From Candidatus Chromulinivoraceae bacterium (lineage in GTDB: Bacteria; Patescibacteriota; Saccharimonadia; Saccharimonadales; Saccharimonadaceae): a stretch of DNA of 64,000 nt. Both the position numbers and the translations under genes were made by a program. The stretch is from assembly GCA_035478595.1 (NCBI GenBank), contig DATIJL010000016.1, forward strand, positions 62,001-126,000, given 5' to 3'. The notes below the pieces were generated by a model. It did no database searches. It was not told the DNA's origin and saw only the letters and a program-made list of their open reading frames with translations. Positions 1 through 64,000 of this stretch are shown one piece after another (position 1 is the stretch's first letter; every line of letters starts with the position of its first letter).

Positions 1-524
1 CGCACTTCGGCGAGAGTAGCCTCAAGTCCGCGAATCTGCGTCTCGGCGGTCTCTCGTTTCGTGTTTGCGCGGCTTGTGCGTCTCTGCTCTTTCTCGAACG
101 CCGCCCGTAGGGCTGTGATCGTTCCTTCGAGTGTGGTGATCTGCTCGCGTAGGAGTTGCTCGACGGACGGTTCAGCCTCCTCCGGCTCACTTGTGGCCGG
201 CCTTCGGGAGGCTTGACCAGGTCGAGTCTTCGTGACTCTCACTGATCCGTTGCCTGTCGTGAAGGTGCGGGGCACCTGCAGCAGTGACTGACGTGGAGCG
301 ATGTAGATGACGTTCCCAGCAAGCACTCCTTCGAGGAGTCCGATCTTCCTTGCGCGGTGCAGACCGCGGAGTATGATCGCTATCTCTGCTGGGGGAAGAT
401 CTACTTCTGCTCCGAGCGCACGAGGCGCGTCAGAGACTACTTGCGGGTCTCCCGTCTCTTCTAGACGTTCGAACAGAGCTTCTGCTGCTCGTAGAACGGC
501 AGCTCGCTTCTCCTCTTTATTCAT
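1..524 (-). CDS. Orphan G+C-rich gene, partial (N-terminal 174 aa), helix-turn-helix-like plus coiled coil
   Basis: The reading frame is open from ATG at 524 to the window edge, so the C-terminus is missing. A Shine-Dalgarno GGGAGAAGG directly precedes the start and a TATAAT-like box lies about 45 nt upstream. The first ~75 residues are helical with alternating charged and aliphatic positions (AEIAIILRGLHRARKIGLLE), resembling a small winged-helix domain. A Pro/Arg/Thr-rich linker follows, then a heptad-like coiled coil rich in Leu, Glu and Arg. Bases 1-60 are 37/60 G+C by my count, well above neighbouring core genes. I do not recognise the family. A small DNA-binding or scaffold protein is possible, but that is inference. 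It shares base composition and isolation with five other orphans in this window. Confidence 0.6.
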   Translation of the reverse strand, partial: MNKEEKRAAVLRAAEALFERLEETGDPQVVSDAPRALGAEVDLPPAEIAIILRGLHRARKIGLLEGVLAGNVIYIAPRQSLLQVPRTFTTGNGSVRVTKTRPGQASRRPATSEPEEAEPSVEQLLREQITTLEGTITALRAAFEKEQRRTSRANTKRETAETQIRGLEATLAEV

Positions 525-641
525 CCTTCTCCCTAATCGTGATCGAGGACGATAAAATTATATCATTTTTTTCGAATAAATGCAAAACACACCATGCTTA
601 GAAGGACGAGTAATGACGCTGGCTGTTCGTGCCATCTTTTG

Positions 642-685
642 CTCATAAAAAACACGACCATTTTTCAGGTCGTGTTTTTTATGAG
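642..685 (-). terminator. Intrinsic terminator after rplK (bidirectional)
   Basis: Perfect inverted repeat CTCATAAAAAACACGACC / GGTCGTGTTTTTTATGAG around an 8-nt loop, with T tracts on both strands. It ends the rplK transcript 13 nt past its stop codon and may also stop plus-strand transcription. Confidence 0.9.
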
Positions 686-697
686 ATTGAAGTGGGA

Positions 698-1123
698 TTA
701 GTCGACGACTTCGACACCCATTGAGCGTGCGGTGCCGGCGATAACTTTAACGCGACCATCCATATCGATAGCGTTAAGGTGGTCTTTCTTAGATTCTGCG
801 ATAGCTTCAAGCTGCGCGCGAGTAATCTTACCAACCTTTTCGGCGTGTGGTTTGCTGCTACCTTTTTTGATACCGATAGCTTCGCGGATAGCGTCGTCTA
901 CTGGCTGACCAAGAGACTTCCAGGTAAAGGTACGGTCTTCGAACACTTGGAGGTGAACGATAACGTCTTTACCCATATCGCCTTTGGTAGCGTCGTTAAA
1001 TGGGTTAATGAAATCCATCATGTTCAGGCCCCATTGACCGAGGGTAGAACCTACTGGAGGACCTGCAGTTGCGCGGCCGGCTGGCACGCGGAACTTGATG
1101 TTTCCGATAACTTTTTTAGCCAT
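698..1123 (-). CDS. rplK: Ribosomal protein uL11
   Basis: This is 50S ribosomal protein L11, which with 23S rRNA forms the GTPase-associated centre where elongation factors act. The 141-aa length matches the family. The N-terminal GRATAGPPVGSTLGQWGLN segment is the diagnostic proline-rich motif and the C-terminal domain carries the rRNA-binding GTARSMGVEV end. Unlike the usual secE-nusG-rplK-rplA order, rplK stands alone: a terminator follows immediately, rplA (L1) is not adjacent, and nusG-secE lie about 7 kb away. It has its own good promoter (1177-1205). Confidence 0.97.
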   Translation of the reverse strand: MAKKVIGNIKFRVPAGRATAGPPVGSTLGQWGLNMMDFINPFNDATKGDMGKDVIVHLQVFEDRTFTWKSLGQPVDDAIREAIGIKKGSSKPHAEKVGKITRAQLEAIAESKKDHLNAIDMDGRVKVIAGTARSMGVEVVD

Positions 1124-1176
1124 TGAATTATTTTCCTTCTTTTGTACTCGTATTACCGAGTGCGTAACGGTTATTT

Positions 1177-1205
1177 ATTGTAGCAAAAACGTTCTGGTTT
1201 TTCAA
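1177..1205 (-). promoter_or_regulatory. rplK promoter
   Basis: On the minus strand, TTGAAA (1205-1200), a 17-nt spacer and TACAAT (1182-1177) match the sigma-70 consensus. This leaves a leader of roughly 45 nt with an AGAAGGAAAA ribosome-binding region before the rplK ATG. Confidence 0.8.
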
Positions 1206-1246
1206 GGTGGTCACTATAAAATAAAAACTCCCAAGGGGACTGATCC

Positions 1247-1282
1247 GACCCGGTGCTCGCGGTAAAATGCGAGCACCGGGTC
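1247..1282 (-). terminator. Perfect 14-bp G+C-rich hairpin after orphan gene
   Basis: GACCCGGTGCTCGC (1247-1260) and GCGAGCACCGGGTC (1269-1282) form a 14-bp perfect stem with an 8-nt loop, 22 nt past the stop of the orphan gene. There is no immediate T tract, but TTTTTATTTT follows about 20 nt later on the minus strand. It is the same style of hairpin as after the other G+C-rich orphans. Confidence 0.7.
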
Positions 1283-1303
1283 GAATGAGGGATCTTGTCG
1301 GTA

Positions 1304-1729
1304 TTACCCAATCAGCTCCTTGTACGCACGGTTGACAGTGCGCGGGTTGCGGCACTCCGCCTCCAGTCGAGCGTACTTACGCCCGGCGCGGCAGCTGCCC
1401 CGCTGCCAGCTCTTCCTGGCGGAATTGTCAGCCTGGATGCTGGCGTAGAAGCTCTTGGTACCATGGTTCGCGCGAAGCTTGTACTTCTTGCCCACGCGAC
1501 TCATGGAGCGAGCAGCGGGGTTGACGCGGCGCGATTGCTGCGAGGTGGCGATTTGGCTCAGACCGTAGACCGTCCACGCGAGGTCGATTTCGCGCTGGAT
1601 CTTGGTGGTGTCGGGCTCTTCTTCGCCCCACGCCATCCACGCCAGTTCGATGTCGATTGTGCGGTTCAGGCTCACGAAGTCGAACGGCTCGACGATGCTG
1701 CTCTCGCGGGTGGAAACACTGATTGACAA
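1304..1729 (-). CDS. Orphan G+C-rich gene, basic 141-aa protein of unknown function
   Basis: I do not recognise this protein. It begins with TTG at 1729, placed about 9 nt after a GAGGAGC ribosome-binding site; no better ATG exists in frame. The N-terminal half is mixed and acidic (AWMAWGEEEPDTT), while the C-terminal half is strongly basic (RVGKKYKLR, KSWQRGSCRAGRKYARL), which suggests nucleic-acid or membrane-surface binding (inference). Bases 1501-1560 are 39/60 G+C, far above neighbouring eno. It has its own TTGACA promoter and its own perfect hairpin, so it looks like a self-contained single-gene unit inserted between rplK and eno. Transfer from a high-G+C organism is plausible but not shown. 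Confidence 0.6.
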   Translation of the reverse strand: MSISVSTRESSIVEPFDFVSLNRTIDIELAWMAWGEEEPDTTKIQREIDLAWTVYGLSQIATSQQSRRVNPAARSMSRVGKKYKLRANHGTKSFYASIQADNSARKSWQRGSCRAGRKYARLEAECRNPRTVNRAYKELIG

Positions 1730-1780
1730 GAGTGCTCCTCGTATTGGTCACCAGTACTTACACTGGCGAACTGGTTGCTT

Positions 1781-1808
1781 ATATTATCATATTGCTTATA
1801 ATTGTCAA
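1781..1808 (-). promoter_or_regulatory. Promoter of the 1304-1729 orphan gene
   Basis: Minus-strand TTGACA (1808-1803), a 16-nt spacer and TAATAT (1786-1781). A TGATCA palindrome lies just upstream of the -35 box. The promoter is A+T-rich although the gene it drives is G+C-rich. Confidence 0.6.
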
Positions 1809-1874
1809 TGATCATGTTGTAATGTGACCTCTTTCGCTATGCATAAGCGAGGTGTAATATAGGACTGCAAGTAA

Positions 1875-3178
<1,304 letters not shown>

Positions 3179-3179
<1 letters not shown>

Positions 3180-3805
3180 TGGCATATCTGGTACTTGTCC
3201 GTCACGGACAGTCTGAGTGGAACCTTCTAGGCCAATGGACGGGTCTTACGGATGTATCTTTAACGGATGATGGCCGTGAAGAAGCCCGCCGAGCTGCACG
3301 TACACTAGAAGATATCGATCTTCATCGTGCCTATACCTCAAAATTGAAACGCGCCAAGCATACACTCGATGAGATTATGGAGCATCTGGATTACAAGGAC
3401 ATTCAGCGAAGTGAGCACGAAGAGCTTAACGAACGCGACTACGGCGATCTAACCGGCAAAAACAAGTGGCAGGTCAAAGAAGAATATGGCGAAGAGAAGT
3501 TTATGAAATGGCGTCGTAGCTGGGATCACCCCGTGCCGGGCGGCGAAACTCTCAAAGACGTTTCCGGTCGCGTACTTCCTTTTTATGAACAACATATTCT
3601 CAATGATCTCAAAAACGGTAAAAATGTTATTGTAGCAGCACATGGCAATTCACTACGCGCACTCATAAAACACCTCGATAGAATCGCCGATGATGACGCG
3701 CATACGGTTGAGATTATGACCGGTGAAGTCATAGTGTATGAGGTCGGCGAAGCTGGCGAGCTGCTTAAAAAAGAGATTCGTCTAACGAATGATAAAAAAG
3801 TCTAA
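3179..3805 (+). CDS. gpmA: 2,3-bisphosphoglycerate-dependent phosphoglycerate mutase
   Basis: It interconverts 3- and 2-phosphoglycerate, the step just before enolase. The histidine-phosphatase signature LVRHGQSEWN near residue 8 carries the phospho-accepting His; ERDYGDLTGKNK and the second catalytic motif AAHGNSLRAL (about residue 158) are intact. The 208-aa length is slightly shorter than typical 230-250 aa family members, mainly at the C-terminus. It is co-transcribed with eno via a TAATG overlap, giving a two-gene lower-glycolysis operon. Confidence 0.95.
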
Positions 3806-3817
3806 AACTTAACCACT

Positions 3818-3852
3818 CATCGTGCTTATGGTTTATACTAAAAAGCACGATG
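3818..3852 (+). repeat. 10-bp inverted repeat flanking a promoter and containing a start codon
   Basis: CATCGTGCTT (3818-3827) and AAGCACGATG (3843-3852) are perfect inverted copies. Between them lies TATACT (3834-3839), and the right arm contains the ATG of the next gene. A transcript reading in from gpmA would fold this hairpin and bury the start codon; a transcript starting at the internal promoter would lack the left arm. Confidence 0.6.
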
Positions 3853-4389
3853 AAAAAGCTATCAGGCCGTGTGGTGAGCGTCAATATTCTAGGTCTTCTA
3901 GGATATATGAGCTCGCTACTGGCCTGGTTGTTATTTGTGGCTGCTTTTTTTGTGTTGCTTGCCGATAGTTCTTTTATGACTATGCCGAATAATCAGCCGT
4001 TTGTACAAATACTTCCTATTCCGGATAACTTGACCGGTGTTGCGTCTATGGCTAGCTATGGAGTTACGGCTGTCGCCATTATCGTCACGATAATTATTTT
4101 TATAGCATTTCCATACTTTGTAAGTAAGAACTTATCCCGATTCATGCGATATATTCTTAAGGCTTTTAAAATAACCCAAACAAACTGGCATATGTGGCTC
4201 GTTAAGGGGCTTGTGACAGCTCTTCCAGCTGTTGGTCTTGCAATCATGACGCTGTGTGGTGTTCAAGGAGATACGGCAGTTGCAATCTATGTTGTCGTAT
4301 TCTTTGCTGCTCTGCTTGCCTTTGCTCTTTTTTCTTTTCAATATTTTCTAGCTTGGCGTCTCGAGGTTGCTTCAAGAGATATTTGGTAA
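3850..4389 (+). CDS. Uncharacterised four-helix membrane protein
   Basis: A 179-aa protein with about four predicted transmembrane helices: residues ~12-38, ~55-85, ~115-137 and ~145-168. A small polar loop follows helix 1 and a basic loop (KNLSRFMRYILKAFK) lies between helices 2 and 3. No catalytic motif is visible and I do not recognise the family. The ATG lies 10 nt after a TATACT box, which suggests a nearly leaderless transcript, and sits in one arm of an inverted repeat. It is followed by the binding-protein/histidine-kinase genes, but those have their own TTGACA promoter, so a functional link is uncertain. Confidence 0.65.
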   Translation: MKKLSGRVVSVNILGLLGYMSSLLAWLLFVAAFFVLLADSSFMTMPNNQPFVQILPIPDNLTGVASMASYGVTAVAIIVTIIIFIAFPYFVSKNLSRFMRYILKAFKITQTNWHMWLVKGLVTALPAVGLAIMTLCGVQGDTAVAIYVVVFFAALLAFALFSFQYFLAWRLEVASRDIW

Positions 4390-4403
4390 AGCTGAAACGG
4401 GGC

Positions 4404-4433
4404 TTGACAGACGGGACTGCTTTCACGGATGAT
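4404..4433 (+). promoter_or_regulatory. Promoter of the binding-protein/kinase operon
   Basis: TTGACA (4404-4409, perfect consensus), an 18-nt spacer and GATGAT (4428-4433, 4/6 match). It lies 15 nt after the stop of the preceding gene and leads to a ~25-nt leader with GAGGG before ATG 4465. Confidence 0.55.
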
Positions 4434-4464
4434 AAATACAACATATAAGCATGAGGGTTTTACG

Positions 4465-5658
4465 ATGCCGGAAGATGAAATACCAAATCTGTTGCATGCG
4501 GGTGGCGAAACAAATGGATTACCAGTTGCGAATAAACCTAAGAAGAAATGGCTTATACCTTTGTTGATCGGCCTTACGGTACTTATAGTAGTAGTCGCTG
4601 GTGCTTGGGCCTATATGCGATACGAGGCTTCAATTGTGCAGAAGAAACCAGCTATTAAGGTTGGTGTATTGATGGCCTTTACCGGAGGTTCTAGTAATAT
4701 GGGCTACGGCACAATGAAAGGTATCCAGCTGGCTAAAAAACAGTTGAATGCAGATAATATCGAACTTGTACAAGCAGACTCACATTGCGACCCACAAACT
4801 GCAAAGAGCGCAATGCAATCGCTAATAGATAAGGGCGTTGTTGCAGTTATTGGAGACGGCTGTTCGAGTGCTTCTCTTGCAGCTCTTCCACTGGCTAATA
4901 GTAATAAAATCCCTATGGTCAGCCCATCGGCATCTTCCGTAACACTCTCCATACCAAATGACTATTTCTTTCGGGTAATTCCTTCGGATAATTACCAAGC
5001 TGCTTATATGGCTAAGGCCATTCGCGACAAAGGTATTACGCGCGTTGCCGTATTCTACACAAACGAGCCGTATGGCTCGGCAATGAGTACAAGTTTCCAG
5101 GAACAATTTAAAACACTTGGCGGACAAGTGGCGGCAACTTCATATGCCGAACCAGACGATATTAACCTGACGACTGAGATGCAGAAACTTAAGGCGGTTA
5201 ATCCGCAAGCGATCTTTATTGCACCTAACTCTCTCGTGACGGCAACGGCAGCTGTTCAGGTGGCGCGTAACGTAGGGCTCGTGGTACCGTTGTTTGGCGG
5301 GGACGTCATGTATGACAAAACCCTTATTTCTAATGCACCGACAGCGTCGAATGGATTGACGATTACCACATTCCCTACAGGATCAGATACATTTAAAAGA
5401 TTAATGCTTAATGAATATAAAGTCAGCGAGCAGCTTTATGCCGCTCCACAGGCCTACGATGCTTTTGAAGCGATCTACCGCACGATTAGTAGTGGTGCAA
5501 CAACAGGTGAAGCAATCCATAGCGCATTACCATCAATTAACTTTAAGGGTATGTCGGCAGATATATCGTTTGACCAAAATGGAGAAGAGCCGGGCACAAA
5601 CTACACTTACGACCTGCTTCAGGTAGAAAGCGGCATCTTTACGCCAGTGGCTCGATAG
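4465..5658 (+). CDS. Membrane-anchored branched-chain-amino-acid-type periplasmic binding protein (Peripla_BP_6)
   Basis: A type I solute-binding protein of the LivJ/AmiC class. Residues ~30-52 (LIPLLIGLTVLIVVVAGAW) form an uncleaved membrane anchor after a short cytoplasmic tail. The extracytoplasmic part begins with the typical IKVGVLMAFTGGSSNMGYG strand-loop, followed by GDGCSSASLAALPLANSNKIPMVSPSAS and the inter-lobe segments ending in YDLLQVESG. The start at ATG 4465 follows GAGGG; an ATG at 4429 would lie inside the promoter. No ABC permease or ATPase genes follow. Instead a histidine kinase starts 4 nt downstream, so the protein probably presents a ligand to that kinase rather than feeding a transporter. 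The ligand is unknown; amino acids or amides are the family norm. Confidence 0.88.
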   Translation: MPEDEIPNLLHAGGETNGLPVANKPKKKWLIPLLIGLTVLIVVVAGAWAYMRYEASIVQKKPAIKVGVLMAFTGGSSNMGYGTMKGIQLAKKQLNADNIELVQADSHCDPQTAKSAMQSLIDKGVVAVIGDGCSSASLAALPLANSNKIPMVSPSASSVTLSIPNDYFFRVIPSDNYQAAYMAKAIRDKGITRVAVFYTNEPYGSAMSTSFQEQFKTLGGQVAATSYAEPDDINLTTEMQKLKAVNPQAIFIAPNSLVTATAAVQVARNVGLVVPLFGGDVMYDKTLISNAPTASNGLTITTFPTGSDTFKRLMLNEYKVSEQLYAAPQAYDAFEAIYRTISSGATTGEAIHSALPSINFKGMSADISFDQNGEEPGTNYTYDLLQVESGIFTPVAR

Positions 5659-5662
5659 CATA

Positions 5663-7861
5663 ATGAAATTCCGACAAAAGTTTATTCTCACACTACTCCT
5701 CATTGGTCTTATACCAATGCTTGATGTCGGTATATTTGCTTATATATCTGCCAGTAACGCACTTCTAGAAAAAACCACGAATCAGTTGAACAGTACCGCG
5801 ATTAAACAAACCGAACGGATTGATGCGATCGTTCAAAGTAGACAAGAGCAGGCTACTCAGGCGGCAAACCAATATGATTTGCGCGTTAGCTTGGCGCAGT
5901 ACCTGGCACAGCCATCCGATGTAGCCAAGCAACATCTCAATACGATTCTCCAGGGTATGGAGGTTGGTCAGTCGGCAATGCAGTATATTCGTCTTTACGA
6001 TATGACGAATACACTCATTGCCTCGTCAGTAACTGAACAATCTTCGAGTGATTATCTTTCTAAAATCATAACCCCGGGAAACGGCGATGTTAATAGTGTG
6101 CGCATCGTAAAAGATCCTCGCGACAACTCCATTAAATTAGAGGTGTCAACTCGTATTAATGCGCAGGTGATTTTGAGCGCCGTTTTTCGCACAGACGACC
6201 TCACGGCGGTCGTTCAAGACTTCACTGGTCTCGATCAGACGGGCGAGACGGTGATTGTCGGTACCGATAATATATCCCTCTTTCCTGTGCGTTTTAATAT
6301 AGACGGCGCCCTACAGACGAATCTTGCCAGTCTCGATGCAAACAACACTACGTCTGGCGTTTACAAAACAGCTACTGACTACAGGGGTCATGAGGTGCTC
6401 TACGTTACTCACGCAGTAGGTCTCAGTAACTGGACAGTGATCGACAAAATTGATAAAGATGAGGCGTTGGCATCTACAGCCACTCTCCGCACGACAATGA
6501 TTTGGATTATCTGTGTTGTCTGTGTGATTATTATTGCCATGGCGCTTGTTTTGACGGGCTTTTTTACTAGGCCAATCTTGCGTATGGTCGCGATAGCCAA
6601 ACGTATTGGCTATGGGGATTTTTCGGCGAGTGTTTCGTTTACGCGTAAAGATGAGATTGGCATATTGGGTAATAGCATTGACTCTATGAAAGAAAATCTC
6701 AGTCAACTTATTCGAGGCATCGAATCTCAGCGAGAGCGTCTCGAGGTGATTTTAAACACTACGATTGAGGGCATTTTTGCCATTGATGAAAATTCAACCA
6801 TTTTACTTGCTAACCGGTCGGCCGAAAAACTAGTAGGCGGCACGGCGAAGGACTTACTAGGTAAGAATCTCAAAGAGGTATTTTTATGGGAACAGGGCAT
6901 GCAGCCTTTTACTGTTAATTACAGTGAGCAGACAGTTAAAGTATATGAGAATCTTCAGTTTACCGATAAGCAAGGCACGAAGCGGTATGTAAAGCTCATT
7001 GTTGCACCGGTACACGAAGAGCCTCAAGCTGGACGCACTCACGCTATTGTAACGATTCATGATGAGACATCGAGCCGTGAGCTTGAAAATATGAAGACTG
7101 ATTTCGTATCCATGGCAGCCCACGAACTTCGCACTCCACTGACGGCTGTGCGTGGCTATCTTGAGATGGCATCGACAAAAGGCCACGAACAAGATAGTGT
7201 CTTGTATGTAACGAAAGCTCTCAGAAATATCAATGAATTAAGCGGTCTTATAAATAACCTCCTTGATGTGACGCGTATTGAGCGTGGTACATTGGTATTG
7301 AATATGGAAAAAATAGACCTTGCAAGCTGCGTTGCGCATGCCTACGAAGACGCACGATTTCTTGCTGAAGATCGCCAAATTAGCCTCTCCTATAGTGGTC
7401 CACAAAAAGATAAGTATGTTGTTGGTGATCTGATTTCGCTACGTGAAATTGTAAATAATCTCTTATCTAACGCGATTAAATATACTCTTCCGGGTGGTAC
7501 GGTAGTTATGGACTTGCAAGAGACTTCAGCCGATGCCTACACAGTTACCGTAAAAGATACGGGCGTGGGCATATCTAAAGAAGCACAGAAGTATCTATTT
7601 AATAAGTTCTACCGTGTCCATGGTGGTCTTGATAGCGGTAGCAAGGGCACGGGACTCGGACTTTATATTGCAAGATCGATCGCCGAGCGTCACGAAGGTA
7701 CTATTTCGGTAACATCAGAAGAAGGAAAAGGATCAGCTTTTACCCTTACGCTTCCTATATTTACCGATGAACACCTTCAGACACTGCGCGCAGATACAGA
7801 TAAAAAAGACACTATGACAAGGAGAAAACGTGGCTGGGTTACAAAAAATATTACTCGTTGA
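5663..7861 (+). CDS. Sensor histidine kinase (extracellular Cache-like, HAMP, PAS, HisKA, HATPase)
   Basis: A 732-aa membrane sensor kinase. Transmembrane helix 1 is at residues ~7-29, an extracellular domain of ~240 residues follows with a dCache-like layout, and helix 2 is at ~275-301. Then come HAMP (~302-352), PAS (~362-470), the phospho-acceptor His487 in AAHELRTPLTAVRGY, N box NNLLSNAIKYT, and G boxes DTGVGIS and GTGLGLY. It starts 4 nt after the binding protein, and its last 32 nt overlap the response regulator gene. The three genes form one transcription unit, and the binding protein is a likely upstream ligand module (inference from context). Confidence 0.93.
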   Translation: MKFRQKFILTLLLIGLIPMLDVGIFAYISASNALLEKTTNQLNSTAIKQTERIDAIVQSRQEQATQAANQYDLRVSLAQYLAQPSDVAKQHLNTILQGMEVGQSAMQYIRLYDMTNTLIASSVTEQSSSDYLSKIITPGNGDVNSVRIVKDPRDNSIKLEVSTRINAQVILSAVFRTDDLTAVVQDFTGLDQTGETVIVGTDNISLFPVRFNIDGALQTNLASLDANNTTSGVYKTATDYRGHEVLYVTHAVGLSNWTVIDKIDKDEALASTATLRTTMIWIICVVCVIIIAMALVLTGFFTRPILRMVAIAKRIGYGDFSASVSFTRKDEIGILGNSIDSMKENLSQLIRGIESQRERLEVILNTTIEGIFAIDENSTILLANRSAEKLVGGTAKDLLGKNLKEVFLWEQGMQPFTVNYSEQTVKVYENLQFTDKQGTKRYVKLIVAPVHEEPQAGRTHAIVTIHDETSSRELENMKTDFVSMAAHELRTPLTAVRGYLEMASTKGHEQDSVLYVTKALRNINELSGLINNLLDVTRIERGTLVLNMEKIDLASCVAHAYEDARFLAEDRQISLSYSGPQKDKYVVGDLISLREIVNNLLSNAIKYTLPGGTVVMDLQETSADAYTVTVKDTGVGISKEAQKYLFNKFYRVHGGLDSGSKGTGLGLYIARSIAERHEGTISVTSEEGKGSAFTLTLPIFTDEHLQTLRADTDKKDTMTRRKRGWVTKNITR

Positions 7862-8237
7862 GGATAATATAGAACTACGCTCAATATACGAGCAGTATCT
7901 AAAAAGACGTGGGTATACAGTTACCGTTGCCGTTGATGGAGAAGATGCTCTACGTCTAGGCAAGGAGTTTCGCCCCGAACTCGTTTTTCTAGATATTATG
8001 ATGCCTAAGATTGATGGACTAAAAGTACTAAAAATGCTTCGCCACGATGAGGAGTATGGTTGTACGAGAGCTAAGATTGTTCTACTAACAAACCTAGGTG
8101 ATGCCAGTCGGGTCGATCCTAAGGTTCAAAAAGATATGGACGGCTATGTTATTAAAGCTGAAATAAACCTATCCGATCTTATAGATATTATCAAGTCGTT
8201 TGAAGGTCTCGAAACAAAACAAAACAGCGCCGAATAG
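7830..8237 (+). CDS. Stand-alone receiver-domain response regulator
   Basis: A 135-aa CheY-like protein consisting only of a REC domain. The acidic pocket (VEDN, Glu11/Asp12), phospho-acceptor Asp55 in FLDIMMP, the Thr of LLTNLGD and the conserved Lys in YVIKAE are visible. There is no DNA-binding or enzymatic output domain, so signalling must continue through protein-protein contact. The start is GTG 7830, 5 nt past AAGGAG and inside the 3' end of the kinase gene, so expression is coupled. It receives phosphate from the neighbouring kinase by context. Confidence 0.92.
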   Translation: MAGLQKILLVEDNIELRSIYEQYLKRRGYTVTVAVDGEDALRLGKEFRPELVFLDIMMPKIDGLKVLKMLRHDEEYGCTRAKIVLLTNLGDASRVDPKVQKDMDGYVIKAEINLSDLIDIIKSFEGLETKQNSAE

Positions 8238-8250
8238 GCGCTGTTGTTTT
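8224..8250 (+). terminator. Intrinsic terminator of the sensory operon
   Basis: ACAGCGCC / GGCGCTGT stem with a 5-nt loop followed by TGTTTTTAT; the stem overlaps the stop codon of the response regulator. A-rich sequence on the other side lets it also serve the convergent nusG transcript. Confidence 0.85.
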
Positions 8251-8267
8251 TATGTAACTCTATTGAG

Positions 8268-8813
8268 CTAAACTTTTTTGACCTGAAGTGCGTCGAGCTC
8301 TACTGGAGTATCGCGGCCAAACATGCTGACCATAACTTTAATCTTGCCCTTTTGGGTGTCGATTTCAGCGATAGCACCGTCAAAGCCTTTGAATGGCCCA
8401 TCGGTGATAGAAACGACTTCACCTTCTGAAAAGTCGATGTGGTGCTTAGGGTCTTCAACGCCCATACGCTTTTTAATCTTGGCAATCTCAGAGTCTGAAA
8501 CTGGTGTTGGCTCGGTGCCGCTACCAACAAAGCCCGTAACGCCAGGGGTATTACGAACGATGTACCAGGTTTCGTCAGTAAGCTTCATCTCGACGAGGGC
8601 ATAGCCCTGGAAGATTTTCTTCTCGACGACCTTGCGCTTACCGTTCTTGATTTCAATTTGCTTTTCCTTTGGCACCATGACGTCAAAAATCTTGTCGGCC
8701 ATGTCGACCGCGTTAATACGCTGACGAATACTTTCGGCTACTTTTTCTTCGTAACCACTATAGGTGTGAATAGCGTACCATTGGCGGGTGGAGTCGTATC
8801 GGTTTTTTGACAT
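8268..8813 (-). CDS. nusG: Transcription termination/antitermination factor NusG
   Basis: A general elongation factor that binds the RNA polymerase clamp and links it to the ribosome or Rho. The N-terminal NGN domain opens with RQWYAIHTYSGYEEKVAESI; KIFQGYALVEM and NTPGVTGFVG are typical. The C-terminal KOW motif is FSEGEVVSITDGPFKGFDGAI. The 181-aa length is normal. It sits 9 nt downstream of secE in a two-gene operon. The usual downstream rplK-rplA are missing here; rplK is about 7 kb away on the same strand. Confidence 0.97.
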   Translation of the reverse strand: MSKNRYDSTRQWYAIHTYSGYEEKVAESIRQRINAVDMADKIFDVMVPKEKQIEIKNGKRKVVEKKIFQGYALVEMKLTDETWYIVRNTPGVTGFVGSGTEPTPVSDSEIAKIKKRMGVEDPKHHIDFSEGEVVSITDGPFKGFDGAIAEIDTQKGKIKVMVSMFGRDTPVELDALQVKKV

Positions 8814-8822
8814 TGTTTTCTC

Positions 8823-9182
8823 TTATCCTAAAATTAGTTGAAATAAATATTTAAATAGTGCGTCGAGGAGCAAAATCAGTACGATGAAGAACGCGGTGAA
8901 CGCAAGTACGGCTACCGTAAGTCCCCACGTTGCTCGGCGATTCGGCCAGCGGACTTCTTTTAGCTCGTACCAAGCACCGGCGAAATAACCGCCGATAGCT
9001 GGGAAGGGGTTGCGAATACCCGTTTTTCCCTCATTTGTTTGTTTTTTAGGCGTCGCTGCAGAGGCTTCGACAGTTGGTTTTTCTTTTTTGGCGGCTTGCT
9101 TAGAGTCGGTAGCGACGATTCGCGTAACCTTCGCAGCGCTCTCCGCCTTGTTAGCTGCTGGTTTTTTAGCTTTGGTTGCCAA
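8823..9182 (-). CDS. secE: Preprotein translocase subunit SecE
   Basis: SecE stabilises SecY in the plasma-membrane translocon. Residues ~65-119 contain the conserved amphipathic segment YELKEVRWPNRRATWGLT followed by one transmembrane helix (VAVLAFTAFFIVLILLLDALF). The first ~60 residues are an Ala/Lys-rich low-complexity extension. I place the start at TTG 9182, seven nt after GGGAGAAG and just after the promoter; an upstream extension would run into the -10 box. It precedes nusG, the standard pairing. Confidence 0.92.
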   Translation of the reverse strand: MATKAKKPAANKAESAAKVTRIVATDSKQAAKKEKPTVEASAATPKKQTNEGKTGIRNPFPAIGGYFAGAWYELKEVRWPNRRATWGLTVAVLAFTAFFIVLILLLDALFKYLFQLILG

Positions 9183-9200
9183 CGTTAGCTTCTCCCAAAT

Positions 9201-9229
9201 TAAATAGCCTGCTCTAGGCAGACTGTCAA
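9201..9229 (-). promoter_or_regulatory. secE-nusG promoter
   Basis: Minus strand TTGACA (9229-9224), exactly 17 nt, then TATTTA (9206-9201), close to GGGAGAAG and the TTG start, leaving a short leader. Confidence 0.85.
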
Positions 9230-9284
9230 GTAACACTATAGCCGACTACCGTTAGATCGTCAAGCGTGATACTATTAATCCATT

Positions 9285-10418
9285 GTGTTAATGGCTATTT
9301 TTCTTACCCTTGCCGGAATAATTATAATGTTCGCTACCTTTTTTGCGGTTCGTCTGGCATTATCACTTGGATCTATGCGACCTCACCTCACCAAGCCTCT
9401 CTCCTCGAAGGATCTCCCTACAGTCAGTGTTTGTATTCCCGCTCGCAATGAAAAACATGCGATGACTCAATGTCTCGAGCGAGTTCTTGCGAGTGATTAC
9501 GAAAAATTAGAAGTTGTTGTTTTTGATGATAGTTCGGATGATGAAACATCGGTACTCATTCGTTCGTTTGCTCATGTTGGCGTACGTTTCGTACCAGGGA
9601 CTGAACTACCCGGCGAATGGTTGGGACGAAACCGAGCACTTGATATCCTCGCACATGAAGCGAGTGGCGACTACATCGTATTTATGGATGTTGATACGTA
9701 CATTACGGTTAACTCTATTACAAGGCTCATGAGCTACATGAAAACATCATCTAAAGATATGATATCAGTCATTCCTTCTCGTCAGGATGTGTGGCGCATG
9801 AGCGTTCTCTTTAGTCCTTTGCGATACTTTTGGCAACTGATCCTCTCTCATAAAACAATCCCTTCAGCATCAGGCGCTTTGTGGATAACTGACCGTGAAC
9901 AGCTTTTAAGCTTTGGCGGTCTTGCTCGTTTCAAACACGAAGTGCAAGCTGAAACTAAACTTGCGACATTATTTAGTAGTACATATCAATGTCTTGTTGA
10001 TGCTGGCCTATTCGGCGTGAGTTATGAAAAGAAATGGAGCTCACAGCTTGAAACAAGTCGCCGGCTGCTCTATCCGACAATGCGAGGTTGGAGAGCTCCA
10101 CTCGCTTTAGCGACGCTTTTGACTCTTAATATTCCAACGGTTGTACTATTGAGTGCGTTTATGACTGGTTGGACGAGCCTGCAGTATGTATTCGGCCTTG
10201 TCCTTATAGCTTTTATGGCACTTTACAGTATGTACACTCATATTGTGTGGCGACAGAACTGGTGGCTTGGAGGTCTATTGTGGCCTATTATAATAGCACA
10301 AGAACTTATGCTATTTGTATGGAGTGTAGAGGGCTATATGCGCCATTCTATTACGTGGAAGGGTCGTCCTATTGCTGCACCGATTACGCAAACAGAACGA
10401 CTCGAAATTGAACGTTAA
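9285..10418 (+). CDS. Membrane glycosyltransferase family 2
   Basis: An inverting GT-A glycosyltransferase with a membrane helix at residues ~3-28. The catalytic domain starts with PTVSVCIPARNE and contains VVFDDSSDD and the metal-binding DXD-type motif FMDVDTY; QVQAE-type acceptor-side residues occur in KHEVQAETKL. Two or three C-terminal helices (~275-350) complete it, a layout seen in CrtQ-like and lipid-linked sugar transferases. The donor and acceptor are not deducible. An extended -10 box TGATACTAT ends 9 nt before GTG 9285 (ATG at 9291), which suggests a leaderless transcript. Confidence 0.85.
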   Translation: MLMAIFLTLAGIIIMFATFFAVRLALSLGSMRPHLTKPLSSKDLPTVSVCIPARNEKHAMTQCLERVLASDYEKLEVVVFDDSSDDETSVLIRSFAHVGVRFVPGTELPGEWLGRNRALDILAHEASGDYIVFMDVDTYITVNSITRLMSYMKTSSKDMISVIPSRQDVWRMSVLFSPLRYFWQLILSHKTIPSASGALWITDREQLLSFGGLARFKHEVQAETKLATLFSSTYQCLVDAGLFGVSYEKKWSSQLETSRRLLYPTMRGWRAPLALATLLTLNIPTVVLLSAFMTGWTSLQYVFGLVLIAFMALYSMYTHIVWRQNWWLGGLLWPIIIAQELMLFVWSVEGYMRHSITWKGRPIAAPITQTERLEIER

Positions 10419-10427
10419 ACCCCTTGT

Positions 10428-12056
10428 CTAAACTTCGTCAGCTGCTGGTAGTTGTATATCAAAAGTAGAGCCATGGTTTAGGCGACTCTTAAAACTAATC
10501 CTAGTGTTGAGTTTCCGTGCCAACTTAGCTGCTACATAAAGGCCTAGGCCAGTGCCGCTTGTCTCACGAGTGCGGTAATCCTCTGAGCGAAAGAATTTAT
10601 TAAAGATTTTTGTCTGGTCGCTCTTGCTGATACCAATACCCGTATCTTGTACTGAAAACGATACAATATTGTCTTTGCGCTTTACAGCCAAAGTTATACT
10701 TCCCTCTTTTGTGTATTTAAGCGAATTTGTAATAAAGTTCTGTAGCAGCTCTTTAAGATAAAGTCGGCTAACGGTGACGTGGCCAAGGTGAGTGTCGAGA
10801 TCGAGGTCAAAATGTAACTTGTGGAGTTTTGCTTGTGGTGCGTACTCGTTATAAAGATCTTCAACTAACGCCCTCACGTCAATATCCTCTGGCGTATCAG
10901 CTATACCACGTTCTGCACGCGATAGTGTACTTAGATCATTTACCATTTTAGACAGATATATTACTTGGTCGTGTGCTGTGTTAATGGCTTCTTTTAATAC
11001 CACCTCACCGATATCTGGTCGTTCCATCATCAGTTGTACGTTACTGATCGTTCCTTCGGCAATAGTGATTGGCGTACGAAGCTCGTGGCTTACAACGCTA
11101 ATAAACTCATCACGTTCTTCTTCAAGACTTTTAGCCTTTGTGACATCTCGAACAATAACGATATAACCATCCTTGGGGTGTCGGCCGCTCTTGCGGCTAT
11201 AGCTACTTCTAATGGGAGAGAACGTCACTTCAAGGCGTAGGGTCTCATCCTCTAGCGGCATAGTAAGATCATCGCGTACGGTAACACTTTGGGAATTTTT
11301 TAGTAGTTCAAATAGACTGACCTGCTTATCTTTGCTTTCATATAACTTCAAGATTTCATCTATATGATGGCCATTGAGACTATTATTAGTGTCCAATAGG
11401 TTAAGCGAGGCGGCGTTGTATACACGAATGATACCATCTTCGTCAGTGCTTAATACTGCATCGGCTAGGTTATTTACGATAGTTAGAATACGATCACGCT
11501 GAAGCGACTCGAGTGCCTTACTACGAGATAACTCTGCACCGTCTATCTCTTGAATACGGGCAATTGCTACAGCTGTAAGACCAACTAACAATACGGCGGA
11601 AATAGTCAAAATGTTAGTAAGAAGGATCGTATTGTTATGTAGATGCACCAGAACATCTAATTCTCCGATTAGTAGGAATGAGAGCACGCTGAGCCGTAGC
11701 CCGATTTTGCCAAAATACGCATAAGCAGCTAAAAACAAAAGTACCCATGTTGCAATAAACGGATTGGCGAACCCCGAGACATAAATGATATAAATCGCTG
11801 AGAGCATGTGATATACGGCGAAACGGAAGCCCGATAGTTTCCAGCTGGTTGCAGGGTATAAAAATTGCAACAAACCTAAAAACGCCCAAGGGATCATCAG
11901 TCCGAAAAATAATACGTCATTGACGTAATGTGAGCTGTCTACCAGGTGATAGTGAACAAATATGCCATAAACAAACAGAATAAGTGGCATAACAAGACCA
12001 GCAAATCGCATCACTTGTGCTGTGCGTTGATTTATAACTGCCCCACCTTTATGCAT
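10428..12056 (-). CDS. Sensor histidine kinase with multi-helix membrane N-terminus
   Basis: A 542-aa kinase. Six or seven hydrophobic helices span residues ~15-180, with no large extracellular domain, resembling intramembrane-sensing kinases. A PAS domain follows (~205-310), then HisKA with phospho-His in VVSHELRTPITIAEG, N box QNFITNSLKYT, and G boxes DTGIGIS and GTGLGLY. No response regulator is adjacent; partners may include the receiver-only regulator at 7830-8237 or others outside the window. TATAAT (12066-12071) ends 9 nt before the ATG, so the mRNA is probably leaderless. Confidence 0.92.
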   Translation of the reverse strand: MHKGGAVINQRTAQVMRFAGLVMPLILFVYGIFVHYHLVDSSHYVNDVLFFGLMIPWAFLGLLQFLYPATSWKLSGFRFAVYHMLSAIYIIYVSGFANPFIATWVLLFLAAYAYFGKIGLRLSVLSFLLIGELDVLVHLHNNTILLTNILTISAVLLVGLTAVAIARIQEIDGAELSRSKALESLQRDRILTIVNNLADAVLSTDEDGIIRVYNAASLNLLDTNNSLNGHHIDEILKLYESKDKQVSLFELLKNSQSVTVRDDLTMPLEDETLRLEVTFSPIRSSYSRKSGRHPKDGYIVIVRDVTKAKSLEEERDEFISVVSHELRTPITIAEGTISNVQLMMERPDIGEVVLKEAINTAHDQVIYLSKMVNDLSTLSRAERGIADTPEDIDVRALVEDLYNEYAPQAKLHKLHFDLDLDTHLGHVTVSRLYLKELLQNFITNSLKYTKEGSITLAVKRKDNIVSFSVQDTGIGISKSDQTKIFNKFFRSEDYRTRETSGTGLGLYVAAKLARKLNTRISFKSRLNHGSTFDIQLPAADEV

Positions 12057-12089
12057 ATTGCCTTTATTATACAGACACGCTTATGGTTT

Positions 12090-12785
12090 TTAAATAGATG
12101 GCGTCTCTTTTTTGAGGCTTCGGCGATGCGCCTTGTAGTGAGGGTCGACTGTTTCGACCACATTCCAGAATTCTGTTGAGTGATTCATGTGCACAGTATG
12201 GCTTAGCTCATGTATAAGCACGTAGTCGATAAGCTCAAACGGGAGTTTCATGAGCGCAATGTTGAGGCTTATGGTGCCATTGGAGCTGCAACTTCCCCAG
12301 CGACCGCTAGCATGTGAAAATCTAACTTTTTCGTAGTCGTAACCACCATGCTGAGCCAGATATGCGAGACGCTTTGTAAGGTAGCTTTTTGCTTCGATGC
12401 GGAGTGCCTCGATGACGGTATCGCGAATAGCGCGCGACACCTCGATGTCATCAATCGTCCGGTCAGCCGGTACGGAGGCGATGATCTGCTGGCCGTGTCG
12501 AGAGACTGTGGTTTTAGCAGATGTCGTCTGTCGTACAATAAGCGTATGACTCTTACCTATCTGCATGCCATGTTCAAAGGTTGTATCGCTCGATTGTTCA
12601 GCAAGCATGGCACGAAGCTGTGGCCTGGATGATTTGATAAGGCGCTTAACTAAAAATATAGGTGCATAGAGTGGTAGCGAAGCGCGCAATCTTCCGTCAG
12701 GTGCAATACGAATACGCACGTGTGAGGCCTTGGCACTCCGACGAAGTGTAATCGTTCCGAATTCATCATCTGTAATTGTAGGCAA
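12090..12785 (-). CDS. YgjP/DUF45-family zinc metallopeptidase
   Basis: A 231-aa protein of the M48-like DUF45 group. The zinc-binding HExxH is present in LIHELSHTVHMNHSTEFW, where NHSxxFW supplies the third ligand region. The upstream RFSHASGRWGSCSSNGTISLN segment is also family-typical. It is cytosolic with no signal peptide. It begins with TTG 12785 preceded by GAGG and lies 11 nt downstream of the P-loop kinase gene, so the two form an operon. The substrate is unknown. Confidence 0.88.
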   Translation of the reverse strand: MPTITDDEFGTITLRRSAKASHVRIRIAPDGRLRASLPLYAPIFLVKRLIKSSRPQLRAMLAEQSSDTTFEHGMQIGKSHTLIVRQTTSAKTTVSRHGQQIIASVPADRTIDDIEVSRAIRDTVIEALRIEAKSYLTKRLAYLAQHGGYDYEKVRFSHASGRWGSCSSNGTISLNIALMKLPFELIDYVLIHELSHTVHMNHSTEFWNVVETVDPHYKAHRRSLKKETPSI

Positions 12786-12796
12786 GTAGCTGTCCT

Positions 12797-13390
12797 CTAC
12801 CGAATCGTTATACTACGTCGGCCGGGCTTCTCTGAATCGGGGCGAACAGGTGCGGCAGTATGGCGGGAAATGGATGCGCGGGGCTCGGTGAGCTTTTTTA
12901 ATATGACTTTAGCCTGAGTTGCGTAGGTGTGCTTGCCACTTAGAACAACTGGCTTTTCTATTGCGGTTGGCGCAGAGAAGCGGCGTACCAAGTGATCATA
13001 CTCCGCAGGCGTGAGTGACCGACTCGAACCAACTTTGCTAAGTTTTAACGTACGACTTTTGGCTGTTACGGGGTCGGTCTGAACCCACACTAAGAGAGTA
13101 CAGTAGCCGGCGGCCACTGCCCTACGAGTGAGTTCACCACGTGCCACGCGTGTATCGGCAAAACCGTCTACTATAATAGATTGCTGAGTTTTTAGAAGCT
13201 CATCGAGCTGGTCATATGCGATTGCGTCGACGGCCTCAGTATCTTTTTGAAAATGTATTGCGATTTTTTCACGACATACATATGGCGCACGGAATGTGTC
13301 AGCGAATTTTTCAGCAAAAAAAGACTTACCACTACCCGGGACGCCTACCATAATAATCATGTGCGGTTTAGTAAGGCTCAGCGATTTCAT
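12797..13390 (-). CDS. P-loop nucleotide kinase (AAA_33 type)
   Basis: A 197-aa predicted ATP-dependent kinase. The Walker A motif GVPGSGKS lies near residue 17, and IIVDGFADTR provides the Walker B-like acidic strand. VWVQTDPVTAKSRTLKL forms the LID-type arginine region, as in polynucleotide-kinase/gluconate-kinase relatives. The C-terminal tail is basic and Pro/Arg-rich. I start at ATG 13390: TATAAT ends 7 nt upstream, whereas the earlier ATG at 13399 overlaps that box. The substrate is not deducible. First gene of an operon with the DUF45 peptidase. Confidence 0.8.
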   Translation of the reverse strand: MKSLSLTKPHMIIMVGVPGSGKSFFAEKFADTFRAPYVCREKIAIHFQKDTEAVDAIAYDQLDELLKTQQSIIVDGFADTRVARGELTRRAVAAGYCTLLVWVQTDPVTAKSRTLKLSKVGSSRSLTPAEYDHLVRRFSAPTAIEKPVVLSGKHTYATQAKVILKKLTEPRASISRHTAAPVRPDSEKPGRRSITIR

Positions 13391-13475
13391 ATATGTCATT
13401 ATAACAAAAATGCATATCTAATAACACTCAAGCTGCACACTGCACCGCTTATGGTTAGAAAAACTAGCTACAAAG

Positions 13476-13504
13476 TTGACATTTTACAAAATCTATGCTA
13501 ATGT
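13476..13504 (+). promoter_or_regulatory. Promoter of the LPHTG surface protein
   Basis: TTGACA (13476-13481), 17 nt, TAATGT (13499-13504). A strong GGGAGG ribosome-binding site precedes GTG 13551. The layout TTGACATTTTA...ATGCTA is nearly repeated at 36914-36942. Confidence 0.8.
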
Positions 13505-13550
13505 AGCGACAAACTAAGGCTTGTGGAGAGCCAAAGGGAGGATTAAAAGC

Positions 13551-14897
13551 GTGAAGAGGTTTTATGCGTCATTGGCGGCGCTAACGGTAGCGATCGCAGG
13601 ATTTCTACTGTTAAACGTAGTAAACGGCACGTCAAACGCGGCATTGCCACGTGACTGTGATAATAACTCAATTATTTTTTGTGGTGGTATTACGCCTAGT
13701 GAGCTCGCTTCACGCTACACTGCAAACAAAACGGGTGATCTAGCGACCGTTTACCACTCGTACGGTCTTAGTGACCACGAGATGACTCACGCTGGCACTA
13801 GCGCTAAAATGGGTGAAATCCACCGTGATGGAAGAGTTACGGTAAATGGCGAGGTTGTCGCTACTGGTGCAACGAGCATTGGCCGTGAGCAGCTCTATGC
13901 AAACCGCACTAAAGTAAAGATTGGTAGTAGGTACTACTACGAAGGTTCACCTGAATATAGCTATGCTAAGGGTGTTGAATCGATCGTTGCGTATGTATTC
14001 TTTGATCAGAACGGTAATTTCAAGGCTGCGGTTATGACCTCATGTGGCAACCCAGTCCATGCTCACCCTAAGCCAAAGCCAGAATATGCCTGTAATGCTT
14101 TGACAGCGGACAAGATCAGCCGTACAGAGCGTAAGTTTGCTGCCAGTGCAAGTGCCAAGAACGGTGCAGCAGTTGCAAGCTATACTTATGACTTTGGTGA
14201 CGGTACTAAACAGACTTCAAATGCAGCTACGGTTAACCACACTTATAGCAAGCCAGGTACGTATACCGCTAAGCTAACGGCAAACATTAACGTCGACGGT
14301 CAAACAAAGGCTATAACGGGTGCAAATTGTCAGACTACCTTTACGATTGAGACTCCGCCCCCAACACCCGTTTATACTTGTGACAGTCTAACTCCAAATA
14401 AGATTAGTCGTACAGAGTATGCCTTTACCGGTAAAGCAACTGCAGAAGGCGGAGCACAGGTCGTAGGTTACAACTTTGACTTTGGTGATGGTAGCTCACA
14501 AACAGTTGCCAACCCAAATAATGTCGCACACACCTACACGACTAATGGTGACAAAACGATTACGATGACTGTAACCTTTATGGTAAACGGTGAGACTAAG
14601 ACTGTTGGTGATATTGAGAAGTGTGTCGCGCACATCACTGTCGTTCCTGAAAACATGGTACAAGTATGTAACCCTGCAACAGGTCAAACCATTACGGTTA
14701 ATGAAAGTGATCAGGGCAAGTACAAGCCCGTCGGTGACATAGCATGTCAGCCTACCACACCTACTCCTCCTGAACTTCCACACACTGGTCCTGCCGACTT
14801 TATCGGTGGCGCTGTAGGCCTAGGCTCACTTATCGCATCGATTGGCTACTATGTAGCCAGTCGTCGCGGACTCCTCGCCCAGTTGCTTGGACGCTAA
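13551..14897 (+). CDS. Secreted PKD-repeat surface protein with C-terminal LPHTG sorting signal
   Basis: A 448-aa exported protein. Residues 1-~32 form a signal peptide (basic start, ALTVAIAGFLLL core). A ~130-residue N-terminal domain of unknown fold follows, then two tandem PKD domains. Each begins with a related Cys-containing linker (YACNALTADKISRTE and YTCDSLTPNKISRTE) and contains the PKD core YDFGDG / FDFGDG. A Pro/Thr linker leads to LPHTG, a hydrophobic stretch (GAVGLGSLIASIGYYVA) and a basic tail RRGLLAQLLGR, the classic order of a sortase substrate. The start is GTG 13551 with GGGAGG upstream. A sortase gene lies at 50569-51234. It probably mediates envelope attachment or host contact (inference). 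Confidence 0.9.
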   Translation: MKRFYASLAALTVAIAGFLLLNVVNGTSNAALPRDCDNNSIIFCGGITPSELASRYTANKTGDLATVYHSYGLSDHEMTHAGTSAKMGEIHRDGRVTVNGEVVATGATSIGREQLYANRTKVKIGSRYYYEGSPEYSYAKGVESIVAYVFFDQNGNFKAAVMTSCGNPVHAHPKPKPEYACNALTADKISRTERKFAASASAKNGAAVASYTYDFGDGTKQTSNAATVNHTYSKPGTYTAKLTANINVDGQTKAITGANCQTTFTIETPPPTPVYTCDSLTPNKISRTEYAFTGKATAEGGAQVVGYNFDFGDGSSQTVANPNNVAHTYTTNGDKTITMTVTFMVNGETKTVGDIEKCVAHITVVPENMVQVCNPATGQTITVNESDQGKYKPVGDIACQPTTPTPPELPHTGPADFIGGAVGLGSLIASIGYYVASRRGLLAQLLGR

Positions 14898-14917
14898 ACA
14901 GACAACCTAGCAAAATA

Positions 14918-14952
14918 CGAAAGACTCCTCACATCTAGTGAGGAGTCTTTCG
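14918..14952 (+). terminator. 15-bp hairpin terminator after the LPHTG protein
   Basis: CGAAAGACTCCTCAC / GTGAGGAGTCTTTCG with a 5-nt loop. No T tract follows; instead the TATACT box of the next gene begins 2 nt later. Confidence 0.75.
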
Positions 14953-14966
14953 TGTATACTATATTC

Positions 14967-16025
14967 ATGTCTGTAACTCACCGTCACGCCTCTCCTAAAG
15001 TCTTTATCACGTCAGCAATTCTTACCGTGGTTATATTAGGGCTTGTGTTTGCCTATCTTGGCCTACAAGCTGCACTTATTGTTGCGACTCTTATGATTAT
15101 TGAAATTACGTTCAGCTTTGATAACGCCATTATTAACGCCAAGACACTTACCAAAATGAGCCCACTTTGGCAGCGTATGTTTATGACCGTCGGTATTTTT
15201 ATTGCAGTGTTTGGGATGAGGGTTGTCTTCCCTATTCTCATTGTGATGGCAACGGCCGGGTTAGCGTGGGGTGATGTTATCCACCTTGCGCTTCAGGAGC
15301 CTGATAAATATGCCGAGGCGCTACGTCATGCTCACCCAAGTATTGCAGCGTTCGGCGGGCTCTTTTTACTTACCTTGGCGCTGCATTTCTTTTTTGATGC
15401 TACACGTAAAACTCGTTGGCTTCACCACATTGAAAAACCGTTACAAGAGGCTAGTCATCGCGGTATCCACGTACTTGTTAGTACCATTGCACTAGGTATT
15501 ATCGTAATTTTGCCGATGAACCATCATCAGTCTGAAACGCTGACCGCTGGTGCAATTGGGATCGTCACCTATATATTAATTCATGGTATTTCAGAACTGT
15601 TTACCCTGCAGCACGAACGCGCAGAAAAACATGCGGGTAAAAAAATGCAGTCAGGCCTTGTAGCAGGTCTTGCTTCGTTTATTTACCTAGAGGTGCTCGA
15701 TGCGAGTTTTAGTTTTGACGGAGTCATCGGTGCTTTCGCGGTTACAAAAGATGTGCTTTTGATTGCGGCCGGTCTAGGCATCGGCGCATTGTGGGTTCGA
15801 TCATTGACGCTTTTCATCGTGCACCGTAAAGTCCTCAACACATACCGGTACCTTGAGCATGCCGCCCACTACGTTATCGGCGCACTAGCTATTACGCTTC
15901 TGATTGGTTTGTTCGTAGAAATACCAGAAATGTACGTTGGTATTCTAGGTCTACTTGTTATTGCCGCTGCCGTTGTAAGTTCAATCAAGGACAATAAGAA
16001 AGACGGCTTGTCGGCCGTCGTATGA
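14967..16025 (+). CDS. DUF475 (TerC-like) integral membrane protein
   Basis: A 352-aa multi-helix membrane protein with about nine helices. Two internal copies of an acidic motif, EITFSFDNAIINAKTL (~residue 48) and EVLDASFSFDGVIGAFAVT (~residue 235), are the hallmark of the TerC/DUF475 group, which is linked to metal-ion or tellurium homeostasis at the membrane. The repeat suggests an inverted-topology transporter fold. TATACT (14955-14960) ends 6 nt before ATG 14967, so the transcript is likely leaderless; a GTG at 14952 lies inside the terminator arm. It ends 1 nt from the convergent gene. Confidence 0.87.
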   Translation: MSVTHRHASPKVFITSAILTVVILGLVFAYLGLQAALIVATLMIIEITFSFDNAIINAKTLTKMSPLWQRMFMTVGIFIAVFGMRVVFPILIVMATAGLAWGDVIHLALQEPDKYAEALRHAHPSIAAFGGLFLLTLALHFFFDATRKTRWLHHIEKPLQEASHRGIHVLVSTIALGIIVILPMNHHQSETLTAGAIGIVTYILIHGISELFTLQHERAEKHAGKKMQSGLVAGLASFIYLEVLDASFSFDGVIGAFAVTKDVLLIAAGLGIGALWVRSLTLFIVHRKVLNTYRYLEHAAHYVIGALAITLLIGLFVEIPEMYVGILGLLVIAAAVVSSIKDNKKDGLSAVV

Positions 16026-16026
16026 T

Positions 16027-17106
16027 CTATCGTTCTGCAATCACCCAATCCGTCGTAAGTCCTGCATAGCGTTCATATCTTCTTATGGCTTGGTCGATTG
16101 ATTCTTCCTGCGTCTTTGTGAGGGATTCAAACGGTAGAATGGTGAGTCTTTGGCTATTTACGTGCGTCACGCGTTTCCACGTTCCTAGAATCTGACCGTC
16201 AATAACAAGTGTAGGGAGGAACATGCCATTATTACCGGGCACAATGTGCTGCGAGTGCATCTCGGCAAGGCTAGCCGACCTATCTTTATAGCCAAGTATA
16301 AACTCGTCAAAACCAGGTAAAAGATATGTTTGGATTGGGGCAGAAGTAAGCTGCGAACTAAACCAATATTCAATACCATCAACTGTCTCGCTTATAAGTG
16401 ACACCTTGGCAAGTTCAAGCCCTAGTTTAGCATTGCCCATTGTCATAAAGCTCCAGCCTGCAAAATCCTTAAGACTGGCTGGCCCATGGCTAGTAAAGTA
16501 CCTCTTGGCAAGCTCAGCGAGTGCTTCATCTTTTTGTCTCGGAGGTGTCGGCGCGATCCATTCGTCCATTAGCACAAAGGTTGGCTGCTTGTCTTCATGG
16601 GGGCCAAAACATAACAGTGTTTGTTCTGCAAAGTAGTGAATAATATGAATGCCGCGCTGTCCGGCGGTCGAGATTCCGTGCTGATCTAACACATCACAAA
16701 GGGCGTTTCGCGTCAAACTCTTCCCTCCGGCCAGTGCATTACTAATGACTTCTTGGCTTTTAGCGAGTACATCGTCGTCGATTTCAAGTATTTTGCGCCT
16801 ACCTGCTGCTGAGGCAACCGCACGCGGTGCAAGTAAATTTACCATCCATCTGGCATCCTCTGCGGCAACAAAGTGCAATGTTCCTCGCATTGGCCAGGTA
16901 CGAATGATCTTACGATCGGCAATTGCTTGCTCAACATCTCTTTGAGTTAGATTTTGCGATCGTAGGGCGATTGACCACAAAGCTCCCGGATAATCTTGCG
17001 CCTGTAAGGCAAGAAGATGCCTTACTACGTCCTCTGCGGTTGTAAAATCCGACTGAGTGATATGTTGGGCGCTAAGCCGCATACGTGCAATGTCTTCTCG
17101 GGTCAT
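16027..17106 (-). CDS. Winged-helix DNA-binding protein of the AlkZ/YcaQ (HTH_42) superfamily
   Basis: A 359-aa protein of the HTH_42 family, which includes the DNA glycosylases AlkZ and YcaQ that excise alkylated or crosslinked bases. The N-terminal LLALQAQDYPGALWSIALR carries the QxQ-type motif that holds catalytic glutamines in AlkZ. RTWPMRGTLHFVA and the C-terminal LLPGFDEFILGYKDR are also family features. It starts at ATG 17106, overlapping the Nudix stop by ATGA. As the last gene of a nucleotide-sanitation operon, a base-excision role fits the context. Glycosylase activity itself is inferred. Confidence 0.85.
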   Translation of the reverse strand: MTREDIARMRLSAQHITQSDFTTAEDVVRHLLALQAQDYPGALWSIALRSQNLTQRDVEQAIADRKIIRTWPMRGTLHFVAAEDARWMVNLLAPRAVASAAGRRKILEIDDDVLAKSQEVISNALAGGKSLTRNALCDVLDQHGISTAGQRGIHIIHYFAEQTLLCFGPHEDKQPTFVLMDEWIAPTPPRQKDEALAELAKRYFTSHGPASLKDFAGWSFMTMGNAKLGLELAKVSLISETVDGIEYWFSSQLTSAPIQTYLLPGFDEFILGYKDRSASLAEMHSQHIVPGNNGMFLPTLVIDGQILGTWKRVTHVNSQRLTILPFESLTKTQEESIDQAIRRYERYAGLTTDWVIAER

Positions 17107-17675
17107 ATCAGTACCCATGCGTTAAGTAGTGGCTTTATTTTTGTGATAAACCTATGAAGCTCTGGATCAAATAGAGAAGATGGGCCTGCTAAAATATCAT
17201 CAATTTTCCACCAACGGACTTCGTTAAATTTATTATCCTCAATAGTAAGTGGCGTGTTCTCATCTGCCTGTAACAAGTACCACAGTGATACGTCGGTATG
17301 CTGCCCCTGGCCATTGGTTGTAGTAACAGTGATAAAATGAGGCACTTGTCCACCTAAAAATGGCGCCACAAACCCAAGCTCTTCTTCGCATTCGCGTTGT
17401 GCAGTTTCGGCCGGATCTTCGTTCGGATCAACATGTCCGCCAGCAGGTACCCATAATTTTGCAAGCAGATGATCCTGTAAAAGCATTTTATTCGTTTTGG
17501 GATCAACAATGGCAAAATAACTTACCAGATGCATAGGTGGAACATCTGGTTTTTGGATGCGGTAAATAGGCTCGTCGCCAGCAAGCCATCCGATAACCTG
17601 TCGCTGGTCGGTACCTTCACGCTCATCAAGCGGAGTAATGGTGCTCACGAGCTTCGTCAGTTCTTCTCGACTCAC
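17103..17675 (-). CDS. Nudix hydrolase
   Basis: A 190-aa Nudix-fold pyrophosphohydrolase. The Nudix box GGHVDPNEDPAETAQRECEEELGF (G-x5-E-x7-REuxEExGu) lies at ~residues 78-100 with intact catalytic glutamates. The ~40-residue helical N-terminus is longer than in minimal MutT. It starts with GTG 17675, whose GTGA overlaps the stop of the upstream fusion gene, and its own stop overlaps the glycosylase-like gene. Its substrate is probably an aberrant nucleoside di- or triphosphate, by context. Confidence 0.9.
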   Translation of the reverse strand: MSREELTKLVSTITPLDEREGTDQRQVIGWLAGDEPIYRIQKPDVPPMHLVSYFAIVDPKTNKMLLQDHLLAKLWVPAGGHVDPNEDPAETAQRECEEELGFVAPFLGGQVPHFITVTTTNGQGQHTDVSLWYLLQADENTPLTIEDNKFNEVRWWKIDDILAGPSSLFDPELHRFITKIKPLLNAWVLI

Positions 17676-18616
17676 TTCGTTTCTCCTATTAGCTGTGCTG
17701 CTACATTAAAGATCGCTGTTTCAACAAGTTGCAGACGATTTACTTTTCCGCCAGTAAAGAATGGGAAAGGGTCTTTGAGGTTTGAACCATATTCTTGCTG
17801 CACAAGAACACCAAGATCTGGATAGACAGATGGAATTTTGTCGGTCATTTCGCGTGGATATTCAAGCTCTACATTGACGCCTACTTTTCGTGGCTCACCT
17901 ATCTTCTCAAATACCACGACCGTACTACTGAATGAGTTGTGGTTGGGGTGCACTTGATATAGCCCACTCTCAACTGTCGCAAGATAGGTAGGGCTAGGAC
18001 TCTTCCCTTTTGTCGCAATCTCTAATGCGTCGTGACGATTGTTTGCCCCTTCGTATGTTTCTTCGATATTTTGTGGCTGCTCGGAGACGCTTGATTCAGT
18101 TGGAAGTGGGAGCACTTGTGTTTTAATGCCCGCCTTACGCATGCCACGGCTGACTGCGCTAAGTTTGATGGGGCTTTTACTACTCACATACGTTGCTGGC
18201 AAGCTTTTAAAGTATTGATCAATTTGGATAACGTCGCCGTCAATAACAATAGGCTGCATGCCGAGGATTTCATCGGCATAGCTGAGATCTGGCGCCGGTC
18301 GAAGGAGGAATATTTCGATATTTTGCTGGTAAGCAAACGCCATCTCCATGAGAGTATTGCCACCAATATAGCCCGCAACGCCCTTCTTTGCTTCGTTGTA
18401 AATAAACACCGCATCTGACTCGGTAATTTTGTCTAAGTGTTCCTTTATGAGAGTATTCTTAAGGCTTGCTCGCTCGGCATCCGAAAGTATATGATAGTCC
18501 ACCTCACCTTCTCGTGGATTTGGAATATCAACTTCATAGCCAGCTTGGGCCAAGATTTTTTCCGCTTCTCTCATTCCTTCAATATGGTGCATTGATCCAC
18601 AAATCGTCAGTTTCAT
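17672..18616 (-). CDS. Fusion: nucleoside 2-deoxyribosyltransferase-like domain plus DUF84 (YjjX-type) non-canonical NTPase
   Basis: A 314-aa two-domain protein. Residues 1-~140 match the deoxyribosyltransferase-like fold: LTICGSMHHIEGMREAEKIL, then ESDAVFIYNE and GGNTLMEMAFAYQQNIEIFLL, where the Glu acts as nucleophile in this family. Residues ~165-314 resemble DUF84 inosine/xanthosine triphosphatases (TYEGANNRHDALEIA, TVESGLYQV, DPFPFFTGGKVNRLQLVETAI). Together they would cleave or hydrolyse damaged nucleotides. The gene leads an overlapping operon with a Nudix hydrolase and an AlkZ-like protein. TATGCT ends 6 nt before ATG 18616, so the mRNA is likely leaderless. Each domain call is from motif memory. 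Confidence 0.78.
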   Translation of the reverse strand: MKLTICGSMHHIEGMREAEKILAQAGYEVDIPNPREGEVDYHILSDAERASLKNTLIKEHLDKITESDAVFIYNEAKKGVAGYIGGNTLMEMAFAYQQNIEIFLLRPAPDLSYADEILGMQPIVIDGDVIQIDQYFKSLPATYVSSKSPIKLSAVSRGMRKAGIKTQVLPLPTESSVSEQPQNIEETYEGANNRHDALEIATKGKSPSPTYLATVESGLYQVHPNHNSFSSTVVVFEKIGEPRKVGVNVELEYPREMTDKIPSVYPDLGVLVQQEYGSNLKDPFPFFTGGKVNRLQLVETAIFNVAAQLIGETK

Positions 18617-18690
18617 ATTATTAGCATACAATGATCTGCATTTCGAATGCGTTGTATTTTACATATTCTTCTCTTGAGGCGGCGGTATGG

Positions 18691-18696
18691 TATAAT
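18691..18696 (+). promoter_or_regulatory. Extended -10 promoter of tRNA-Trp
   Basis: TGGTATAAT, a TGn-extended perfect -10 box, 15 nt before the tRNA; no clear -35 hexamer. Confidence 0.7.
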
Positions 18697-18711
18697 GAAT
18701 TTCGTACATAA

Positions 18712-18787
18712 AGGGGCATAGCTCAGTTGGTAGAGCACTGGTCTCCAAAACCAGGTGTCGTAGGTTCGAGTCCTGCTGCCCCTGCCA
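18712..18787 (+). tRNA. tRNA-Trp (anticodon CCA)
   Basis: A cloverleaf is directly visible: acceptor AGGGGCA/TGCCCCT, D arm GCTC..GAGC, anticodon stem CTGGT/ACCAG with loop CTCCAAA (anticodon CCA), T arm GTAGG TTCGAGT CCTGC, and encoded CCA end. A CCA rather than TCA anticodon agrees with UGA being a stop in this genome. Confidence 0.95.
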
Positions 18788-18803
18788 AGCATAAGTACAA
18801 TAG

Positions 18804-18830
18804 AAAGTCCTATTTCAAGGGCTTTTTGTT
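18804..18830 (+). terminator. Terminator of tRNA-Trp
   Basis: AAAGTCC / GGGCTTT stem (one G-T pair), 8-nt loop, followed by TTGTTATT. Confidence 0.7.
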
Positions 18831-18841
18831 ATTATAGGTCT

Positions 18842-19192
18842 ATGATGAAAATGCGAGGATTCAACAAGAGACTATCTCCTAGAACTCTCATAGTAGTAGC
18901 GGCTATTTCGCTTATCGGAATTAGTATTAATGCATTCCTGCTAGGCGCTAACATAACAAATAAGCCGAAAGCCTCGAGTTATTCAGGATGCGTAGATGCG
19001 ACTCTTCATTCAGATGGAATAGTTGAGGAAGCAGATCTAAGCTGTACGATGAAATATCAAGGAGCGTTAGATACTTGGGGTCGTGTGAATTACACGTACG
19101 GTATATTTGTTGTCTTACTGATAAGTATACTATTTGCTAACGTTTTCATAGCTAATCATAAAATACGTAAAAACCGACGGAGCAAACATTAA
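18842..19192 (+). CDS. Small two-helix membrane protein, unknown
   Basis: 116 aa, with hydrophobic segments at residues ~14-34 and ~84-104, a polar loop containing two Cys (GCVDATL and LSCTMKY) and a strongly basic C-terminus (HKIRKNRRSKH). Both Cys lie in the predicted extracytoplasmic loop and could form a disulfide. I do not recognise a family. TATTAT ends 6 nt before the first of two tandem ATGs, so the mRNA is likely leaderless. Confidence 0.6.
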   Translation: MMKMRGFNKRLSPRTLIVVAAISLIGISINAFLLGANITNKPKASSYSGCVDATLHSDGIVEEADLSCTMKYQGALDTWGRVNYTYGIFVVLLISILFANVFIANHKIRKNRRSKH

Positions 19193-19282
19193 TAGTTGCG
19201 ATGTGTGTCCAAGAGAGGCTGCCATAGTATTTATGTTTTAAATACACTTCGTTCATGGAGTCTATTTTGATATAATTGCTCC

Positions 19283-19708
19283 ATGTTTGGATCAGTCTTC
19301 ACTACACTTCCCGAGATAGCCGATCGCACGTTCGACGAAAATGACTTAGCTTTCGCATTCTTAACAAAACAACCAATTACTCCTGGGCATTCGTTAATAG
19401 CTCCTAAGAGAGTCGTTGATAAATTCAGTGATCTGACGAACGCCGAGGAGCTTGCTATTCTTGATCTTGCTAAAAAAGTCAGACTTAAGCTTGAGAGTGT
19501 ATTTCACGCAGAAGGCTTTAACTATGCTTGGAATGAAGGCAAAGAATATGGACAATCCGTCCCTCACTTTCATTTACATATAGTTCCACGAAGTAAACAA
19601 GACACCGGGATTACGGAATACGAGCCGCGTCAATTCTTGTATCGTCCTGGCAGCCGAGAAGACTCACCTGAAAACGAATTGAAGACCATTGCCGAATCAT
19701 TGCGATAG
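19283..19708 (+). CDS. HIT-family nucleotide hydrolase/transferase
   Basis: A 141-aa histidine-triad protein. The HIT motif VPHFHLHIVPR (HxHxHxx) carries the catalytic central His at ~residue 101. TPGHSLIAPKRVVDKFSDL is the typical N-terminal substrate-binding part. Family members hydrolyse AMP-amino, Ap4A or adenylylated substrates; the exact one is unknown. The extended -10 box TGATATAAT ends 6 nt before the ATG, a clear leaderless arrangement. It is followed by ~240 nt without a convincing gene. Confidence 0.93.
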   Translation: MFGSVFTTLPEIADRTFDENDLAFAFLTKQPITPGHSLIAPKRVVDKFSDLTNAEELAILDLAKKVRLKLESVFHAEGFNYAWNEGKEYGQSVPHFHLHIVPRSKQDTGITEYEPRQFLYRPGSREDSPENELKTIAESLR

Positions 19709-19949
19709 CGTAGAGAAGTCCTAAATATGTCTATGTCACGAGGTGCTCTCAAATAGCATATACGTTGAAAAAATACGAGGCAAGGCTAGAAGAAATTCTT
19801 ACGATCAATAAAAAGAAGTAATAACTAGGCAGCACAAGGAGACGTCAACTTTCGAAGTCCTTAGTCATCCCAGCTCAAGACAGACTATACAAAACGTACT
19901 ATTTATGGTAATATAATAATAACATCTGTCCCCTTCTCTAGGAGAACTC
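19709..19949. other. Intergenic stretch with possible coding remnant
   Basis: No intact gene. A short open frame at 19764-19820 (LKKYEARLEEILTINKKK then TAA) looks like the tail of a helical protein but has no start, and a stop lies upstream, so it may be the relic of a deleted gene. The right part supplies the A+T-rich promoter region and AGGAGAA site of the next orphan. Confidence 0.3.
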
Positions 19950-20165
19950 ATGCGTGTTGTTTGGACTATTCTATCGCTCGTAGGTGCTTGGGTGAGCTTC
20001 AACGCGTTGAAGCTGGCGCTGACCGCCGCTTCCAACCCTCCGCCCAACCTCCCCTATGAGGACCGCACACAGTACGTGAACGTAGCCTGGGTAGGGCTCG
20101 TCGTCCTGGTGGCGTTGACGACCGGCTCAATCTACAAGGCGGTTCGTTCATTCAAGAAGAGGTGA
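19950..20165 (+). CDS. Orphan G+C-rich small two-helix membrane protein
   Basis: 71 aa with two hydrophobic helices (residues ~3-26 and ~45-64), separated by a Pro-rich loop (NPPPNLPYED), and a basic C-terminus (KAVRSFKKR). AGGAGAA lies 5 nt before ATG 19950. Bases 19981-20160 are 107/180 G+C by my count versus 24/60 in a stretch of the neighbouring HIT gene (19321-19380). It has its own TAATATAAT-rich upstream region and its own 12-bp hairpin. No family is recognised. The size, charge pattern and isolation are compatible with a phage-type or toxin-like membrane peptide, but nothing proves it. Confidence 0.6.
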   Translation: MRVVWTILSLVGAWVSFNALKLALTAASNPPPNLPYEDRTQYVNVAWVGLVVLVALTTGSIYKAVRSFKKR

Positions 20166-20171
20166 TGATGC

Positions 20172-20218
20172 GCCCCGCAACTTTGTAGGCAGTAGTCCCG
20201 TGAAGTTGCGGGGCTATT
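20172..20218 (+). terminator. Perfect 12-bp hairpin terminator (orphan gene / alr)
   Basis: GCCCCGCAACTT (20172-20183) and AAGTTGCGGGGC (20203-20214), then TATTTGCTTTT. It is shared with the convergent alr gene, whose stop lies 16 nt beyond. Confidence 0.8.
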
Positions 20219-20230
20219 TGCTTTTGTATA

Positions 20231-21385
20231 CTAAGGAATGAGTACACGTCGCACGTCACCGCTGAGCGCGGTTAAAAGACTATAGTTAAATAGTGCGTGG
20301 TCATGGGCAATGAAGTCGACGGTGGTTCTATCGCCCGTAGTGTTACTAAATATCTCAACGACATCACCTACTTTTGCGGGTATTCCGTCAAGATTGATCA
20401 TTGTATGGTTCATACACACCCTGCCCACGATAGGTGCGTAGCGATGCCCGATTTTAATAAGCCCTACATTGCTTAATGCACGCGGCACGCCTTCGTAATA
20501 ACCGGCAGGAATAATGCCAAGTTTCATCTTCTTTGGGGCTTTATAGGTATAGTTATAGCTCACGCCATCACCCTTTTCTAATAGAATGACTTTAGTAACA
20601 GTACTCGTGAAACACAGGACGGGTTTAAGATCGTGTAGATTTTTATAGAAAGGGCTTGTAGCCGAAAACGGATTAATTCCATAAAGTCCTATTCCTAGCC
20701 GCATGGCGTTAGCATACTTTGAATGGACTTTTAGACTTCCGGCAGTCTGCGCAACGTGAAACAGTGTCGGCTTTCCGCCGGCATCCAGTACCGTCTCTAC
20801 ACATTCATCGAACAAGGTTACGGCCGCATCTACCGTCATAGAGTCTTCACCATCACTATCTGCCAGATGGCTCATAACCCCCTCTAGGTGCAGGTTCGGG
20901 TACGATAAGATAAGACGTACAAGTGCGTTGATCTCTGTACGCCTTACCCCGTAACGATTCATGCCAGTATTACACTCAAGATGAACTTTTATGGACTTAC
21001 CGGTAGCCCCTAGGGCGTCGACAGTAGTAACATCCTGCACTACAAACGTAAAATCATCGTATTTCATACGGCCAAAGTTTATCGGAGAGATCGCCCCCAT
21101 AACCAACACAGGCTGTTTGCTTACCTCACGAATGCGTAAAGCCTCAAAATAGCCATCGACGGCAATGTACGGAATATTAACATCTTTGAGCGACTGCGTA
21201 ACGAGTGCCAGGCCATGTCCATATGCGTTCCCTTTCAATACAGGGATGATTTGCTTATCTGTCAAAGACGAAAAAAGTGATAAATTATGCCTGATAGCTG
21301 ACTGCGAAACTTCGATTTGATTTTGTGGAATAAAATCTTGTTCGAATTGCCGTATGAATGAGTCAATAGATTTTCTAATAGACAT
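20231..21385 (-). CDS. alr: Alanine racemase
   Basis: A PLP enzyme converting L- to D-alanine for peptidoglycan. The PLP lysine lies in VLKGNAYGHG (Lys51), HLECNTGMNRYGV and MRLGIGLYGINPF are standard, and the second catalytic Tyr is in GDGVSYNYTYKAP. VGRVCMNHTMINL replaces the usual MDQ-type motif. The 384-aa length is normal. I start at ATG 21385: TATAAT ends 6 nt upstream, implying a leaderless mRNA, and longer frames would run through the promoter. It is divergent from the P-type ATPase gene 69 bp away. The windowed VanY-like peptidase also acts on D-Ala-containing peptides. Confidence 0.95.
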   Translation of the reverse strand: MSIRKSIDSFIRQFEQDFIPQNQIEVSQSAIRHNLSLFSSLTDKQIIPVLKGNAYGHGLALVTQSLKDVNIPYIAVDGYFEALRIREVSKQPVLVMGAISPINFGRMKYDDFTFVVQDVTTVDALGATGKSIKVHLECNTGMNRYGVRRTEINALVRLILSYPNLHLEGVMSHLADSDGEDSMTVDAAVTLFDECVETVLDAGGKPTLFHVAQTAGSLKVHSKYANAMRLGIGLYGINPFSATSPFYKNLHDLKPVLCFTSTVTKVILLEKGDGVSYNYTYKAPKKMKLGIIPAGYYEGVPRALSNVGLIKIGHRYAPIVGRVCMNHTMINLDGIPAKVGDVVEIFSNTTGDRTTVDFIAHDHALFNYSLLTALSGDVRRVLIP

Positions 21386-21454
21386 GCTTATATTATACCT
21401 CTTGGACTCTACTACTACTTTGTAAATGACACAGAGATGTCTATAATGAAGCTT
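21386..21454. promoter_or_regulatory. Divergent leaderless promoter pair (alr / P-type ATPase)
   Basis: Minus TATAAT (21397-21392) ends 6 nt before the alr ATG, and plus TATAAT (21442-21447) ends 7 nt before ATG 21455. Only 69 bp separate the start codons, so the -35 regions nearly abut (TTGTAA at 21420-21425 for the plus promoter). Confidence 0.75.
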
Positions 21455-23971
21455 ATGATTGACCTCTCTCTCGTAAAGCTTTACCAAAGCGCTCCTCAGG
21501 ATATCCTAGCCGCAGTAAATTCGACCGATGGCGGGCTCAGTGCGGCTGAGGCCGAGGATCGTTTGAAGTTATACGGACTTAATAGTATTAGAAGTAAGAA
21601 GTTCAATGTCTGGAAGTTATTATGGCGACAGATCGGCGGCAACCCGCTTGTTATCATTCTTGCCTCTGCTACGGCTATATCGTATGCCACAGGTCAACAC
21701 ACGAGTGCATATTATATATTTGGCATGATTGTACTCAGTGCTGGTCTTGGATTTTGGAATGAGTTTGCCGCCGAACGTACGGTTCGTGACCTCTTAAAGC
21801 AAGTAGCGCTGATGGCTATTGTTAGTCGTGACGGTAAAAAAATGGAAGTTCCAGTACCCGAGCTCACGATTGGTGACGTGGTGTTTTTATCGCCGGGCTC
21901 TATTGTACCTGCCGACATGCGCCTACTCGAGGCTGAAAACCTAGAGCTAAACCAGTCGGCATTGACGGGAGAATCAAAAACCGTCTACAAGATGTCACGC
22001 GCTTTTACTGGGCAACCACAAGGTCTCAACGACTATACTAACATCGCATTTATGAGCACAACCGTGGCAAGCGGATTTGGTAAAGGTGTTGTTGTTGCTA
22101 TAGGAAAAGAGACCGAATTCGGAAAAATAGCGCATGTAGCCTCGTTTATTAAGCCTGAAACAGAATTTCAGAAGGGATTACGCAAATTTGGCGAACTAAT
22201 CGTAAAAGTCATTCTAATATTAACAGTAGCTATTTTTGGCATTAATTTTTTCCTGGGCCATGCGTTTATCGACTCGCTATTGTTTGCTCTTGCTATTGCA
22301 GTTGGCCTAACGCCTGAGTTATTACCGATTATTGTGACTATCAGCTTGTCACATGGTGCGGGAAAGCTTGCAAAAAAACATGTGATTTCTAAGCAGCTCA
22401 TCGCTATTGAAAATCTTGGCAATATGGATATCCTCTGTACAGATAAAACCGGTACGCTAACTGAAGGACGTATCGTCGTAACAGGCACGTGGGGCTCTAA
22501 CGGCAAAGAAGATCCCGATCTTATTGTTGCTGGCATTACATGCAATACGGCCATCCATCACCATAAAATTGTAGGTAACGCTATTGATGTTGCGCTCTGG
22601 GAAGCCGCAGACAAAGATCACATTAAGCCAGATGCTGGATCAAAAAAAGTATTCGAAGAGCCGTTTGATTACGAACGTCGCGCGATGTTTTGCGTAGTAG
22701 AAGAGCATGGCACACGCACGCTCATCGCAAAGGGTTCGCCAGACGCAATTTTAGCTCTATGTTCCAAGGAAGAGACGGAAGCGGCACATAAAAAAGTACA
22801 AGAATTTAATGAAAATGGACTGCGTCTTGTTGCTATTGCGACTAAAACCGTTCCAGCGAAAAAAGACTACGACTGGAAAGACATGGAGCACGCAACGTTT
22901 GACGGCTTTATCACATTTTTGGATGTTCCTAAAAAAACAGTTGCTTCCTCCATCAATAAAATGGAGAACCTTGGCGTTGAGCTTAAAATCGTAACGGGCG
23001 ACAGCGACTTGGTCACAAAACATATCTGCGAGGAAGTTGGGGTGCCCGTTAAGGGCATCATTACTGGCGCTGATCTCATGAAACTAAGTAACACCGAGCA
23101 AACAAAAATCGTCCAAGAGTATACGGTTTTTGCCCGTGTATCACCAAGTCAAAAATTGCATATTATTGAATTACTTCGAGCTGCAGGGCACACAGTGGGC
23201 TATATGGGAGACGGTATTAACGATATTCCAGCGCTCCATAGTGCGGATGTTGGTATTTCAGTCAATACAGCTGTAGACGTTGCTAAGGATGCTGCACCTA
23301 TTGTATTGCTGCGTAAGGGGCTGGATGTTATAGCAGAAGGAATTGTCGAAGGTCGTCGCACCTTTAGCAATACCATCAAATACATCTTGATGGGAACGAG
23401 CTCCAATTTTGGTAATATGTTTTCGGCTGCCGGTGCTTCGTTCTTTTTGCCGTTTTTACCAATGAGTCCAAGTCAGATTTTATTGAACAACACCCTGTAC
23501 GATGTATCACAAGTGAGCATCCCAACTGATAACGTTGATCCCGAATCTCTTCGAAAGCCGCGTCACTGGGATATTAAGTTTATCAAATACTACATGCTCT
23601 TTTTTGGGCCGATAAGCTCTATTTACGACTTTTTAACCTTTGGCATGATGCTTTGGGTTTTCCATTCAGGACAGCAACTTTTCCAAACCGGCTGGTTTGT
23701 AGAATCACTCGCAACACAAGTACTAGTGGTATTTATTATTCGTACGTCACGCGTGCCGTTTTACAAAAGTAGGCCAAGCAAGTGGCTCACCATTACATGT
23801 TTGAGTGTTGTCGCATTGGGCCTTCTGCTGCCCTACTCCCCATTATCGGAGAGCTTAGGGTTTCAGATGCTGCCGCCGTTTTACTTTGCCTGTCTACTTT
23901 TGCTCGTTGGTACATACCTGTTGCTGGTTATGTACCTACGCAAAAAGTTCTTGCTACGGTTTGCCGTCTAA
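21455..23971 (+). CDS. mgtA: Magnesium-transporting P-type (P3B) ATPase
   Basis: An 838-aa cation-pumping ATPase of the plasma membrane. The P-domain has CTDKTGTLTEG with the phospho-accepting Asp at about residue 330. The MgtA-type signature AVGLTPELLPIIV precedes it in helix 4, TGES is in LNQSALTGES, and the hinge is YMGDGINDIPAL. About ten transmembrane helices are visible. The annotated start is ATG 21455, 7 nt after TATAAT; two upstream in-frame ATGs lie in the promoter. Mg2+ import is the family role. It is divergent from alr and ends 8 nt before a convergent gene. Confidence 0.92.
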   Translation: MIDLSLVKLYQSAPQDILAAVNSTDGGLSAAEAEDRLKLYGLNSIRSKKFNVWKLLWRQIGGNPLVIILASATAISYATGQHTSAYYIFGMIVLSAGLGFWNEFAAERTVRDLLKQVALMAIVSRDGKKMEVPVPELTIGDVVFLSPGSIVPADMRLLEAENLELNQSALTGESKTVYKMSRAFTGQPQGLNDYTNIAFMSTTVASGFGKGVVVAIGKETEFGKIAHVASFIKPETEFQKGLRKFGELIVKVILILTVAIFGINFFLGHAFIDSLLFALAIAVGLTPELLPIIVTISLSHGAGKLAKKHVISKQLIAIENLGNMDILCTDKTGTLTEGRIVVTGTWGSNGKEDPDLIVAGITCNTAIHHHKIVGNAIDVALWEAADKDHIKPDAGSKKVFEEPFDYERRAMFCVVEEHGTRTLIAKGSPDAILALCSKEETEAAHKKVQEFNENGLRLVAIATKTVPAKKDYDWKDMEHATFDGFITFLDVPKKTVASSINKMENLGVELKIVTGDSDLVTKHICEEVGVPVKGIITGADLMKLSNTEQTKIVQEYTVFARVSPSQKLHIIELLRAAGHTVGYMGDGINDIPALHSADVGISVNTAVDVAKDAAPIVLLRKGLDVIAEGIVEGRRTFSNTIKYILMGTSSNFGNMFSAAGASFFLPFLPMSPSQILLNNTLYDVSQVSIPTDNVDPESLRKPRHWDIKFIKYYMLFFGPISSIYDFLTFGMMLWVFHSGQQLFQTGWFVESLATQVLVVFIIRTSRVPFYKSRPSKWLTITCLSVVALGLLLPYSPLSESLGFQMLPPFYFACLLLLVGTYLLLVMYLRKKFLLRFAV

Positions 23972-23979
23972 CGCCGTGT

Positions 23980-24420
23980 CTACGAAGCAAAGATTGTAAC
24001 AAAGCAAATCGCAAGAACAGCTAGTTGAGTGGCGACACCGGCCAGCGAGCTGACTTCGCGCTGGATTTTGCAGTGCCAGTCCCAATATTTAGTTACAAGA
24101 TCGGTTCTCAAGCGCGGGAACAGGATCGTTACAACATCAAGATCAGGTGCACTGGCAAAAATAGCACCCAACACAATGTCGAGTCCGCGTTCTGGCTGCA
24201 GGTACAGCGCCAACGATATAATGGCAAGCCCTAACCCTATATCAAGTGGAATACGAAGATACGTTTTCCACGTAGGGTGATACGGGGCCATTGTTTCCTG
24301 CCAGTGTGGGATGCTGTCGAGTAGAAAATGGCTTGCTATAGCTGCAGGCACCACAAGAAGCGGTTCTCCTAGGACAATACCGAGTGTGACTCCGGTTGCG
24401 ATATGCGGGGCAACAAGCAT
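23980..24420 (-). CDS. Membrane protein resembling DUF457/YdjM-type putative metal-dependent hydrolases
   Basis: A 146-aa protein with three or four helices. The N-terminal pattern APHIATGVTLG then SHFLLDSIPHW with conserved His and Asp resembles the LexA-regulated YdjM/DUF457 membrane proteins, and APDLDVV supplies further acids. TACAGT ends 6 nt before the ATG (leaderless type). Function is unknown; the family link is tentative. Confidence 0.55.
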   Translation of the reverse strand: MLVAPHIATGVTLGIVLGEPLLVVPAAIASHFLLDSIPHWQETMAPYHPTWKTYLRIPLDIGLGLAIISLALYLQPERGLDIVLGAIFASAPDLDVVTILFPRLRTDLVTKYWDWHCKIQREVSSLAGVATQLAVLAICFVTIFAS

Positions 24421-24471
24421 GTTACTACTGTACTCTTTTCTATTTTGTTTCGCGAGTTCTTTGCTAGGGGG

Positions 24472-25164
24472 CTAGATACCCGAAACGCCGAACAAGATGC
24501 CGACACCATACGTAGCGGCCATAGCGATTGCGCCACCAGCTACAACTCGAAGGGTAGCTCGGATAGGATTTGCACCTCCTACTTTTGCACTTAACATACC
24601 AGTAATAGCCAATGCAATAATAACGGATGTAAAAGCCACGGGTACGCGGTACGTTGCTGGTGGGAGGAGGATGGCAACAATTGGCACAATAGAGCCTACA
24701 GTAAAGGAGGCGGCAGAAGCTACTGCAGCATGCCATGGGTTTGTAAGGTCATCTGGGTCAATGCCAAGCCTTGCATCTGCATGAGCCCTAAAAGCATCAT
24801 GAGCACTAAGTTCTGAGGCAACCTGAGCGGCTGTAGTCGAAGAAAGACCCTTCGCTTCGTAAATTGCGGCGAGTTCTTGTATTTTTTCGTCTGGGCTATT
24901 ATTAATCTCATGATTTTGACGATCAAGAAGCGCACGTTCAGAGTCTCTCTGGCTGCTTACCGAAACATATTCGCCTACAGCCATAGACAAAGCGCCTGCT
25001 ACAATCCCGGCTGTACCAGCGGTAAATATAAAACTGGCCGAATTTGATGCACCAGCGACACCAACAACAAGACCTGCGATCGAAACGATACCATCATTAG
25101 CACCCAATACAGCGGCTCGTAACCAATTTAATTTTTGATTTGAACGTTCATTTTTTTCAGTCAT
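24472..25164 (-). CDS. VIT1/CCC1-family Fe/Mn transporter
   Basis: A 230-aa membrane protein. AAVLGANDGIVSIAGLVVGVAGA is the characteristic first helix of the VIT family. GALSMAVGEYVSVSSQRDSE follows with the metal-binding acidic residues, then a cytoplasmic Glu-rich helical region (~residues 85-130) and three more helices from TNPWHAAVASAASFTVG onward. These proteins export or sequester Fe2+ or Mn2+. It is followed (minus strand) by the small membrane protein 51 nt downstream, which has its own promoter-like box. Confidence 0.92.
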   Translation of the reverse strand: MTEKNERSNQKLNWLRAAVLGANDGIVSIAGLVVGVAGASNSASFIFTAGTAGIVAGALSMAVGEYVSVSSQRDSERALLDRQNHEINNSPDEKIQELAAIYEAKGLSSTTAAQVASELSAHDAFRAHADARLGIDPDDLTNPWHAAVASAASFTVGSIVPIVAILLPPATYRVPVAFTSVIIALAITGMLSAKVGGANPIRATLRVVAGGAIAMAATYGVGILFGVSGI

Positions 25165-25415
25165 ATGCTCTGATACCTACAATTAGTTAGTAAAATAAAG
25201 AGGTCAAGCTCTTATGTGATTCATCGGGTTGTTCAATACTCAACGCGTGACTCCTTATCTGAATCTAATACCTACTAGTATGTTTTACAAATTTATCGAA
25301 CTGACATACATAGTTAGGTAGTAAAGATAAGGAATGAGCACTATATAAAAGAGATAAGGCAGAAATGGCTCGGTAATTATAATACTAGTAAAATAGGACT
25401 GTTACAAGGGTCATG
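25165..25415. other. Intergenic region with imperfect inverted repeat
   Basis: No open frame with coding character is visible. TACCTACTAGTATGT (25269-25283) and ACATACATAGTTAGGTA (25304-25320) are imperfect inverted copies that could fold into a hairpin. The region is A+T-rich, and I see no tRNA or terminator T tract. Confidence 0.35.
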
Positions 25416-25904
25416 CTATTGAACGAATGTGGTATCTTCTAGAGCTAACAGCCTTTGTTTGCAATCGGTACCGGCAACATAACCTCCAAGCTGGCCCGTG
25501 CTCGTAAGAACGCGGTGACAAGGAATCATAATGCATACCGGATTACGCCCTACGGCCGTACCAACTGCACGCACGGCGCTGGGTTTTCCTATCTGTCTTG
25601 CAAGTTCGCCGTAAGACGTGGTTGAACCCGCCGGAATGGTTTGCAATGCCTTCCAGACTGACATTTGAAAGTCGGTTCCTGTGGTTTGGACGGGTACAGA
25701 GAACTCGGAACGTTTACCTACAAAATACTCAGCAAGTTCTTTTTGTGTCGCCTCTAGCAGTGGCTCATTTTGGTTCTTAACCCAGTTTTCGGGTACGTAG
25801 GTGAAATAGCGATCACCTTCTATGTGAAGTGCAAGGATAGCTAAGCCATCAGTGCTGATGGTAAGTTTTCCGAGAGGTGATTCGATACAAGAATAATAAA
25901 TCAT
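25416..25904 (-). CDS. ogt: Methylated-DNA-protein-cysteine methyltransferase
   Basis: A suicide DNA-repair protein that takes the methyl group from O6-methylguanine. The active-site motif IPCHRV is in PVCIMIPCHRVLTSTGQLGGY. The helix-turn-helix TTSYGELARQIGKPSAVRAVGTAVGRNP precedes it. At 162 aa it is the single-domain Ogt type, without the Ada N-terminal module. TAGAAT ends 9 nt before the ATG, and AAGAAGG also lies there. Confidence 0.95.
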   Translation of the reverse strand: MIYYSCIESPLGKLTISTDGLAILALHIEGDRYFTYVPENWVKNQNEPLLEATQKELAEYFVGKRSEFSVPVQTTGTDFQMSVWKALQTIPAGSTTSYGELARQIGKPSAVRAVGTAVGRNPVCIMIPCHRVLTSTGQLGGYVAGTDCKQRLLALEDTTFVQ

Positions 25905-25997
25905 AACCTTCTTATTCTACCTTAGATAATGGTATTTTAACTCTACATGTGAAATATTTATCTTTGTCGTGACCGCCTTCACGCTTATACTAAGAAG

Positions 25998-26690
25998 ATG
26001 CACGATAAGGTGGTTTTGGTCGCAAAGAACATTAGAAAATCGTACGAGTCGGGTGATGGACGAGTAGAGGCTGTTAGCGATGTCTCACTGTCTCTTTACT
26101 CGGGCGAGTTTGTGGCGATCGTAGGCCCCTCGGGTTCCGGTAAGACGACACTAGCACATATACTTGGCGGACTCACGAAACCTGATAGTGGTGAGCTGCT
26201 TGTCGATAATACTGCTTTTTCAACCTACTCTGATAAAACACTTTCGCAATATCGTAATAAAAAAGTTGGCTTTGTATTTCAAAACTTTAACTTGCTCCCC
26301 TACTACAATGTATTGGAAAATGTTAGCGTGCCGCTTATCTTGGCTAAGATACCGTCTCGCCGGCGCATAGAAGAAGCAAAAAAGTACATAAAACTGGTGG
26401 ATCTAGGGCATAAACAGCACGCGAGGGCCACCGAACTGTCAGGCGGTGAACGCCAACGCATAGCCATAGCGCGAGCTCTTGTGAATGAACCCCTAATTAT
26501 TATTGCCGATGAACCCACGGGTAGTCTGGATAGCAGGCGTGCGCAGGAGATCGTGACAATACTTAAAAATCTAGCCCATAAAAAGGGTGTTGCAGTAGTG
26601 ATGGTGACGCATGATTTGTCGTTTGCAGCCCAGGCCGATAGAGTACTGCGTATTTTAGACGGTTCTCTTCAAATGGGAGTGACGGAATGA
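25998..26690 (+). CDS. ABC transporter ATP-binding protein (MacB/LolD type)
   Basis: A 230-aa ATPase: Walker A GPSGSGKTT, Q-loop FVFQNFNLLPYYNVLENV, signature LSGGERQR, Walker B IIIADEPTGSLD, and H-loop VTHD. The FQNFNLLP segment is typical of the MacB/LolD/FtsE subfamily, which powers export or lipoprotein release. TATACT (25986-25991) ends 6 nt before the ATG, so the mRNA is leaderless. The stop overlaps the permease start (ATGA). Confidence 0.95.
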   Translation: MHDKVVLVAKNIRKSYESGDGRVEAVSDVSLSLYSGEFVAIVGPSGSGKTTLAHILGGLTKPDSGELLVDNTAFSTYSDKTLSQYRNKKVGFVFQNFNLLPYYNVLENVSVPLILAKIPSRRRIEEAKKYIKLVDLGHKQHARATELSGGERQRIAIARALVNEPLIIIADEPTGSLDSRRAQEIVTILKNLAHKKGVAVVMVTHDLSFAAQADRVLRILDGSLQMGVTE

Positions 26691-28027
26691 AGCCTCGCGA
26701 TTATATGACTATTGCCTTCAAAAATGTAAGACGTCAACCATTGCGGTCTCTTTTAACGATTGCAGCGCTTACGATCAGCACCTGCGTTTTAACACTCATG
26801 GTGGCAATCAGCCTCGGTGGACAGAGAGTTATTTTAAATCAATTTGGCAGTAACGATTCTCTTTCACTTATTACCGTTACTCCAAATCAGAGTGGCGCGG
26901 GACTCAGTCCTTTTGGAGATGTACAACAAGCGGGTGACACGAATACGATTTTTACAGACAACACGGTTGCTCAACTTGCCGCGTTACCACATGTCCAGCT
27001 TGCAACACCGCGTGCACATTTATGGGAGTTTGACACCATGATGGTCTCCCAAAACTCAAAACCATTCGTTGCTCAGGTTGAAGGACTACCGAGCGATGCA
27101 TTTTTGCCACTTGCCGCTGGCGTGCCGTTTAGTTCAAACGATCAAAGCAACGTGATCATTGTTGGCTACGGTTATGCAAAAGCGACCGGCTTAGCATCTA
27201 CACCAGGTAAGCTACTCGGTCAAACAATGACACTTACAACCCAAAAGGACTACCGAGGAGTGGATGCAAATATCCCCACCTCAGTAAGCACAAAATCGCA
27301 AAACGATGCGTTCGCGCAAAGCTCGACTGTTATTCAGGCAAAAATAGTGGGTGTAACGCAAGCTGGCGTCAACCAAAATATAGCATTCGTGCCAATGGGT
27401 TGGGCGCATCAAATTAGGACGGCTCATTATTACGAAGCAGGATTATTAAAATCAACCGATCAACTGACAAAGGACGGCTATACGACTATTCAGGTAAAAG
27501 TTGATTCTCTTGCGAATGTGCAGACTGTTTCAAGTGCGATTAAAAACCTTGGGTATGGACAAACGTCGCTGTTGGAGACGGCAAAACAACTTAATCAATT
27601 AACCACTACCGTTAGTTTGGTTTTGGGTGCAGTAGCGTGTATTGCAATGCTTGCGGCAGCTCTTGGTGTGGTCAATACGATGATTATGACAGTGACTGAA
27701 CAGCGCTATGAAATTGGTATTTGGCGTGCCTGTGGTGCTAAACGAGGCGTTATTGTGCGGCTTTTCTTGATGGAAGCAACTGTTCTAGGCCTGCTGGGTG
27801 GCATTGTTGGTGTAGGCGTTAGCATTCCTGTCGCAGGATTTATTACACAGTATGGCTCCTCGCTGCTTGAGTCTCAGGGGCTTCAGTCAGTGACCATTGC
27901 ACAAATATCGCCCTGGCTTGGTGCCGGGGCGATAGGAGTTACTATTGCGTTTAGCGTTATCGCTGGACTGTATCCGGCGTATCGAGCTGCTCGGCTCGAC
28001 CCATCGCAAGTACTCAGCTCTAATTAG
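26687..28027 (+). CDS. MacB-like ABC transporter permease
   Basis: A 446-aa protein with an N-terminal helix (~residues 20-42), a large extracytoplasmic MacB-PCD-type domain (~45-300) and three C-terminal FtsX helices (~310-440) ending in the coupling-helix sequence GLYPAYRAARLDPSQVL. This four-helix mechanotransmission layout is used for peptide, lipoprotein or antibiotic efflux in Gram-positive-type envelopes. It is translationally coupled to the ATPase. Its last 8 nt overlap the convergent glycosyltransferase gene. Confidence 0.92.
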   Translation: MKPRDYMTIAFKNVRRQPLRSLLTIAALTISTCVLTLMVAISLGGQRVILNQFGSNDSLSLITVTPNQSGAGLSPFGDVQQAGDTNTIFTDNTVAQLAALPHVQLATPRAHLWEFDTMMVSQNSKPFVAQVEGLPSDAFLPLAAGVPFSSNDQSNVIIVGYGYAKATGLASTPGKLLGQTMTLTTQKDYRGVDANIPTSVSTKSQNDAFAQSSTVIQAKIVGVTQAGVNQNIAFVPMGWAHQIRTAHYYEAGLLKSTDQLTKDGYTTIQVKVDSLANVQTVSSAIKNLGYGQTSLLETAKQLNQLTTTVSLVLGAVACIAMLAAALGVVNTMIMTVTEQRYEIGIWRACGAKRGVIVRLFLMEATVLGLLGGIVGVGVSIPVAGFITQYGSSLLESQGLQSVTIAQISPWLGAGAIGVTIAFSVIAGLYPAYRAARLDPSQVLSSN

Positions 28028-29537
28028 ATTGCCTTGCCTTTTTACGAGTGTTAGCCATAGTAGCTAGATAGACGCTCAGTAGTGCCGGTACGGCAATAAT
28101 GAGGGTTGAAAGCACTGTATGATTAAAAACATAAGCGATGCCAAGCATGCTAAACCCAAAAACAATTTCGCCAATATTGGCACGGATCGCTTCTCTTTTT
28201 GAGGTATGGTCATGACTTTTCGGAGTAACCAAGAAGACAGACTTTCCAAAAGTTGACTTAATTGAGGCACGAAGGCTCGTAAAAAGCATAGATCCATACA
28301 AAAGTATCGTGTGGAATAGATACCATGCTAGACGTGTCATCTTAATCTTACGTGAATAGAAGAAGATATCGTTAAGCATTGGCGCTAGCAAGAAGACAAT
28401 CGTTGGGATGATTAACCATACTGGGTAGACAACACGGTAGTCTAAAACAGGCAGTAATACAACGTTAATAACGATGTACAGTGCAAAGAATGCAGTTAGC
28501 GGCAAGCTATAGGTGAATAGTATGATGTCCAGTTTTTCAAACCAGGTCATCTTTGACTTCATGATGCGCCACGTATATCTCTTGATAAACTCCATATTAC
28601 CTTGAGTCCATTTAGAATGACGTTTTTTGAATGCTAAATAGCTTATGGGGTATTCTTCCTCGCAAGTAATATCGGGAGCGAACGCGACGTAAAAGCCTTT
28701 GTTGCGAGCCTCAATACTCATGCAAAGATCCTCAGCTACAAGGTGCGGAAAGCCGCCTGCAGCTTCATAACATGCACGACTCACCATCGCGCCGTGGCCA
28801 AGTAATGATAGAAACCCATGATAATGTTTCACTGTTTGATACGTCGGCCAATGCGAGTCAACGCCAATCGAGAACAGATTCATAAACCCATTTCTATTGC
28901 GAGTCGCTACGTGGTTAGCCTGAACGATCCCGGCATTCTTGTAATGAGCAAAGTAATCCAAACAACGCGTCACGAAGTTGTCTGGGATTATCTCGTCACT
29001 ATCAAGAATTACAAAATAGTCGTAGTCAGCCTGTTCCAAGTAATTATTTAGGTTGCCTGCCTTAAAACCACTATGATCTATTCTCCGTACAACTTCAATA
29101 TCATGCGCACTAGCAAACTCATCTACCTCCTCTTTAAATACAGGATCAGTTGAATCATCCAATATTATATAGGTTACATTTGGATAATCTTGGCTTAAGC
29201 ATGCCTCTAGGCTTTCGCCATTAAAATCGTTATAGGTGCAATATACCGCAACGACTTTTTTATCAGCGACAGAACCATTCTGACGACGCCATTCACCTTC
29301 TGGAGGTAGTGAAAACCGTCGCCTTTTGACATAAAAGTACATCGTGTAAATGACGTCTTTTATGCCGTTAAGCCAAAAGTACATGATAAATCCTGTACTA
29401 AGGGCAACCAATGTAACGACGAGCCCGCCATAATTTTCGGCGTTGCGCACGACATGAGCGAGCGGTTGGAGCGCTAGGACGATTAGTCCCATCCATGCCG
29501 CAATAATGAACAGGTATAGTTGTGAAGATTTTTTCAT
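28020..29537 (-). CDS. Processive-type membrane glycosyltransferase (GT2, cellulose-synthase-like)
   Basis: 505 aa: two N-terminal helices (~8-28 and ~38-60), then a GT-A domain and four C-terminal helices (~345-470). The catalytic D,D,D,QxxRW-type series is represented by LDDSTD, FVILDSDE, GGFPHLVAEDL and KKRHSKWTQGN, where Q-x-x-R-W is altered to RHSKWTQ. It probably builds a cell-surface or extracellular polysaccharide. A strong AAGGAGG lies just before the ATG but within a hairpin (29538-29568). It lies next to the Crp/Fnr regulator gene. Confidence 0.88.
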   Translation of the reverse strand: MKKSSQLYLFIIAAWMGLIVLALQPLAHVVRNAENYGGLVVTLVALSTGFIMYFWLNGIKDVIYTMYFYVKRRRFSLPPEGEWRRQNGSVADKKVVAVYCTYNDFNGESLEACLSQDYPNVTYIILDDSTDPVFKEEVDEFASAHDIEVVRRIDHSGFKAGNLNNYLEQADYDYFVILDSDEIIPDNFVTRCLDYFAHYKNAGIVQANHVATRNRNGFMNLFSIGVDSHWPTYQTVKHYHGFLSLLGHGAMVSRACYEAAGGFPHLVAEDLCMSIEARNKGFYVAFAPDITCEEEYPISYLAFKKRHSKWTQGNMEFIKRYTWRIMKSKMTWFEKLDIILFTYSLPLTAFFALYIVINVVLLPVLDYRVVYPVWLIIPTIVFLLAPMLNDIFFYSRKIKMTRLAWYLFHTILLYGSMLFTSLRASIKSTFGKSVFLVTPKSHDHTSKREAIRANIGEIVFGFSMLGIAYVFNHTVLSTLIIAVPALLSVYLATMANTRKKARQSN

Positions 29538-29568
29538 CAGCCTCCTTACTTAAAAAGTACCGAGGCTG
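29538..29568 (-). promoter_or_regulatory. Hairpin that sequesters the ribosome-binding site of the GT2 gene
   Basis: In minus-strand RNA, CAGCCTC-gg-TACTT-ttt-AAGTA-ag-GAGGCTG forms a 7+5 bp stem with a 2x2 internal loop. The 3' arm contains AAGGAGG immediately before the ATG, so translation would depend on opening the hairpin. Confidence 0.6.
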
Positions 29569-29628
29569 AGATTAGCATGACCCTTTTATGTGTTTATATT
29601 AGATTTCTATGGTAAAAATCTTACAGAT

Positions 29629-30288
29629 TTAACGTACGAAGTGTCGTTCGAAGCTGTCATCAAGCATTTCGTCGAGGGTTTTTGTGTATATGACATACGC
29701 TTGTTGATGATGGCCAAGAATTTTTTGGTTTGTGAGTTTTTTAAATTCTGCACTCACCGTCTCTCGCGTGAGACCTGTAAAATTTGCAACGTCCTGTTGA
29801 GTGAGTGGTAATGGGATTTTGATAGTGTCCCTTGCCACATCGCGACCAAACCTTAGTGCGAAATAGTGGAGCGTTGATACGACTTTGTCGTACGCCTTAG
29901 AATGCTCGAGTGCGTTAAGGCGTAGTTGGGTGTGCGCTGAACGCTCTACCTGCCTGTTCAACATCTGAAACATCGATTCGCTGTTGTTTCGCAGATAAGT
30001 TGTAAGTTCATTTTTTGGAATACAGAATACCTCGCTGTCCGTAATTGCTTCGTAATAATATTGGGCACGCGTGATGATATTCATAAACCAACCAATTGGA
30101 AATACGTCTAAATACGTGCTGAGCTCGATTGGTTTTTCTTCACCCTTTGAGGTAAGATTATAACTTTTTATAATCCCACTCTTAATAAAATAGACGCAAG
30201 TGGGTTCTGCGTCCTGATGCAAGACGATATCGCCTCGCGTAAATTTTTTTATTGGAAATCGCTCTAAGAAAACACTTATACCGTTCAA
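29629..30288 (-). CDS. Crp/Fnr-family transcriptional regulator
   Basis: 219 aa: a cyclic-nucleotide-binding-type beta-barrel (residues ~10-115, RGDIVLHQDAEPTCVYFIKSG), dimer helix (~120-150), and C-terminal HTH_Crp (LTQQDVANFTGLTRETVSAEFKKL). The recognition helix keeps Arg-Glu of the RETV motif that reads TGTGA half-sites. No Fe-S cysteine cluster as in FNR is visible, and the cNMP phosphate-binding cassette is not convincingly conserved, so the effector is unknown. The start is TTG 30288, 7 nt after AAGGAG. Two 16-bp CRP-like palindromes lie upstream, so autoregulation is likely. Confidence 0.92.
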   Translation of the reverse strand: MNGISVFLERFPIKKFTRGDIVLHQDAEPTCVYFIKSGIIKSYNLTSKGEEKPIELSTYLDVFPIGWFMNIITRAQYYYEAITDSEVFCIPKNELTTYLRNNSESMFQMLNRQVERSAHTQLRLNALEHSKAYDKVVSTLHYFALRFGRDVARDTIKIPLPLTQQDVANFTGLTRETVSAEFKKLTNQKILGHHQQAYVIYTKTLDEMLDDSFERHFVR

Positions 30289-30336
30289 ATAAATACTCCT
30301 TCGCAGGTTATATAATATCGGAAGCGCACCCTTCCT

Positions 30337-30342
30337 ATTATA
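30337..30342 (-). promoter_or_regulatory. -10 box of the crp-like gene
   Basis: Perfect TATAAT on the minus strand. The predicted transcript start is near 30330, leaving a ~40-nt leader with AAGGAG. Confidence 0.65.
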
Positions 30343-30351
30343 GTCCGTTGG

Positions 30352-30367
30352 TGTGACCTACATCACA
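30352..30367. promoter_or_regulatory. CRP-type operator 1
   Basis: TGTGACCTACATCACA, a perfect TGTGA-N6-TCACA palindrome, centred about 30 bp upstream of the predicted start of the crp-like gene, over its -35 region. This suggests repression by occlusion. Confidence 0.75.
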
Positions 30368-30375
30368 TTATAGTT

Positions 30376-30391
30376 TGTGGAATTGACCACA
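30376..30391. promoter_or_regulatory. CRP-type operator 2
   Basis: TGTGGAATTGACCACA, a second perfect palindrome (TGTGG-N6-CCACA) with its centre 24 bp from operator 1. Confidence 0.6.
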
Positions 30392-30405
30392 CTGACCATA
30401 AAAAA

Positions 30406-30957
30406 CTATGCTACAAGAGGTAAATCTGTCTGTGCTTCGCTTGCCCCGCCGAGCAGCGCAATGACTCTGAGCGTTTGCATACCGCGAAGACGGCGCTTGG
30501 CGATAAGCTCAGCTTGCGCTCTTTCAGAAGCATCTTCAAGGCTGCTAACAAGCTCTCGAACTATTTCATATTCTTGGCTTTCTACAGACTCGCTTAGAGC
30601 TGCTAGTCTGCCTCGGGCATGTTCTAATTGCGTCAGGATTTCGTGCAAGGCTTGTTGGTATTTATTATGAACAGTCTGCGCCTCACGGTGGTCTTTATCA
30701 TCAAAAACGTGCGCCCAACCTGTTTCCGTATCTGGACCTATGCCAATCTGAGTGCCGTTATTTGTGGTGTCGAGCACATCTATTATAGCGTTCGCCGCGT
30801 TAATATGGGATACGGGCAACTCTTGATTAAGTGCGAGAAAAGCAATAGCCTGTGTCAGTTGGTCTGGTTGTTTTCGAAGTATTTCGTTATATTTCTGAAA
30901 AGCTCGTTCACCCGCTGCTGGCGCACATCCCTCATTTGATAGTTCATAACGTGACAT
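30406..30957 (-). CDS. Helical cytoplasmic protein of unknown function under a leader attenuator
   Basis: 183 aa from ATG 30957 (GAGGAGAAAATT upstream). The middle holds TGWAHVFDDKDHREAQTVHNKYQQ and the second half is a long charged coiled coil (LTQLEHARGRLAALSESVE, VSSLEDASERAQAELIAKRRLRGMQ). No family is recognised. A 14-codon leaderless upstream ORF and an intrinsic terminator precede it, so expression is probably controlled by attenuation. It ends 15 nt from CRP operator 2. Confidence 0.6.
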   Translation of the reverse strand: MSRYELSNEGCAPAAGERAFQKYNEILRKQPDQLTQAIAFLALNQELPVSHINAANAIIDVLDTTNNGTQIGIGPDTETGWAHVFDDKDHREAQTVHNKYQQALHEILTQLEHARGRLAALSESVESQEYEIVRELVSSLEDASERAQAELIAKRRLRGMQTLRVIALLGGASEAQTDLPLVA

Positions 30958-30981
30958 AATTTTCTCCTCTATTTTTCTCAA

Positions 30982-31008
30982 ACAAAAAACGCCCTACATG
31001 GTGGCGTT
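30982..31008 (-). terminator. Leader terminator (attenuator) upstream of the 30406-30957 gene
   Basis: AACGCC / GGCGTT stem with a 9-nt loop and TTTTTTG on the minus strand, 25 nt before the coding start. The stop codon of the leader peptide lies in the loop. Confidence 0.6.
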
Positions 31009-31038
31009 CAAGCACAACAGTGCGGGAGCGTCTGGCAT
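30994..31038 (-). CDS. Leader peptide, 14 codons (MPDAPALLCLNATM)
   Basis: ATG 31038 lies 9 nt after TATAAT (31053-31048), so translation would begin at the 5' end of the RNA. The frame ends with TAG inside the terminator hairpin, and its AAC-GCC codons form the 5' arm of that stem. A ribosome reaching the end would open the terminator. It is a candidate regulatory peptide; no similarity claim is made. Confidence 0.45.
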   Translation of the reverse strand: MPDAPALLCLNATM

Positions 31039-31136
31039 CAAAGATGAATTATACGCTTATTACGTAAAAGTAACAGTTTTTAAATCCACCTCTTCACGAT
31101 ATTTTAAGTCTATGTAGTATAATAAACATATTACTT

Positions 31137-31688
31137 ATGAACACTGATTTATTACTTCTCATCAACGGCTGGGCGGGCCACTCACACTTATTAGATACGG
31201 CAATGCTATTCATGGCGAAGTACGCAATATTCGTTCTATTCGCAGTTGCGACTGGCTGTGTCGGCTATTACATCTACAAAAAAGAATGGAAGCCTGTCGT
31301 CTACTTCGCCGCTACCTTAGTTGTGACTTTTATTTTATTAAGGTTGGCAGCTCTTTTGAATTTTGACCACCGTCCATTTATGGACCATCACCTAACACAA
31401 CTATTGCTTCACGCATCCGGATCATCTTTCCCAAGTGATCATACGACTGCAAGTGCCGGTGCTGCCATGGCCGTACTACTCTTTACAAAGTTTAAAAAGA
31501 CCGGCTGGATTCTTTTGCTCGCGGCAGCTCTGATTGGTTTTTCTCGCATCTTTGTGGGGGTTCACTACCCCGCCGACATCGCGGGCGGCTTAATAACGGG
31601 CGCTCTTGGTGGCGGTCTAGTGTATTTTGCTAAGCATTTTATTGACAAAAAGCCTACAAAAGTTGCATTTACCGACCACACGCGTTAA
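31137..31688 (+). CDS. PAP2-family membrane phosphatase (undecaprenyl-pyrophosphate phosphatase type)
   Basis: 183 aa with five or six helices. The PAP2 signature is complete: C2-like SFPSDHTTAS and C3 SRIFVGVHYPADI, with catalytic histidines. The C1 Lys/Arg is probably in FDHRPFMDHH. The BcrC-like size and short N-terminal segment suggest recycling of undecaprenyl pyrophosphate for cell-wall synthesis. TATAAT lies 13 nt before the ATG, leaving a leader of only a few bases. Confidence 0.88.
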   Translation: MNTDLLLLINGWAGHSHLLDTAMLFMAKYAIFVLFAVATGCVGYYIYKKEWKPVVYFAATLVVTFILLRLAALLNFDHRPFMDHHLTQLLLHASGSSFPSDHTTASAGAAMAVLLFTKFKKTGWILLLAAALIGFSRIFVGVHYPADIAGGLITGALGGGLVYFAKHFIDKKPTKVAFTDHTR

Positions 31689-31823
31689 GTTACAACGCGT
31701 CGATATAGCCAACATATAAAATACACCGATATGCTGTTGTAAAAGCATAAGCGTCGCTCTATAATTAGGGTAACTAACCGATGGTAGAAAAGGAGCGCCG
31801 GATTTTTATCCGTATATAGGAGA

Positions 31824-33050
31824 ATGAAGATATTGATGCTCGGGTGGGAGCTGCCTCCTCACAACAGTGGTGGACTCGGTGTGGCATGTTATTACATGTC
31901 TAAGGCTCTTGCACTCCAAGGCGCATCAATCGATTTCGTCGTTCCCTACACAGCTTCGCACCCTGATACCGAATTTATGACTGTTCATGCTGCAACTGAA
32001 CTTGATCCATTGGCTCGCTATGGCCTTATGGGCGCGTACGATAGTAAATACCTGCGCCAGCTTGGCCTTGACGAGGTTGATACAAGTGATCTTCAAGATA
32101 TGCGCGGCGTTCAAAAACGTTACGTAAAGTATATTGAAAGCTTTGTTAAAACCAACAAACCAGATGCTATTCATGCGCATGACTGGCTGACGATGGAAGC
32201 TGGGATGCGCGCTAAAGAACTGACTAATGCACCACTTATCGTACATGTCCACGCCACCGAGTTTGACCGCTCTGGTAGCGAGTCGGGCAACCCGTTAGTC
32301 CATGAGATCGAGTACCAGGGCTTAATGATGGCTGACCGTATAATTGCTGTCAGCAACATTACGAAAAATATCATTATTCAAAAATATAATATCCCTGCCG
32401 ATAAAATTGAAGTTATCCATAATGCCATTGATATTTCAAGTTTCGGTCCATACGACTACGATCGCCGTACCTATGCGTATTTGGAGCACCTCAAACAAGA
32501 AGGATACACGGTTGTTTCTACACTCACCCGTTTTACCGTACAAAAAGGTTTAACGCATTTTATTCGAGCTGCTGCTAGGGCATCAGAAAAATACGATCGA
32601 CTTGTTTTTTTGTTAGCTGGCGACGGTGAACAGCGCAATGAGCTAATTGATTTAGCAGCTGACCTCGGTATCTCAGACAAGGTGTATTTTACGGGCTTCG
32701 TACGTGGCAAACAATGGCGAGATGCTTATAACGTTGCTGATATTTTTGTGATGAGTTCCGTTAGCGAACCGTTCGGACTCACCGCTCTAGAAGCAGCACA
32801 TTATAATTCGGCCTTGATTATCACCAGACAATCCGGAGTAGGCGAAATTCTCAGTAACATATTTCGTTATGATTTTTGGGATATTGATGTTCTAGCTGAT
32901 CAAATGGTCGGTATCGCAACGTCCCCTTCACTTGCTCATGAACTTAAGCAAAATGTTAAACACGAATATGCACGAATATCCTGGCATGATGTCGCAACAC
33001 GTTGCATGGAAATCTACCATACCCCTAAGAAGACAGGAGTTCTCGTATGA
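31824..33050 (+). CDS. GT4-family glycosyltransferase (glycogen-synthase/sucrose-synthase type)
   Basis: 408-aa GT-B enzyme. The N-terminal MKILMLGWELPPHNSGGLGVACYYM is the classic GGLG donor loop. HAHDWLT, ADRIIAVSN and IEVIHNAID mark the linker. The C-terminal domain carries TRFTVQKGL, FLLAGDGEQR, and the retaining E-x7-E element SEPFGLTALEAAHYNSALIITRQSG. It heads a run of overlapping genes with GH57 and GH15 hydrolases, so alpha-glucan synthesis or elongation is likely. Spacing to the next gene is a 4-nt ATGA overlap. Confidence 0.9.
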   Translation: MKILMLGWELPPHNSGGLGVACYYMSKALALQGASIDFVVPYTASHPDTEFMTVHAATELDPLARYGLMGAYDSKYLRQLGLDEVDTSDLQDMRGVQKRYVKYIESFVKTNKPDAIHAHDWLTMEAGMRAKELTNAPLIVHVHATEFDRSGSESGNPLVHEIEYQGLMMADRIIAVSNITKNIIIQKYNIPADKIEVIHNAIDISSFGPYDYDRRTYAYLEHLKQEGYTVVSTLTRFTVQKGLTHFIRAAARASEKYDRLVFLLAGDGEQRNELIDLAADLGISDKVYFTGFVRGKQWRDAYNVADIFVMSSVSEPFGLTALEAAHYNSALIITRQSGVGEILSNIFRYDFWDIDVLADQMVGIATSPSLAHELKQNVKHEYARISWHDVATRCMEIYHTPKKTGVLV

Positions 33051-34273
33051 GCAAGCGCGGCATAACTCTTTATTTACACGTCCACCAACCGCTACGCGTA
33101 CGCAAGTATAGCGTGTTTGATACTGCCGAGCATCATGACTATTTTAGTGAACATGATTATAGCGACCGCGATAACGCAAAGATTTTGCGAAAAGTCGCCG
33201 ACAAGTCATACCGTCCAATGAATGCGCTTCTTGAAAAACTACTTGCGACACATCCAGAATTTAAAGTATCACTTAGTATCACCGGAACATTTATAGAGCA
33301 GGCTGAAAAATGGGCACCTGATGTCATAGAGAGCTTCCAGCGACTCGTAAAGACAGGGCGTGTTGAGATTTTATCTGAAACGTATTACCATAGCCTCGCA
33401 TTCTTTTATAGTCTTGATGAATTTGAACGTCAGGTTAATATGCATCGCGATAAAATTCGTGAGTTATTTGGCGTGGAGACCTCAGTCTTTCGTAATACCG
33501 AGCTAGCTTATAACAATAGTCTGGCAAAATGGGCAGATGACTACGGTTTTAAGGGGATACTAGCCGAGGGTTGGGACCCCGTCCTGGAATGGCGAAGTCC
33601 AAATTATACCTACAAACCAGTTGGCACTGAAAATATCGCATTGCTTTTAAAAAATTATCGTCTGAGTGATGACCTTGCCTTCCGTTTTAGTAATAAAGCC
33701 TGGGAGCAATGGCCTCTCACTGCCGACACCTACAGCGAATGGACTAACGCCTCTATTAACGATAGTCCACTTATTAACTTATTTATGGATTACGAAACCT
33801 TTGGTGAGCATCAGTGGAAAGATACCGGCATCTTTGAGTTCTTCGAGCACTTTGTAGCTAAATGGCTTTCTAATCCAGATAACACTTTTTATACCACCTC
33901 TGAAGCTATCGACACTCATAAGTCTGCTGGCGAAATCGACATGCCCCATACAGTCACATGGGCAGACACTGAACGTGACCTAACTGCTTGGCTCGGCAAC
34001 AGCATGCAGCGAGAGGCACTTCGACATCTCTATGCACTTGAGGATGACATCCTACGGAGTAAAGATGACGAACTCATTGCAGACTGGCGGCGGCTCCAAA
34101 CTTCTGACCACGTATACTACATGTGCACCAAATGGTTCACTGATGGTGACGTGCATGCGTATTTTAGCCCTTACGATTCACCATATGATGCCTTCTTATA
34201 TTTTATGAACGCACTTCGTGATGTTCGCTACCGCCTCATGCAATCACACCAGTACGGAGGTCTTAATGGCTAG
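33047..34273 (+). CDS. GH57-family alpha-amylase/glucanotransferase
   Basis: A 408-aa retaining glycoside hydrolase of family 57. The N-terminal LYLHVHQPLRV has the conserved HxHQP. The nucleophile Glu is in FRNTELAYNN and the acid/base Asp in LFMDYETFGEHQ. It has no signal peptide, so it acts on intracellular alpha-glucan. It is translated in overlap with the glycosyltransferase before it and the GH15 enzyme after it. Confidence 0.93.
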   Translation: MSKRGITLYLHVHQPLRVRKYSVFDTAEHHDYFSEHDYSDRDNAKILRKVADKSYRPMNALLEKLLATHPEFKVSLSITGTFIEQAEKWAPDVIESFQRLVKTGRVEILSETYYHSLAFFYSLDEFERQVNMHRDKIRELFGVETSVFRNTELAYNNSLAKWADDYGFKGILAEGWDPVLEWRSPNYTYKPVGTENIALLLKNYRLSDDLAFRFSNKAWEQWPLTADTYSEWTNASINDSPLINLFMDYETFGEHQWKDTGIFEFFEHFVAKWLSNPDNTFYTTSEAIDTHKSAGEIDMPHTVTWADTERDLTAWLGNSMQREALRHLYALEDDILRSKDDELIADWRRLQTSDHVYYMCTKWFTDGDVHAYFSPYDSPYDAFLYFMNALRDVRYRLMQSHQYGGLNG

Positions 34274-36209
34274 GCCGCTTGTCCTAAGTAATGGAGAGCT
34301 CCACGTCGGCATTAACAAGTATGGGCTTGTTCATGATTTTTACTTTCCATATGTTGGGCTCGAGAACCATGCTGCCGGTAAATCACTCCGTCACCGCGTT
34401 GGCGTATGGGTTGATGGCCAGATAAGTTGGCTGGATGATATAGGATCTTGGGAGTTTACCTTTAGCTATCCCCACGAAGCACTTATTGGCTATACAGTAG
34501 CAAAAAATGATCACCTTGGTATCATGCTTGAGATCGACGATACCGTTGACGCTCAGATGAGTGCGTTTATGCGTAATATTCATGTTATTAACATGCAAGA
34601 TCATACACGTGACATCCGTCTGTTTATGCATCAAGCTTTTGATATCGGTGACGCTCGTAGTAACACTGACACGGCTCAATATTTACCTGATAACGAAGGT
34701 ATCCTACACTACCGAGGTCGTCGAGCGTTTATTGTATCGGGCATGTCGGGCGGCAAGCCGTTCGATCAATATACCGTTGGTCTGTTTGGCATTGAGGGTC
34801 GTGAGGGAACATACCGTGATGCAGATGACGGCGAGCTGAGTTTTTGTAATGTTGAGCATGGTCGAGTTGATTCTACTATTCGTTTTAAGCTCGATATTGA
34901 GGCACATAGCTCCGCCCGGGTGCACTACTGGATTGCTGCTGGTACTTCTTCGCGCGAAGCGTTATACATCGACAACCAGGTCCGCACTGACGGTGTGCTA
35001 AAACGCTTACATTCAACAGCCGACTGGTGGCACACCTGGCTCAAGCCGGCCAAACATGTTGCCGAAAAACTAGCACCAGAATACCGCGAAAGCTTTATCT
35101 GTAATACGATGATTATCAAATCGCAGATAGATAAGCGTGGTGCAGTTATGGCCAGTACTGACACGACTGTTCTTAATTACTCTCGTGATGCTTACGCCTA
35201 CTGTTGGCCTCGCGATGGCGCCTATGTTTTGTGGCCACTTATCCGAATGGGATATCAAGATGAACCTCATAGATTTTTTGAGTTCTGCAGGCGGGGCATT
35301 CACCCGGATGGCTACCTCATGCACAAATACCGTGCCGATGGCGCACTAGGCAGCAGCTGGCATCCATACATTCACGATGGTGGCGAGGTTGCACCGCCTA
35401 TCCAGGAAGATGAGACAGCCCTCGTACTGTTTGTCTTTGCGCAGTATTACCAAATGCATAAAGACGCTCGACTTTTAAATGAGTTCTATCATGCTATGGT
35501 TGTGCCGATGGCTAACTTTATGACAATCTATGTCGATAAAATGACTGGTCTGCCAAAACCAAGCTACGATCTATGGGAAGAGGTGTTTATTACTTCAACC
35601 TATACAACATCGCTTGTCTATGCGGCACTTCATGCTGCAGCAGACCTCGCTGAAGCAGCAAATGACCCGGATAGTGCCGTTAAATGGCGCTCGGCAGCTG
35701 ATGACATCGCCGTCTCTGCCCACAAACATCTATATGATGCTGAAAGACGGTCCTTTTATAAAGGAGTTACCGTTAAGGATGGTCAAATTATACCGAATAC
35801 GACTATCGATGTGTCGAGTATTTTTGGCGCATTCATGTACGGACTCTTTCCCGTCTCGAGTAGCGAACTGGTAAATGCCGTTGCTACACTTGAACGCACA
35901 TTTGGTGTAGATCAGGGTAAGTTAGGCTTACCACGCTATGAAAATGATCAATACTACAAGGTCACCTCAGATGGACGCAGTAACCTTTGGTTCGTCACAT
36001 CTCTCTGGCTTGCACAGTACTATATCGAAACCGACAAACTCGACAAGGCAAAATCAATTATTGCCTGGGTTAGAGACAGTGCTATGAGCACGGGTATTAT
36101 GGCAGAACAAATTAGCCCGGTTGATGGCTCTTACATCTCCGTTGCGCCACTGACTTGGAGCCACGCAGAATATATAGCAACTTTACTCGATACTATCACC
36201 GAGAAATAA
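34266..36209 (+). CDS. GH15-family glucoamylase-like hydrolase
   Basis: A 647-aa inverting glycosidase. The N-terminal beta-sandwich domain (residues ~1-270) is followed by an (alpha/alpha)6 barrel. RDAYAYCWPRDGAYVLWPL and SYDLWEE carry the conserved Asp/Glu acid, and LTWSHAEYIA near the C-terminus carries the general-base Glu. The start at ATG 34266 follows GGAGG; the gene overlaps the GH57 stop by 8 nt. It is cytoplasmic and would release glucose (or trehalose, as some bacterial GH15s do) from alpha-glucan. Confidence 0.93.
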   Translation: MARPLVLSNGELHVGINKYGLVHDFYFPYVGLENHAAGKSLRHRVGVWVDGQISWLDDIGSWEFTFSYPHEALIGYTVAKNDHLGIMLEIDDTVDAQMSAFMRNIHVINMQDHTRDIRLFMHQAFDIGDARSNTDTAQYLPDNEGILHYRGRRAFIVSGMSGGKPFDQYTVGLFGIEGREGTYRDADDGELSFCNVEHGRVDSTIRFKLDIEAHSSARVHYWIAAGTSSREALYIDNQVRTDGVLKRLHSTADWWHTWLKPAKHVAEKLAPEYRESFICNTMIIKSQIDKRGAVMASTDTTVLNYSRDAYAYCWPRDGAYVLWPLIRMGYQDEPHRFFEFCRRGIHPDGYLMHKYRADGALGSSWHPYIHDGGEVAPPIQEDETALVLFVFAQYYQMHKDARLLNEFYHAMVVPMANFMTIYVDKMTGLPKPSYDLWEEVFITSTYTTSLVYAALHAAADLAEAANDPDSAVKWRSAADDIAVSAHKHLYDAERRSFYKGVTVKDGQIIPNTTIDVSSIFGAFMYGLFPVSSSELVNAVATLERTFGVDQGKLGLPRYENDQYYKVTSDGRSNLWFVTSLWLAQYYIETDKLDKAKSIIAWVRDSAMSTGIMAEQISPVDGSYISVAPLTWSHAEYIATLLDTITEK

Positions 36210-36215
36210 CCACCT

Positions 36216-36917
36216 ATGAGTAAGCTGACGGCAAAAGCAAAGTATTATTCAAAAGCCTTCGTTCCGGCAAAGGTTTTACAATCGCGTCTGCATAAGCGCG
36301 TGTTCATGCAGTTTGCCGAGAATGCGGGTTTTGTATACTTTGGCTATGTCGATCAACGCAACGATGAGCATCGATTAGTACGCGGGTTAACCGTCTCAGC
36401 AGACCATCGTGATAATCACTACTGCATTGGTTCATACAAAGGCTACGATACAACACTCGTTGAACGTACGGATACGATTCATTTTCCAGGTAAAGCGCCT
36501 CGTACCGAGGAATGGATCATTATGGCGTTTGATCTTCATACGACCGTCGACCTACCTCATGTATTCATTGGACTCCATACACACAGTGATACATTTTATG
36601 CTCATCTATTTATTAAGTTCGCGACACTTACAAAGTCCCCACTTGGGACATTCACTGCTTATGATCGCTCTTTTACTGATAGGTATGCTGTTTATACAGA
36701 TCCTTCACAGACCCTTATTGCCGAACAACTTATAGATAAAAATATGGCAAAAATTATGGCGGATCATTTTGGCTCGTTGACAGTTGAAATAGCTGACGGT
36801 TGCTTATATTTATACGCCTGGCATCAGCGTCCGAATCAAACAGTACTGACGAAAATACTCAATAACGGCGTATGGTTAGCACACGAGCTTGATGCCAGAT
36901 CGCACGAATTAAATTGA
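36216..36917 (+). CDS. Conserved hypothetical protein of the alpha-glucan operon
   Basis: 233 aa, soluble, not recognised. It is rich in aromatic and His residues (HFPGKAPRTEEWIIMAFDLHT, FIGLHTHSDTFYAHLF), with a predicted beta-rich middle and no transmembrane segment. It follows GH15 by 6 nt, so it shares the transcript. Its TGA stop overlaps the -35 box of the next gene. A role in glucan handling is only suggested by context. Confidence 0.7.
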   Translation: MSKLTAKAKYYSKAFVPAKVLQSRLHKRVFMQFAENAGFVYFGYVDQRNDEHRLVRGLTVSADHRDNHYCIGSYKGYDTTLVERTDTIHFPGKAPRTEEWIIMAFDLHTTVDLPHVFIGLHTHSDTFYAHLFIKFATLTKSPLGTFTAYDRSFTDRYAVYTDPSQTLIAEQLIDKNMAKIMADHFGSLTVEIADGCLYLYAWHQRPNQTVLTKILNNGVWLAHELDARSHELN

Positions 36918-36942
36918 CATTTTAACCATATAATGCTAAAAT
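36914..36942 (+). promoter_or_regulatory. Promoter of the small membrane protein at 36967
   Basis: TTGACA (36914-36919), 17 nt, TAAAAT (36937-36942). It overlaps the preceding stop codon. Confidence 0.75.
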
Positions 36943-36966
36943 AGTCATCAGTTAAAAGAGGTGTCT

Positions 36967-37242
36967 ATGTTTGAATCGATAAAAAATACGCTTTCAGCGT
37001 GGAACGCGCAAAATGGTGAGCGTGCAAAACTGCAGCATGCATATATTACTATTGCTACCGCTCTATTACTCGTTGCCGGTGTCATTGGACTTATGAATCA
37101 TGAGCTTGGCCAAAATATCCTTGCCGTTGCCATCGTTTGCGCAGCAATGTTTCTCGCTAATGCGGTCGCTTGGTCACTTTTACGGTCCGCTCTTCTTTTT
37201 AGGCTAGGTACCTCTAAACGCCAGGGTAGTCGTAAAAAATAG
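36967..37242 (+). CDS. Small two-helix membrane protein, unknown
   Basis: 91 aa with helices at residues ~27-44 and ~50-72, and basic ends (RLGTSKRQGSRKK). AAGAGG lies 5 nt before ATG 36967; the GTG at 36961 lacks a suitable site. It is not recognised. It has its own promoter, so it need not belong to the glucan operon. Confidence 0.65.
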   Translation: MFESIKNTLSAWNAQNGERAKLQHAYITIATALLLVAGVIGLMNHELGQNILAVAIVCAAMFLANAVAWSLLRSALLFRLGTSKRQGSRKK

Positions 37243-37250
37243 CACCCCTG

Positions 37251-37279
37251 TTGATCGAGGGCTTACGTTTTGCTACAAT
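37251..37279 (+). promoter_or_regulatory. tRNA-Thr(GGT) promoter
   Basis: TTGATC (37251-37256), 17 nt, TACAAT (37274-37279), 12 nt before the tRNA. Confidence 0.8.
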
Positions 37280-37291
37280 AACCGGAGGTGT

Positions 37292-37367
37292 GCCGCGATA
37301 GCTCAGCCGGTAGAGCGCATCCATGGTAAGGATGAGGTCTCGGGTTCGATCCCCGATCGTGGCTCCA
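37292..37367 (+). tRNA. tRNA-Thr (anticodon GGT)
   Basis: Acceptor GCCGCGA/TCGTGGC (one G-T pair), anticodon stem CATCC/GGATG with loop ATGGTAA (GGT), T arm CGGG TTCGATC CCCG, encoded CCA. Confidence 0.93.
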
Positions 37368-37447
37368 TTTTTGTTTCACCTCTAGCAATAATTCGTATTT
37401 AATGCTAGAATAACTAAGATTGCAATAACAAACTAAGTGAGTATTAA

Positions 37448-37651
37448 ATGGCAAAGAAGAATACAAAGCGTAAATTGGTTGGTATGGTAAGTGAACTTAC
37501 AGGTCACCGTATTTACACAACCAAAAACACTCAGAACAACCCAGAAAAGTTACGTAAACGTGCTTACGATCCAATCGCTCGCGTTCACGCATGGTACGAG
37601 GAGACTAAAAAGAACCTCGGCCGAAACGAAATTAAGCCTCGCAAGAGCTAG
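37448..37651 (+). CDS. rpmG: Ribosomal protein bL33, zinc-free form
   Basis: A 67-aa 50S protein. The family core is GHRIYTTKNTQNNPEKLRKRAYDPIARVH. None of the four zinc-binding cysteines of C+ L33 is present, and the C-terminus has a ~13-residue basic extension. It has an extended -10 box (TGCTAGAAT) ~50 nt upstream and a strong terminator downstream, so it is a monocistronic unit between tRNA genes. Confidence 0.9.
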   Translation: MAKKNTKRKLVGMVSELTGHRIYTTKNTQNNPEKLRKRAYDPIARVHAWYEETKKNLGRNEIKPRKS

Positions 37652-37660
37652 TTCGATCTA

Positions 37661-37690
37661 AATACCCCGCCCTACAGCGGGGTATTTTTG
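37661..37690 (+). terminator. rpmG terminator
   Basis: AATACCCCGC / GCGGGGTATT stem, 6-nt loop, TTTTTG run. Confidence 0.92.
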
Positions 37691-37770
37691 TGCACCTATT
37701 TTCTACCTAACCCCTTGAATTAAACGCTTTTCTACAGTACACTTGTACCTGTACTTCGTGTGTACAGTAT

Positions 37771-37847
37771 GCCGCCTTAGCTCAGTTGGTTAGAGCAGCT
37801 GTTTTGTAAACAGCAGGTCTTCGGTTCGAGTCCGAAAGGCGGCTCCA
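37771..37847 (+). tRNA. tRNA-Thr (anticodon TGT)
   Basis: Acceptor GCCGCCT/AGGCGGC, anticodon stem GCTGT/ACAGC with loop TTTGTAA (TGT), T arm TCGG TTCGAGT CCGA, encoded CCA. It is co-transcribed with tRNA-Tyr 3 nt downstream. Confidence 0.94.
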
Positions 37848-37850
37848 TAG

Positions 37851-37936
37851 GCTGGGGTTGTGGAGCGGTCAAACACAACAGACTGTAAATCTGTCGGCTT
37901 TCGCCTTCGCAGGTTCGAATCCTGCCCCCAGTACCA
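37851..37936 (+). tRNA. tRNA-Tyr (anticodon GTA)
   Basis: A class II tRNA with a long variable arm. Acceptor GCTGGGG/CCCCAGT, anticodon stem ACAGA/TCTGT with loop CTGTAAA (GTA), T arm GCAGG TTCGAAT CCTGC, encoded CCA. Confidence 0.93.
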
Positions 37937-37944
37937 CGCAAATG

Positions 37945-37970
37945 CGCTCACCTTACGGTGGGCGTTTTTG
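37945..37970 (+). terminator. Terminator of the tRNA-Thr/Tyr unit
   Basis: CGCTCACC / GGTGGGCG stem (one G-T), 4-nt loop, TTTTTG. Confidence 0.85.
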
Positions 37971-38007
37971 TTTGTCGAGAGTTCCATGAAGGGCTATACT
38001 AGATAAA

Positions 38008-38433
38008 ATGAAGGACAGGCAAGCTCGAATAGGTATTGGCGTTATAGTTATTAAGGACGGAAAATTCCTCGTACAACAGCGTAAGGGATCTCATGGCTCT
38101 GGAACTTGGTCTATTCCAGGTGGACATTTAGAATTTGGAGAATCATTTGAAGAAACAGCCGAGCGTGAGGTACTTGAAGAGGTGGGAATAAAGATTAAGA
38201 ATATTCGTTTCGGTGCGGTGACTAACGATATTCTACTTGCCGACAACAAGCATTACGTCTCTATTTGGCTCGTCAGTGACTACGACTCGGGTGGAGCGCG
38301 TATTTTAGAGCCTGAAAGAAGTGACGGGCTTGAATGGTGTACATTCGACACGCTGCCTACTCCACTTGCGCCATGGTGGAATCAGTTATTTAAATCTGAA
38401 TTCTTTGATTCTCTTAAAAAACTAACAGAATAA
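38008..38433 (+). CDS. Nudix hydrolase (MutT/NUDT15-like)
   Basis: A 141-aa compact Nudix protein. The box GGHLEFGESFEETAEREVLEEVGI begins near residue 39 and is intact. IGVIVIKDGKFLVQQRKGSHGSGTW is the typical first strand and loop. It probably hydrolyses an aberrant or excess nucleotide. TATACT (37995-38000) ends 7 nt before the ATG, so the mRNA is likely leaderless. Convergent with the TPR gene, 2 nt apart. Confidence 0.93.
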   Translation: MKDRQARIGIGVIVIKDGKFLVQQRKGSHGSGTWSIPGGHLEFGESFEETAEREVLEEVGIKIKNIRFGAVTNDILLADNKHYVSIWLVSDYDSGGARILEPERSDGLEWCTFDTLPTPLAPWWNQLFKSEFFDSLKKLTE

Positions 38434-38435
38434 AT

Positions 38436-39083
38436 TTACATCACTCGGCGAACTTGGCGAATGTGCTGGGGACGCTCAGGTGTGAGCATTTTGCGAGCTT
38501 TTTCATGTAGTTCTGCGGCGACGTCAGGCTGTCCATTACGATCGTAAGCATCGGCCAAGATATTGATTGTTTGCGGAGTCTCTTCAATTTTTACAGCTTC
38601 TTGAAGTGCATCAATCATCTTTTTAATATGACCTAACTTTTCTTGCACCTTAGCATACGCCACATGACGCGCTGCAAGATCATTCTCCATCGCAAGTGCT
38701 TGCTCAAACGCGAGGGCAGCCTTTTCGTATTGCTTAGTCTCGTAGTAGATGAGTCCGACATTATGAAGACTACTCGCACTTGGCTCAAGACTCTGGGCAA
38801 TCTCAAAACATTCAATAGCATCTTTAAATGCCTGTTGCTTGGCATATAAAATACCCAGGCGGTTATATGCCGTTGCATTACGTTCATCAACACGCAAAAT
38901 AGTTAACAAGGCCTTCTCTGCCCTTAGGTATTTCTTGTCGCGCAATGACTCTTGGGCGACATCCCATAAACGCTCTAGTTTTTCAGAGATTTTAAGAGGT
39001 AAATCAGTTGCAACTTCAGTGATAGTCTGGCGCTTCATTATAGCCCACGCACCAAAAACTGCAATTAACACAATGCCTAACAT
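38436..39083 (-). CDS. Membrane-anchored TPR-repeat protein
   Basis: 215 aa with an N-terminal helix (LGIVLIAVFGAWAIM) followed by at least four tetratricopeptide repeats between residues ~45 and ~205 (LRAEKALLTILRVDERNATAYNRLG and similar). Such proteins scaffold complexes at the membrane. TATAAT (39097-39092) ends 8 nt before the ATG, and its TAA is at the same time the stop codon of the holB gene. The gene can therefore be expressed both by read-through and from its own leaderless promoter. Confidence 0.85.
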   Translation of the reverse strand: MLGIVLIAVFGAWAIMKRQTITEVATDLPLKISEKLERLWDVAQESLRDKKYLRAEKALLTILRVDERNATAYNRLGILYAKQQAFKDAIECFEIAQSLEPSASSLHNVGLIYYETKQYEKAALAFEQALAMENDLAARHVAYAKVQEKLGHIKKMIDALQEAVKIEETPQTINILADAYDRNGQPDVAAELHEKARKMLTPERPQHIRQVRRVM

Positions 39084-39092
39084 ATACGTGTA

Positions 39093-39929
39093 TTATAGCA
39101 CAAACTGCATCAGTTGCAGCGCGATGCTTTGGTTACCAGCTACCCGGTCGCGTAGATCCAAGAGCAGCTCTAGCTGGACAACCATAGATAGCTGCGGCTT
39201 AGCACTTAAAGTTTTTCGTAAAATCTTAATAGCACATTCCAGCAAACGTAAGGCAGCGGGTCGGTCTGAGCGATACTTTTGCACGATGAGCGACCTTTTA
39301 TAGGCATCTGCCTGCAAGAAATCACGTGCATCACTTATAACATTAGCCCAGGCGTTAAATTGCCCTTCGTCGCTCGCCAATCTTGTTAGCTCAGCTGGCA
39401 AACCCTCGGCGATGTAACGTAACTGTATTCGTTTAACTTGCTCGGTAACTCCAAGATCTGCAATAATCGTTAGTGTCTGTTCAGCTGTAATAGGCTGAAT
39501 AGTCGTCTGCTGAAGGCGTGATCGGATAGTTGTCAGTAACTTTTCGGGTTGATGTGATGTGAGTATAAATTTTACGTGGCTACCAGGTTCTTCAAGCAAC
39601 TTTAGAAAAGCAGACTGTGCACCGTGACTCATGCGGTCCGCATCATCGATAATAATGACTTGGTCGGTTACCCGCTTAGAGCGCGTTTGTTCATATAAAC
39701 GACGGATCATCTCAACGGTGAGCGTTCCGCTTTCACTGTCGCGGTTATCTTTTACGTCTTTCGGAAATAATTCAGCGGCTATGTGGTTGCCCGCCAGCGC
39801 TCTGGCTATCGTATACAGTCCGACACCACGTTCTCCACAAATAAGAATAGATTGAGGTAGATTATTTGCAAGCGACGATAGTGTGCGACGCGAGACAGGG
39901 TGAATAATCAACTCCTCAAGTAGCATCAT
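39093..39929 (-). CDS. holB: DNA polymerase III delta-prime subunit
   Basis: A 278-aa AAA+ clamp-loader subunit. The Walker A region reads GERGVGLYT, lacking the GKT lysine, as expected for the non-hydrolysing delta-prime. The Walker B-like VIIIDDADRMSHGAQSAFLKLLEEP is well preserved, and TTIRSRLQQ replaces the SRC motif. It starts directly after the pseudouridine synthase stop (TAA ATG). Confidence 0.85.
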   Translation of the reverse strand: MMLLEELIIHPVSRRTLSSLANNLPQSILICGERGVGLYTIARALAGNHIAAELFPKDVKDNRDSESGTLTVEMIRRLYEQTRSKRVTDQVIIIDDADRMSHGAQSAFLKLLEEPGSHVKFILTSHQPEKLLTTIRSRLQQTTIQPITAEQTLTIIADLGVTEQVKRIQLRYIAEGLPAELTRLASDEGQFNAWANVISDARDFLQADAYKRSLIVQKYRSDRPAALRLLECAIKILRKTLSAKPQLSMVVQLELLLDLRDRVAGNQSIALQLMQFVL

Positions 39930-41102
39930 TTAAAAAGAGAAAGTTCCTGAAAAGTTACGAGTAAACTCTGGCGGTACAGGTGCTTCAAACACACGCCTAT
40001 CACCCTTTGGAATAGTAATTTCGAGCCGGAAAGCATGAAGATACAGCCTGTCAGCCTCTTTCCCATACACACGATCACCGTGAATTGGAGTGTTGAGATA
40101 GGTCATATGTACGCGAAGCTGGTGGGTACGCCCAGTATACGGACGGAGCTCGATAAGACTCTGTGTGTCGTTAGTGCTTATAACTGTGTATTCCGTAGTA
40201 GCTGCCTTACCTTTAGCATCAACACGGAATGTACTTGGCGCCGAAGGATTACGTCCAATAGGTAGATCTATTTTTGCCGTTGGTTCATTAAGATGTCCGT
40301 CAATAACAGCAATGTAAGTCTTTTTAGTCTTACGGTCAGCAAACTGCTTTTGTAGTAAGTGCGCCGCGTCCTCATTGCGAGCGCCTATAATAAGTCCACT
40401 CGTATCACGATCTAGGCGGTGCACGATGCCTGCTCGGGTGGTCTCGAGCCCCCATGAGGTGTAGTTGCGGAAAAAGTCGGCAACGGTAAACTCATCATTC
40501 AAAGCCCCCTTAGAATGCGTTAAAACGCCTACGGGCTTATTTACGACAATGACATTATCGTCCATGTAGACGATTGGAAGCTCATGATGACTAAAATCGG
40601 TCGCATCGGGAATACTGGTTGCAATTTGATCGCTCTCAAGCACATCTTGTTTTGGCGACACCTTTACTTCTCCATTAACACTCACATGACCAGCCTTAAT
40701 GTGTTTTTGCCACGTACTGCGTGATTGTTCTGGAAAGCGTTCAGCCAGAAGACTATCGAGACGTTTTTTGTTCGATATAATAGCGAATAAATAGACGTCT
40801 TTACCTTTATACGGTAGACCGTAGGTCATAAGTTTGTCCTCACGAGGATTCTCTATCAATTCTCCCGCAGCATCCTGTTTTTCAGTACGAATTTGATTTA
40901 GGATGTATGCGGTATCGTCCTCAGCAGTGTCATCATACAGGATATAAAACTGTTGCTTGTTAAAGCGAAACGAAACCAGTGTATTAGTAGGGCCGGGGTT
41001 GGAAAATGCTACCTGTTCCATTTGACGTGGAACGTTTTCGTCTGACGCTATATCAAAACGACGTAAGATAGCGAGGATGTCTGAACTTGATACTTTAACC
41101 AT
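39930..41102 (-). CDS. RluA-family pseudouridine synthase with S4 domain and extra N-terminal domain
   Basis: 390 aa. Residues ~110-165 form the S4 RNA-binding domain (RLDSLLAERFPEQSRSTWQKHIKAGHVSVNG). The catalytic domain follows with VNKPVGVLTH and the signature HRLDRDTSGL containing the catalytic Asp; RTHQLRVHM is also present. The ~110-residue N-terminal extension (SDILAILRRFDIAS, then FNKQQFYILYDDTAEDD) is not part of standard RluA/RluD enzymes. The target is probably 23S rRNA or tRNA uridines. It is abutted on both sides by trpS and holB. Confidence 0.9.
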   Translation of the reverse strand: MVKVSSSDILAILRRFDIASDENVPRQMEQVAFSNPGPTNTLVSFRFNKQQFYILYDDTAEDDTAYILNQIRTEKQDAAGELIENPREDKLMTYGLPYKGKDVYLFAIISNKKRLDSLLAERFPEQSRSTWQKHIKAGHVSVNGEVKVSPKQDVLESDQIATSIPDATDFSHHELPIVYMDDNVIVVNKPVGVLTHSKGALNDEFTVADFFRNYTSWGLETTRAGIVHRLDRDTSGLIIGARNEDAAHLLQKQFADRKTKKTYIAVIDGHLNEPTAKIDLPIGRNPSAPSTFRVDAKGKAATTEYTVISTNDTQSLIELRPYTGRTHQLRVHMTYLNTPIHGDRVYGKEADRLYLHAFRLEITIPKGDRRVFEAPVPPEFTRNFSGTFSF

Positions 41103-42290
41103 TTAGGCATCTTTCGGGCGTAAGCCAACGGCTTTTTGGGCGCGTAATAATGTTGCACTAGCAACGGTTGATAATTCGGCCTCGGATTTTTGCAACTTAG
41201 CGATAATCACTTGATCATCAATAGCAGCAAGACGTGCCTGGAAGTCTGTCAGAAACTGACGAACTTCATCCGCAACAACTTTTTTAAAGTCGCCGTAGCG
41301 GGTTTGGCCTTCAAACTCTTTCACAACTGCATCGCGTGGAACGCTACGTAGTAATGCCAGAATCTCCAGAAGGTTACTGATACCCGGCTGGTTTTCGCGA
41401 TCAAAATGAATTTCAGCCTTGTCGTCGGTTGTGGCGGCCATTATTTTTTTAGCAGCCACGTCTGGGTCGTCACCTAGGAAAATGACGCCCTTACCGGTTT
41501 CATCACTTTTGCTCATTTTTTTAGTAGGCGTAACTAAGTCTTTAATCCGAAGGCCTTGGTCTTTACCAAAAAACTCGTGCTGCTTTGCAACGGGTTCTGG
41601 AATGGTAAAAATATCACCAAACCGGTTGTTCATGCGCTCCCCAATATCCCGAGTAAACTCAACGTGCTGAGATTGATCATCACCAACCGGAATATAGCTT
41701 GCATCGTAAAGGAGAATATCAGCGGCCATAAGAACCGGATAATTGAACAGTCCTACTGATGCCTCCTTCTCCTGTCTGTCAACTAGCTCCTGTAGGGCAG
41801 TCGATGTCATAGCTAGATACTCGGCAAATTTCTGTTCGTTGTAGCTCTCGCCAAATTTATTTTTCATTTCTTGGAGATGCTCGATTGCTTGGCGAATTTC
41901 TTCCCGATAGTCAATTCGATCAGCCTTGTCCTTGAATTGGATCATCTTACTCATTTCGCCAAAACTAGTAAAGCAATCAAGAATCCACGTCAGCTCGCTG
42001 TGCGCAGAAATATAGCTTTGGCGGTATAAGTAGATATCGTCGTTATCAAGCGGTAGGCCAGCGGCTGCATAAAGACGTGCGTTATGTAAAATCTGTTCAT
42101 ATAGTGTGCTGTGGTCGATAGGCGTAGTAAAGCTGTGTAGGTCAGGAATAAACATGTTGATGCGGTATTCGTTTGAACGATTTTTAGCCATATCAATCAT
42201 TGGCAAAATGCCGCCAAAATAGTTGCCGATAGTTAAGTCGTTATTGGCGCGCAGGCCAGTGAGAATAGTTGGTTTCATAGCTATATCCAT
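41103..42290 (-). CDS. trpS: Tryptophanyl-tRNA synthetase
   Basis: A class I aminoacyl-tRNA synthetase charging tRNA-Trp (the window has the tRNA at 18712). The HIGH-type motif is LTIGNYFG and the KMSKS motif is intact (TKKMSKSDETGKG). GDDQSQHVEFTRDIGERMNNRF is the usual dimer/tryptophan region. The first ATG (42290) overlaps the upstream stop (TAATG); a second ATG at 42278 lies 10 nt after TATAAT, so both a coupled and a near-leaderless start are possible. The operon begins with a leader peptide that contains a Trp codon (43867-43944). Confidence 0.96.
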   Translation of the reverse strand: MDIAMKPTILTGLRANNDLTIGNYFGGILPMIDMAKNRSNEYRINMFIPDLHSFTTPIDHSTLYEQILHNARLYAAAGLPLDNDDIYLYRQSYISAHSELTWILDCFTSFGEMSKMIQFKDKADRIDYREEIRQAIEHLQEMKNKFGESYNEQKFAEYLAMTSTALQELVDRQEKEASVGLFNYPVLMAADILLYDASYIPVGDDQSQHVEFTRDIGERMNNRFGDIFTIPEPVAKQHEFFGKDQGLRIKDLVTPTKKMSKSDETGKGVIFLGDDPDVAAKKIMAATTDDKAEIHFDRENQPGISNLLEILALLRSVPRDAVVKEFEGQTRYGDFKKVVADEVRQFLTDFQARLAAIDDQVIIAKLQKSEAELSTVASATLLRAQKAVGLRPKDA

Positions 42291-43003
42291 TATACCTTAC
42301 TCTGGTAGGTCTTGTATGCTTTGAACCCTAAATATTTAGTGTACTTTTTGTAAGAGTTTTCACCTACTAGAATCGGGTAGAAGCCAAGCGGACTCATTTC
42401 AAAATTACGAAGCTCTTCGGCTTGTTCTTGAGTGATCTCATCCTTACCTAGCAAGTCACCAACTTCATATACTGTTTTTGTTTTTTTGCTGGCAGCATTG
42501 TGCAGATATCTATCGATGTCACTCGTCAGCTGTTCCATTAGTTTGGTTGTAAGTTGTATAACATTAACCTCGATAGAGGCAGACTTTGAATACACACCGA
42601 TAAGTGACGTCTCAACGATTTCGTGATTCATATGGACGATCTTTTCAATAGATGAAGCACGTATAAATTGACGGTTGTCATCTGTAATGCCAGCCACGAT
42701 GAGACAAGGAGGTTGACTACACGTTGTTGTATGCAGATCAAGCACAAGATCGAAATCCTGCTTTTTAATGTACTTTAAGATCGTATTGGCGCGCCGCTCC
42801 TCATATGTTGTATCGCCCCCGGTATAGCTACGATTAAGATCTGACTCGATGTAGCGTACTTTTTGACGATACGCCCTGAGGTTACCTCGCTTAAACGTAA
42901 TGAAAGGCAGCAGATCAAGACGATTTGAGGCTATATACGCATATAGCTGCTCACCGAGCAGTTCATTACCGTGTTGCGATCCAAGCAAAAGTATTTTATT
43001 CAT
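42290..43003 (-). CDS. Succinylglutamate desuccinylase/aspartoacylase-family zinc hydrolase
   Basis: 237 aa. Zinc-binding motif GSQHGNE (His, Glu) at residues ~8-14, ESDLNRSYTG, and DLHTTT with the third His are all visible. These amidohydrolases cleave N-acyl amino acids or related peptides. It overlaps the preceding acetyltransferase remnant by 8 nt and is coupled to trpS. An acetyl-transfer/deacylation pairing with the GNAT gene is a tempting inference. Confidence 0.85.
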   Translation of the reverse strand: MNKILLLGSQHGNELLGEQLYAYIASNRLDLLPFITFKRGNLRAYRQKVRYIESDLNRSYTGGDTTYEERRANTILKYIKKQDFDLVLDLHTTTCSQPPCLIVAGITDDNRQFIRASSIEKIVHMNHEIVETSLIGVYSKSASIEVNVIQLTTKLMEQLTSDIDRYLHNAASKKTKTVYEVGDLLGKDEITQEQAEELRNFEMSPLGFYPILVGENSYKKYTKYLGFKAYKTYQSKV

Positions 43004-43599
43004 GAATTGATTCCTTATTTACGTTAACTGATACGGCAAGTGCATTTCCGGGCTTTTCAAGCAAAGTGCAACGCTCTTTTAGCACATGACCGTTATATTC
43101 TCTAGATGCAGGATCATAACTGCCATAAAGACCATCTGGCCCATACCTATCTATATGATACGCAATACCTTCATGTATCGATACGTGTGGGAGTGGACTA
43201 CTTAGTTGTAAAAGAACATCTGCCTGTCGAGTGACAGCACCTAGGATGCGGAGAATAGCTGGATTGCGCGTATAGGCGCAAAGATGTTCTGCAGGGTTTG
43301 AATCTAAAAATTCCTGAACGATTTCACTGCCTATTCCCTTTTTCTGTAAATCCGGGTCAACAATTATTCCCGCAAGTTCGATTGCCTGGCTGCCAAAGTT
43401 GTCTCCGATATGCAGCAAATGCAAGAAGTCGTGTCTCATTCTTTAGCAATTGAATATAGTCGGCACTCTCTAGGTGGGACTTGGTGTCTAAAAAGTTATT
43501 CTCGTCGGCTTCTCGGCCGAAACCTTTGGCGGTTATAGCGGCAGCGGCTTCCATATTTATGCCACGAATCGTCTGTACTGTCTCTAGTGATAGTTTCAT
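42996..43599 (-). pseudogene. GNAT acetyltransferase gene split by a frameshift
   Basis: The start ATG 43599 follows TAGGAGAAAGAA. The first frame runs to about 43405 (…YIQLLKNETRLLAFAAY) and then loses sense and stops at 43357. The second frame, open 43439-42996, continues with DNFGSQAIELAGIIVDPDLQKKGIGSEIVQEFLD, the acetyl-CoA-binding motif A of GNAT enzymes. A one-base change near 43403-43410 joins the two into a ~200-aa GNAT protein. It could be a real inactivation, a programmed +1 shift or an assembly indel. The operon partners on both sides are intact. Confidence 0.75.
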
Positions 43600-43608
43600 T
43601 TCTTTCTC

Positions 43609-43797
43609 CTATAATTCTGTGTTCTCTTGGTTGGCGTGATTTATCATGTACATACCTTCTTGGCTGACATGATGCGGTGTGACACCCTCTACGCTTGCAC
43701 CTCTTCGCAATGCGTCAAGACAAAGCTGAAGCAATGCGAGTTTTTCTGCGGGTGTTTGTGGTATTTCTGGGTTTATAACATGTTGCAGTGTTTCTAT
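43609..43797 (-). CDS. Small ORF (62 codons) with apparent AUA start
   Basis: The frame IETLQHVINPEIPQTPAEKLALLQLCLDALRRG…NTEL reads like a real helical protein and stops 9 nt before the GNAT start. AAGGAG lies 6 nt before the ATA at 43797. No ATG, GTG or TTG exists upstream in frame before the terminator hairpin. Either a rare AUA/AUC start is used or a start codon was mutated. I do not recognise the protein. Confidence 0.45.
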   Translation of the reverse strand: METLQHVINPEIPQTPAEKLALLQLCLDALRRGASVEGVTPHHVSQEGMYMINHANQENTEL

Positions 43798-43820
43798 GAT
43801 TATCTCCTTTTTGTTCCATT

Positions 43821-43842
43821 TAAAAACCGCCTGTCTGGCGGT
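43821..43842 (-). terminator. Attenuator terminator of the trpS operon
   Basis: ACCGCC / GGCGGT stem with a 5-nt loop and TTTTTAAA on the minus strand. A CTGGCGGT sequence upstream (43892-43885) can pair with ACCGCCAG of this stem and prevent its formation. Confidence 0.75.
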
Positions 43843-43866
43843 CTCTTCGATATTTTTTAGATTGTG

Positions 43867-43944
43867 TTAAAAAACACGGAACAAACCGCCAGAGCTTCTG
43901 TCGGTAAACCAATATGCGCTAAAGATCACTGTTTGTCTGTTCAT
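43867..43944 (-). CDS. Leader peptide of the trpS operon (25 aa)
   Basis: ATG 43944 lies 8 nt after the extended -10 box TGTTATAAC, so it would be translated from the RNA 5' end. The peptide MNRQTVIFSAYWFTDRSSGG… ends LFRVF, with a Trp codon at position 12 (43911-43909) flanked by Tyr and Phe. The antiterminator strand CTGGCGGT lies inside its coding region after the Trp codon. A ribosome stalled at Trp would leave that strand free and allow read-through into the operon containing trpS. This is a prediction from sequence. Confidence 0.6.
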   Translation of the reverse strand: MNRQTVIFSAYWFTDRSSGGLFRVF

Positions 43945-43952
43945 GTATTTTA

Positions 43953-43958
43953 GTTATA
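43953..43958 (-). promoter_or_regulatory. Extended -10 promoter of the trpS operon
   Basis: Minus strand TGTTATAAC (TGn-TATAAC), without a convincing -35 box, just past the stop of the upstream hydrolase gene. Confidence 0.6.
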
Positions 43959-43984
43959 ACACAAATATTCTACTACTACCACTA

Positions 43985-44797
43985 TTATCTTGCTGCATCG
44001 CGGATTGCTTGAGCTACTGTACTAATATAGAGCCGACCTCGCACTTCATGTCCTGCAACGATAGCCGTAAGGTTGGCGTGCTTGTTTTGCTTAGTAAGGT
44101 ATCGAAGATTTTTTATAATAACAACCGGATCAAGCAGCCCGCATATCACAGAAATCGGTATTCTCAATCTTATCGCATCCCGAAGTGAGGTCTGATTAAT
44201 AATACTCGCCTCGAGCGCGTTCATGTAAATTGGCGCATTTTCGGGAGTAAGGCTAAACGTGGCATTTACAAGCCCCATTCGGGTAACAAGCGCCGCAACT
44301 CGCATAAACTCATCTGGTCGCTTCCCTGCCAGTTTAAAAAGGTTTATAAGTATTCTGTCGCTACTCGGCATAAGACGGGGGTTTGATTGGTCTTCCTTAT
44401 AAAAAGGAGGGCTGCAAAGAATGAGTGAACTTACCAGGAGCGGGTAGCGTTTAGCTACCTCAACCGCAACGAGGGCTCCTAAGGAATGCCCGACGATAAT
44501 TACCCGCCCAGTAAGGTGCAATTTAAATAATGTTGCGATAACAGAACGAGCCTGAGTTTTAGCACTATATATAGCCCACTCTGGTCGAGGAGATTGTCCA
44601 AAACCCAAAAGATCGACAGTTACTACCCGTATATCTTTTGGCAAACTATCTATAACACTACTCCATGCTTTGCCCGAGTTACCAATTCCGTGAATAAATA
44701 AAACCGTTACCTTGGGATGTTTTTCTTTTGTAGACCGAGTATCCGCGTAAAGTGCGTAGGGAACCTTTAGCCAGCGGTGCAAAAGAATATCGATCAT
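43985..44797 (-). CDS. Alpha/beta hydrolase
   Basis: 270 aa. The nucleophile elbow is GHSLGA (Ser ~105), the oxyanion region is LFIHGIGNSGKAW, and the catalytic acid and His are in ICGLLDPV and VAGHEV. No signal peptide. The substrate is unknown. It lies 48 nt downstream of the rRNA methyltransferase gene on the same strand. Confidence 0.88.
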   Translation of the reverse strand: MIDILLHRWLKVPYALYADTRSTKEKHPKVTVLFIHGIGNSGKAWSSVIDSLPKDIRVVTVDLLGFGQSPRPEWAIYSAKTQARSVIATLFKLHLTGRVIIVGHSLGALVAVEVAKRYPLLVSSLILCSPPFYKEDQSNPRLMPSSDRILINLFKLAGKRPDEFMRVAALVTRMGLVNATFSLTPENAPIYMNALEASIINQTSLRDAIRLRIPISVICGLLDPVVIIKNLRYLTKQNKHANLTAIVAGHEVRGRLYISTVAQAIRDAAR

Positions 44798-44845
44798 TGT
44801 GTTTGTAGTATGGCATACCGTGTCGGCGCACTCAAATGAGGCATC

Positions 44846-45838
44846 TCACACTGTAAGTTTTTCTAGACTACATACAAAAAATGCTTCATCACCCTCTCCT
44901 GGCACTATTCGGAGGGCTTTATGTACTTTTGCAGCAAACTTGCGATCGTTCCAGACCTCAATACCCGACTGTCCCCTTGTAGCTATGGTTATAGGTTTAA
45001 TAGCTGCATCTGGAGTACGTCGTAAAAGCCAATCGATTACCGCTTCATCCTCCTCAGGCGCCATAGTGCAAGTGCTATAAACAAGTGTTCCACCGGGCCT
45101 TAATAATTTCCAGGCATCAAAAAGTATCTTTTTTTGCAGATCAGCAAGTCGTCTGATATGCGCCACCGACCATGTATCCAGCGTTTTTAGTTCATGAAGG
45201 TTAATTAGACCTTCTCCACTACAAGGAGCATCAAGAAGGATCTTATCAAACAGCTGACCCTCAAGCGTGCGAGCAAGACGCGTTGCATCATAGAGAGTAT
45301 ATTCAGCGTGTGCGCCAAGCCTTTCCATGTTGCGCTGCAGCTTAGCTAGTCGCGTGCGAGAGTTATCATTAGCAACAAGTCTCCCAGTATTTTGCATAGC
45401 GGCTGCCATATGACTTGTTTTGCCGCCTGGAGCGGCACAAATATCAAGCACGGCATCACCGGGCTGAGGATTGAGACTAACTACCGGTAACCAGCTCGAT
45501 TTATTTTGTATATAAATTCTGCCTTCTGTTACAAGACTACTATCGCGAAGCTCCATAAAACCAGAAACTATTGTGTATCCATTTTCGCACCATGACACTG
45601 GCTCACCCGTCCAGCCAAGATGACGCATTTCGTTCAGAGTATCTTGCACATCACCTTTTAGCGGATTGATTCGTATAGACTGGACTAAGTTCATTGAAAG
45701 CATATGCTCTATAGCCGCAGGTGTGCGGTCTAATATGTGCGTCGTGCGATCAATAAGTAAATCGCGCTTTTGCCGCCTGGTTGCTTCTATATTTTTTCGT
45801 TTTGCCATTAGTTCCTCTATTGTAACCAGTTTATACAT
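44846..45838 (-). CDS. RsmB/NOL1-NOP2-Sun family RNA m5C methyltransferase
   Basis: 330 aa. SAM motif I is LDICAAPGGKTSHMAAAM. The two catalytic cysteines are in LLDAPCSGEG and YSTCTMAPEEDEAV. It probably methylates a cytosine of 16S rRNA. The N-terminus is short, without the NusB-like domain of RsmB. An alternative start at ATG 45808 lies 10 nt after TACAAT and after GAGGAAC; either is possible. Confidence 0.9.
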   Translation of the reverse strand: MYKLVTIEELMAKRKNIEATRRQKRDLLIDRTTHILDRTPAAIEHMLSMNLVQSIRINPLKGDVQDTLNEMRHLGWTGEPVSWCENGYTIVSGFMELRDSSLVTEGRIYIQNKSSWLPVVSLNPQPGDAVLDICAAPGGKTSHMAAAMQNTGRLVANDNSRTRLAKLQRNMERLGAHAEYTLYDATRLARTLEGQLFDKILLDAPCSGEGLINLHELKTLDTWSVAHIRRLADLQKKILFDAWKLLRPGGTLVYSTCTMAPEEDEAVIDWLLRRTPDAAIKPITIATRGQSGIEVWNDRKFAAKVHKALRIVPGEGDEAFFVCSLEKLTV

Positions 45839-45941
45839 AAAATCCTATCTTCTATAGAGATAGAGCGCTTTGCTGGTAACAAATAAGATCGCCAATACTC
45901 TAGCGTGATACAGAATGGGTTATACGCCCGGACATGATCGT

Positions 45942-45970
45942 GGGGATGGTGTCGCTATGACACCATCCCC
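45942..45970 (-). terminator. Perfect 12-bp hairpin after orphan gene
   Basis: GGGGATGGTGTC / GACACCATCCCC with a 5-nt loop, 28 nt past the stop of the orphan on the minus strand; no T tract. Confidence 0.7.
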
Positions 45971-45998
45971 GTACGGACACGGATGTAGAGTCGACTTC

Positions 45999-46295
45999 TC
46001 ACAGTTGCGTAAGAGCCTCTCGGACGATGTCAAGGACCTCCTTGGTCTCGTAGCAGCTCTGATAGCCACCCCTCTCTACCCTACGGTTTCGCTCGACGAT
46101 GTCATCGTGTAGATCCTGGAGGGGCTTCGGGAGAGCAGTGACGTTGACCTGAGCCTCGATGCAGATGTCCTGCAGGGCGCTCTGGACGTCACCAGGCATC
46201 TGTACGCCGCCCATCTGGACGAGCGACATGTACCACGCCTGAACAGTCTGGCGGACGGTGGCGGTAGTGACCGCGCTTACAGTCATTATCCTCAC
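45999..46295 (-). CDS. Orphan G+C-rich gene, ~98-aa soluble protein of unknown function
   Basis: The frame opens at GTG 46295 (or ATG 46286). It encodes a mainly helical acidic protein (VQSALQDICIEAQVNVTALPKPLQDLHDDIVERNRRV) with two Cys and no membrane segment. Bases 46141-46200 are 37/60 G+C. A promoter TTGACT-N17-TATAAA lies upstream, and a perfect hairpin follows. No family is recognised. It sits in the seam between the divergent-looking rRNA methyltransferase promoter and the rpsI terminator. Confidence 0.55.
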   Translation of the reverse strand: MRIMTVSAVTTATVRQTVQAWYMSLVQMGGVQMPGDVQSALQDICIEAQVNVTALPKPLQDLHDDIVERNRRVERGGYQSCYETKEVLDIVREALTQL

Positions 46296-46380
46296 ATCCC
46301 CTGTATCTTGTGTACATCGCTATTTATAGCACTAAAAAATATTGTAGTCAAAATAGTATGTAGTATATGAGTATAAAAAT

Positions 46381-46410
46381 AAAAACCTCCACTGTAAAGA
46401 GGAGGTTTTT
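46381..46410 (-). terminator. Terminator of the ribosomal operon (after rpsI)
   Basis: AAAACCTCC / GGAGGTTTT stem with T runs on both strands, 18 nt past the rpsI stop. Confidence 0.9.
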
Positions 46411-46427
46411 TATAAAACGTATATATA

Positions 46428-46826
46428 CTAACGCTTTGAGTACTGTTCGCGCTTACGAGCAGAACGAAGACCATATTTCTTGCGTTCCTTTTCGCGTGGG
46501 TCGCGACGAAGGAGCTCTGCTTTTTTAAGCGTAGAACGAAGGTCGGCGTGACCGACGGTTAAAGCTTTAGCGATTGCGAGCTTAATTGCATCAACCTGGC
46601 CAGAAAGACCACCACCACTTACGCGAATAGTTACGTCAAACTCTTTTTGCTTGCCAACGAGGGCGAGAGGATCGGTAACTTCGGCAAGAAGCGTCTTATT
46701 GTCAGATAGATATTCTGCTGCAGGTTTTTCGTTGATTGTCACATTACCCTTGCCTTTAAATAGGCGGGCGCGAGCTGTTGCACTCTTGCGACGACCAAGA
46801 CCGTAGAAGTATGTATTCTCAGCCAT
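46428..46826 (-). CDS. rpsI: Ribosomal protein uS9
   Basis: A 132-aa 30S protein. FYGLGRRKSATARARLFKGKG at the N-terminus and the universal C-terminal tail YGLRSARKREQYSKR, which touches P-site tRNA, are both present. It is the last gene of the ~15-kb ribosomal operon, 2 nt after rplM and followed by a strong terminator. Confidence 0.97.
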   Translation of the reverse strand: MAENTYFYGLGRRKSATARARLFKGKGNVTINEKPAAEYLSDNKTLLAEVTDPLALVGKQKEFDVTIRVSGGGLSGQVDAIKLAIAKALTVGHADLRSTLKKAELLRRDPREKERKKYGLRSARKREQYSKR

Positions 46827-46828
46827 GA

Positions 46829-47269
46829 TTATTTAACCTCAACTTTCTCTGGAGTTTGTGCAGTGTGAGTATGCTCACTACCGGCAAAGACACGAAGGCG
46901 TTTCATACGCTCTGGAGACAGCTTGTTTTTAGGAAGCATGCCTTTTACAGCGTTCTCAATGATACGCTCTGGGAACTTCTCACGAACTTCGGCCAAAGTA
47001 GCGTCTTTAATACCACCTGGGAAACCACTGTGGCGGTAGTAGATCTTACCGGTTTCCTTGTCGCCAGTTACAACAGTGTCTTTAGCGTTGATAACAATGA
47101 CGTAGTCACCACCATCAATATGTGCCGTGTAGGTTGGTTTGTATTTACCCGTTAGGTATGTCGCAACTTGCGTTGCAAGACGTCCGAGTGGTGCCGTGCT
47201 GGCATCGATCAAAATCCAGCGGCGAGTAACCTCGCTTGGCTTTTGTGAGTAGGTTTTTGCATTAACCAT
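46829..47269 (-). CDS. rplM: Ribosomal protein uL13
   Basis: A 146-aa 50S protein. RRWILIDASTAPLGRLATQVATYL and the KDTVVTGDKETGKIYYRHSGFPGGIK core with AVKGMLPKNKLSPERMKRL are typical. The ATG overlaps the rplQ stop (TAATG). It pairs with rpsI as in nearly all bacteria. Confidence 0.97.
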   Translation of the reverse strand: MVNAKTYSQKPSEVTRRWILIDASTAPLGRLATQVATYLTGKYKPTYTAHIDGGDYVIVINAKDTVVTGDKETGKIYYRHSGFPGGIKDATLAEVREKFPERIIENAVKGMLPKNKLSPERMKRLRVFAGSEHTHTAQTPEKVEVK

Positions 47270-47661
47270 TAGGCTTTTGCCTCCTCTTTGGCTACTGGCT
47301 TAAGCTCATCGACAAACGAAACGGTTGCCATCTGAGCACCATCGCCAACGCGAAGACGGGTGCGCTCAACGCGGACGTGACCACTAGTGCGGCCCGTCAA
47401 CTGAGGAGCGATCTCATCCACTAGTTTGAATGCGGCAGCCTGAGTACTCAGGGCAGCGATCACTTGGCGGCGGTTTGCAAGATCACCTTTTTTAGCTTTA
47501 GTAATGATTTTTTCAATATAACGCACAAGCTCTTTGGCTTTAGGAAGCGTTGTCTCAATCTTGCCATGCTCGACGAGACTTGTTGCCAAGCCTTTTAGCA
47601 GTGCGCGGCGCTGATCGCGTTCGCGACCAAACTTGCGCCCTTTGTATCCGTGTCGATGCAT
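47269..47661 (-). CDS. rplQ: Ribosomal protein bL17
   Basis: 130 aa. MHRHGYKGRKFGRERDQRRALLKGLATSL is the L17 hallmark. The C-terminal half carries the RVERTRLRVGDGAQMATVSF strand. The start overlaps the rpoA stop, the usual rpoA-rplQ pairing. Confidence 0.97.
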   Translation of the reverse strand: MHRHGYKGRKFGRERDQRRALLKGLATSLVEHGKIETTLPKAKELVRYIEKIITKAKKGDLANRRQVIAALSTQAAAFKLVDEIAPQLTGRTSGHVRVERTRLRVGDGAQMATVSFVDELKPVAKEEAKA

Positions 47662-48584
47662 TAGAGTTCAAGCTCCGCTAGTTTATCTTTAACTTCATCA
47701 AGTGCCTTTGAACCAAAGCCCTTAAGCTCACGAAGATCTTGTTCGCTAAGCGTTACAAGGTCGTGGACAGTGCGGATGTCGTTATTGATAAGCGCATTAG
47801 CTGTACGAGCGGTTAGGTTTAGTTCTTCAATAGGCGTGTTAAGCTCGTTGGCTTCATCTTCGTCAACCTGGCCAAGTGCAGGAGCAGCCTCAACAGTCGT
47901 CGAGCCGGCAAGTGCAGTGTACTGATTAACAAGGATAGCCGAAGCTTCTTCAAACGCTTCACGTGGGGTGAGCGTACCGTCAGTCTCAACGATAAGACGG
48001 AGTTTGTCGAGGTTGGTTTCTTGGCCAACACGAGTGTTGTCAACCTTATAGCGAACGCGGAGTACTGGACTAAAGATCGCATCAAGTGCAATCATGTCGC
48101 TGTGTAGGCGCTGCTCGCTTGCGTCTTCAATAGTACGGTAACCGCGACCAGCTTCAACGACCAAGTCCATAACGACAGTCTTTTTAGGATCATCGATAGT
48201 AGCGAGTACTTGTTCTGGGTTAATAACCTCAACATCGGCGTTAGTCTTGATATCAGCTGCAGTGATTTCACCTGCACCCTTCTTTTCAAGACGAAGCTCG
48301 ACAGGTTCGTCGCTGTGAACTTTAAGACGTACGTTCTTGAGGTTAAGCATGATGTCAACGACATCTTCTTTCACGCCATCAACGGTAGTAAATTCGTGCG
48401 AAGCACCTTCGATGCGGAAAGCAACGATAGCACCGCCTTCGATACTCGAAAGCAAAACCCGGCGCATACTGTTACCAAGCGTGTAGCCATAGTTGGCGTA
48501 AAGCGGTTCGATGACGAACTCTGCTTCATTAGTGCTTAGCTCGTTCACTGCGGCCAATGCTGGGTTGTGAATTACTTTTGACAT
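47661..48584 (-). CDS. rpoA: RNA polymerase alpha subunit
   Basis: A 307-aa polymerase assembly platform. The N-terminal domain has EPLYANYGYTLGNSMRRVLLSSIEGGA for dimerisation. The C-terminal domain (from ~residue 235) has LNLTARTANALINNDIRTVHDLV and LKGFGSKALDEV, the UP-element and activator contact surface. AAGGAGATAATAA lies before the ATG. Intact CTD means Crp-type activation is possible in this organism. Confidence 0.98.
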   Translation of the reverse strand: MSKVIHNPALAAVNELSTNEAEFVIEPLYANYGYTLGNSMRRVLLSSIEGGAIVAFRIEGASHEFTTVDGVKEDVVDIMLNLKNVRLKVHSDEPVELRLEKKGAGEITAADIKTNADVEVINPEQVLATIDDPKKTVVMDLVVEAGRGYRTIEDASEQRLHSDMIALDAIFSPVLRVRYKVDNTRVGQETNLDKLRLIVETDGTLTPREAFEEASAILVNQYTALAGSTTVEAAPALGQVDEDEANELNTPIEELNLTARTANALINNDIRTVHDLVTLSEQDLRELKGFGSKALDEVKDKLAELEL

Positions 48585-48604
48585 TTATTATCTCCTTACC
48601 CTTT

Positions 48605-49222
48605 TTAGCGTGAGTAGTACTCAACGATTAGCTGCTCATTGATGTCTGGTTCTGCTTCTTCGCGTTTAGGAAGACCGGTAATGTCAATCTTTAGCTTCTT
48701 TGCATCGCTTTTCAGCCATGAAACGGGAGTTTGGATTGAATTATTAACGACATCGTCAATTTGCGAGAAATAGCCACTCTTTGTACTCTTTGGGCGAACG
48801 ACAAGTTCGTCGCCTGGTTTCAAACGAATTGATGGAATATCAACACGACGACCATTCAACATAAAGTGACCGTGGCCAACCAGCTGACGAGCAGCGCGGC
48901 GTGAGGTCGCGAAGCCTGAGCGGTATACGGCGTTGTCGAGGCGGAGTTCGAGAAGTTGCAGCAGGTTCTCGCCTGACAGGCCTGGGCGGCGGCTTGCTTC
49001 GTTCATGAGCCGTGCGAACTGCTTTTCAAGCAGACCATACGTACGGCGAACTTTTTGCTTTTCACGGAGCTGTGTAGAGTAAAGACTTGCTTTACCTTGA
49101 CGACCGTGTGCGTGCTGGCCTGGAATACCAGACTTTTTCGCGAGGATTTTGTGTGCTTTAGGGTGAAGCGCGTAGCCTTCGCGACGGCTTTGCTTCACAA
49201 TAGGCGAAGTATCTCGTGCCAT
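48605..49222 (-). CDS. rpsD: Ribosomal protein uS4, cysteine-free form
   Basis: 205 aa. The S4 RNA-binding domain is visible (LRLDNAVYRSGFATSRRAARQLVGHGHFMLNG). The N-terminal region that holds four zinc cysteines in many S4 proteins here reads IVKQSRREGYALHPKAHKILAKK, without any Cys. REKQKVRRTYGLLEKQF is standard. A nucleator of 30S assembly and often an operon autoregulator. Confidence 0.97.
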   Translation of the reverse strand: MARDTSPIVKQSRREGYALHPKAHKILAKKSGIPGQHAHGRQGKASLYSTQLREKQKVRRTYGLLEKQFARLMNEASRRPGLSGENLLQLLELRLDNAVYRSGFATSRRAARQLVGHGHFMLNGRRVDIPSIRLKPGDELVVRPKSTKSGYFSQIDDVVNNSIQTPVSWLKSDAKKLKIDITGLPKREEAEPDINEQLIVEYYSR

Positions 49223-49225
49223 AGA

Positions 49226-49618
49226 CTAGCCCCTCCGTGCCTTACGTGGACGAACGCCACCATGTGGAACGCCCGTTACGTCTTTAATACTATCGACAGC
49301 AATGTCAAAGTTGTTGAGTGCGCGTACAGCGGTGTCACGGCCAAGGCCAACACCTTTTACGAACACGTCAACACTGTGAAGACCATAAAGAGTCTTCGCA
49401 GTCTCAGCAACTTTTTCAGCTGCAATTTGTGCAGCATATGCAGTACCTTTTTTGCTACCGCGGAAACCGCTAGCACCAGCACTACTGCTTGCGAGGACAT
49501 TACCTTTTTTGTCAGAGAACGTAACAATCGTATTGTTAAACGTTGCCTGGATGTGCAGCTGACCAGAAGGAACTGATCGGCGCTGCTTCTTACGTGTTGA
49601 AGTTTTAGCATCTGCCAT
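49226..49618 (-). CDS. rpsK: Ribosomal protein uS11
   Basis: A 130-aa platform protein of the 30S subunit. GQLHIQATFNNTIVTFSDKKGNVLASSSAGASGFRGSKKGTAYAAQ and VRPRKARRG at the C-terminus are typical. I start at ATG 49618, nine nt after AAAGGA; the ATG at 49624 is too close to that site. Confidence 0.96.
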   Translation of the reverse strand: MADAKTSTRKKQRRSVPSGQLHIQATFNNTIVTFSDKKGNVLASSSAGASGFRGSKKGTAYAAQIAAEKVAETAKTLYGLHSVDVFVKGVGLGRDTAVRALNNFDIAVDSIKDVTGVPHGGVRPRKARRG

Positions 49619-49632
49619 TTTCATATTCCTTT

Positions 49633-50019
49633 CTAAGTCTTAGAAGCTGCTTTCTTTTGTGTACCACCAACTGCAACTGCTTTACCCTTACGAGTTCGTG
49701 CGTTCGTACGGGTTCGCTGACCGTTAACCGGTAAACCGGCTTTATGACGGAGGCCTCTATACGCGTTGATGTCTTTAAGACGTTTAATGTTGTTAGTCAC
49801 CAGACGCTGTAAATCACCTTCGGTCGTATAGTCGGCATCGACTATTTCGCGAATACGTTGTTCTTCAGCCTCGGTGAGATCTTTCACCCGAGTGGTCGGC
49901 TCAATCTTGGCCGCCGCAAGGATGTCTCGAGCAAATTTCGGACCGATGCCGTAAATATACGTCAAAGCGATCTGAACTTGCTTTTCTGATGGGATAACTA
50001 CCCCAGCAATTCGAGCCAT
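49633..50019 (-). CDS. rpsM: Ribosomal protein uS13
   Basis: A 128-aa 30S head protein. [26 protein letters not shown] and the basic tail [18 protein letters not shown] match the family. It starts 2 nt after rpmJ in the standard infA-rpmJ-rpsM-rpsK-rpsD-rpoA-rplQ order. Confidence 0.97.
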
Positions 50020-50021
50020 GC

Positions 50022-50138
50022 TTAACCCTGCCTTTGCTTGTTCTTAGGTTTTTTCTTGTTGATGACACGCAAGCGGCCTTTGCGACGCACTAGCTGGTCA
50101 TCTGGACTGATTTTTTTGACACTCGCACGAACTTTCAT
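50022..50138 (-). CDS. rpmJ: Ribosomal protein bL36, zinc-free form
   Basis: A 38-aa protein. [20 protein letters not shown] continues with [18 protein letters not shown]. The usual C-x2-C...C...H zinc knuckle (IC..C and VIC) is replaced by ISPDD and VIN, so no metal can bind. It lies between infA and rpsM, exactly where rpmJ is expected. Confidence 0.95.
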
Positions 50139-50178
50139 GAGCGCATAAAACTCCAGTTTTCCTTTAATATTATTGTCA

Positions 50179-50436
50179 CTAAGCAGCGAGGTCGTAATTC
50201 GACTTCTTCTGCTCGTCTCTGAGGCGGAAGCTGATTCTGCCCTTCGTAAGATCGTAAGGAGTCAACTCAACTTCTACCCTATCGCCCGGCACTAAACGAA
50301 TGTAATGCTTACGCATTTTACCCGAAATGTGAGCAATAATCGTATGACCGTTCTCCAGTTCAACCTTAAATTGAGTATTAGGCAGTGCTTCCACTACCTT
50401 TCCTTGCAATTTAATTACTTCCTTTTGACTCGCCAT
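50179..50436 (-). CDS. infA: Translation initiation factor IF-1
   Basis: 85 aa. An OB-fold protein that blocks the A site during initiation. Typical sequence: [26 protein letters not shown], then [32 protein letters not shown]. The start is ATG 50436; the open frame extends upstream through the promoter and is not coding there. A short C-terminal extension ([13 protein letters not shown]) is unusual. Confidence 0.96.
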
Positions 50437-50451
50437 AGATAACAGTAGTAG

Positions 50452-50480
50452 ATTATACAGTAAAACATTGTAACTCGCAA
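50452..50480 (-). promoter_or_regulatory. infA promoter inside the ribosomal operon
   Basis: Minus strand TTGCGA (50480-50475), 17 nt, TATAAT (50457-50452), 15 nt before the infA ATG. It can drive infA-rpmJ-rpsM-…-rpsI independently of the upstream spc genes and of the sortase. Confidence 0.8.
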
Positions 50481-50568
50481 GCGTTTTACAAGATTTCCGC
50501 AACCACGATTTGCGGTATTAGTTTTTGATATTTCTTATTGTAGCGTATTCACCGTTGTAGTCAACCTA

Positions 50569-51234
50569 CTACACGTTTATTACGGCAAAAACCAGCACAC
50601 GATCATCGTATGTTTTTGTCTCGTAACTGTACGTTCCACCACAGGTAATAAGGTTCAAACCCTGTTTGCCGGGAATAGCAGATTTTAACATTGCAGTCAT
50701 GTCTACATCACGTAGCGATTTCAGTTCAACACTCACAACGGAATACGTAAATTTTTGGCCATCACCGCGTTCGACTTCAATTTTGTCACCCGAAACAAGC
50801 GACGAAAGCCTATAGAAGATCCCTGGCGAATTAAGTGCATCATTTACATGACCGTCGATAAGCAGCGCGCTGGCATCAAGTCCAGGGAGACCGCTCTGGT
50901 CATACCAACCGACGTCCCAGGCACTCGCAGGAGCGTTTAGAACACCCTTGGTAGTTCCCATAGGCAAAATGTTGGCATCAACTCCTAGTTTAGAGATGGT
51001 AAGCTGACGGGGATGCGTAGGTGGAACAGTATACGCTTGTTTTTGCGCTGTTGTCTTTTGCTCAACCGAGGCCTTAACCTCCGCTGGAGGCAGTATGCTA
51101 ATAGTTTGTTTTGGGGCATGCAGGGTACTATAGAGTATGTATCCGCCCAGAGCTGCTATCATAAGACCGCTTACAAGTAATACGATTCGAAATAACTTAG
51201 AGACTTTTGTAGAAGTAGCCTGTATTTTTTTCAT
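50569..51234 (-). CDS. Sortase (class E/F-like transpeptidase)
   Basis: A 221-aa membrane-anchored enzyme. N-terminal helix at residues ~15-36, a linker, then the sortase barrel. The catalytic His is in LLIDGHVNDA, the Cys in GLNLITCGGTYSYETKTY (TLTC-type) and the Arg in YDDRVLVFAV. It should cleave LPxTG-like signals, such as that of the protein at 13551-14897, and attach them to the envelope. It lies between secY and infA, where adk and map usually lie. TATACT ends 11 nt before the ATG, suggesting its own near-leaderless transcript. Confidence 0.9.
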   Translation of the reverse strand: MKKIQATSTKVSKLFRIVLLVSGLMIAALGGYILYSTLHAPKQTISILPPAEVKASVEQKTTAQKQAYTVPPTHPRQLTISKLGVDANILPMGTTKGVLNAPASAWDVGWYDQSGLPGLDASALLIDGHVNDALNSPGIFYRLSSLVSGDKIEVERGDGQKFTYSVVSVELKSLRDVDMTAMLKSAIPGKQGLNLITCGGTYSYETKTYDDRVLVFAVINV

Positions 51235-51268
51235 GCGTTAAGCCTAGTATAGCAAAACGTAGAACTGC

Positions 51269-52675
51269 CTACTGGTAGTCGTCATACGTTACCATCAGAG
51301 CACGCGAGTTGATCTGACGGAGTGATTCAAGACCGACAGAGACCACAATGAGAAGTCCTGTACCACCAATTGCAAGGTTAGATGCATTAACACCAAGCTG
51401 CGCAAATATGTACTCGGCGCCAAATGGCATAACAGCAATAATACCAAGAGCGATTGATCCGAAGAGGATTAGACGATTTACGGTACGTGAAAGATACTTC
51501 TCAGTCTGAATGCCTGGACGTACACCTTCAATAAAGCCGCCCTGCTTTTGTAAGTTTTCGGCAATTTCATTGGCATTAAATACAATACCCGTGTAGAAGT
51601 ACGTGAACAGAATAACGAGCACAAAATAGCATGCTGGATAGATAAGACTCACAGCACCGTTTGCAAAAGTACTAGCCTGAGGTGTCTGGAACCATGTAAT
51701 AAGATTAGTCGCAAGCTTTGTGTACGCTGGGTTACCTGTTGCCTTGATAACCTGGCCGACAAAGGCTGGTAGCGACAGAAAGGCTACTGCAAAGATCACA
51801 GGAATCACACCAGCAGCAATCAGCTTAACTGGCAACATACTTTTTACACCACCATAGCTACTATTACCGTGAACACGTTTTGCATAATTGATGGTAATAA
51901 TACGCTGGGCTTCATTGATTTTAACCAATAGATATAGCACCACGAGCGAAGCGATGGCCACCGCCAGTACTACCCAGAAGGCAAGCGGATTAACGGGAAT
52001 AGTAAACCAGCCAAAGACACTCATGGCTCCATGAGAAGTATCGAATACTGACTGACCTATCGTTGCCAATGTATTTGGAAGTTGGCTAATAATACCCGCA
52101 AAAATAATAATACTAATACCATTACCAACGCCTTGTTCAGTAATAAGCTCACCAAGCCACATCAGAAGAAGCGAGCCAGCCGTCATAGCTGTCACAGCCA
52201 CAACCCACTCAACGGGTGTTGTTGAACCAAGCGCTGTGGTGTTACCAGCAAGCACCGTTTGACGTAGAATATAGATGAAAGCGATAGACTGAACGATGGC
52301 TAGTGGTACAGCAATCATACGTGTCCATTGGTTGATCTTCCGACGGCCAGATTCACCATCTTTATGCAGCTCTTCAATACTCGGCACCGCTTTAGTGAGC
52401 AGCTGAGTAATGATGGAGGCTGTAATAAATGGACTCATGCCCACGAGTACGATTGAAAAGCTCGAGAGTGCACCGCCAGAGAGTAGGTTCAGAAAGCCAC
52501 CAAAGTCGCTGCCGCTTACAACGCTACTGATAACTTGTTTGAGCTGCGTTGGTTGTGCAAGTGGCACAGGAATATGTGCAAGTAACCGATACGCAATAAT
52601 AATTCCAAGAACAATCGTCAGACGTTTTTGCATGTCCTTGTTTTTAAGTGATCGGAAAATGGTTTTCCAGTTCAT
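51269..52675 (-). CDS. secY: Preprotein translocase subunit SecY
   Basis: A 468-aa ten-helix channel protein. RLTIVLGIIIAYRLLAHIPVP near the N-terminus, GVGNGISIIIFAGI, YAKRVHGNSSYGGVKSMLPVKL and GLLIVVSVGLESLRQINSRALMV at the end fit SecY. It partners SecE at 8823-9182. It is preceded by an 11-bp hairpin with internal TATACT boxes (52731-52772). Confidence 0.97.
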   Translation of the reverse strand: MNWKTIFRSLKNKDMQKRLTIVLGIIIAYRLLAHIPVPLAQPTQLKQVISSVVSGSDFGGFLNLLSGGALSSFSIVLVGMSPFITASIITQLLTKAVPSIEELHKDGESGRRKINQWTRMIAVPLAIVQSIAFIYILRQTVLAGNTTALGSTTPVEWVVAVTAMTAGSLLLMWLGELITEQGVGNGISIIIFAGIISQLPNTLATIGQSVFDTSHGAMSVFGWFTIPVNPLAFWVVLAVAIASLVVLYLLVKINEAQRIITINYAKRVHGNSSYGGVKSMLPVKLIAAGVIPVIFAVAFLSLPAFVGQVIKATGNPAYTKLATNLITWFQTPQASTFANGAVSLIYPACYFVLVILFTYFYTGIVFNANEIAENLQKQGGFIEGVRPGIQTEKYLSRTVNRLILFGSIALGIIAVMPFGAEYIFAQLGVNASNLAIGGTGLLIVVSVGLESLRQINSRALMVTYDDYQ

Positions 52676-52730
52676 AAGTCTATTCGTTCCCCTTCTCTAA
52701 CAAAAAATGGTCTAAGCCGTTACTACTCCA

Positions 52731-52772
52731 CGGAGTATACTGTACGTGTATTGATATACTTAGTATACTCCG
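52731..52772 (-). repeat. 11-bp inverted repeat between rplO and secY
   Basis: CGGAGTATACT (52731-52741) and AGTATACTCCG (52762-52772) around a 20-nt loop. Both arms contain TATACT, a -10-like box, on the secY strand. It may be an intercistronic hairpin, an operator or a secondary secY promoter. Confidence 0.55.
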
Positions 52773-52792
52773 AAAAGCGTAGCCGCGAGGTA

Positions 52793-53272
52793 CTATTTCT
52801 CAGCTTTTTCAGCTTCTTTTTCGCTCTTTTTAATAGGTGTTGGCACAGCTTCGAATGTACCGCCTGCCTTTTCAATAGCAGCCTTAACACTCGCACTTGC
52901 AGCTTGCACCTTCAACGTCACCTTTTCAGTAAGCTCACCGCGAGCGATGATCTTAACTGTATGAAATGGTGTTGATATAAGACCTGCTTCAAACAATGTA
53001 AAGTTATCAGCAGTCTTACCCTTGAATGCGTTTAGATGGTCAATATAGACAATCTGAGCTGGGCTCTTAAGGCTTTTAAAACCACGAGCTTTAGGCACAG
53101 CCTGTACTAGCGCACGCTGTCCACCCTGGAACATTGTACGAAGTTTCTTACCCGTACGAGCACCCTGACCTTTAGTACCACGACCGGCGGTCTTACCCTG
53201 GCCGGCAGCAATACCACGACCGACACGCTTACGGCCTTTGTTTGCGCTGACTTGGAGTTCGTTGTATTTCAT
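52793..53272 (-). CDS. rplO: Ribosomal protein uL15
   Basis: 159 aa. RKRVGRGIAAGQGKTAGRGTKGQGARTG is the typical Gly/Lys/Arg-rich N-terminus, and the C-terminal domain contains KVQAASASVKAAIEKAGG. It follows rpsE directly (TAATG overlap); rpmD (L30), which normally separates them, is absent. Confidence 0.97.
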   Translation of the reverse strand: MKYNELQVSANKGRKRVGRGIAAGQGKTAGRGTKGQGARTGKKLRTMFQGGQRALVQAVPKARGFKSLKSPAQIVYIDHLNAFKGKTADNFTLFEAGLISTPFHTVKIIARGELTEKVTLKVQAASASVKAAIEKAGGTFEAVPTPIKKSEKEAEKAEK

Positions 53273-53832
53273 TACTTATCCTCCTTCTTTTCAGCCTTTT
53301 TGGGGGTATTCAGCCACTCATCGCGTGGAACGAGGCTCTTAAGAGCTTCGATCGTAGCGTACGCAATGTTCACTTTGTTGGTTGAACCGAGTGACTTAGA
53401 AAGCATATTGCGGACACCGGTTACACCGATGATCTGACGAACAACACCGCCGGCAATAATACCGGTACCAGGAGCTGCAGGCTTAATCAGTACGCGAGCG
53501 CCTGAAAGCTTAAGTTCAGCTTCGTGCGGAATTGTGTCGTTCGCAACAGGAACGGTAATCATATTCTTTTTAGCAACATCCGTCGCCTTGGCGATAGCTG
53601 CTTGAACATCGGCACCCTTAGCGACACCGACACCAACCTTGGTTTTGCGGTCACCCACAACAACAAGCGCCTTAAAGCGGAAACGACGTCCACCCTTTAC
53701 AACGCGGGCCACGCGGTCGATATTGATAACCAGCTCTTCAAACTGCTTTGGCTCAGCTGGTACTTGCTCGCGGCGGTTGTCGCGGCGAGGAGCACGGGGT
53801 GAGCGAGTGTTGGTAGTAGCTTGTTCAGCCAT
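53272..53832 (-). CDS. rpsE: Ribosomal protein uS5
   Basis: A 186-aa 30S protein that helps decoding accuracy. EELVINIDRVARVVKGGRRFRFKALVVVGD and GVVRQIIGVTGVRNMLSKSLGSTNK are standard. A ~30-residue Arg/Pro-rich N-terminal tail is extra. ATG 53832 follows GGAG; the longer open frame overlaps rplR and is not coding. Confidence 0.97.
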   Translation of the reverse strand: MAEQATTNTRSPRAPRRDNRREQVPAEPKQFEELVINIDRVARVVKGGRRFRFKALVVVGDRKTKVGVGVAKGADVQAAIAKATDVAKKNMITVPVANDTIPHEAELKLSGARVLIKPAAPGTGIIAGGVVRQIIGVTGVRNMLSKSLGSTNKVNIAYATIEALKSLVPRDEWLNTPKKAEKKEDK

Positions 53833-53833
53833 A

Positions 53834-54187
53834 TTAGAACTCCAAACCTTCCTTACGTGCAGCGTCAGCGAGCGCAGAGAGGCGGCCAGCGTACTGGCGA
53901 CCATTACGATCAAACACAACTGCGTTAATCTTTGCTTTCTTAGCTTTCTTAGCGATGTCACTGCCTACAAGTGCAGCCTGTTCAGCAAGAGAGCCCGTCT
54001 GCTTTGTACCAACAGTCGTTGCAGCAGCAAGTGTACGCTGCTTTACGTCATCGATAAGTTGCGCGCTAACGTGTTTGTTGCTAACAGTGACGGTAAGACG
54101 TGGACGCTCAGCCGTACCCATGATCTTGCTACGAACGCGGTTCTTGCGCAAAGACTTATTGAGAAGTTTTTTAGCGAGGTTTGCCAT
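53834..54187 (-). CDS. rplR: Ribosomal protein uL18
   Basis: 117 aa, 5S rRNA-binding. RKNRVRSKIMGTAERPRLTVTVSNKHVSAQLIDD and VVFDRNGRQYAGRLSALADAARKEGLEF match. It lies between rplF and rpsE with 1-2 nt gaps. Confidence 0.96.
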   Translation of the reverse strand: MANLAKKLLNKSLRKNRVRSKIMGTAERPRLTVTVSNKHVSAQLIDDVKQRTLAAATTVGTKQTGSLAEQAALVGSDIAKKAKKAKINAVVFDRNGRQYAGRLSALADAARKEGLEF

Positions 54188-54189
54188 AA

Positions 54190-54723
54190 TTACTTACCAG
54201 TCTTTCCTGCCTTGCGAAGGACAACTTCGTCGGCATATTTAATACCCTTACCCTTGTAAGGTTCAGGCTTTTTAAGCGCACGGATTTCTGCCGCTACTTG
54301 GCCAACCTGCTGCTTGTCAATACCATTAACGGTGATTTCCATCTTGTTAACAGTAAGGTTAATACCAGCTGGAGCTTCGTATTTAACAGGGTGAGAGAAG
54401 CCGAGGCTCATCTCAAGTGCCTGGCCGCCGCCGTTTACGCGGAAACCAACACCGTTGACCTCTAGTTTTTTCTCAAATCCTTTTGTCACGCCAACAACAG
54501 CGTTGTTAAGAAGTGCGCGCTGCAAACCATGCTGCGCCTTTGCGATACGCTCGTCATCTTTACGAGTAACAATAGCTTTGCCATCTTCAAGTGAGACAGT
54601 AACGTCGCTCAGGTGTGGCACAGTCAGTTCACCCTTAGGGCCTTTGACTGAGATAACATCTGAATCGACCGTGATTGTCACACCGGCAGGTACGTCAATT
54701 GGTAGTTTTCCGATTCGACTCAT
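54190..54723 (-). CDS. rplF: Ribosomal protein uL6
   Basis: 177 aa. Two related alpha/beta domains; MSRIGKLPIDVPAGVTI at the start and PEPYKGKGIKYADEVVLRKAGKTGK at the end are family hallmarks. It lies near the factor-binding site of the 50S subunit. Confidence 0.97.
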   Translation of the reverse strand: MSRIGKLPIDVPAGVTITVDSDVISVKGPKGELTVPHLSDVTVSLEDGKAIVTRKDDERIAKAQHGLQRALLNNAVVGVTKGFEKKLEVNGVGFRVNGGGQALEMSLGFSHPVKYEAPAGINLTVNKMEITVNGIDKQQVGQVAAEIRALKKPEPYKGKGIKYADEVVLRKAGKTGK

Positions 54724-54752
54724 AACTCTTCCTTTTCTTCATTTATCTTGAA

Positions 54753-55154
54753 TTAGTATACCTTAAGGAGTAACTCACCACCAAGACGCTCTTTTACAGC
54801 TTCTCGACCAGTGATAACGCCCTTGCTTGTACTAATAAGTACCAAGCCACGACCGCTTTTTACCTTAGGGATCTCATTAACACCAACATAGACACGGCGG
54901 CCCGGCTTGCTCATACGAGAAATCTCGTTGATTGGGCTGTTTTCGCCTGGCTTGTTAATAGTGATAACAAGTGTGTCACGTGGTTTACCAGCTTCTACTT
55001 TAACGTCAGTTAGGTAGTGGTTCTTCTTGAGTTGTTCTGCAACAACCTTCTTAAGCTTGCTTGATGGCACACGAACTTCGTTCTTGCCAACCATAGCCGC
55101 GTTACGGATGCGGGTAAGAAGGTCGGCGATTGGGTCAGTTGATTGTAAAGACAT
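54753..55154 (-). CDS. rpsH: Ribosomal protein uS8
   Basis: 133 aa. DPIADLLTRIRNAAMVGKNEVRVPSSKLK and the C-terminal GLVLISTSKGVITGREA are typical. S8 often represses the spc operon by binding rplE mRNA; no such site was demonstrated here. Confidence 0.97.
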   Translation of the reverse strand: MSLQSTDPIADLLTRIRNAAMVGKNEVRVPSSKLKKVVAEQLKKNHYLTDVKVEAGKPRDTLVITINKPGENSPINEISRMSKPGRRVYVGVNEIPKVKSGRGLVLISTSKGVITGREAVKERLGGELLLKVY

Positions 55155-55175
55155 ATCTTTTTATTCCTTTCCTTC

Positions 55176-55445
55176 TTACCAACTACTCTTAGTTACACCA
55201 GGGATTTCTCCCTTAGATGCTTTTTCGCGGAAGTTAATACGGTTAAGGCCGAAACGACGCATATAACCGCGTGGACGACCAGCGAGGAAATCACGGTTCT
55301 TCCAGCGAGTTGGGCTGCTATTATTTGGAAGTGCAGCGAGACCTTCAAGATCACCGAGTTCTTTTAGTTCAGCACGCTTAGCAGCAAACTTCAGGATCAT
55401 TTTCTTGCGCTTTTCGTCGCGGGCGATCATTGATTTCTTAGCCAT
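55176..55445 (-). CDS. rpsN: Ribosomal protein uS14, zinc-free form
   Basis: 89 aa, the longer C-minus type. [20 protein letters not shown] and the C-terminal [43 protein letters not shown] are clear, with no CxxC zinc motifs. It is immediately after rplE. Confidence 0.97.
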
Positions 55446-56029
55446 TAGCGTTTGCCTCCTTCTTTCTCAAATGGTACGCCGAATTTCTCTAACAGTGCGC
55501 GTGAGTGTTCAGTAGATTCGTTTTTAATAGTAAACGTAACCTGCAGACCGTGGAGCACCTGAGTTTCTTCGAACGTAAGTTCTGGGAAGATTGACTGCTC
55601 GATGATACCAAGGTTGTAGTTACCACCCTTGTCAAACTTTACACCAACGCCGTGAAAGTCACGAACACGTGGCAATGCAACGTTAGCAAGACGGTCGAGG
55701 AACTCGTACATACGAGCACCACGTAGCGTAACACTTATACCAACGCGGTTCATACCCTTACGGATCTTGAAGCCAGCGATAGACTTTTTGGCCATACGGT
55801 CAATCGGTGCCTGACCAGTAATTTTGGTCAGAGTATTACGGACAACTTCGGTGTGACGCTTGTCATCCTTATTTTTGCCAATACCAACGCTTACTACAAT
55901 CTTTTCGAGTTTCGGAACTTGATTAACATTACCGAGTTTCAATTCGGCCTGGAGTTCTCCGACGTACTTTTCGTTGTACAGAGCTTTCAAGCGAGGAGTA
56001 GCGGCAGTAGTGGTGGTTTTCGTAGCCAT
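55445..56029 (-). CDS. rplE: Ribosomal protein uL5
   Basis: 194 aa, binds 5S rRNA and contacts the 30S head. [52 protein letters not shown] and [18 protein letters not shown] are standard. The start overlaps the rplX stop. Confidence 0.97.
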
Positions 56030-56352
56030 TACTTGATCTCCTTATTCTTAGCTTGGCGAGCAAGACGAATCTTGGCACCGTCAGCATTCTTTACGTAACC
56101 GATGCGGCTTGTTTTGCTAGTCTTCTCATCTACAACAAGCGCAAGCTTGTGAAGAGGAGTTGCAACGTGGATATCTTTGCTACCGCCACGTGGGTTAAGC
56201 TGACTTGGCTTAACGTGACGGTGCTTTGTGCCAACGCCTTCAACAAGAGCAACGTTCTTTTTACCAAGAACGGCGAGCACCTTACCAGTTACACCTTTGT
56301 TTGCGCCAGAGATGATCTTAACGACATCGTCTTTTTGAATACGTTGTGCCAT
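56029..56352 (-). CDS. rplX: Ribosomal protein uL24
   Basis: 107 aa. The KOW motif KDDVVKIISGANKGVTGKVLAVLGKKN starts at residue ~7; HRHVKPSQLNPRGGSKDIHVATPLHKLALV follows. An assembly initiator of the 50S subunit. Confidence 0.97.
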   Translation of the reverse strand: MAQRIQKDDVVKIISGANKGVTGKVLAVLGKKNVALVEGVGTKHRHVKPSQLNPRGGSKDIHVATPLHKLALVVDEKTSKTSRIGYVKNADGAKIRLARQAKNKEIK

Positions 56353-56353
56353 C

Positions 56354-56722
56354 TTAGAGTACCTCCGGAGCTAAGCTGATGATCTTAGAGTACCCAAGGT
56401 CACGAAGTTCACGAGGAACTGGGCCGAATACACGGGTCGCCTTAGGAGTCTTATCATCGTTAATGATTACTGCTGCGTTATCGTCAAATGCGATAGTGCT
56501 TCCGTCTGGACGCTGAATTTGATCACGCGTACGGACGATAACCGCTTTAACGACAGCTTTACGCTTAACGTTACCAGTTGGGTTAGCTTGCTTAACGGTA
56601 GCAACAATGATGTCACCGACACGAGCATAACGCCGCTTAGTACCGCCAAGAACTCGAATACACAAAATCTCTTTTGCGCCCGAGTTGTCGGTCACTTTAA
56701 GACGAGTTTCTTGCTGAATCAT
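56354..56722 (-). CDS. rplN: Ribosomal protein uL14
   Basis: 122 aa. [27 protein letters not shown] and [41 protein letters not shown] are diagnostic. It lies at the 50S-30S interface. Confidence 0.98.
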
Positions 56723-57000
56723 TACGCTTTTACCTCGTCATCTTTAAGCTCAATAGAACCACGAGATTTCTCTTCGATGTTTGCAAGCTTAAAGCTTTTT
56801 GATTTTGAGACAGGACGAGTCTCAACGATTTGAACCTTGTCACCCTTGTGAGCTTCATTGTTTTCATCGTGTGCAGCATACTTGCGGTTCACAGTGTACT
56901 GTTTACCATAAATAGGATGCGTTTCACGACTAGTAACAGTGACGGTGATGGTTTTATCGTTGACATCCGACGTCACGATACCGGTCAATGTCTTGGCCAT
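56722..57000 (-). CDS. rpsQ: Ribosomal protein uS17
   Basis: 92 aa. OB-fold sequence [32 protein letters not shown] and [20 protein letters not shown]. The stop overlaps the rplN start. Confidence 0.96.
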
Positions 57001-57001
57001 A

Positions 57002-57220
57002 TTATTTACTCTCCTTTTCGGCGATTTCAGCTACCCGGATAGCAGTCAGAAGTCGCGCAATTTCTTTCTTGGTACTTGTCAGCACACGTGGGTTTGCAAG
57101 TTCGCCCATGGCGTGGCCACGACGAGCAACAATAAGATCAGCACGCTTCGTCGCTACTTCTTCGCGAAGTTGTGCGAGCGTTTTGATCTCAGTAGCCTGT
57201 GTAGTTTTCTTTTCAGCCAT
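57002..57220 (-). CDS. rpmC: Ribosomal protein uL29
   Basis: 72 aa, a two-helix hairpin protein at the exit tunnel. IKTLAQLREEVATKRADLIVARRGHAMGELANPRVLTSTKKEIARLLTAI matches. It lies between rplP and rpsQ as usual. Confidence 0.95.
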   Translation of the reverse strand: MAEKKTTQATEIKTLAQLREEVATKRADLIVARRGHAMGELANPRVLTSTKKEIARLLTAIRVAEIAEKESK

Positions 57221-57633
57221 TATACTTGCTCCCTCATGATGAACTTGGTCTTAACTGGTAGTTTGTGTGCGGCAAGACGCATAGCTTCGCGAGCAACAGC
57301 TTCGTCTACACCCTTCATTTCAAACAAAACAGTACCAGCTTTTACCTTAGCGACAAAAAACTCTGGGTTACCTTTACCGCTACCCATCTTTACGTCCTGC
57401 GGCTTACGAGTCACAGGAGTGTGTGGGAAGATACGGATCCAGATTTTACCACCGCGCTTGATGTAGCGAGTCATCGCCTGACGTGAAGATTCGATCTGAC
57501 GTGAGGTGATACGCTCGTTTGACATAGACTGCAGGGCAAAATCACCAAAGGCTATATAGTTACCGCGAGTCGCGATACCATCGTTCTTGCCTTTACGAAC
57601 TTTTCGATATTTAGTTTTCTTTGGCAGTAACAT
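57220..57633 (-). CDS. rplP: Ribosomal protein uL16
   Basis: 137 aa. [62 protein letters not shown] are hallmark sequences. It is late-assembling and positions A-site tRNA. Confidence 0.98.
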
Positions 57634-57634
57634 A

Positions 57635-58273
57635 TTACCGATCCGTCCTTTCGCCCTTATAGATCCAGACCTTTACACCTACGATACCTGCACCAGGCAG
57701 CATAGCGCGAGCAGAGTGGAAGTCAATGTCAGCACGAAGTGTGTGAAGAGGAACTGAGCCCTCGCTAATCTTTTCACGACGAGCCATTTCAGCGTTGTTC
57801 AAACGACCAGCCACCTGAATACGGACACCCTTGGCGCCTGCATTCATAGTGTTTTGTGCAGCCATCTTGGTTGCACGGCGGAAGTTGATACGACGCTCGA
57901 GTTGACGAGCAATGTTTTCGGCTACCAACTTGGCAGCGAGTTCAGGACGTTTCACTTCTTCGATGTTAATACGAACTGGAAGACTGGCGATCTTTTCGAT
58001 CTGAGCCTTCAGCTCCGTAACACCTGCACCACCACGACCAATCACAACACCAGCTTTTGCTGTGTGGATAGTAATAGTGATGAGGTTTGCCGAACGCTCA
58101 ATCTCGATACGAGCGATTGTTGGGCGTGATGCGAACTTCTTTTCGATCAGATCGCGGATCTTGATATCTTCCGCAAGCCACTTGGCAAAATCTTTTTTGC
58201 CGGCAAACCAGCGTGAATCCCAGTTTTTGTGAACTTGCAAGCGGAAGCTAATAGGATTTACTTTTTGACCCAT
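57635..58273 (-). CDS. rpsC: Ribosomal protein uS3
   Basis: 212 aa. [23 protein letters not shown] at the start; KH domain with [20 protein letters not shown]-terminal [38 protein letters not shown]. Part of the mRNA entry channel. Confidence 0.98.
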
Positions 58274-58680
58274 TATTTGCTCTCCTTTGCAGACTCAGCT
58301 GCAGGTGCTGCAACTGGCTTCTTCTTAGGTTTTTCAGCGCCAGTTACTTCAACCAAGATGTGGCTCGAGCGCTTCTGGAATGGAAGTGCGCGACCACGGC
58401 TTGCAGGTTTGAACCTCTTCAAACGTGGACCTGCCGTTACCGACAGAGTTTTGATTTGAAGTGTCTTACCGTCAAGACCATGGTTGTTTGTGGCGTTTGC
58501 AGCAGCGCTCGCGATAGCCTTTTTAACAGGCGTCGATGCGCGTTTAGGAACATTTTCAAGGATAACAAGTGCGTCAGCTACAGTGCGACCGCGAACGAGG
58601 CTTGCAACAAGGCTAACCTTGCGTGGCGTTTGGTCAACACCCTTAGCGTAGGCACGTACAACGATAGGTTGATCAGCCAT
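58273..58680 (-). CDS. rplV: Ribosomal protein uL22
   Basis: 135 aa. AYAKGVDQTPRKVSLVASLVRGRTVADALVIL and RGRALPFQKRSSHILVEV match; the tunnel-lining loop GPRLKRFKPASRGRA is normal. A C-terminal Lys/Ala-rich tail is extra. Confidence 0.97.
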   Translation of the reverse strand: MADQPIVVRAYAKGVDQTPRKVSLVASLVRGRTVADALVILENVPKRASTPVKKAIASAAANATNNHGLDGKTLQIKTLSVTAGPRLKRFKPASRGRALPFQKRSSHILVEVTGAEKPKKKPVAAPAAESAKESK

Positions 58681-58946
58681 TACTTCTTATCCTTTCCGCC
58701 ATGCTTACGGAACTTACGAGTTGGACTAAACTCACCGAGTTTGTGGCCAACCATGTTTTCCGAAACAAGCACAGGTACGTGTACACGACCGTTGTGAACA
58801 GCGATCGTTCGGCCTACCATCTCTGGGCTAATGGTACTAGCACGTGCCCAGGTCTTGATGATAGTTCGATCGTCTTGGCTTAAAGCAGCTACTTTTTTAG
58901 CAAGCTTGAAGTCGACGAATGGGCCTTTTTTGAGTGAACGACTCAT
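58680..58946 (-). CDS. rpsS: Ribosomal protein uS19
   Basis: 88 aa. [22 protein letters not shown] and [37 protein letters not shown] are typical. It lies in the 30S head next to S13. Confidence 0.98.
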
Positions 58947-58949
58947 ATA

Positions 58950-59789
58950 CTACCTCTTCCTCTTCGCTTCATGGCGACTTCTTACAATCATCTTGCTCGT
59001 ATCCTTACGACGACGAGTACGGTAACCAAGCGTTAACTTACCCCATGGTGTCTTAGGTGTACCACCCACGCCATGAGCACCACCGTCACCACCACCGTTA
59101 GGGTGATCTACAGCGTTCATAGCCTTACCGCGTACGCTTGGGCGAATACCCTTGCGACGGTTACGACCAGCGGAACCAATCTTGATGTTCTGGTGTTGAA
59201 CGTTACCAACGACACCGAGTGCAGCTGTCGCTTCCAAACGGAAACGGCGAACTTCACCTGAAGGCAGGCGCACCTGTGCGTAGTCGCCTTCTTTGGCCAT
59301 TAGCTGTGCTTTTGTGCCAGCTGAACGAACCATCTGAGCGCCCTTGCCCGGGTTGATCTCAATTGCATAGATCTGAGAACCGACAGGGATACGAGATAAA
59401 GGCATGCGGTTTGAAGACTCAACAGGAGCCTCATCGCCGCTTACTATTACCTTGCCTTTTGTCATTTGCGTATCAGCAAGGATGTAGTGATACAAACCGT
59501 GCTGATCTTTTACACGGGCGATACGAGCAGAGCGGTTAGGATCGTATTCGATCTCTTCAACCGTAACCGTAAGGCCTGGTGCAAGCCGGTGATTAACCAA
59601 CCGGTAGTGGCGTTTTACACCGCCACCACGGTGACGAACAGTAATACGGCCATCGTTATTGCGACCAGCATTCTGTTTTTTGCTTTTTAGCAGGCTTTTA
59701 AGCGGTTTACGAGTGGTAACTTCGCTTAAGTCCTGGCTAGTCATACCGCGGCGAGCAGGAGTCGTTGGGTTGTAAGCTTTAATAGGCAT
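58950..59789 (-). CDS. rplB: Ribosomal protein uL2
   Basis: 279 aa. It is essential at the peptidyl-transferase side of the 50S subunit. RGGGVKRHYRLV, RIPVGSQIYAIEINPGKGAQMVRSAGT and the conserved VRGKAMNAVDHPNGGGDGGAHGVGGTP region with the functionally key His are intact. Confidence 0.98.
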   Translation of the reverse strand: MPIKAYNPTTPARRGMTSQDLSEVTTRKPLKSLLKSKKQNAGRNNDGRITVRHRGGGVKRHYRLVNHRLAPGLTVTVEEIEYDPNRSARIARVKDQHGLYHYILADTQMTKGKVIVSGDEAPVESSNRMPLSRIPVGSQIYAIEINPGKGAQMVRSAGTKAQLMAKEGDYAQVRLPSGEVRRFRLEATAALGVVGNVQHQNIKIGSAGRNRRKGIRPSVRGKAMNAVDHPNGGGDGGAHGVGGTPKTPWGKLTLGYRTRRRKDTSKMIVRSRHEAKRKR

Positions 59790-60103
59790 TACTTCTTCTC
59801 CTCTTCAGTCTGCGTATCAAAGACTTGAATGCTGTTGCCCTCTGCGAGGGTAACGTAGGCTTTCTTACTATCTTTACGGTGCGTTGTTCCTGGGTAGCGG
59901 TTTTTACCGCGAGAGAAACGAACAGCTTTGCCGCTTTGGACAAGCGTCTTGATACCAGTTACTTTTACTTCGAACTGTGCCTCTACTGCAGCCATGATCT
60001 CTTGCTTGTTAGCGTCGAGTGGCACGTTAAAGAGATAAACATTCTGGGCGCCAAGCTTGTAAGCTTTTTCAGTAGCGCGTGGAATAACAGTAATAGTTTT
60101 CAT
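59789..60103 (-). CDS. rplW: Ribosomal protein uL23
   Basis: 104 aa, docking site of trigger factor and SRP at the tunnel exit. VIPRATEKAYKLGAQNVYLFNVPLDANKQEIMAAVEAQFEVKVTGIKTLVQSGKAVRFSRG matches. The stop overlaps the rplB start. Confidence 0.96.
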   Translation of the reverse strand: MKTITVIPRATEKAYKLGAQNVYLFNVPLDANKQEIMAAVEAQFEVKVTGIKTLVQSGKAVRFSRGKNRYPGTTHRKDSKKAYVTLAEGNSIQVFDTQTEEEKK

Positions 60104-60104
60104 A

Positions 60105-60725
60105 TTACGCCTCCTCCTTTGTCAGCCATTTTTTAATAGCTTCAAGGGCAGATGGAGTTATAACAATGTGGTCAGCGTTCAAAAGGTAGTACACGCTTAG
60201 GTAGGTTGCACTGACAAGTAGGATGTTCTGAATGTTAGCCGTTGAGCGAATCAACTCTGGAGTCTTTTCACTTACAACCATCAATACATTGCGGTCGAGC
60301 TTATTGTCAGCGAGAAACTTAACCATCTCTGCAGTTTTTGTAGCAGTAGCAGGTACGTCTTTTACGACGATCTTGCCAGCTTCACTCGCGAGTGTCAGTG
60401 CCTGGCGAAGCGCAACGCGCTTGCTGGTTGTACTGATTCGTAGTTTGTAGTTCTCGTTACCGCGAGGGCCAAATACGACACCACCACCACGCCAAATAGG
60501 GTTACGACTTGAACCAAAACGTGCGCGGCCAGTACCCTTTTGCTTCCATGGCTTTTTACCACCACCGCGAACTTCGCCACGCTGCTTTGTTGTAGCACTT
60601 GCAAGACGGTTGTTGGCTAGGAACGAATCGTAGGCAAGTTTTAGCAGTTCGTGGTTAGGAACCTCTACTGCAAAAACTTCTTTAGGGAGAGCAGTCGATA
60701 CAGCTGCTTTTTTAGTCTCAGCCAT
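60105..60725 (-). CDS. rplD: Ribosomal protein uL4
   Basis: 206 aa. RLASATTKQRGEVRGGGKKPWKQKGTGRARFGSSRNPIWRGGGVVFGP is the tunnel-loop hallmark. In other bacteria L4 autoregulates the S10 operon by binding its leader; a structured leader exists here before rplC (61359-61412), but binding is untested. Confidence 0.97.
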   Translation of the reverse strand: MAETKKAAVSTALPKEVFAVEVPNHELLKLAYDSFLANNRLASATTKQRGEVRGGGKKPWKQKGTGRARFGSSRNPIWRGGGVVFGPRGNENYKLRISTTSKRVALRQALTLASEAGKIVVKDVPATATKTAEMVKFLADNKLDRNVLMVVSEKTPELIRSTANIQNILLVSATYLSVYYLLNADHIVITPSALEAIKKWLTKEEA

Positions 60726-61336
60726 TATGCTTCACCTCCAATAATAATAAGACCCTTCTTAGGACCTGGAACAGCGCCCTTAAGGCCGATCAAGTTTGAA
60801 GCGGCGTCAACATACGCTACCTCAAGGTTCTTAACCGTGACACGGTCGTGACCCATACGGCCAGCCATGCGTTTACCCTTAAAGACCTTCTGTGGATACA
60901 TCGATCCAATAGAACCAGGCTTACGAACGTTTCCGTTACCACCGTGGGTCTTTTTGCTTGTATTAAAGTTGTGGCGTTTTACCGTACCGGCAAAACCTTT
61001 ACCCTTGCTTGTGCCAGTCGCGTCCACCAAATCGCCTAGCTCAAACTTAGTTACATCAATGACGTCCCCGACCTTAAGGTCTGGTAGTTCATCGACACGA
61101 AATTCCCGAATATGCTTCGGGGTGACACCGGCTGTCTTTACGTGACCAGCCACGGCCTTGCTCAGGTTCTTACCCTCACCATATGCCACCTGAACTGCGT
61201 TGTAGCCGTCGGTTTCGACGGACTTGACCTGAGTCACAGTTAAGGGGCCAGCTTGAATAAGTGTTACTGGAACAGCAACACCAGACTCGCTGATGATTTG
61301 GGTCATACCAATTTTGGTACCGAGAAGTGCTTTCAT
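60725..61336 (-). CDS. rplC: Ribosomal protein uL3
   Basis: 203 aa. MKALLGTKIGMTQIISESGVAVPVTLIQAGP and GFAGTVKRHNFNTSKKTHGGNGNVRKPGSIGSMYPQKVFKGKRMAGRMGHDRVTV are diagnostic. It is the first gene of the operon; rpsJ (S10), normally upstream, is absent from this locus. GAGGGC lies before the ATG. Confidence 0.98.
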   Translation of the reverse strand: MKALLGTKIGMTQIISESGVAVPVTLIQAGPLTVTQVKSVETDGYNAVQVAYGEGKNLSKAVAGHVKTAGVTPKHIREFRVDELPDLKVGDVIDVTKFELGDLVDATGTSKGKGFAGTVKRHNFNTSKKTHGGNGNVRKPGSIGSMYPQKVFKGKRMAGRMGHDRVTVKNLEVAYVDAASNLIGLKGAVPGPKKGLIIIGGEA

Positions 61337-61358
61337 TGCCCTCTTGCTCCCACTTAAA

Positions 61359-61412
61359 ATTCTTGGTGGCTGGGGGTTTCTACTGAGGTAGACCTACCAA
61401 TTCACCAAGAAT
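61359..61412 (-). promoter_or_regulatory. Structured 5' leader of the ribosomal operon
   Basis: ATTCTTGGTG and CACCAAGAAT form a perfect 10-bp outer stem, with an inner GGTA/TACC helix, in the ~105-nt leader before rplC. No T tract follows, so it is not a simple terminator. Location and form suggest a ribosomal-protein-binding leader. Confidence 0.6.
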
Positions 61413-61444
61413 GAGTTGTTATTACGTAATAAAGTTACCTAGCA

Positions 61445-61473
61445 ACTATAGCACACTCACCCTAGTGAGTCAA
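61445..61473 (-). promoter_or_regulatory. Main promoter of the L3-to-S9 ribosomal operon
   Basis: Minus strand TTGACT (61473-61468), 17 nt, TATAGT (61450-61445). Confidence 0.85.
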
Positions 61474-61492
61474 CGATTTTACAGGGTACTTG

Positions 61493-61529
61493 CCATCCCG
61501 CGACGCCACCTGAGCGGGTCGCGGGATGG
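61493..61529 (-). terminator. Perfect 12-bp hairpin after orphan lipoprotein gene
   Basis: CCATCCCGCGAC / GTCGCGGGATGG with a 13-nt loop, 15 nt past the stop codon; no T tract. Confidence 0.7.
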
Positions 61530-61544
61530 ACATTCGAGCGTGTC

Positions 61545-62036
61545 CTAGCAAACAGGTGCCTGCTTGCCGAATCCGCCCTTGATCCAGGCGGCACCAACAT
61601 AGCCGATCCAGCCATCGTTCTTAGGCAATGCCTTGGGGCCCTCGCCAGGCCTCAGCGGCTCGAGCTTGTCACTAGGGACAAGAATGCCATACCACGCGTC
61701 TGTCTCTTGACCAGTCTGGTCGCGATACATTTCGCCAGTGGTTTGGCAGACAATATGGACGGTCATGCCGTCCATGGGCCACTTGTCGCGCAGCGATACC
61801 GTTTCGCCCTGAACCAGCTTCGGCGCCCACTGAGTCGGCAGCCAACAGGCCACCTCCCTGCACGTAGCGCTGAAGTCAGACAGCGAGACGGTTGCGTCGA
61901 ACGGCGCAGTGACGACGCTGGAGACAGTCGGGCTTGCCGTAGCGGTGTTCTTTCCATCTCCACCGCCAGAACTACAGCCGGTTGCCAGACCCAAGGTCAT
62001 AACACCAACCACTGCGATACGCTTCCACGAGCTCAT
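61545..62036 (-). CDS. Orphan G+C-rich lipoprotein, 163 aa
   Basis: ATG 62036 follows AAGGTGG. Residues 1-20 form a lipoprotein signal (MSSWKRIAVVGVMTLGLATG), with Cys21 in a permissive lipobox (ATGC) followed by a Ser/Gly/Thr-rich linker. The mature domain has several Cys (TCREVACW, VHIVCQTTGEM and the C-terminal APVC), Trp-rich strands (DAWYGI, DGWIGYVGAAWI) and resembles small SH3-like actinobacterial secreted proteins only in general style. Bases 61561-61680 are 74/120 G+C. It is an isolated unit with its own hairpin; function unknown. It is the only orphan of the set with a clear export signal. Confidence 0.7.
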   Translation of the reverse strand: MSSWKRIAVVGVMTLGLATGCSSGGGDGKNTATASPTVSSVVTAPFDATVSLSDFSATCREVACWLPTQWAPKLVQGETVSLRDKWPMDGMTVHIVCQTTGEMYRDQTGQETDAWYGILVPSDKLEPLRPGEGPKALPKNDGWIGYVGAAWIKGGFGKQAPVC

Positions 62037-62131
62037 GTGGTTCGCCACCTTAATCGAAGTTGATGACCTCTTAGCCACCACTATCATTATTACATAGTTA
62101 TCTTCGTAGCCCACCGTGGTAAAATACGAGC

Positions 62132-62898
62132 ATGAAACTTGCATGGCACTCGCGCAAACTCGGGGTAGTTATCATTGCACTATTTATCGTTGGGTCATTG
62201 TTGTTTCGCTGGTTGTAGCGCTAACCCACTCATGGAATCTTGCTGCACCAAAAGCACCCCAGGTAGCCATAAAAACGACGAGTCCCGTTGCCACAGCTCC
62301 TGCGCCAGTTCCAAAAATACCCCCATTCGATAAAAATAAGTATTCACACATCGACCCTGCAAGTCTTCGGGTTGTCGTTAATAAACAGCATCCTATGAAC
62401 CCAAAAGATTACGTACCAAGTGATATTATCCTCGGTCGCGACGGCTATCAATACAGTTTGCGTATTAGTGCCGATCTAAACGCTCTCGTGGATGCTGCTG
62501 CTCAGCAGGGCGTTACTCTAAATATGAGTAGCGCCTATCGTTCGTATGCTAACCAGACGGCTTTATTCAACAACTACACCGCCCAATATGGCCAAGCCAC
62601 AGCCGAGACCATTAGCGCTAGGCCAGGTTACAGTGAGCACCAAACGGGCCTTGCCGTAGATATTGGCGGAGCCTCAAGTCCAAACTGTAACTTTAACGCC
62701 TGTTTTGGTGATACGGTTGAAGGCAAATGGCTCGCAGCACACGCTAACGATTTTGGCTTTGTTATTCGATATCAAAAAGAAACCACTAACCTCACCGGAT
62801 ACGCTTACGAACCTTGGCATGTACGCTACGTCGGTCATGAACTGGCTGCAGAGTATAAAAAAGAAGGCACTACGTCACTTGAAGCATTTTTGACATAA
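62132..62898 (+). CDS. VanY-type D-alanyl-D-alanine carboxypeptidase, with a probable frameshift in the signal anchor
   Basis: The catalytic domain is intact: SAYRSYANQTALF, zinc ligands in SEHQTGLAVDIGG and YEPWHVRYVG. It trims D-Ala from peptidoglycan peptides outside the membrane. The natural start appears to be ATG 62132, 6 nt after TAAAAT, encoding MKLAWHSRKLGVVIIALF, a good anchor, but that frame stops at 62216-62218. The catalytic frame is open from ATG 62143 with a weaker hydrophobic stretch (RWVIVVSLVVAL). Either the second start is used, or a -1 shift or assembly indel lies between 62143 and 62215. Confidence 0.85.
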
Positions 62899-62920
62899 CT
62901 GGCGGCGCAGTTTACGCTAA

Positions 62921-63250
62921 CTAAATAACGATGCCTGAGGGCGCAAAGTAGCAAAGAATCGTTATCACTACCAAGATGGCATACCATATTTTTCGGTCAG
63001 CCTGATACTTTTCAAATTTGCGCACAAGTAAAAGACCAACTAAAAAACCGACAGGAATAGCACTCAGAGGTAATCCAAGCCATGTCACTGGTGTTTGGAA
63101 TTTAACCCAAAAAGTCCCAAGTAATACAAATACTACAAGCTTTAGAAAATAAGTACTATCAGACTCAAAGATCTTTTCGTAGCCCTTGCGGCTAACGGTC
63201 GCGGGGCGATTACGTGCATATGTTCTGGGTTTTTGTTTTTGCGTTGCCAT
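62921..63250 (-). CDS. Small membrane protein, unknown
   Basis: 109 aa: a basic N-terminal tail (~28 residues, rich in Lys/Arg) and three hydrophobic helices (~35-50, ~58-76, ~88-108). The extended -10 box TGATATACT ends 8 nt before the ATG (leaderless type). No family recognised. Confidence 0.65.
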   Translation of the reverse strand: MATQKQKPRTYARNRPATVSRKGYEKIFESDSTYFLKLVVFVLLGTFWVKFQTPVTWLGLPLSAIPVGFLVGLLLVRKFEKYQADRKIWYAILVVITILCYFAPSGIVI

Positions 63251-63351
63251 TACCTGTCAGTATATCAAAAGTAACCATGAGTGCAAACGCTCTTGCGCAG
63301 CCAGTATTCTTAGGCCATACTGAAACCATACAACAAAACCTTGGAGGAATT

Positions 63352-63603
63352 ATGCCAGTAACCAAGAAAAAACAAGCACCTAAAAAGAAACCAAGCGAAA
63401 TGCGTTCTTTTGTACGCGCATCGAACCCTAAACCCTTTGTAGTATTTAAAATCACCCAGCAAACTATTTACTGGCTTATTATTGGCGGTCTTGTCCTAGG
63501 TTTTGGCATTTGGGTAATGTATCTTACCGTTCGTATTCATAGTATGTATGATGATATCCAGAGTGTTGGTCCTGACACTCACATGAATGTCATGCAACGA
63601 TAA
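63352..63603 (+). CDS. Small single-helix membrane protein, unknown
   Basis: 83 aa from ATG 63352, four nt after GGAGG. The N-terminus is Lys-rich (VTKKKQAPKKKPSEMR), followed by one helix (residues ~43-64) and a short outer tail. A promoter-like TTGCGC-N17-CATACT lies upstream. Not recognised. Confidence 0.65.
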   Translation: MPVTKKKQAPKKKPSEMRSFVRASNPKPFVVFKITQQTIYWLIIGGLVLGFGIWVMYLTVRIHSMYDDIQSVGPDTHMNVMQR

Positions 63604-63634
63604 GAACATACACATATTGTATTCCTCTTACCGT

Positions 63635-63657
63635 TAATAACATGTTATTATTTGACA
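63635..63657 (+). promoter_or_regulatory. 16-bp palindrome adjoining the -35 box of the last orphan gene
   Basis: TAATAACATGTTATTA (63635-63650) is a perfect palindrome, one base before TTGACA (63652-63657). It is a candidate operator for a dimeric regulator. Confidence 0.5.
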
Positions 63658-63693
63658 GGTCTGTCTTACGTTCACCCATAGAGGAAGGAAGCG

Positions 63694-64000
63694 ATGTCCC
63701 GGAACAGCCCCCTGTACTGGGCTTACCTGCTGACAACAATCTTCGCTTGCGGCTTTCTGATTGCCAATATGGCAACAACCAGGAATCCGTCTGCGAGGCT
63801 AGGATCTATCGGCATGATGTGCCTGGTCTTGGCCCTGACCCCAATCGTCACGCGACGATTGCGCAAGTCTCCACCTCTGCACCAACTCACCGCGTCAATT
63901 CGTACCCGCGCGCAGGAGTTGATCGACTCCGAGTGTGTACTGCTTGTCCCCTGTGATCGTGATCGTCCTAGCACCCAGAAGGTGCTCATTGGGGCGTCCG
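63694..64000 (+). CDS. Orphan gene, partial (N-terminal 102 aa), two-helix membrane protein
   Basis: Open from ATG 63694 (GAGGAAGG upstream) to the window edge. Helices at residues ~7-27 and ~36-54, then a basic cytoplasmic segment (RRLRKSPP) and a soluble part (ELIDSECVLLVPCDRD). Bases 63841-63900 are 34/60 G+C. The family is not recognised. It shares the isolated, self-promoted layout of the other G+C-rich orphans. Confidence 0.55.
   Translation, partial: MSRNSPLYWAYLLTTIFACGFLIANMATTRNPSARLGSIGMMCLVLALTPIVTRRLRKSPPLHQLTASIRTRAQELIDSECVLLVPCDRDRPSTQKVLIGAS

Follow-up and report, generated by a model that had tools for sequence, protein, structure and literature searches.

Six GC-rich genes were located in the window, i.e., the whole stretch of 64,000 nucleotides analysed here. 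Gene 1 (positions 1 to 524, (-) strand; GC 0.588, GC3 0.579) reaches window position -174, with its 5' part inside the window, and encodes 232 amino acids (aa); the C-terminal half of the protein is of the coiled-coil type, and its family matches were exclusively of that type and below cutoff. It heads a two-gene GC-rich operon adjoining rplK and overlaps the following GC-rich gene of 367 aa, so that the monocistronic organization attributed to all six does not apply to it. Gene 2 (1304 to 1729, (-) strand; GC 0.617, GC3 0.817) lies in the seam between rplK and eno, flank names that we assigned by recognition rather than by a scan, and encodes a basic orphan protein of 141 aa from a TTG start with an AGGAG site. 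A promoter-like TTGACA-N16-TAATAT is found at 1781 to 1808 on the same strand (10/12 matches, a value reached by 5% of shuffles). Gene 3 (19950 to 20165, (+) strand; GC 0.574, GC3 0.722), in the HIT-alr seam, encodes 71 aa with two hydrophobic helices and matched DUF4235 below cutoff. Gene 4 (45999 to 46286, (-) strand; 95 aa; GC 0.594, GC3 0.740), located between rpsI and the gene of an RsmB/F-type methyltransferase, probably starts at the ATG at 46286 and not at 46295. Gene 5 (61545 to 62036, (-) strand; 163 aa; GC 0.598, GC3 0.683) occupies the rplC-vanY seam, and its product would be a lipoprotein, judging from an N-terminus read by eye. Gene 6 (63694 to 64000, (+) strand; GC 0.571, GC3 0.626) ends 239 bases past the window and encodes 181 aa with N-terminal hydrophobic helices.

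The placement of these genes in seams between other genes, as given in the preliminary description, was confirmed from the sequence and from the Pfam names of the flanks. Profile scans, including PHROGs, returned no recognised family for any of the six. The predicted structure of gene 5 was poor (pLDDT 45), while the best model of gene 4 was helical with a pLDDT of 76 (the other four models, 42–47; two sequences as input).

As to composition, the genes had been singled out as outliers, and they are. Compared with the 54 other genes of the window (mean GC 0.456, mean GC3 0.416; highest values 0.516 and 0.549, respectively), the six showed z-scores of 4.1–5.7 for GC and 3.6–8.9 for GC3, and all of them exceeded the window maximum in both measures. 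All six thus lie outside the normal spread, as looked for in recently acquired horizontal genes, and a foreign-looking composition is usually read as recent transfer.

Four of the genes were said to end in perfect 3' stems. These all exist, at 12–15 bp and beyond chance: at 1246 to 1283 after gene 2 (15 bp), at 20172 to 20214 after gene 3 (12 bp, with a 19-nt loop), at 45942 to 45970 after gene 4 (12 bp) and at 61493 to 61529 after gene 5 (12 bp). Those of genes 2, 3 and 5 are GC-rich and carry no U-tract. Within 305.7 kb of the genome, 50 perfect stems of at least 11 bp were counted, compared to 0–2 in five Markov resamples. The GC content of the arms was at least 0.6 in 15 of the 50, and none of these 15 was followed by a U-tract, as a usual intrinsic terminator would be, vs. 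18 of the remaining 35. The stem of gene 4 and that of its homologue in the related genome G023 share 12/12 pairs, with three double changes and one G-U; slid controls scored 0, and 75 of 500 shuffles reached the score of this two-sequence comparison. Gene 6 ends without a perfect 10-bp stem rich in GC, and the stem found 88 nt beyond the gene is an ordinary one with A/T tracts; the G029 homologue of this gene likewise has no perfect GC-rich stem. The GC-rich hairpin would most likely end or protect the mRNA. As a separate observation on RNA elements, the genome carries a pair of MDR-NUDIX RNAs, a family known from TM7, in agreement with the assignment to Saccharibacteria in the preliminary description.

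The idea of a class confined to the window, and with it that of a set of exactly six, had to be abandoned, as the genes are part of a wider, dispersed class in this genome and its relatives. In the 305.7 kb scanned (27% of the genome; GC offset of 0.13–0.15 around the median, stems of 10 bp), we found 24 GC-rich segments, 11 of which had a GC-rich stem at the edge, compared to 1.19 expected by random placement (maximum of 5 in 1000), and 13 of which had none. Two ordinary members, one IS66 transposase and one segment with a tRNA, are both among the 11; without them, the proportion is 9/22. With the same settings, 15 segments (7 with stem) were found in G029, 14 (7) in G023 and 11 (5) in G004. 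Recognised families were assigned to 5 of 28 other GC-rich genes scanned.

We also compared the surroundings of these units. A comparison of 30 units revealed neither a leader nor a terminator common to them. Of six pairwise matches between upstream regions, one was exact over 25 nt and could be traced to a transposon-like end, and the other five were short and A+T-rich; the three matches between downstream regions all joined homologues at the same seam. The upstream GC content of 17 units was about one third, and their promoter matches averaged 9.53/12 compared to 8.18/12 in shuffled sequences, but among the six genes a match reached by at most 5% of shuffles was obtained for genes 1 and 2 only. 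The coding sequences also differ from core genes in codon usage (Leu TTA, 0.00 vs. 0.14; Lys AAG, 0.89 vs. 0.41) and in stop codons, with TGA in 12 of 24 hand-listed units vs. 8 of 54 core genes.

With regard to a possible source, the clearest case is a G004 unit adjoining rplC, which is a DUF397 gene. Its protein is 77–90% identical to those of 20 Kribbella loci and of one record labelled Streptomyces, and all 54 confirmed relatives bear actinobacterial titles. Similarity to the 21 loci at the DNA level runs from codon 7 to no more than 7 bases from the stop codon's end. In an alignment of five of them, neither the leader nor the hairpin of the donor type had a counterpart in the G004 unit, which also lacks any perfect stem of 9 bp that is GC-rich. 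This indicates that a gene passed between a genome of actinobacterium type and that of a relative, and that nothing but its coding sequence can still be recognised. The other searches in Actinobacteria gave no such case. With the profile of gene 5, matches at E <= 0.01 (the best at 2e-5) were obtained in 115 of 374 Actinomycetia, almost always in the signal-peptide part, and we took this as no support; another unit, common with G004, matched 0 of 384, and a secreted G004 unit 0 of 29. WhiB (PF02467), present in 42 of 198 family genomes, was dropped as a tracer, many copies having native GC and long N-termini. An actinobacterial origin, as judged from sequence matches, is thus established for one gene of a relative and for none of the six.

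Orthologues in the same position with equal composition had been named beforehand as evidence against acquisition of the genes, and homologues of this kind, with equal GC3, were found for three of them. Genes 4 and 5 have homologues at the same seams in G023, gene 2 has a diverged relative at its seam in G029, and gene 6 has a homologue in G029 directly beyond the same small gene, so that four of the six occupy equivalent positions in other genera; further homologues of gene 5 lie elsewhere in G004 and G174. No homologues of genes 1 and 3 were found in the DNA compared. Weak partial matches (gene 5 in G071, G029 and G181; gene 2 in G034; gene 6 in G000:C3) were set aside, and two candidates were rejected as unrelated, the gene found in G023 beside rplK on the side of gene 1, and the GC-rich gene occupying the gene-6 seam in G013.

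GC3 was equal between genes 2, 4 and 5 and their seam homologues, and the two sides of the pairs analysed gave 0.82/0.85, 0.75/0.74, 0.81/0.82, 0.94/0.87 and 0.72/0.71. Core fourfold sites, measured without G004 and in a set including ribosomal genes, were 36.4–37.1% identical, near the 27–28% of saturation. By our arithmetic from these sites, which leaves out the two G004 pairs, rests on 16–65 sites per pair and assumes that the pairs split with their genomes, neutral decay would leave GC3 at about 0.62–0.68 at most. Since the fourfold sites are near saturation and GC3 is equal, the composition of genes 2, 4 and 5 appears to have been kept against the genome trend and not to reflect recency. 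This suggests that several units have been GC-rich for very long and are held in that state by some factor, and that they are not fresh imports.

The seam homologues also bear on the possibility that the units arrived recently and independently of one another, by horizontal transfer from hosts of high GC, and have not yet ameliorated, with shared seams as hot spots or coincidence. The Kribbella-type DUF397 gene fits such transfers, as does the patchy distribution: of the 198 genomes of the family, two carry gene 2 (one more has a weak partial match), two carry gene 6 and two carry DUF397, one G015 unit is present in 1 of the 13 genomes of its genus, the gene-6 seam of G013 holds a different gene, and genes 1 and 3 lack homologues in the DNA compared. 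A two-protein tree left the present genome (G000, the single member of its genus in the family set) apart from G023 and G029, and hence the sharing may be due to exchange. However, homologues with equal GC3 in the same seams of G023 and G029, together with near-saturated fourfold sites, speak against recency, and the six and most other units lack recognised families, unlike what we would expect of random host genes. We therefore regard recent transfer as unlikely.

Both the similar GC3 of the two members of each old pair and the missing family assignments of the six would be compatible with native, fast-evolving genes that owe their high GC not to a foreign origin but to a bias of mutation or recombination acting locally, for example GC-biased gene conversion. 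Against this, the GC-rich stretch of genes 2 and 5 is bounded by the hairpin on one side and the start codon on the other, edges that a regional bias would ignore, and the regions upstream of the 17 units are low in GC. Moreover, 16 other genomes of the order yielded only five segments in 276.6 kb (GC offset of 0.14–0.15 around the median, stems of 11 bp without U-tract; contigs below 8 kb dropped, and with them 4 of 20 order and 1 of 20 family genomes), and DUF397 in G004 is an import. A purely native origin is in our opinion very improbable.

A further explanation is that phage morons, or other mobile cargo common to both partners, were left at the seams. In a moron, a lone gene is equipped with a promoter and a hairpin of its own, a design that the units resemble. 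At three of four junctions, with the fourth borderline, GC-rich units adjoin a repeated transposon-like end, and one segment is the IS66 transposase. Phages of Saccharibacteria that spacers of actinobacteria co-target are reported in PMC10746230. Nevertheless, the named window neighbours of the six are housekeeping genes according to Pfam, and the best PHROG match of any of them had an E value of 0.015. Phage, plasmid or viral-contig relatives were searched for with genes 2 and 5 and none was found, the same being true of profile A8 for viral contigs. Mobile cargo thus seems a rather improbable source.

What remains of the proposed acquisition of cassettes from a foreign source is a composition that looks foreign, a design shared in broad terms and the actinobacterial source of the G004 DUF397 gene; a single recent acquisition of intact cassettes is not supported, given the seam homologues of genes 2, 4, 5 and 6 and the lack of a common leader or terminator among the 30 units, although recent acquisition may still apply to genes 1 and 3. 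To reconcile these results, we favour, at close to even chances, that the six are dispersed, lineage-restricted accessory genes, i.e., captured GC-rich open reading frames (ORFs) under recipient signals, whose GC-richness is not due to recency. The units would mostly be single-gene transcription units with an AT-rich upstream region, a Shine-Dalgarno site and a GC-rich ORF, about half of them with a GC-rich, U-less hairpin. The most likely source of their ORFs, by extension from one relative's gene, would be the high-GC genes of actinobacterial partners, and the ORFs would have entered as little more than coding sequence before being joined to recipient expression signals. The seams may serve as reusable sites of gene gain, loss or swap, with some resident units persisting across genera while their proteins evolve fast and GC3 stays high against drift to the genome norm. 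The types of product (lipoprotein, membrane, basic and coiled-coil) would fit a role in partner interaction. Genes whose composition appears to be kept in this way can be delimited as candidates for such interaction in poorly annotated bacteria.

A more far-reaching view, which we consider a long shot, is that selection keeps the units as genes or transcripts used, at least at some stage, in the high-GC actinobacterial cell that bacteria of this kind live on. Their sigma-70-type promoter, Shine-Dalgarno site, GC-rich codons, TGA-rich stops and U-less GC-rich hairpins might then, by analogy with T-DNA and with just as little probability, be traits of a host dialect. The site of expression of such genes becomes a testable question.

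A reduced-genome bacterium thus holds scattered small genes in what looks like the style of a GC-rich bacterium, an arrangement with several partial counterparts. Phage morons are alike in being single genes that bring a promoter and a hairpin along, in their atypical GC and in their accessory function; the present units lie between housekeeping operons, and the search with genes 2 and 5 gave no phage homologues. In integron gene cassettes a single ORF likewise precedes an inverted repeat that can fold, but here the units are dispersed, have their own upstream signals, differ in hairpin sequence and share 3' sequence between seam homologues alone; an integron array was rejected on account of the dispersion and the unlike hairpins. 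Symbiont genes acquired from a host are paralleled by the Kribbella-type DUF397 unit, in which only the coding sequence matches, whereas most units are orphans, several look old and GC3 is kept. Finally, the T-DNA of Agrobacterium carries plant expression signals; the units described here are scattered and have AT-rich upstream regions, and they would resemble T-DNA as genes resident in one organism and written in the expression conventions of another.

The six GC-rich genes of the window, located at 1-524, 1304-1729, 19950-20165, 45999-46286, 61545-62036 and 63694-64000 (genes 1 to 6), were compared with its 54 other genes; the window covers positions 62001-126000 of contig C16 in a source genome (G000) that comprises 1.136 Mb in 19 contigs and is 99.5% complete. 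As the preliminary description had held, all six are compositional outliers. Their GC values (0.588, 0.617, 0.574, 0.594, 0.598 and 0.571) exceed the maximum of 0.516 among the other genes, and the same applies to GC3 (0.579, 0.817, 0.722, 0.740, 0.683 and 0.626; maximum elsewhere 0.549). The four hairpins at 1246-1283, 20172-20214, 45942-45970 and 61493-61529 were likewise found, the first being 15 bp long. The proposed single-gene design with a perfect hairpin end did not extend to every member: gene 1 is not monocistronic, since a further GC-rich gene (367 aa) overlaps it, and the 3' end of gene 6 lacks a GC-rich perfect stem of 10 bp, having an ordinary stem with A/T tracts 88 nt past the stop. 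Promoter matches of genes 1 and 2 were equalled by 3% and 5% of shuffles, and those of genes 3, 4, 5 and 6 by 18, 11, 64 and 90%.

A wider class was delimited by two-state GC segmentation of 305.7 kb of G000 (27% of the genome), comprising the window, the remainder of that contig apart from its initial 2 kb, and ten further contigs, each read over its first 20 kb or in full. This yielded 24 GC-rich segments totalling 18.6 kb (25 before contig pieces were joined); genes 3 and 4, below the length that segmentation detects, are additional members. Eleven segments had a perfect GC-rich stem (10 bp or longer) at an edge, compared with a mean of 1.19 and a maximum of 5 in 1000 trials of random placement. 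Not all 24 are units of the six-gene kind: one is an IS66 transposase and another contains a tRNA, and without these two, both with a stem, the count is 9/22. In the sample, 50 perfect stems had 11 bp or more vs. 0-2 in five Markov resamples; a U-tract was present in none of the 15 stems with an arm GC of at least 0.6 vs. 18 of the remaining 35. Across 17 units, the best promoter-like match averaged 9.53 of 12 (8.18 in shuffled sequence), and mean upstream GC was about one third. A Shine-Dalgarno match of at least 4 bases occurred in 16 of the 17, with starts chosen by hand, partly by that very match. TGA was the stop codon in 12 of 24 hand-listed unit genes vs. 8 of 54 core genes.

With regard to the encoded proteins, none of genes 1 to 6 reached the Pfam cut-off, the NCBIfam cut-off or a PHROG E-value below 0.01, genes 1 and 6 being scanned as whole proteins in some profile scans and as window parts in others. 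Gene 1 gave coiled-coil-type matches only, and sub-cutoff Pfam matches hinted at DUF4235 for gene 3 and DUF6232 for gene 6, both of which are actinobacterial families. Among 28 other GC-rich genes of G000, five passed a Pfam cut-off (CDP-alcohol phosphatidyltransferase, bacterial PH domain, C39-type peptidase, acyltransferase and IS66 transposase), and a DUF3558 match fell below it. The gene for the IS66-type transposase (L007:17862-19370, minus strand) is GC-rich relative to its own genome; the same stretch of G000 carries two divergent MDR-NUDIX RNA motifs (Rfam RF02918) at 12652-12711 (minus) and 12768-12826 (plus), 57 b apart. A transposon-like end, presumably IS3-like, is repeated at four contig ends (L008:1-141, L009:136-274, L010:1-141 and L012:11245-11384, on C2, C3, C4 and C6 of G000); at three of them it immediately adjoins a GC-rich unit, at the remaining one a gene of borderline GC-richness. 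Two contigs overlap by 141 b (L008:4447-4587 and L012:1-141), and the break between them, immediately 5' of a GC-rich unit, may mark strain variation there.

The gaps between operons (seams) that hold the six genes were compared with relatives. Core gene order is largely common to G000 and genomes G023, G029, G081, G074 and G035. The picture of cassettes acquired into such seams was altered in part: genes 2, 4, 5 and 6 have homologues in the same seam of another genus, and for genes 1 and 3 no homologue was found in the DNA compared. In G029, a relative of gene 2 also lies between eno and rplK (62% over 29 aa, elsewhere diverged), and one of gene 6 directly follows the same small gene (window 63214-63603; 24% identity over 147 aa). 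G023 has a relative of gene 5 flanked by rplC and the counterpart of window 62921-63250 (74/159 aligned residues identical), and one of gene 4 flanked by rpsI and the counterpart of window 43985-44797 (34/94). A G023 GC-rich gene on the gene-1 side of rplK is unrelated to gene 1. The gene 4 hairpin has 12/12 pairs in both G000 and G023, with three double-sided changes and one G-U; sliding gave no case of pairs kept, and 75 of 500 shuffles reached the score. The hairpin may be kept as a structure, a question that a shuffle control with two sequences cannot decide.

Among 198 family genomes, and weak partial matches aside, genes 2 and 6 occur in G000 and G029 only. The gene 5 family occurs in G000, G023, G004 and G174 (three weak partial matches set aside), at other locations in the last two, where it has its own dissimilar perfect stems of 14 and 15 bp. 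The gene-6 seam of G013 is occupied by an unrelated GC-rich gene (position judged by eye); seams are reused. Turnover of units can be quick: one adjoining rplK in G015 occurs in a single genome among the 13 of that genus. GC-rich proteins also adjoin rplK in three genera (L036, L037 and L040, from G080, G068 and G015); we take them to resemble CdsA-type membrane enzymes. Furthermore, L016:5906-6466 (G000) and L244:12756-13298 (G029) encode GC-rich membrane-type proteins, 58% identical and with a common neighbour; the G000 copy has a 15-bp GC-rich stem.

The full design is concentrated in some lineages, because segment and stem counts differ between genome samples: three were similar, with 15 segments (7 with a stem) in 280 kb of G029, 14 (7) in 290 kb of G023 and 11 (5) in 305 kb of G004, compared with, under a stricter stem rule, 5 (2) in 276.6 kb of single stretches from 16 other order genomes and 14 (1) in 368.9 kb from 19 other family genomes. 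Syntenic stretches held none in G081 (50 kb), none in G074 (48 kb) and one in G035 (52 kb).

Synonymous sites separating G000 from G023 and G029 are near saturation, with core-gene 4-fold identities of 36.4% (G023) and 37.1% (G029) against saturation levels of 27.9% and 26.9%; core GC3 is 0.42 in G000, 0.44 in G023 and 0.49 in G029. Eight unit pairs were compared, six with G023 or G029 and two with G004, gene 6 being left out. Their normalised 4-fold identity ranged from -0.06 to 0.25 (16 to 65 sites per pair), approximately at core depth, and GC3 was alike in both members: 0.82/0.85 for gene 2, 0.75/0.74 for gene 4, 0.68/0.64 (G023) and 0.68/0.66 (G004) for gene 5, 0.81/0.82 for L016, 0.94/0.87 and 0.72/0.71 for the C16 units at 53.8k and 11k (the latter 47 aa only), and 0.94/0.86 for L015 with G004. 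By our own arithmetic, neutral decay from 1.0 towards core level, over the depth seen at core 4-fold sites, would leave about 0.62-0.68, assuming that pairs split when the genomes did; of the six pairs with G023 or G029, five lay above this on both sides, 11k narrowly, and gene 5 was at the limit. In the 3-kb surroundings of four pairs, a neighbour was shared in one (L016 with G029, 82% identical) and in three none was. A two-ribosomal-protein tree did not group G000 with G023 and G029, so inheritance by descent and transfer between lineages are equally possible. By either route, the compared units seem to have been long resident in such genomes and to have stayed GC-rich. The plainest reading of their high GC3 is that GC-rich alleles are exchanged within the family; the boldest is that selection favours genes suited to being expressed in a high-GC cell.

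One import of actinobacterial type is established in a relative. In G004, a GC-rich gene of 79 codons adjoining rplC belongs to DUF397, a family present in 2 of 198 family genomes. Its close relatives, 54 confirmed in 84,980 species genomes, all bear actinobacterial titles, and the closest 21, which comprise 20 Kribbella loci and a single record labelled Streptomyces, share 77-90% identity with it, their DNA similarity running from codon 7 to at most 7 bases from the end of the stop codon. The leader and hairpin common to five of these loci that were aligned are missing in G004, where a promoter-like TTGCAT-N17-TATAAT (read by eye) precedes the gene and, counter to the full design, a perfect GC-rich stem of 9 bp is lacking. 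This alignment shows a foreign ORF now framed by other signals; because an unsampled relative could have been the donor, transfer of the coding sequence only is not proven. The two DUF397 copies of G023 (L104 and L105) likewise appear to be single genes of high GC, and one has a perfect stem of 18 bp. WhiB-family genes (PF02467) were detected in 42 of 198 family genomes and 20 of 61 genera, including L180 (G000:C1:11385-11591), and in Corynebacterium glutamicum only of 14 control genomes; some copies are C-terminal domains of long native-GC proteins.

No published work on such genes was found in the literature searched. As to mechanism, the other ORFs would also derive from high-GC partners, the hairpins might end or protect mRNA, and unit products could act on the partner. 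Entry could be by natural transformation, a process reported to function in Saccharibacteria (PMC10633639), or by the type IV system, which others suggest as a possible importer of host DNA (PMC12102498).

Follow-up and report, generated by a model that had tools for sequence, protein, structure and literature searches.

A putative leaderless trp-type attenuator at the head of trpS operons in Saccharibacteria, and a candidate frameshift site at a tryptophan codon

The trpS operon and its leader

The window (the whole stretch of DNA that was analyzed, 64,000 nt) contains on its minus strand an operon with the gene order leader, small ORF, two-frame GNAT acetyltransferase gene, AstE/AspA-like gene, trpS, and pseudouridine synthase gene (Table 1). 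An alpha/beta hydrolase gene, which ends at 43985, lies upstream of the leader on the same strand. The extended −10 promoter ends 8 nt upstream of the leader ATG, and an intrinsic terminator, consisting of a GC hairpin and a T-run, is found between the leader ORF and the first gene in the window as well as in its relatives. The folding energy of the leader RNA (z = −3.4) beats that of 198 out of 200 dinucleotide shuffles. The start position of the first small ORF past the terminator is an ATA (43797-43795) that follows a good Shine-Dalgarno (SD) sequence, AAGGAG; there is no in-frame ATG at this position, so that the ORF has either a rare AUA start or is a damaged gene.

Table 1. Positions of the leader elements and operon genes in the window
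Feature	Position	Strand	Basis
Extended −10 promoter, TGT + hexamer TATAAC (hexamer 43958-43953)	43953-43960	−	sequence
Leader ORF, 25 codons, leaderless, MNRQTVIFSAYWFTDRSSGGLFRVF	43867-43944	−	sequence
Leader start codon ATG	43944-43942	−	
Leader stop codon	43869-43867	−	
Control codon Trp UGG (codon 12), between Tyr UAU and Phe UUU	43909-43911	−	
Segment 1, ACCGACAG, directly 3' of UGG-UUU; partner segment 2	43898-43905	−	covariation, chimera test
Segment 2, CTGGCGGT (43892-43885), plus antiterminator extension	43871-43893	−	covariation, chimera test
Segment 3, ACCGCCAG (43842-43835), plus extension AAAATATCGAAGAG	43834-43856	−	covariation
Terminator hairpin 3:4	43822-43842	−	sequence, covariation
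Terminator stem ACCGCC / GGCGGT, followed by T-run	43842-43837 / 43831-43826	−	
First small ORF past the terminator, 62 codons	43608-43797	−	sequence; no Pfam match
GNAT acetyltransferase gene, two frames (0 frame 43599-43357, +1 frame to 42996)	42996-43599	−	
Candidate +1 frameshift site, GGAGA-CAA-CTT-TGG (43406-43393; CTT 43398-43396, Trp TGG 43395-43393)	43390-43407	−	
Expected junction peptide of the +1 GNAT product, RRQLGSQAIELAG			
AstE/AspA-like gene	42290-43003	−	PF24827, E 1.2e-16
trpS, tryptophanyl-tRNA synthetase	41103-42290	−	TIGR00233, 257.9 bits (cut-off 176.75)

The original prediction of a leader-peptide attenuator had described the extended −10, the 25-codon ORF with its Tyr-Trp-Phe stretch and Trp at codon 12, both pairing strands, and the terminator, and all of these were recovered at the same positions. 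Its antiterminator, the pairing of CTGGCGGT with ACCGCCAG, covaries among relatives, but the predicted helix is longer than had been proposed: 43893-43871 pair with 43856-43834, and the extension runs through TTCCGTGTTTT / AAAATATCGAA. Likewise, segments 2, 3 and 4 had been described, but segment 1 had been missed. With segment 1 and the extended antiterminator, the anatomy of a classical trp-type attenuator would be complete.

Conservation of the leader element across the order

Identical copies of the 17-mer TATTGGTTTACCGACAG occur in three further genera of the family, always upstream of a trpS operon, and the first genes behind these copies differ (a DAHP synthase gene, a gene for an uncharacterised protein of 339 aa, and a 79-aa ORF). 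A covariance model built from the window leader and these three relatives yielded matches in 38 of 295 family genomes, representing 25 of 61 genera, and trpS was located on the same strand 75–2316 nt downstream in about 30 of the 38 genomes. A second model, built from 30 leaders, had matches in 97 of 295 genomes from the order, spread over 73 of 144 genera. Altogether, relatives of the element are present in more than 100 Saccharibacteria genomes from one order (Candidatus Saccharibacteria / Saccharimonadia). A covariance search of 287 phylum-wide genomes resulted in five matches, all of them inside the same order and none outside. At this sensitivity, the family thus seems to be confined to the order. 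The Rfam models, including Trp_leader and T-box, did not match the element at either the gathering or a permissive threshold, in line with the original view that it is not a T-box.

Among the genes behind the element are those for Trp charging and for aromatic metabolism. In 95 of 117 stretches, trpS is found 0.07–2.5 kb downstream, with a median distance of 344 nt, and some of the remaining stretches end at a contig edge or were too short; aromatic genes are found in others. trpS is the commonest constant gene of the putatively regulated operons, and the first genes vary. The family also stands before DAHP synthase, prephenate dehydratase, TyrA and TrpB-like genes. Weak or partial matches that lack a link to trpS (G012, G149, G138) were excluded as possible chance hits or terminator look-alikes.

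Several operons carry serial leader pairs (L077 in G051, L098 in G042, L121 in G372, and L112 in G049), and L116 (G379) has a further attenuator match inside the operon, at 1874-1988. The order in G049 is a FYFWF leader, DAHP synthase, a YWL leader, an Asp/Glu racemase-like gene, and trpS. Many operons (L012-L037, L072-L151) contain an ORF of 50–110 aa between attenuator and trpS, and these ORFs mostly do not cluster between genomes. A protein family of about 345 aa is encoded behind four leaders (L130 in G128, L006 in G016, L144 in G006, and L106 in G445), with an M20-type peptidase gene next; the G128 member had no Pfam match.

An ATG-started leader ORF is present in 112 of the 117 relatives. 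Its best-kept codon is UGG, which occupies the same column in 104 of the 112 leaders. The preceding codon specifies Tyr or Phe in 93 leaders, and the following codon specifies Phe in 91. A −10-like hexamer (at least 5 of 6 positions) is found 6–9 nt upstream of the ATG in 66 of the 112 leaders, and a −35-like hexamer 29–32 nt upstream in 53. Other offsets of the promoter hexamers mostly occur in 1–5 leaders each, except for a second −35 offset of 20 nt (n = 11). An SD-like sequence precedes the leader ATG in only 3 of 112 leaders. The promoter spacing and the near-absence of SD motifs across the order suggest that transcription starts at or next to the ATG and that the leader ORF is leaderless, as originally proposed.

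The TGGCGG of segment 2 falls in frame 2 in 42 leaders, in frame 1 in 36 and in frame 0 in 7. Reading in all three frames argues that the constraint on this segment acts on the RNA; at the codon level, it is the Trp codon that is kept. Conservation of the 3' half as a peptide was ruled out because of the three frames. In 55 of the 85 leaders in which both could be placed, the stop codon follows segment 2 at a distance of 15–18 nt. The median distance from the end of the model match to the start of the first downstream ORF is 17 nt, and the distance is at most 35 nt in 94 of 115 cases. A promoter would not fit into such a gap between the terminator and the first gene, and the first gene is therefore likely to be transcribed only via read-through of the terminator. 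A transcription start downstream of the terminator, the outcome named at the outset as contradicting attenuation, thus finds no place in these leaders.

The existence of three mutually exclusive helices, 1:2, 2:3 (the antiterminator) and 3:4 (the terminator), is supported by covariation in a MAFFT alignment of 30 leaders. For helix 2:3, scored over 21 pairs, 90.9% of the cells are paired, and 39 cells are changed on both sides, compared with 15.1 in shuffles and 4–11 in slid registers. For helices 1:2 and 3:4 together, 89.1% of the cells are paired, with 28 both-side changes compared with 9.2 in shuffles and 4–12 in slid registers. One covarying position pair was seen as G-C, C-G and U-A. In a chimera test with 104 leaders, all three helices were on average more stable with their native partners than as cross-species chimeras (p = 2e-8, 2e-10 and 3e-5), and for helix 3:4 the leader's own median chimera was beaten in only 40 of the 104. 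Opposite-strand matches in seven loci, which reflect the palindromy of the element, and the internal L116 match had been dropped before this test. Neither the covariation nor the chimera statistics correct for common descent, and a tree-based test of single pairs had too little power. In L029, L035 and L037, the terminator is re-registered to GAGGCC/GGCCTC; it still overlaps the antiterminator strand, so that the competition is kept.

Proposed mechanism and the signal that is sensed

We propose that the element is a ribosome-mediated, trp-type transcription attenuator that senses charged tRNA-Trp, possibly also charged tRNA-Tyr and tRNA-Phe, and that controls the trpS operon. From the sequence comparisons, we put the probability of this interpretation at roughly 0.87. 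The conservation of UGG and the covariation of the alternative pairing, two of the features on which the original prediction was to be checked, as well as the downstream trpS genes, all argue for such an attenuator at the head of the operon.

Transcription would start at or next to the ATG, and translation of the leader ORF would begin on a leaderless transcript. With sufficient Trp-tRNA, the ribosome would pass the UGG and reach the stop codon, about 16 nt beyond segment 2. Hairpin 1:2 (ACCGACAG with CTGGCGGT) would re-form behind it, and the ribosome at the stop codon would cover the 3' extension of strand 2, so that helix 3:4 could form and transcription would terminate. With scarce Trp-tRNA, the ribosome would stall once UGG has entered the A site, thereby masking segment 1 (ACCGACAG). 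Segment 2 and its extension would then pair with segment 3, the terminator would be blocked, and the genes from the first one to trpS would be transcribed. A ribosome that holds UGG in its A site shields about 12 nt, counted from UGG; the predicted footprint, UGG UUU ACC GAC, would hide most of segment 1 and leave segment 2 free. Termination had originally been ascribed to ribosomes that finish the peptide and sit against the antiterminator strand. Such a ribosome would indeed abut segment 2 and cover the extension, but the main block would be the 1:2 hairpin, which had been overlooked. Two observations fit the proposed attenuator less well: there is a single Trp codon, compared with two or three in classical trp leaders, and UGG is missing from the conserved column in 8 of 112 leaders.

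In a general aromatic attenuator, stalling at any codon of the conserved triplet, whether UAU (Tyr), UGG (Trp) or UUU (Phe), would open the operon, and the switch would report scarcity of any aromatic aminoacyl-tRNA. We consider this possible, if somewhat doubtful. The frequent Tyr or Phe codon before UGG and Phe codon after it, as well as the occurrence of the family before DAHP synthase, prephenate dehydratase and TyrA genes, would be in accord with a wider range. Furthermore, leaders before such aromatic operons are richer in Phe codons (2.08 vs. 1.36, p = 0.003), and at least three Phe codons occur in 9 of 24 of them compared with 10 of 88 others (p = 0.005), both p values ignoring phylogeny. 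Single leaders point in the same direction: the FFYFWF leader of G041 precedes a prephenate dehydratase gene, and the leaders of G223 (SYSF) and G006 (FYIF) have no Trp and retain Tyr and Phe. The G223 leader precedes genes for a putative NAD-binding protein and a member of a prephenate dehydratase cluster. In keeping with Trp sensing, the NWW leader of G107 precedes a TrpB-like gene (NF009057). However, UGG is the best-kept codon, trpS is the commonest constant gene, and a ribosome waiting at the leader Tyr codon would hide only about 3 bases of segment 1. For the window leader, Trp is the safest single claim, and the range may possibly extend to the other aromatic amino acids.

Two further explanations dispense with the sensing of tRNA charging. 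TnaC and Erm leaders stall ribosomes via the nascent peptide, and arrest peptides can contain hydrophobic aromatic motifs, so that the conserved YWF core might mean that a nascent SAYWF peptide arrests the ribosome in response to a small-molecule ligand or drug. The residues that flank the core vary freely, though, the reading frame changes after it, and an aminoacyl-tRNA synthetase and aromatic amino-acid genes are just the targets expected for tRNA sensing; an arrest peptide is thus very unlikely. The nearby end of the alpha/beta hydrolase gene on the same strand could also suggest that the hairpin is just the terminator of that gene and the short ORF a product of chance. The relatives have different upstream genes, while the leader, the promoter spacing, the covarying helices and the downstream trpS persist across many families of the order. 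A mere terminator of the upstream gene was rejected because the element is conserved behind different upstream genes, and we regard its probability as negligible.

A split GNAT gene, known systems, and implications

The GNAT gene between the leader and trpS is split at CTT TGG in 11 of 12 homologues (the window gene and L157, L158, L160-L166 and L175), one of which, G346, is from another family of the order. The layout is shared: 67–68 codons are followed by CTT TGG, the 0 frame reaches a stop within 2–12 codons, and the remainder of the gene is in the +1 frame. The twelfth homologue, G028, is unsplit and aligns straight across the junction. For the window, the joined protein (P0001) was translated with TGGC read as G at the shift, and its GNAT match, which spans the junction, is the better-scoring one (28.1 vs. 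20.9 bits). About 3 nt upstream of CTT, 10 of the 11 split genes have a G-rich, SD-like run (GGAGA, GGAGG, GGGAG, GAGG, GGGGA or GGCGA), which is absent in G346; these runs were recognized by eye, without a statistic. The Leu codon at the junction is CTT in all 11 genes, for which the probability by chance is about 5e-7 given the Leu codon usage of these genes and assuming independence, which related genes do not have. A whole-genome scan for further SD-CTTTGG sites was unselective, with 25 places.

This anatomy resembles that of the prfB (RF2) frameshift site, which shares the nearby 0-frame stop and would also share a putative SD-like sequence about 3 nt before CUU, the CUU to UUU slip and a slow A-site codon. 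However, the A-site codon of prfB is UGA, whereas it is UGG in 11 of 11 GNAT sites, and the product is an acetyltransferase encoded in a trpS operon, so that the element would be functionally prfB-like and is not a prfB element. A prfB-like anatomy with UGG at the position of UGA suggests that the GNAT CUU-UGG element is a starvation-dependent +1 frameshift site. Even the unsplit homologue retains the Gly codon (GGN) that is read past the shift, and UGG may therefore follow from CUU-U plus Gly. Still, the shift would depend on slow decoding of a Trp codon, in a trpS operon behind a predicted Trp attenuator. The trpS operon might thus read the charging of Trp-tRNA twice, at the leaderless attenuator and at CUU-UGG in the GNAT gene, with full-length acetyltransferase made mainly when UGG is hungry. 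This dual reading may hold, but we offer it tentatively and stop just short of calling it probable. According to a 2016 review, there are no known examples of hungry-codon frameshifting that make starvation-specific proteins (PMC5009743). If the proposal is true, the GNAT acetyltransferase would be a natural protein from starvation-dependent hungry-codon frameshifting, and the purpose of such frameshifting in nature would become directly testable.

The attenuator itself appears to be of a known kind. Like the trp attenuators of E. coli (trpL) and Sinorhizobium meliloti (trpLE(G)), it has a leader peptide with a Trp codon, exclusive 1:2, 2:3 and 3:4 pairings, and a terminator before the first gene, and the trpL RNA of S. 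meliloti also starts at the ATG, that is, it is leaderless (PMC7298713). In contrast to both, the Saccharibacteria element would control trpS along with aromatic genes rather than chiefly trpEDCBA, it usually has one Trp codon within a Tyr-Trp-Phe core, and its sequence is unrelated. Candidate leader-peptide attenuators before the aminoacyl-tRNA synthetase genes trpS and leuS have been predicted in some Streptomyces only; the leaders are GC-rich, and the trp-operon leaders contain two or three UGG repeats (PMC1262725). Compared by description, the Saccharibacteria element differs in being order-wide and in having a long, extended antiterminator. With T-boxes it would share the antitermination of aminoacyl-tRNA synthetase genes in response to tRNA charging, but its sensor would be a control codon in a leader ORF that is translated, and no T-box model matches it. 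In a literature search with little coverage of subscription journals, nothing relevant on attenuation turned up for Saccharibacteria, Patescibacteria or the candidate phyla radiation, which is weak evidence of absence. Thus, the proposed mechanism is of the trp type, and its lineage and gene setting are without a description that we could find and without an Rfam family.

For bacteria of the Candidate Phyla Radiation, amino-acid control appears to have hardly been described. An order-wide, covarying, leaderless attenuator before trpS and aromatic genes suggests that a translation-coupled sensor of an aminoacyl-tRNA has been retained, or has evolved, in bacteria whose genomes measure about 1 Mb, and the family offers a model RNA that is searchable and can be tested in a heterologous host.
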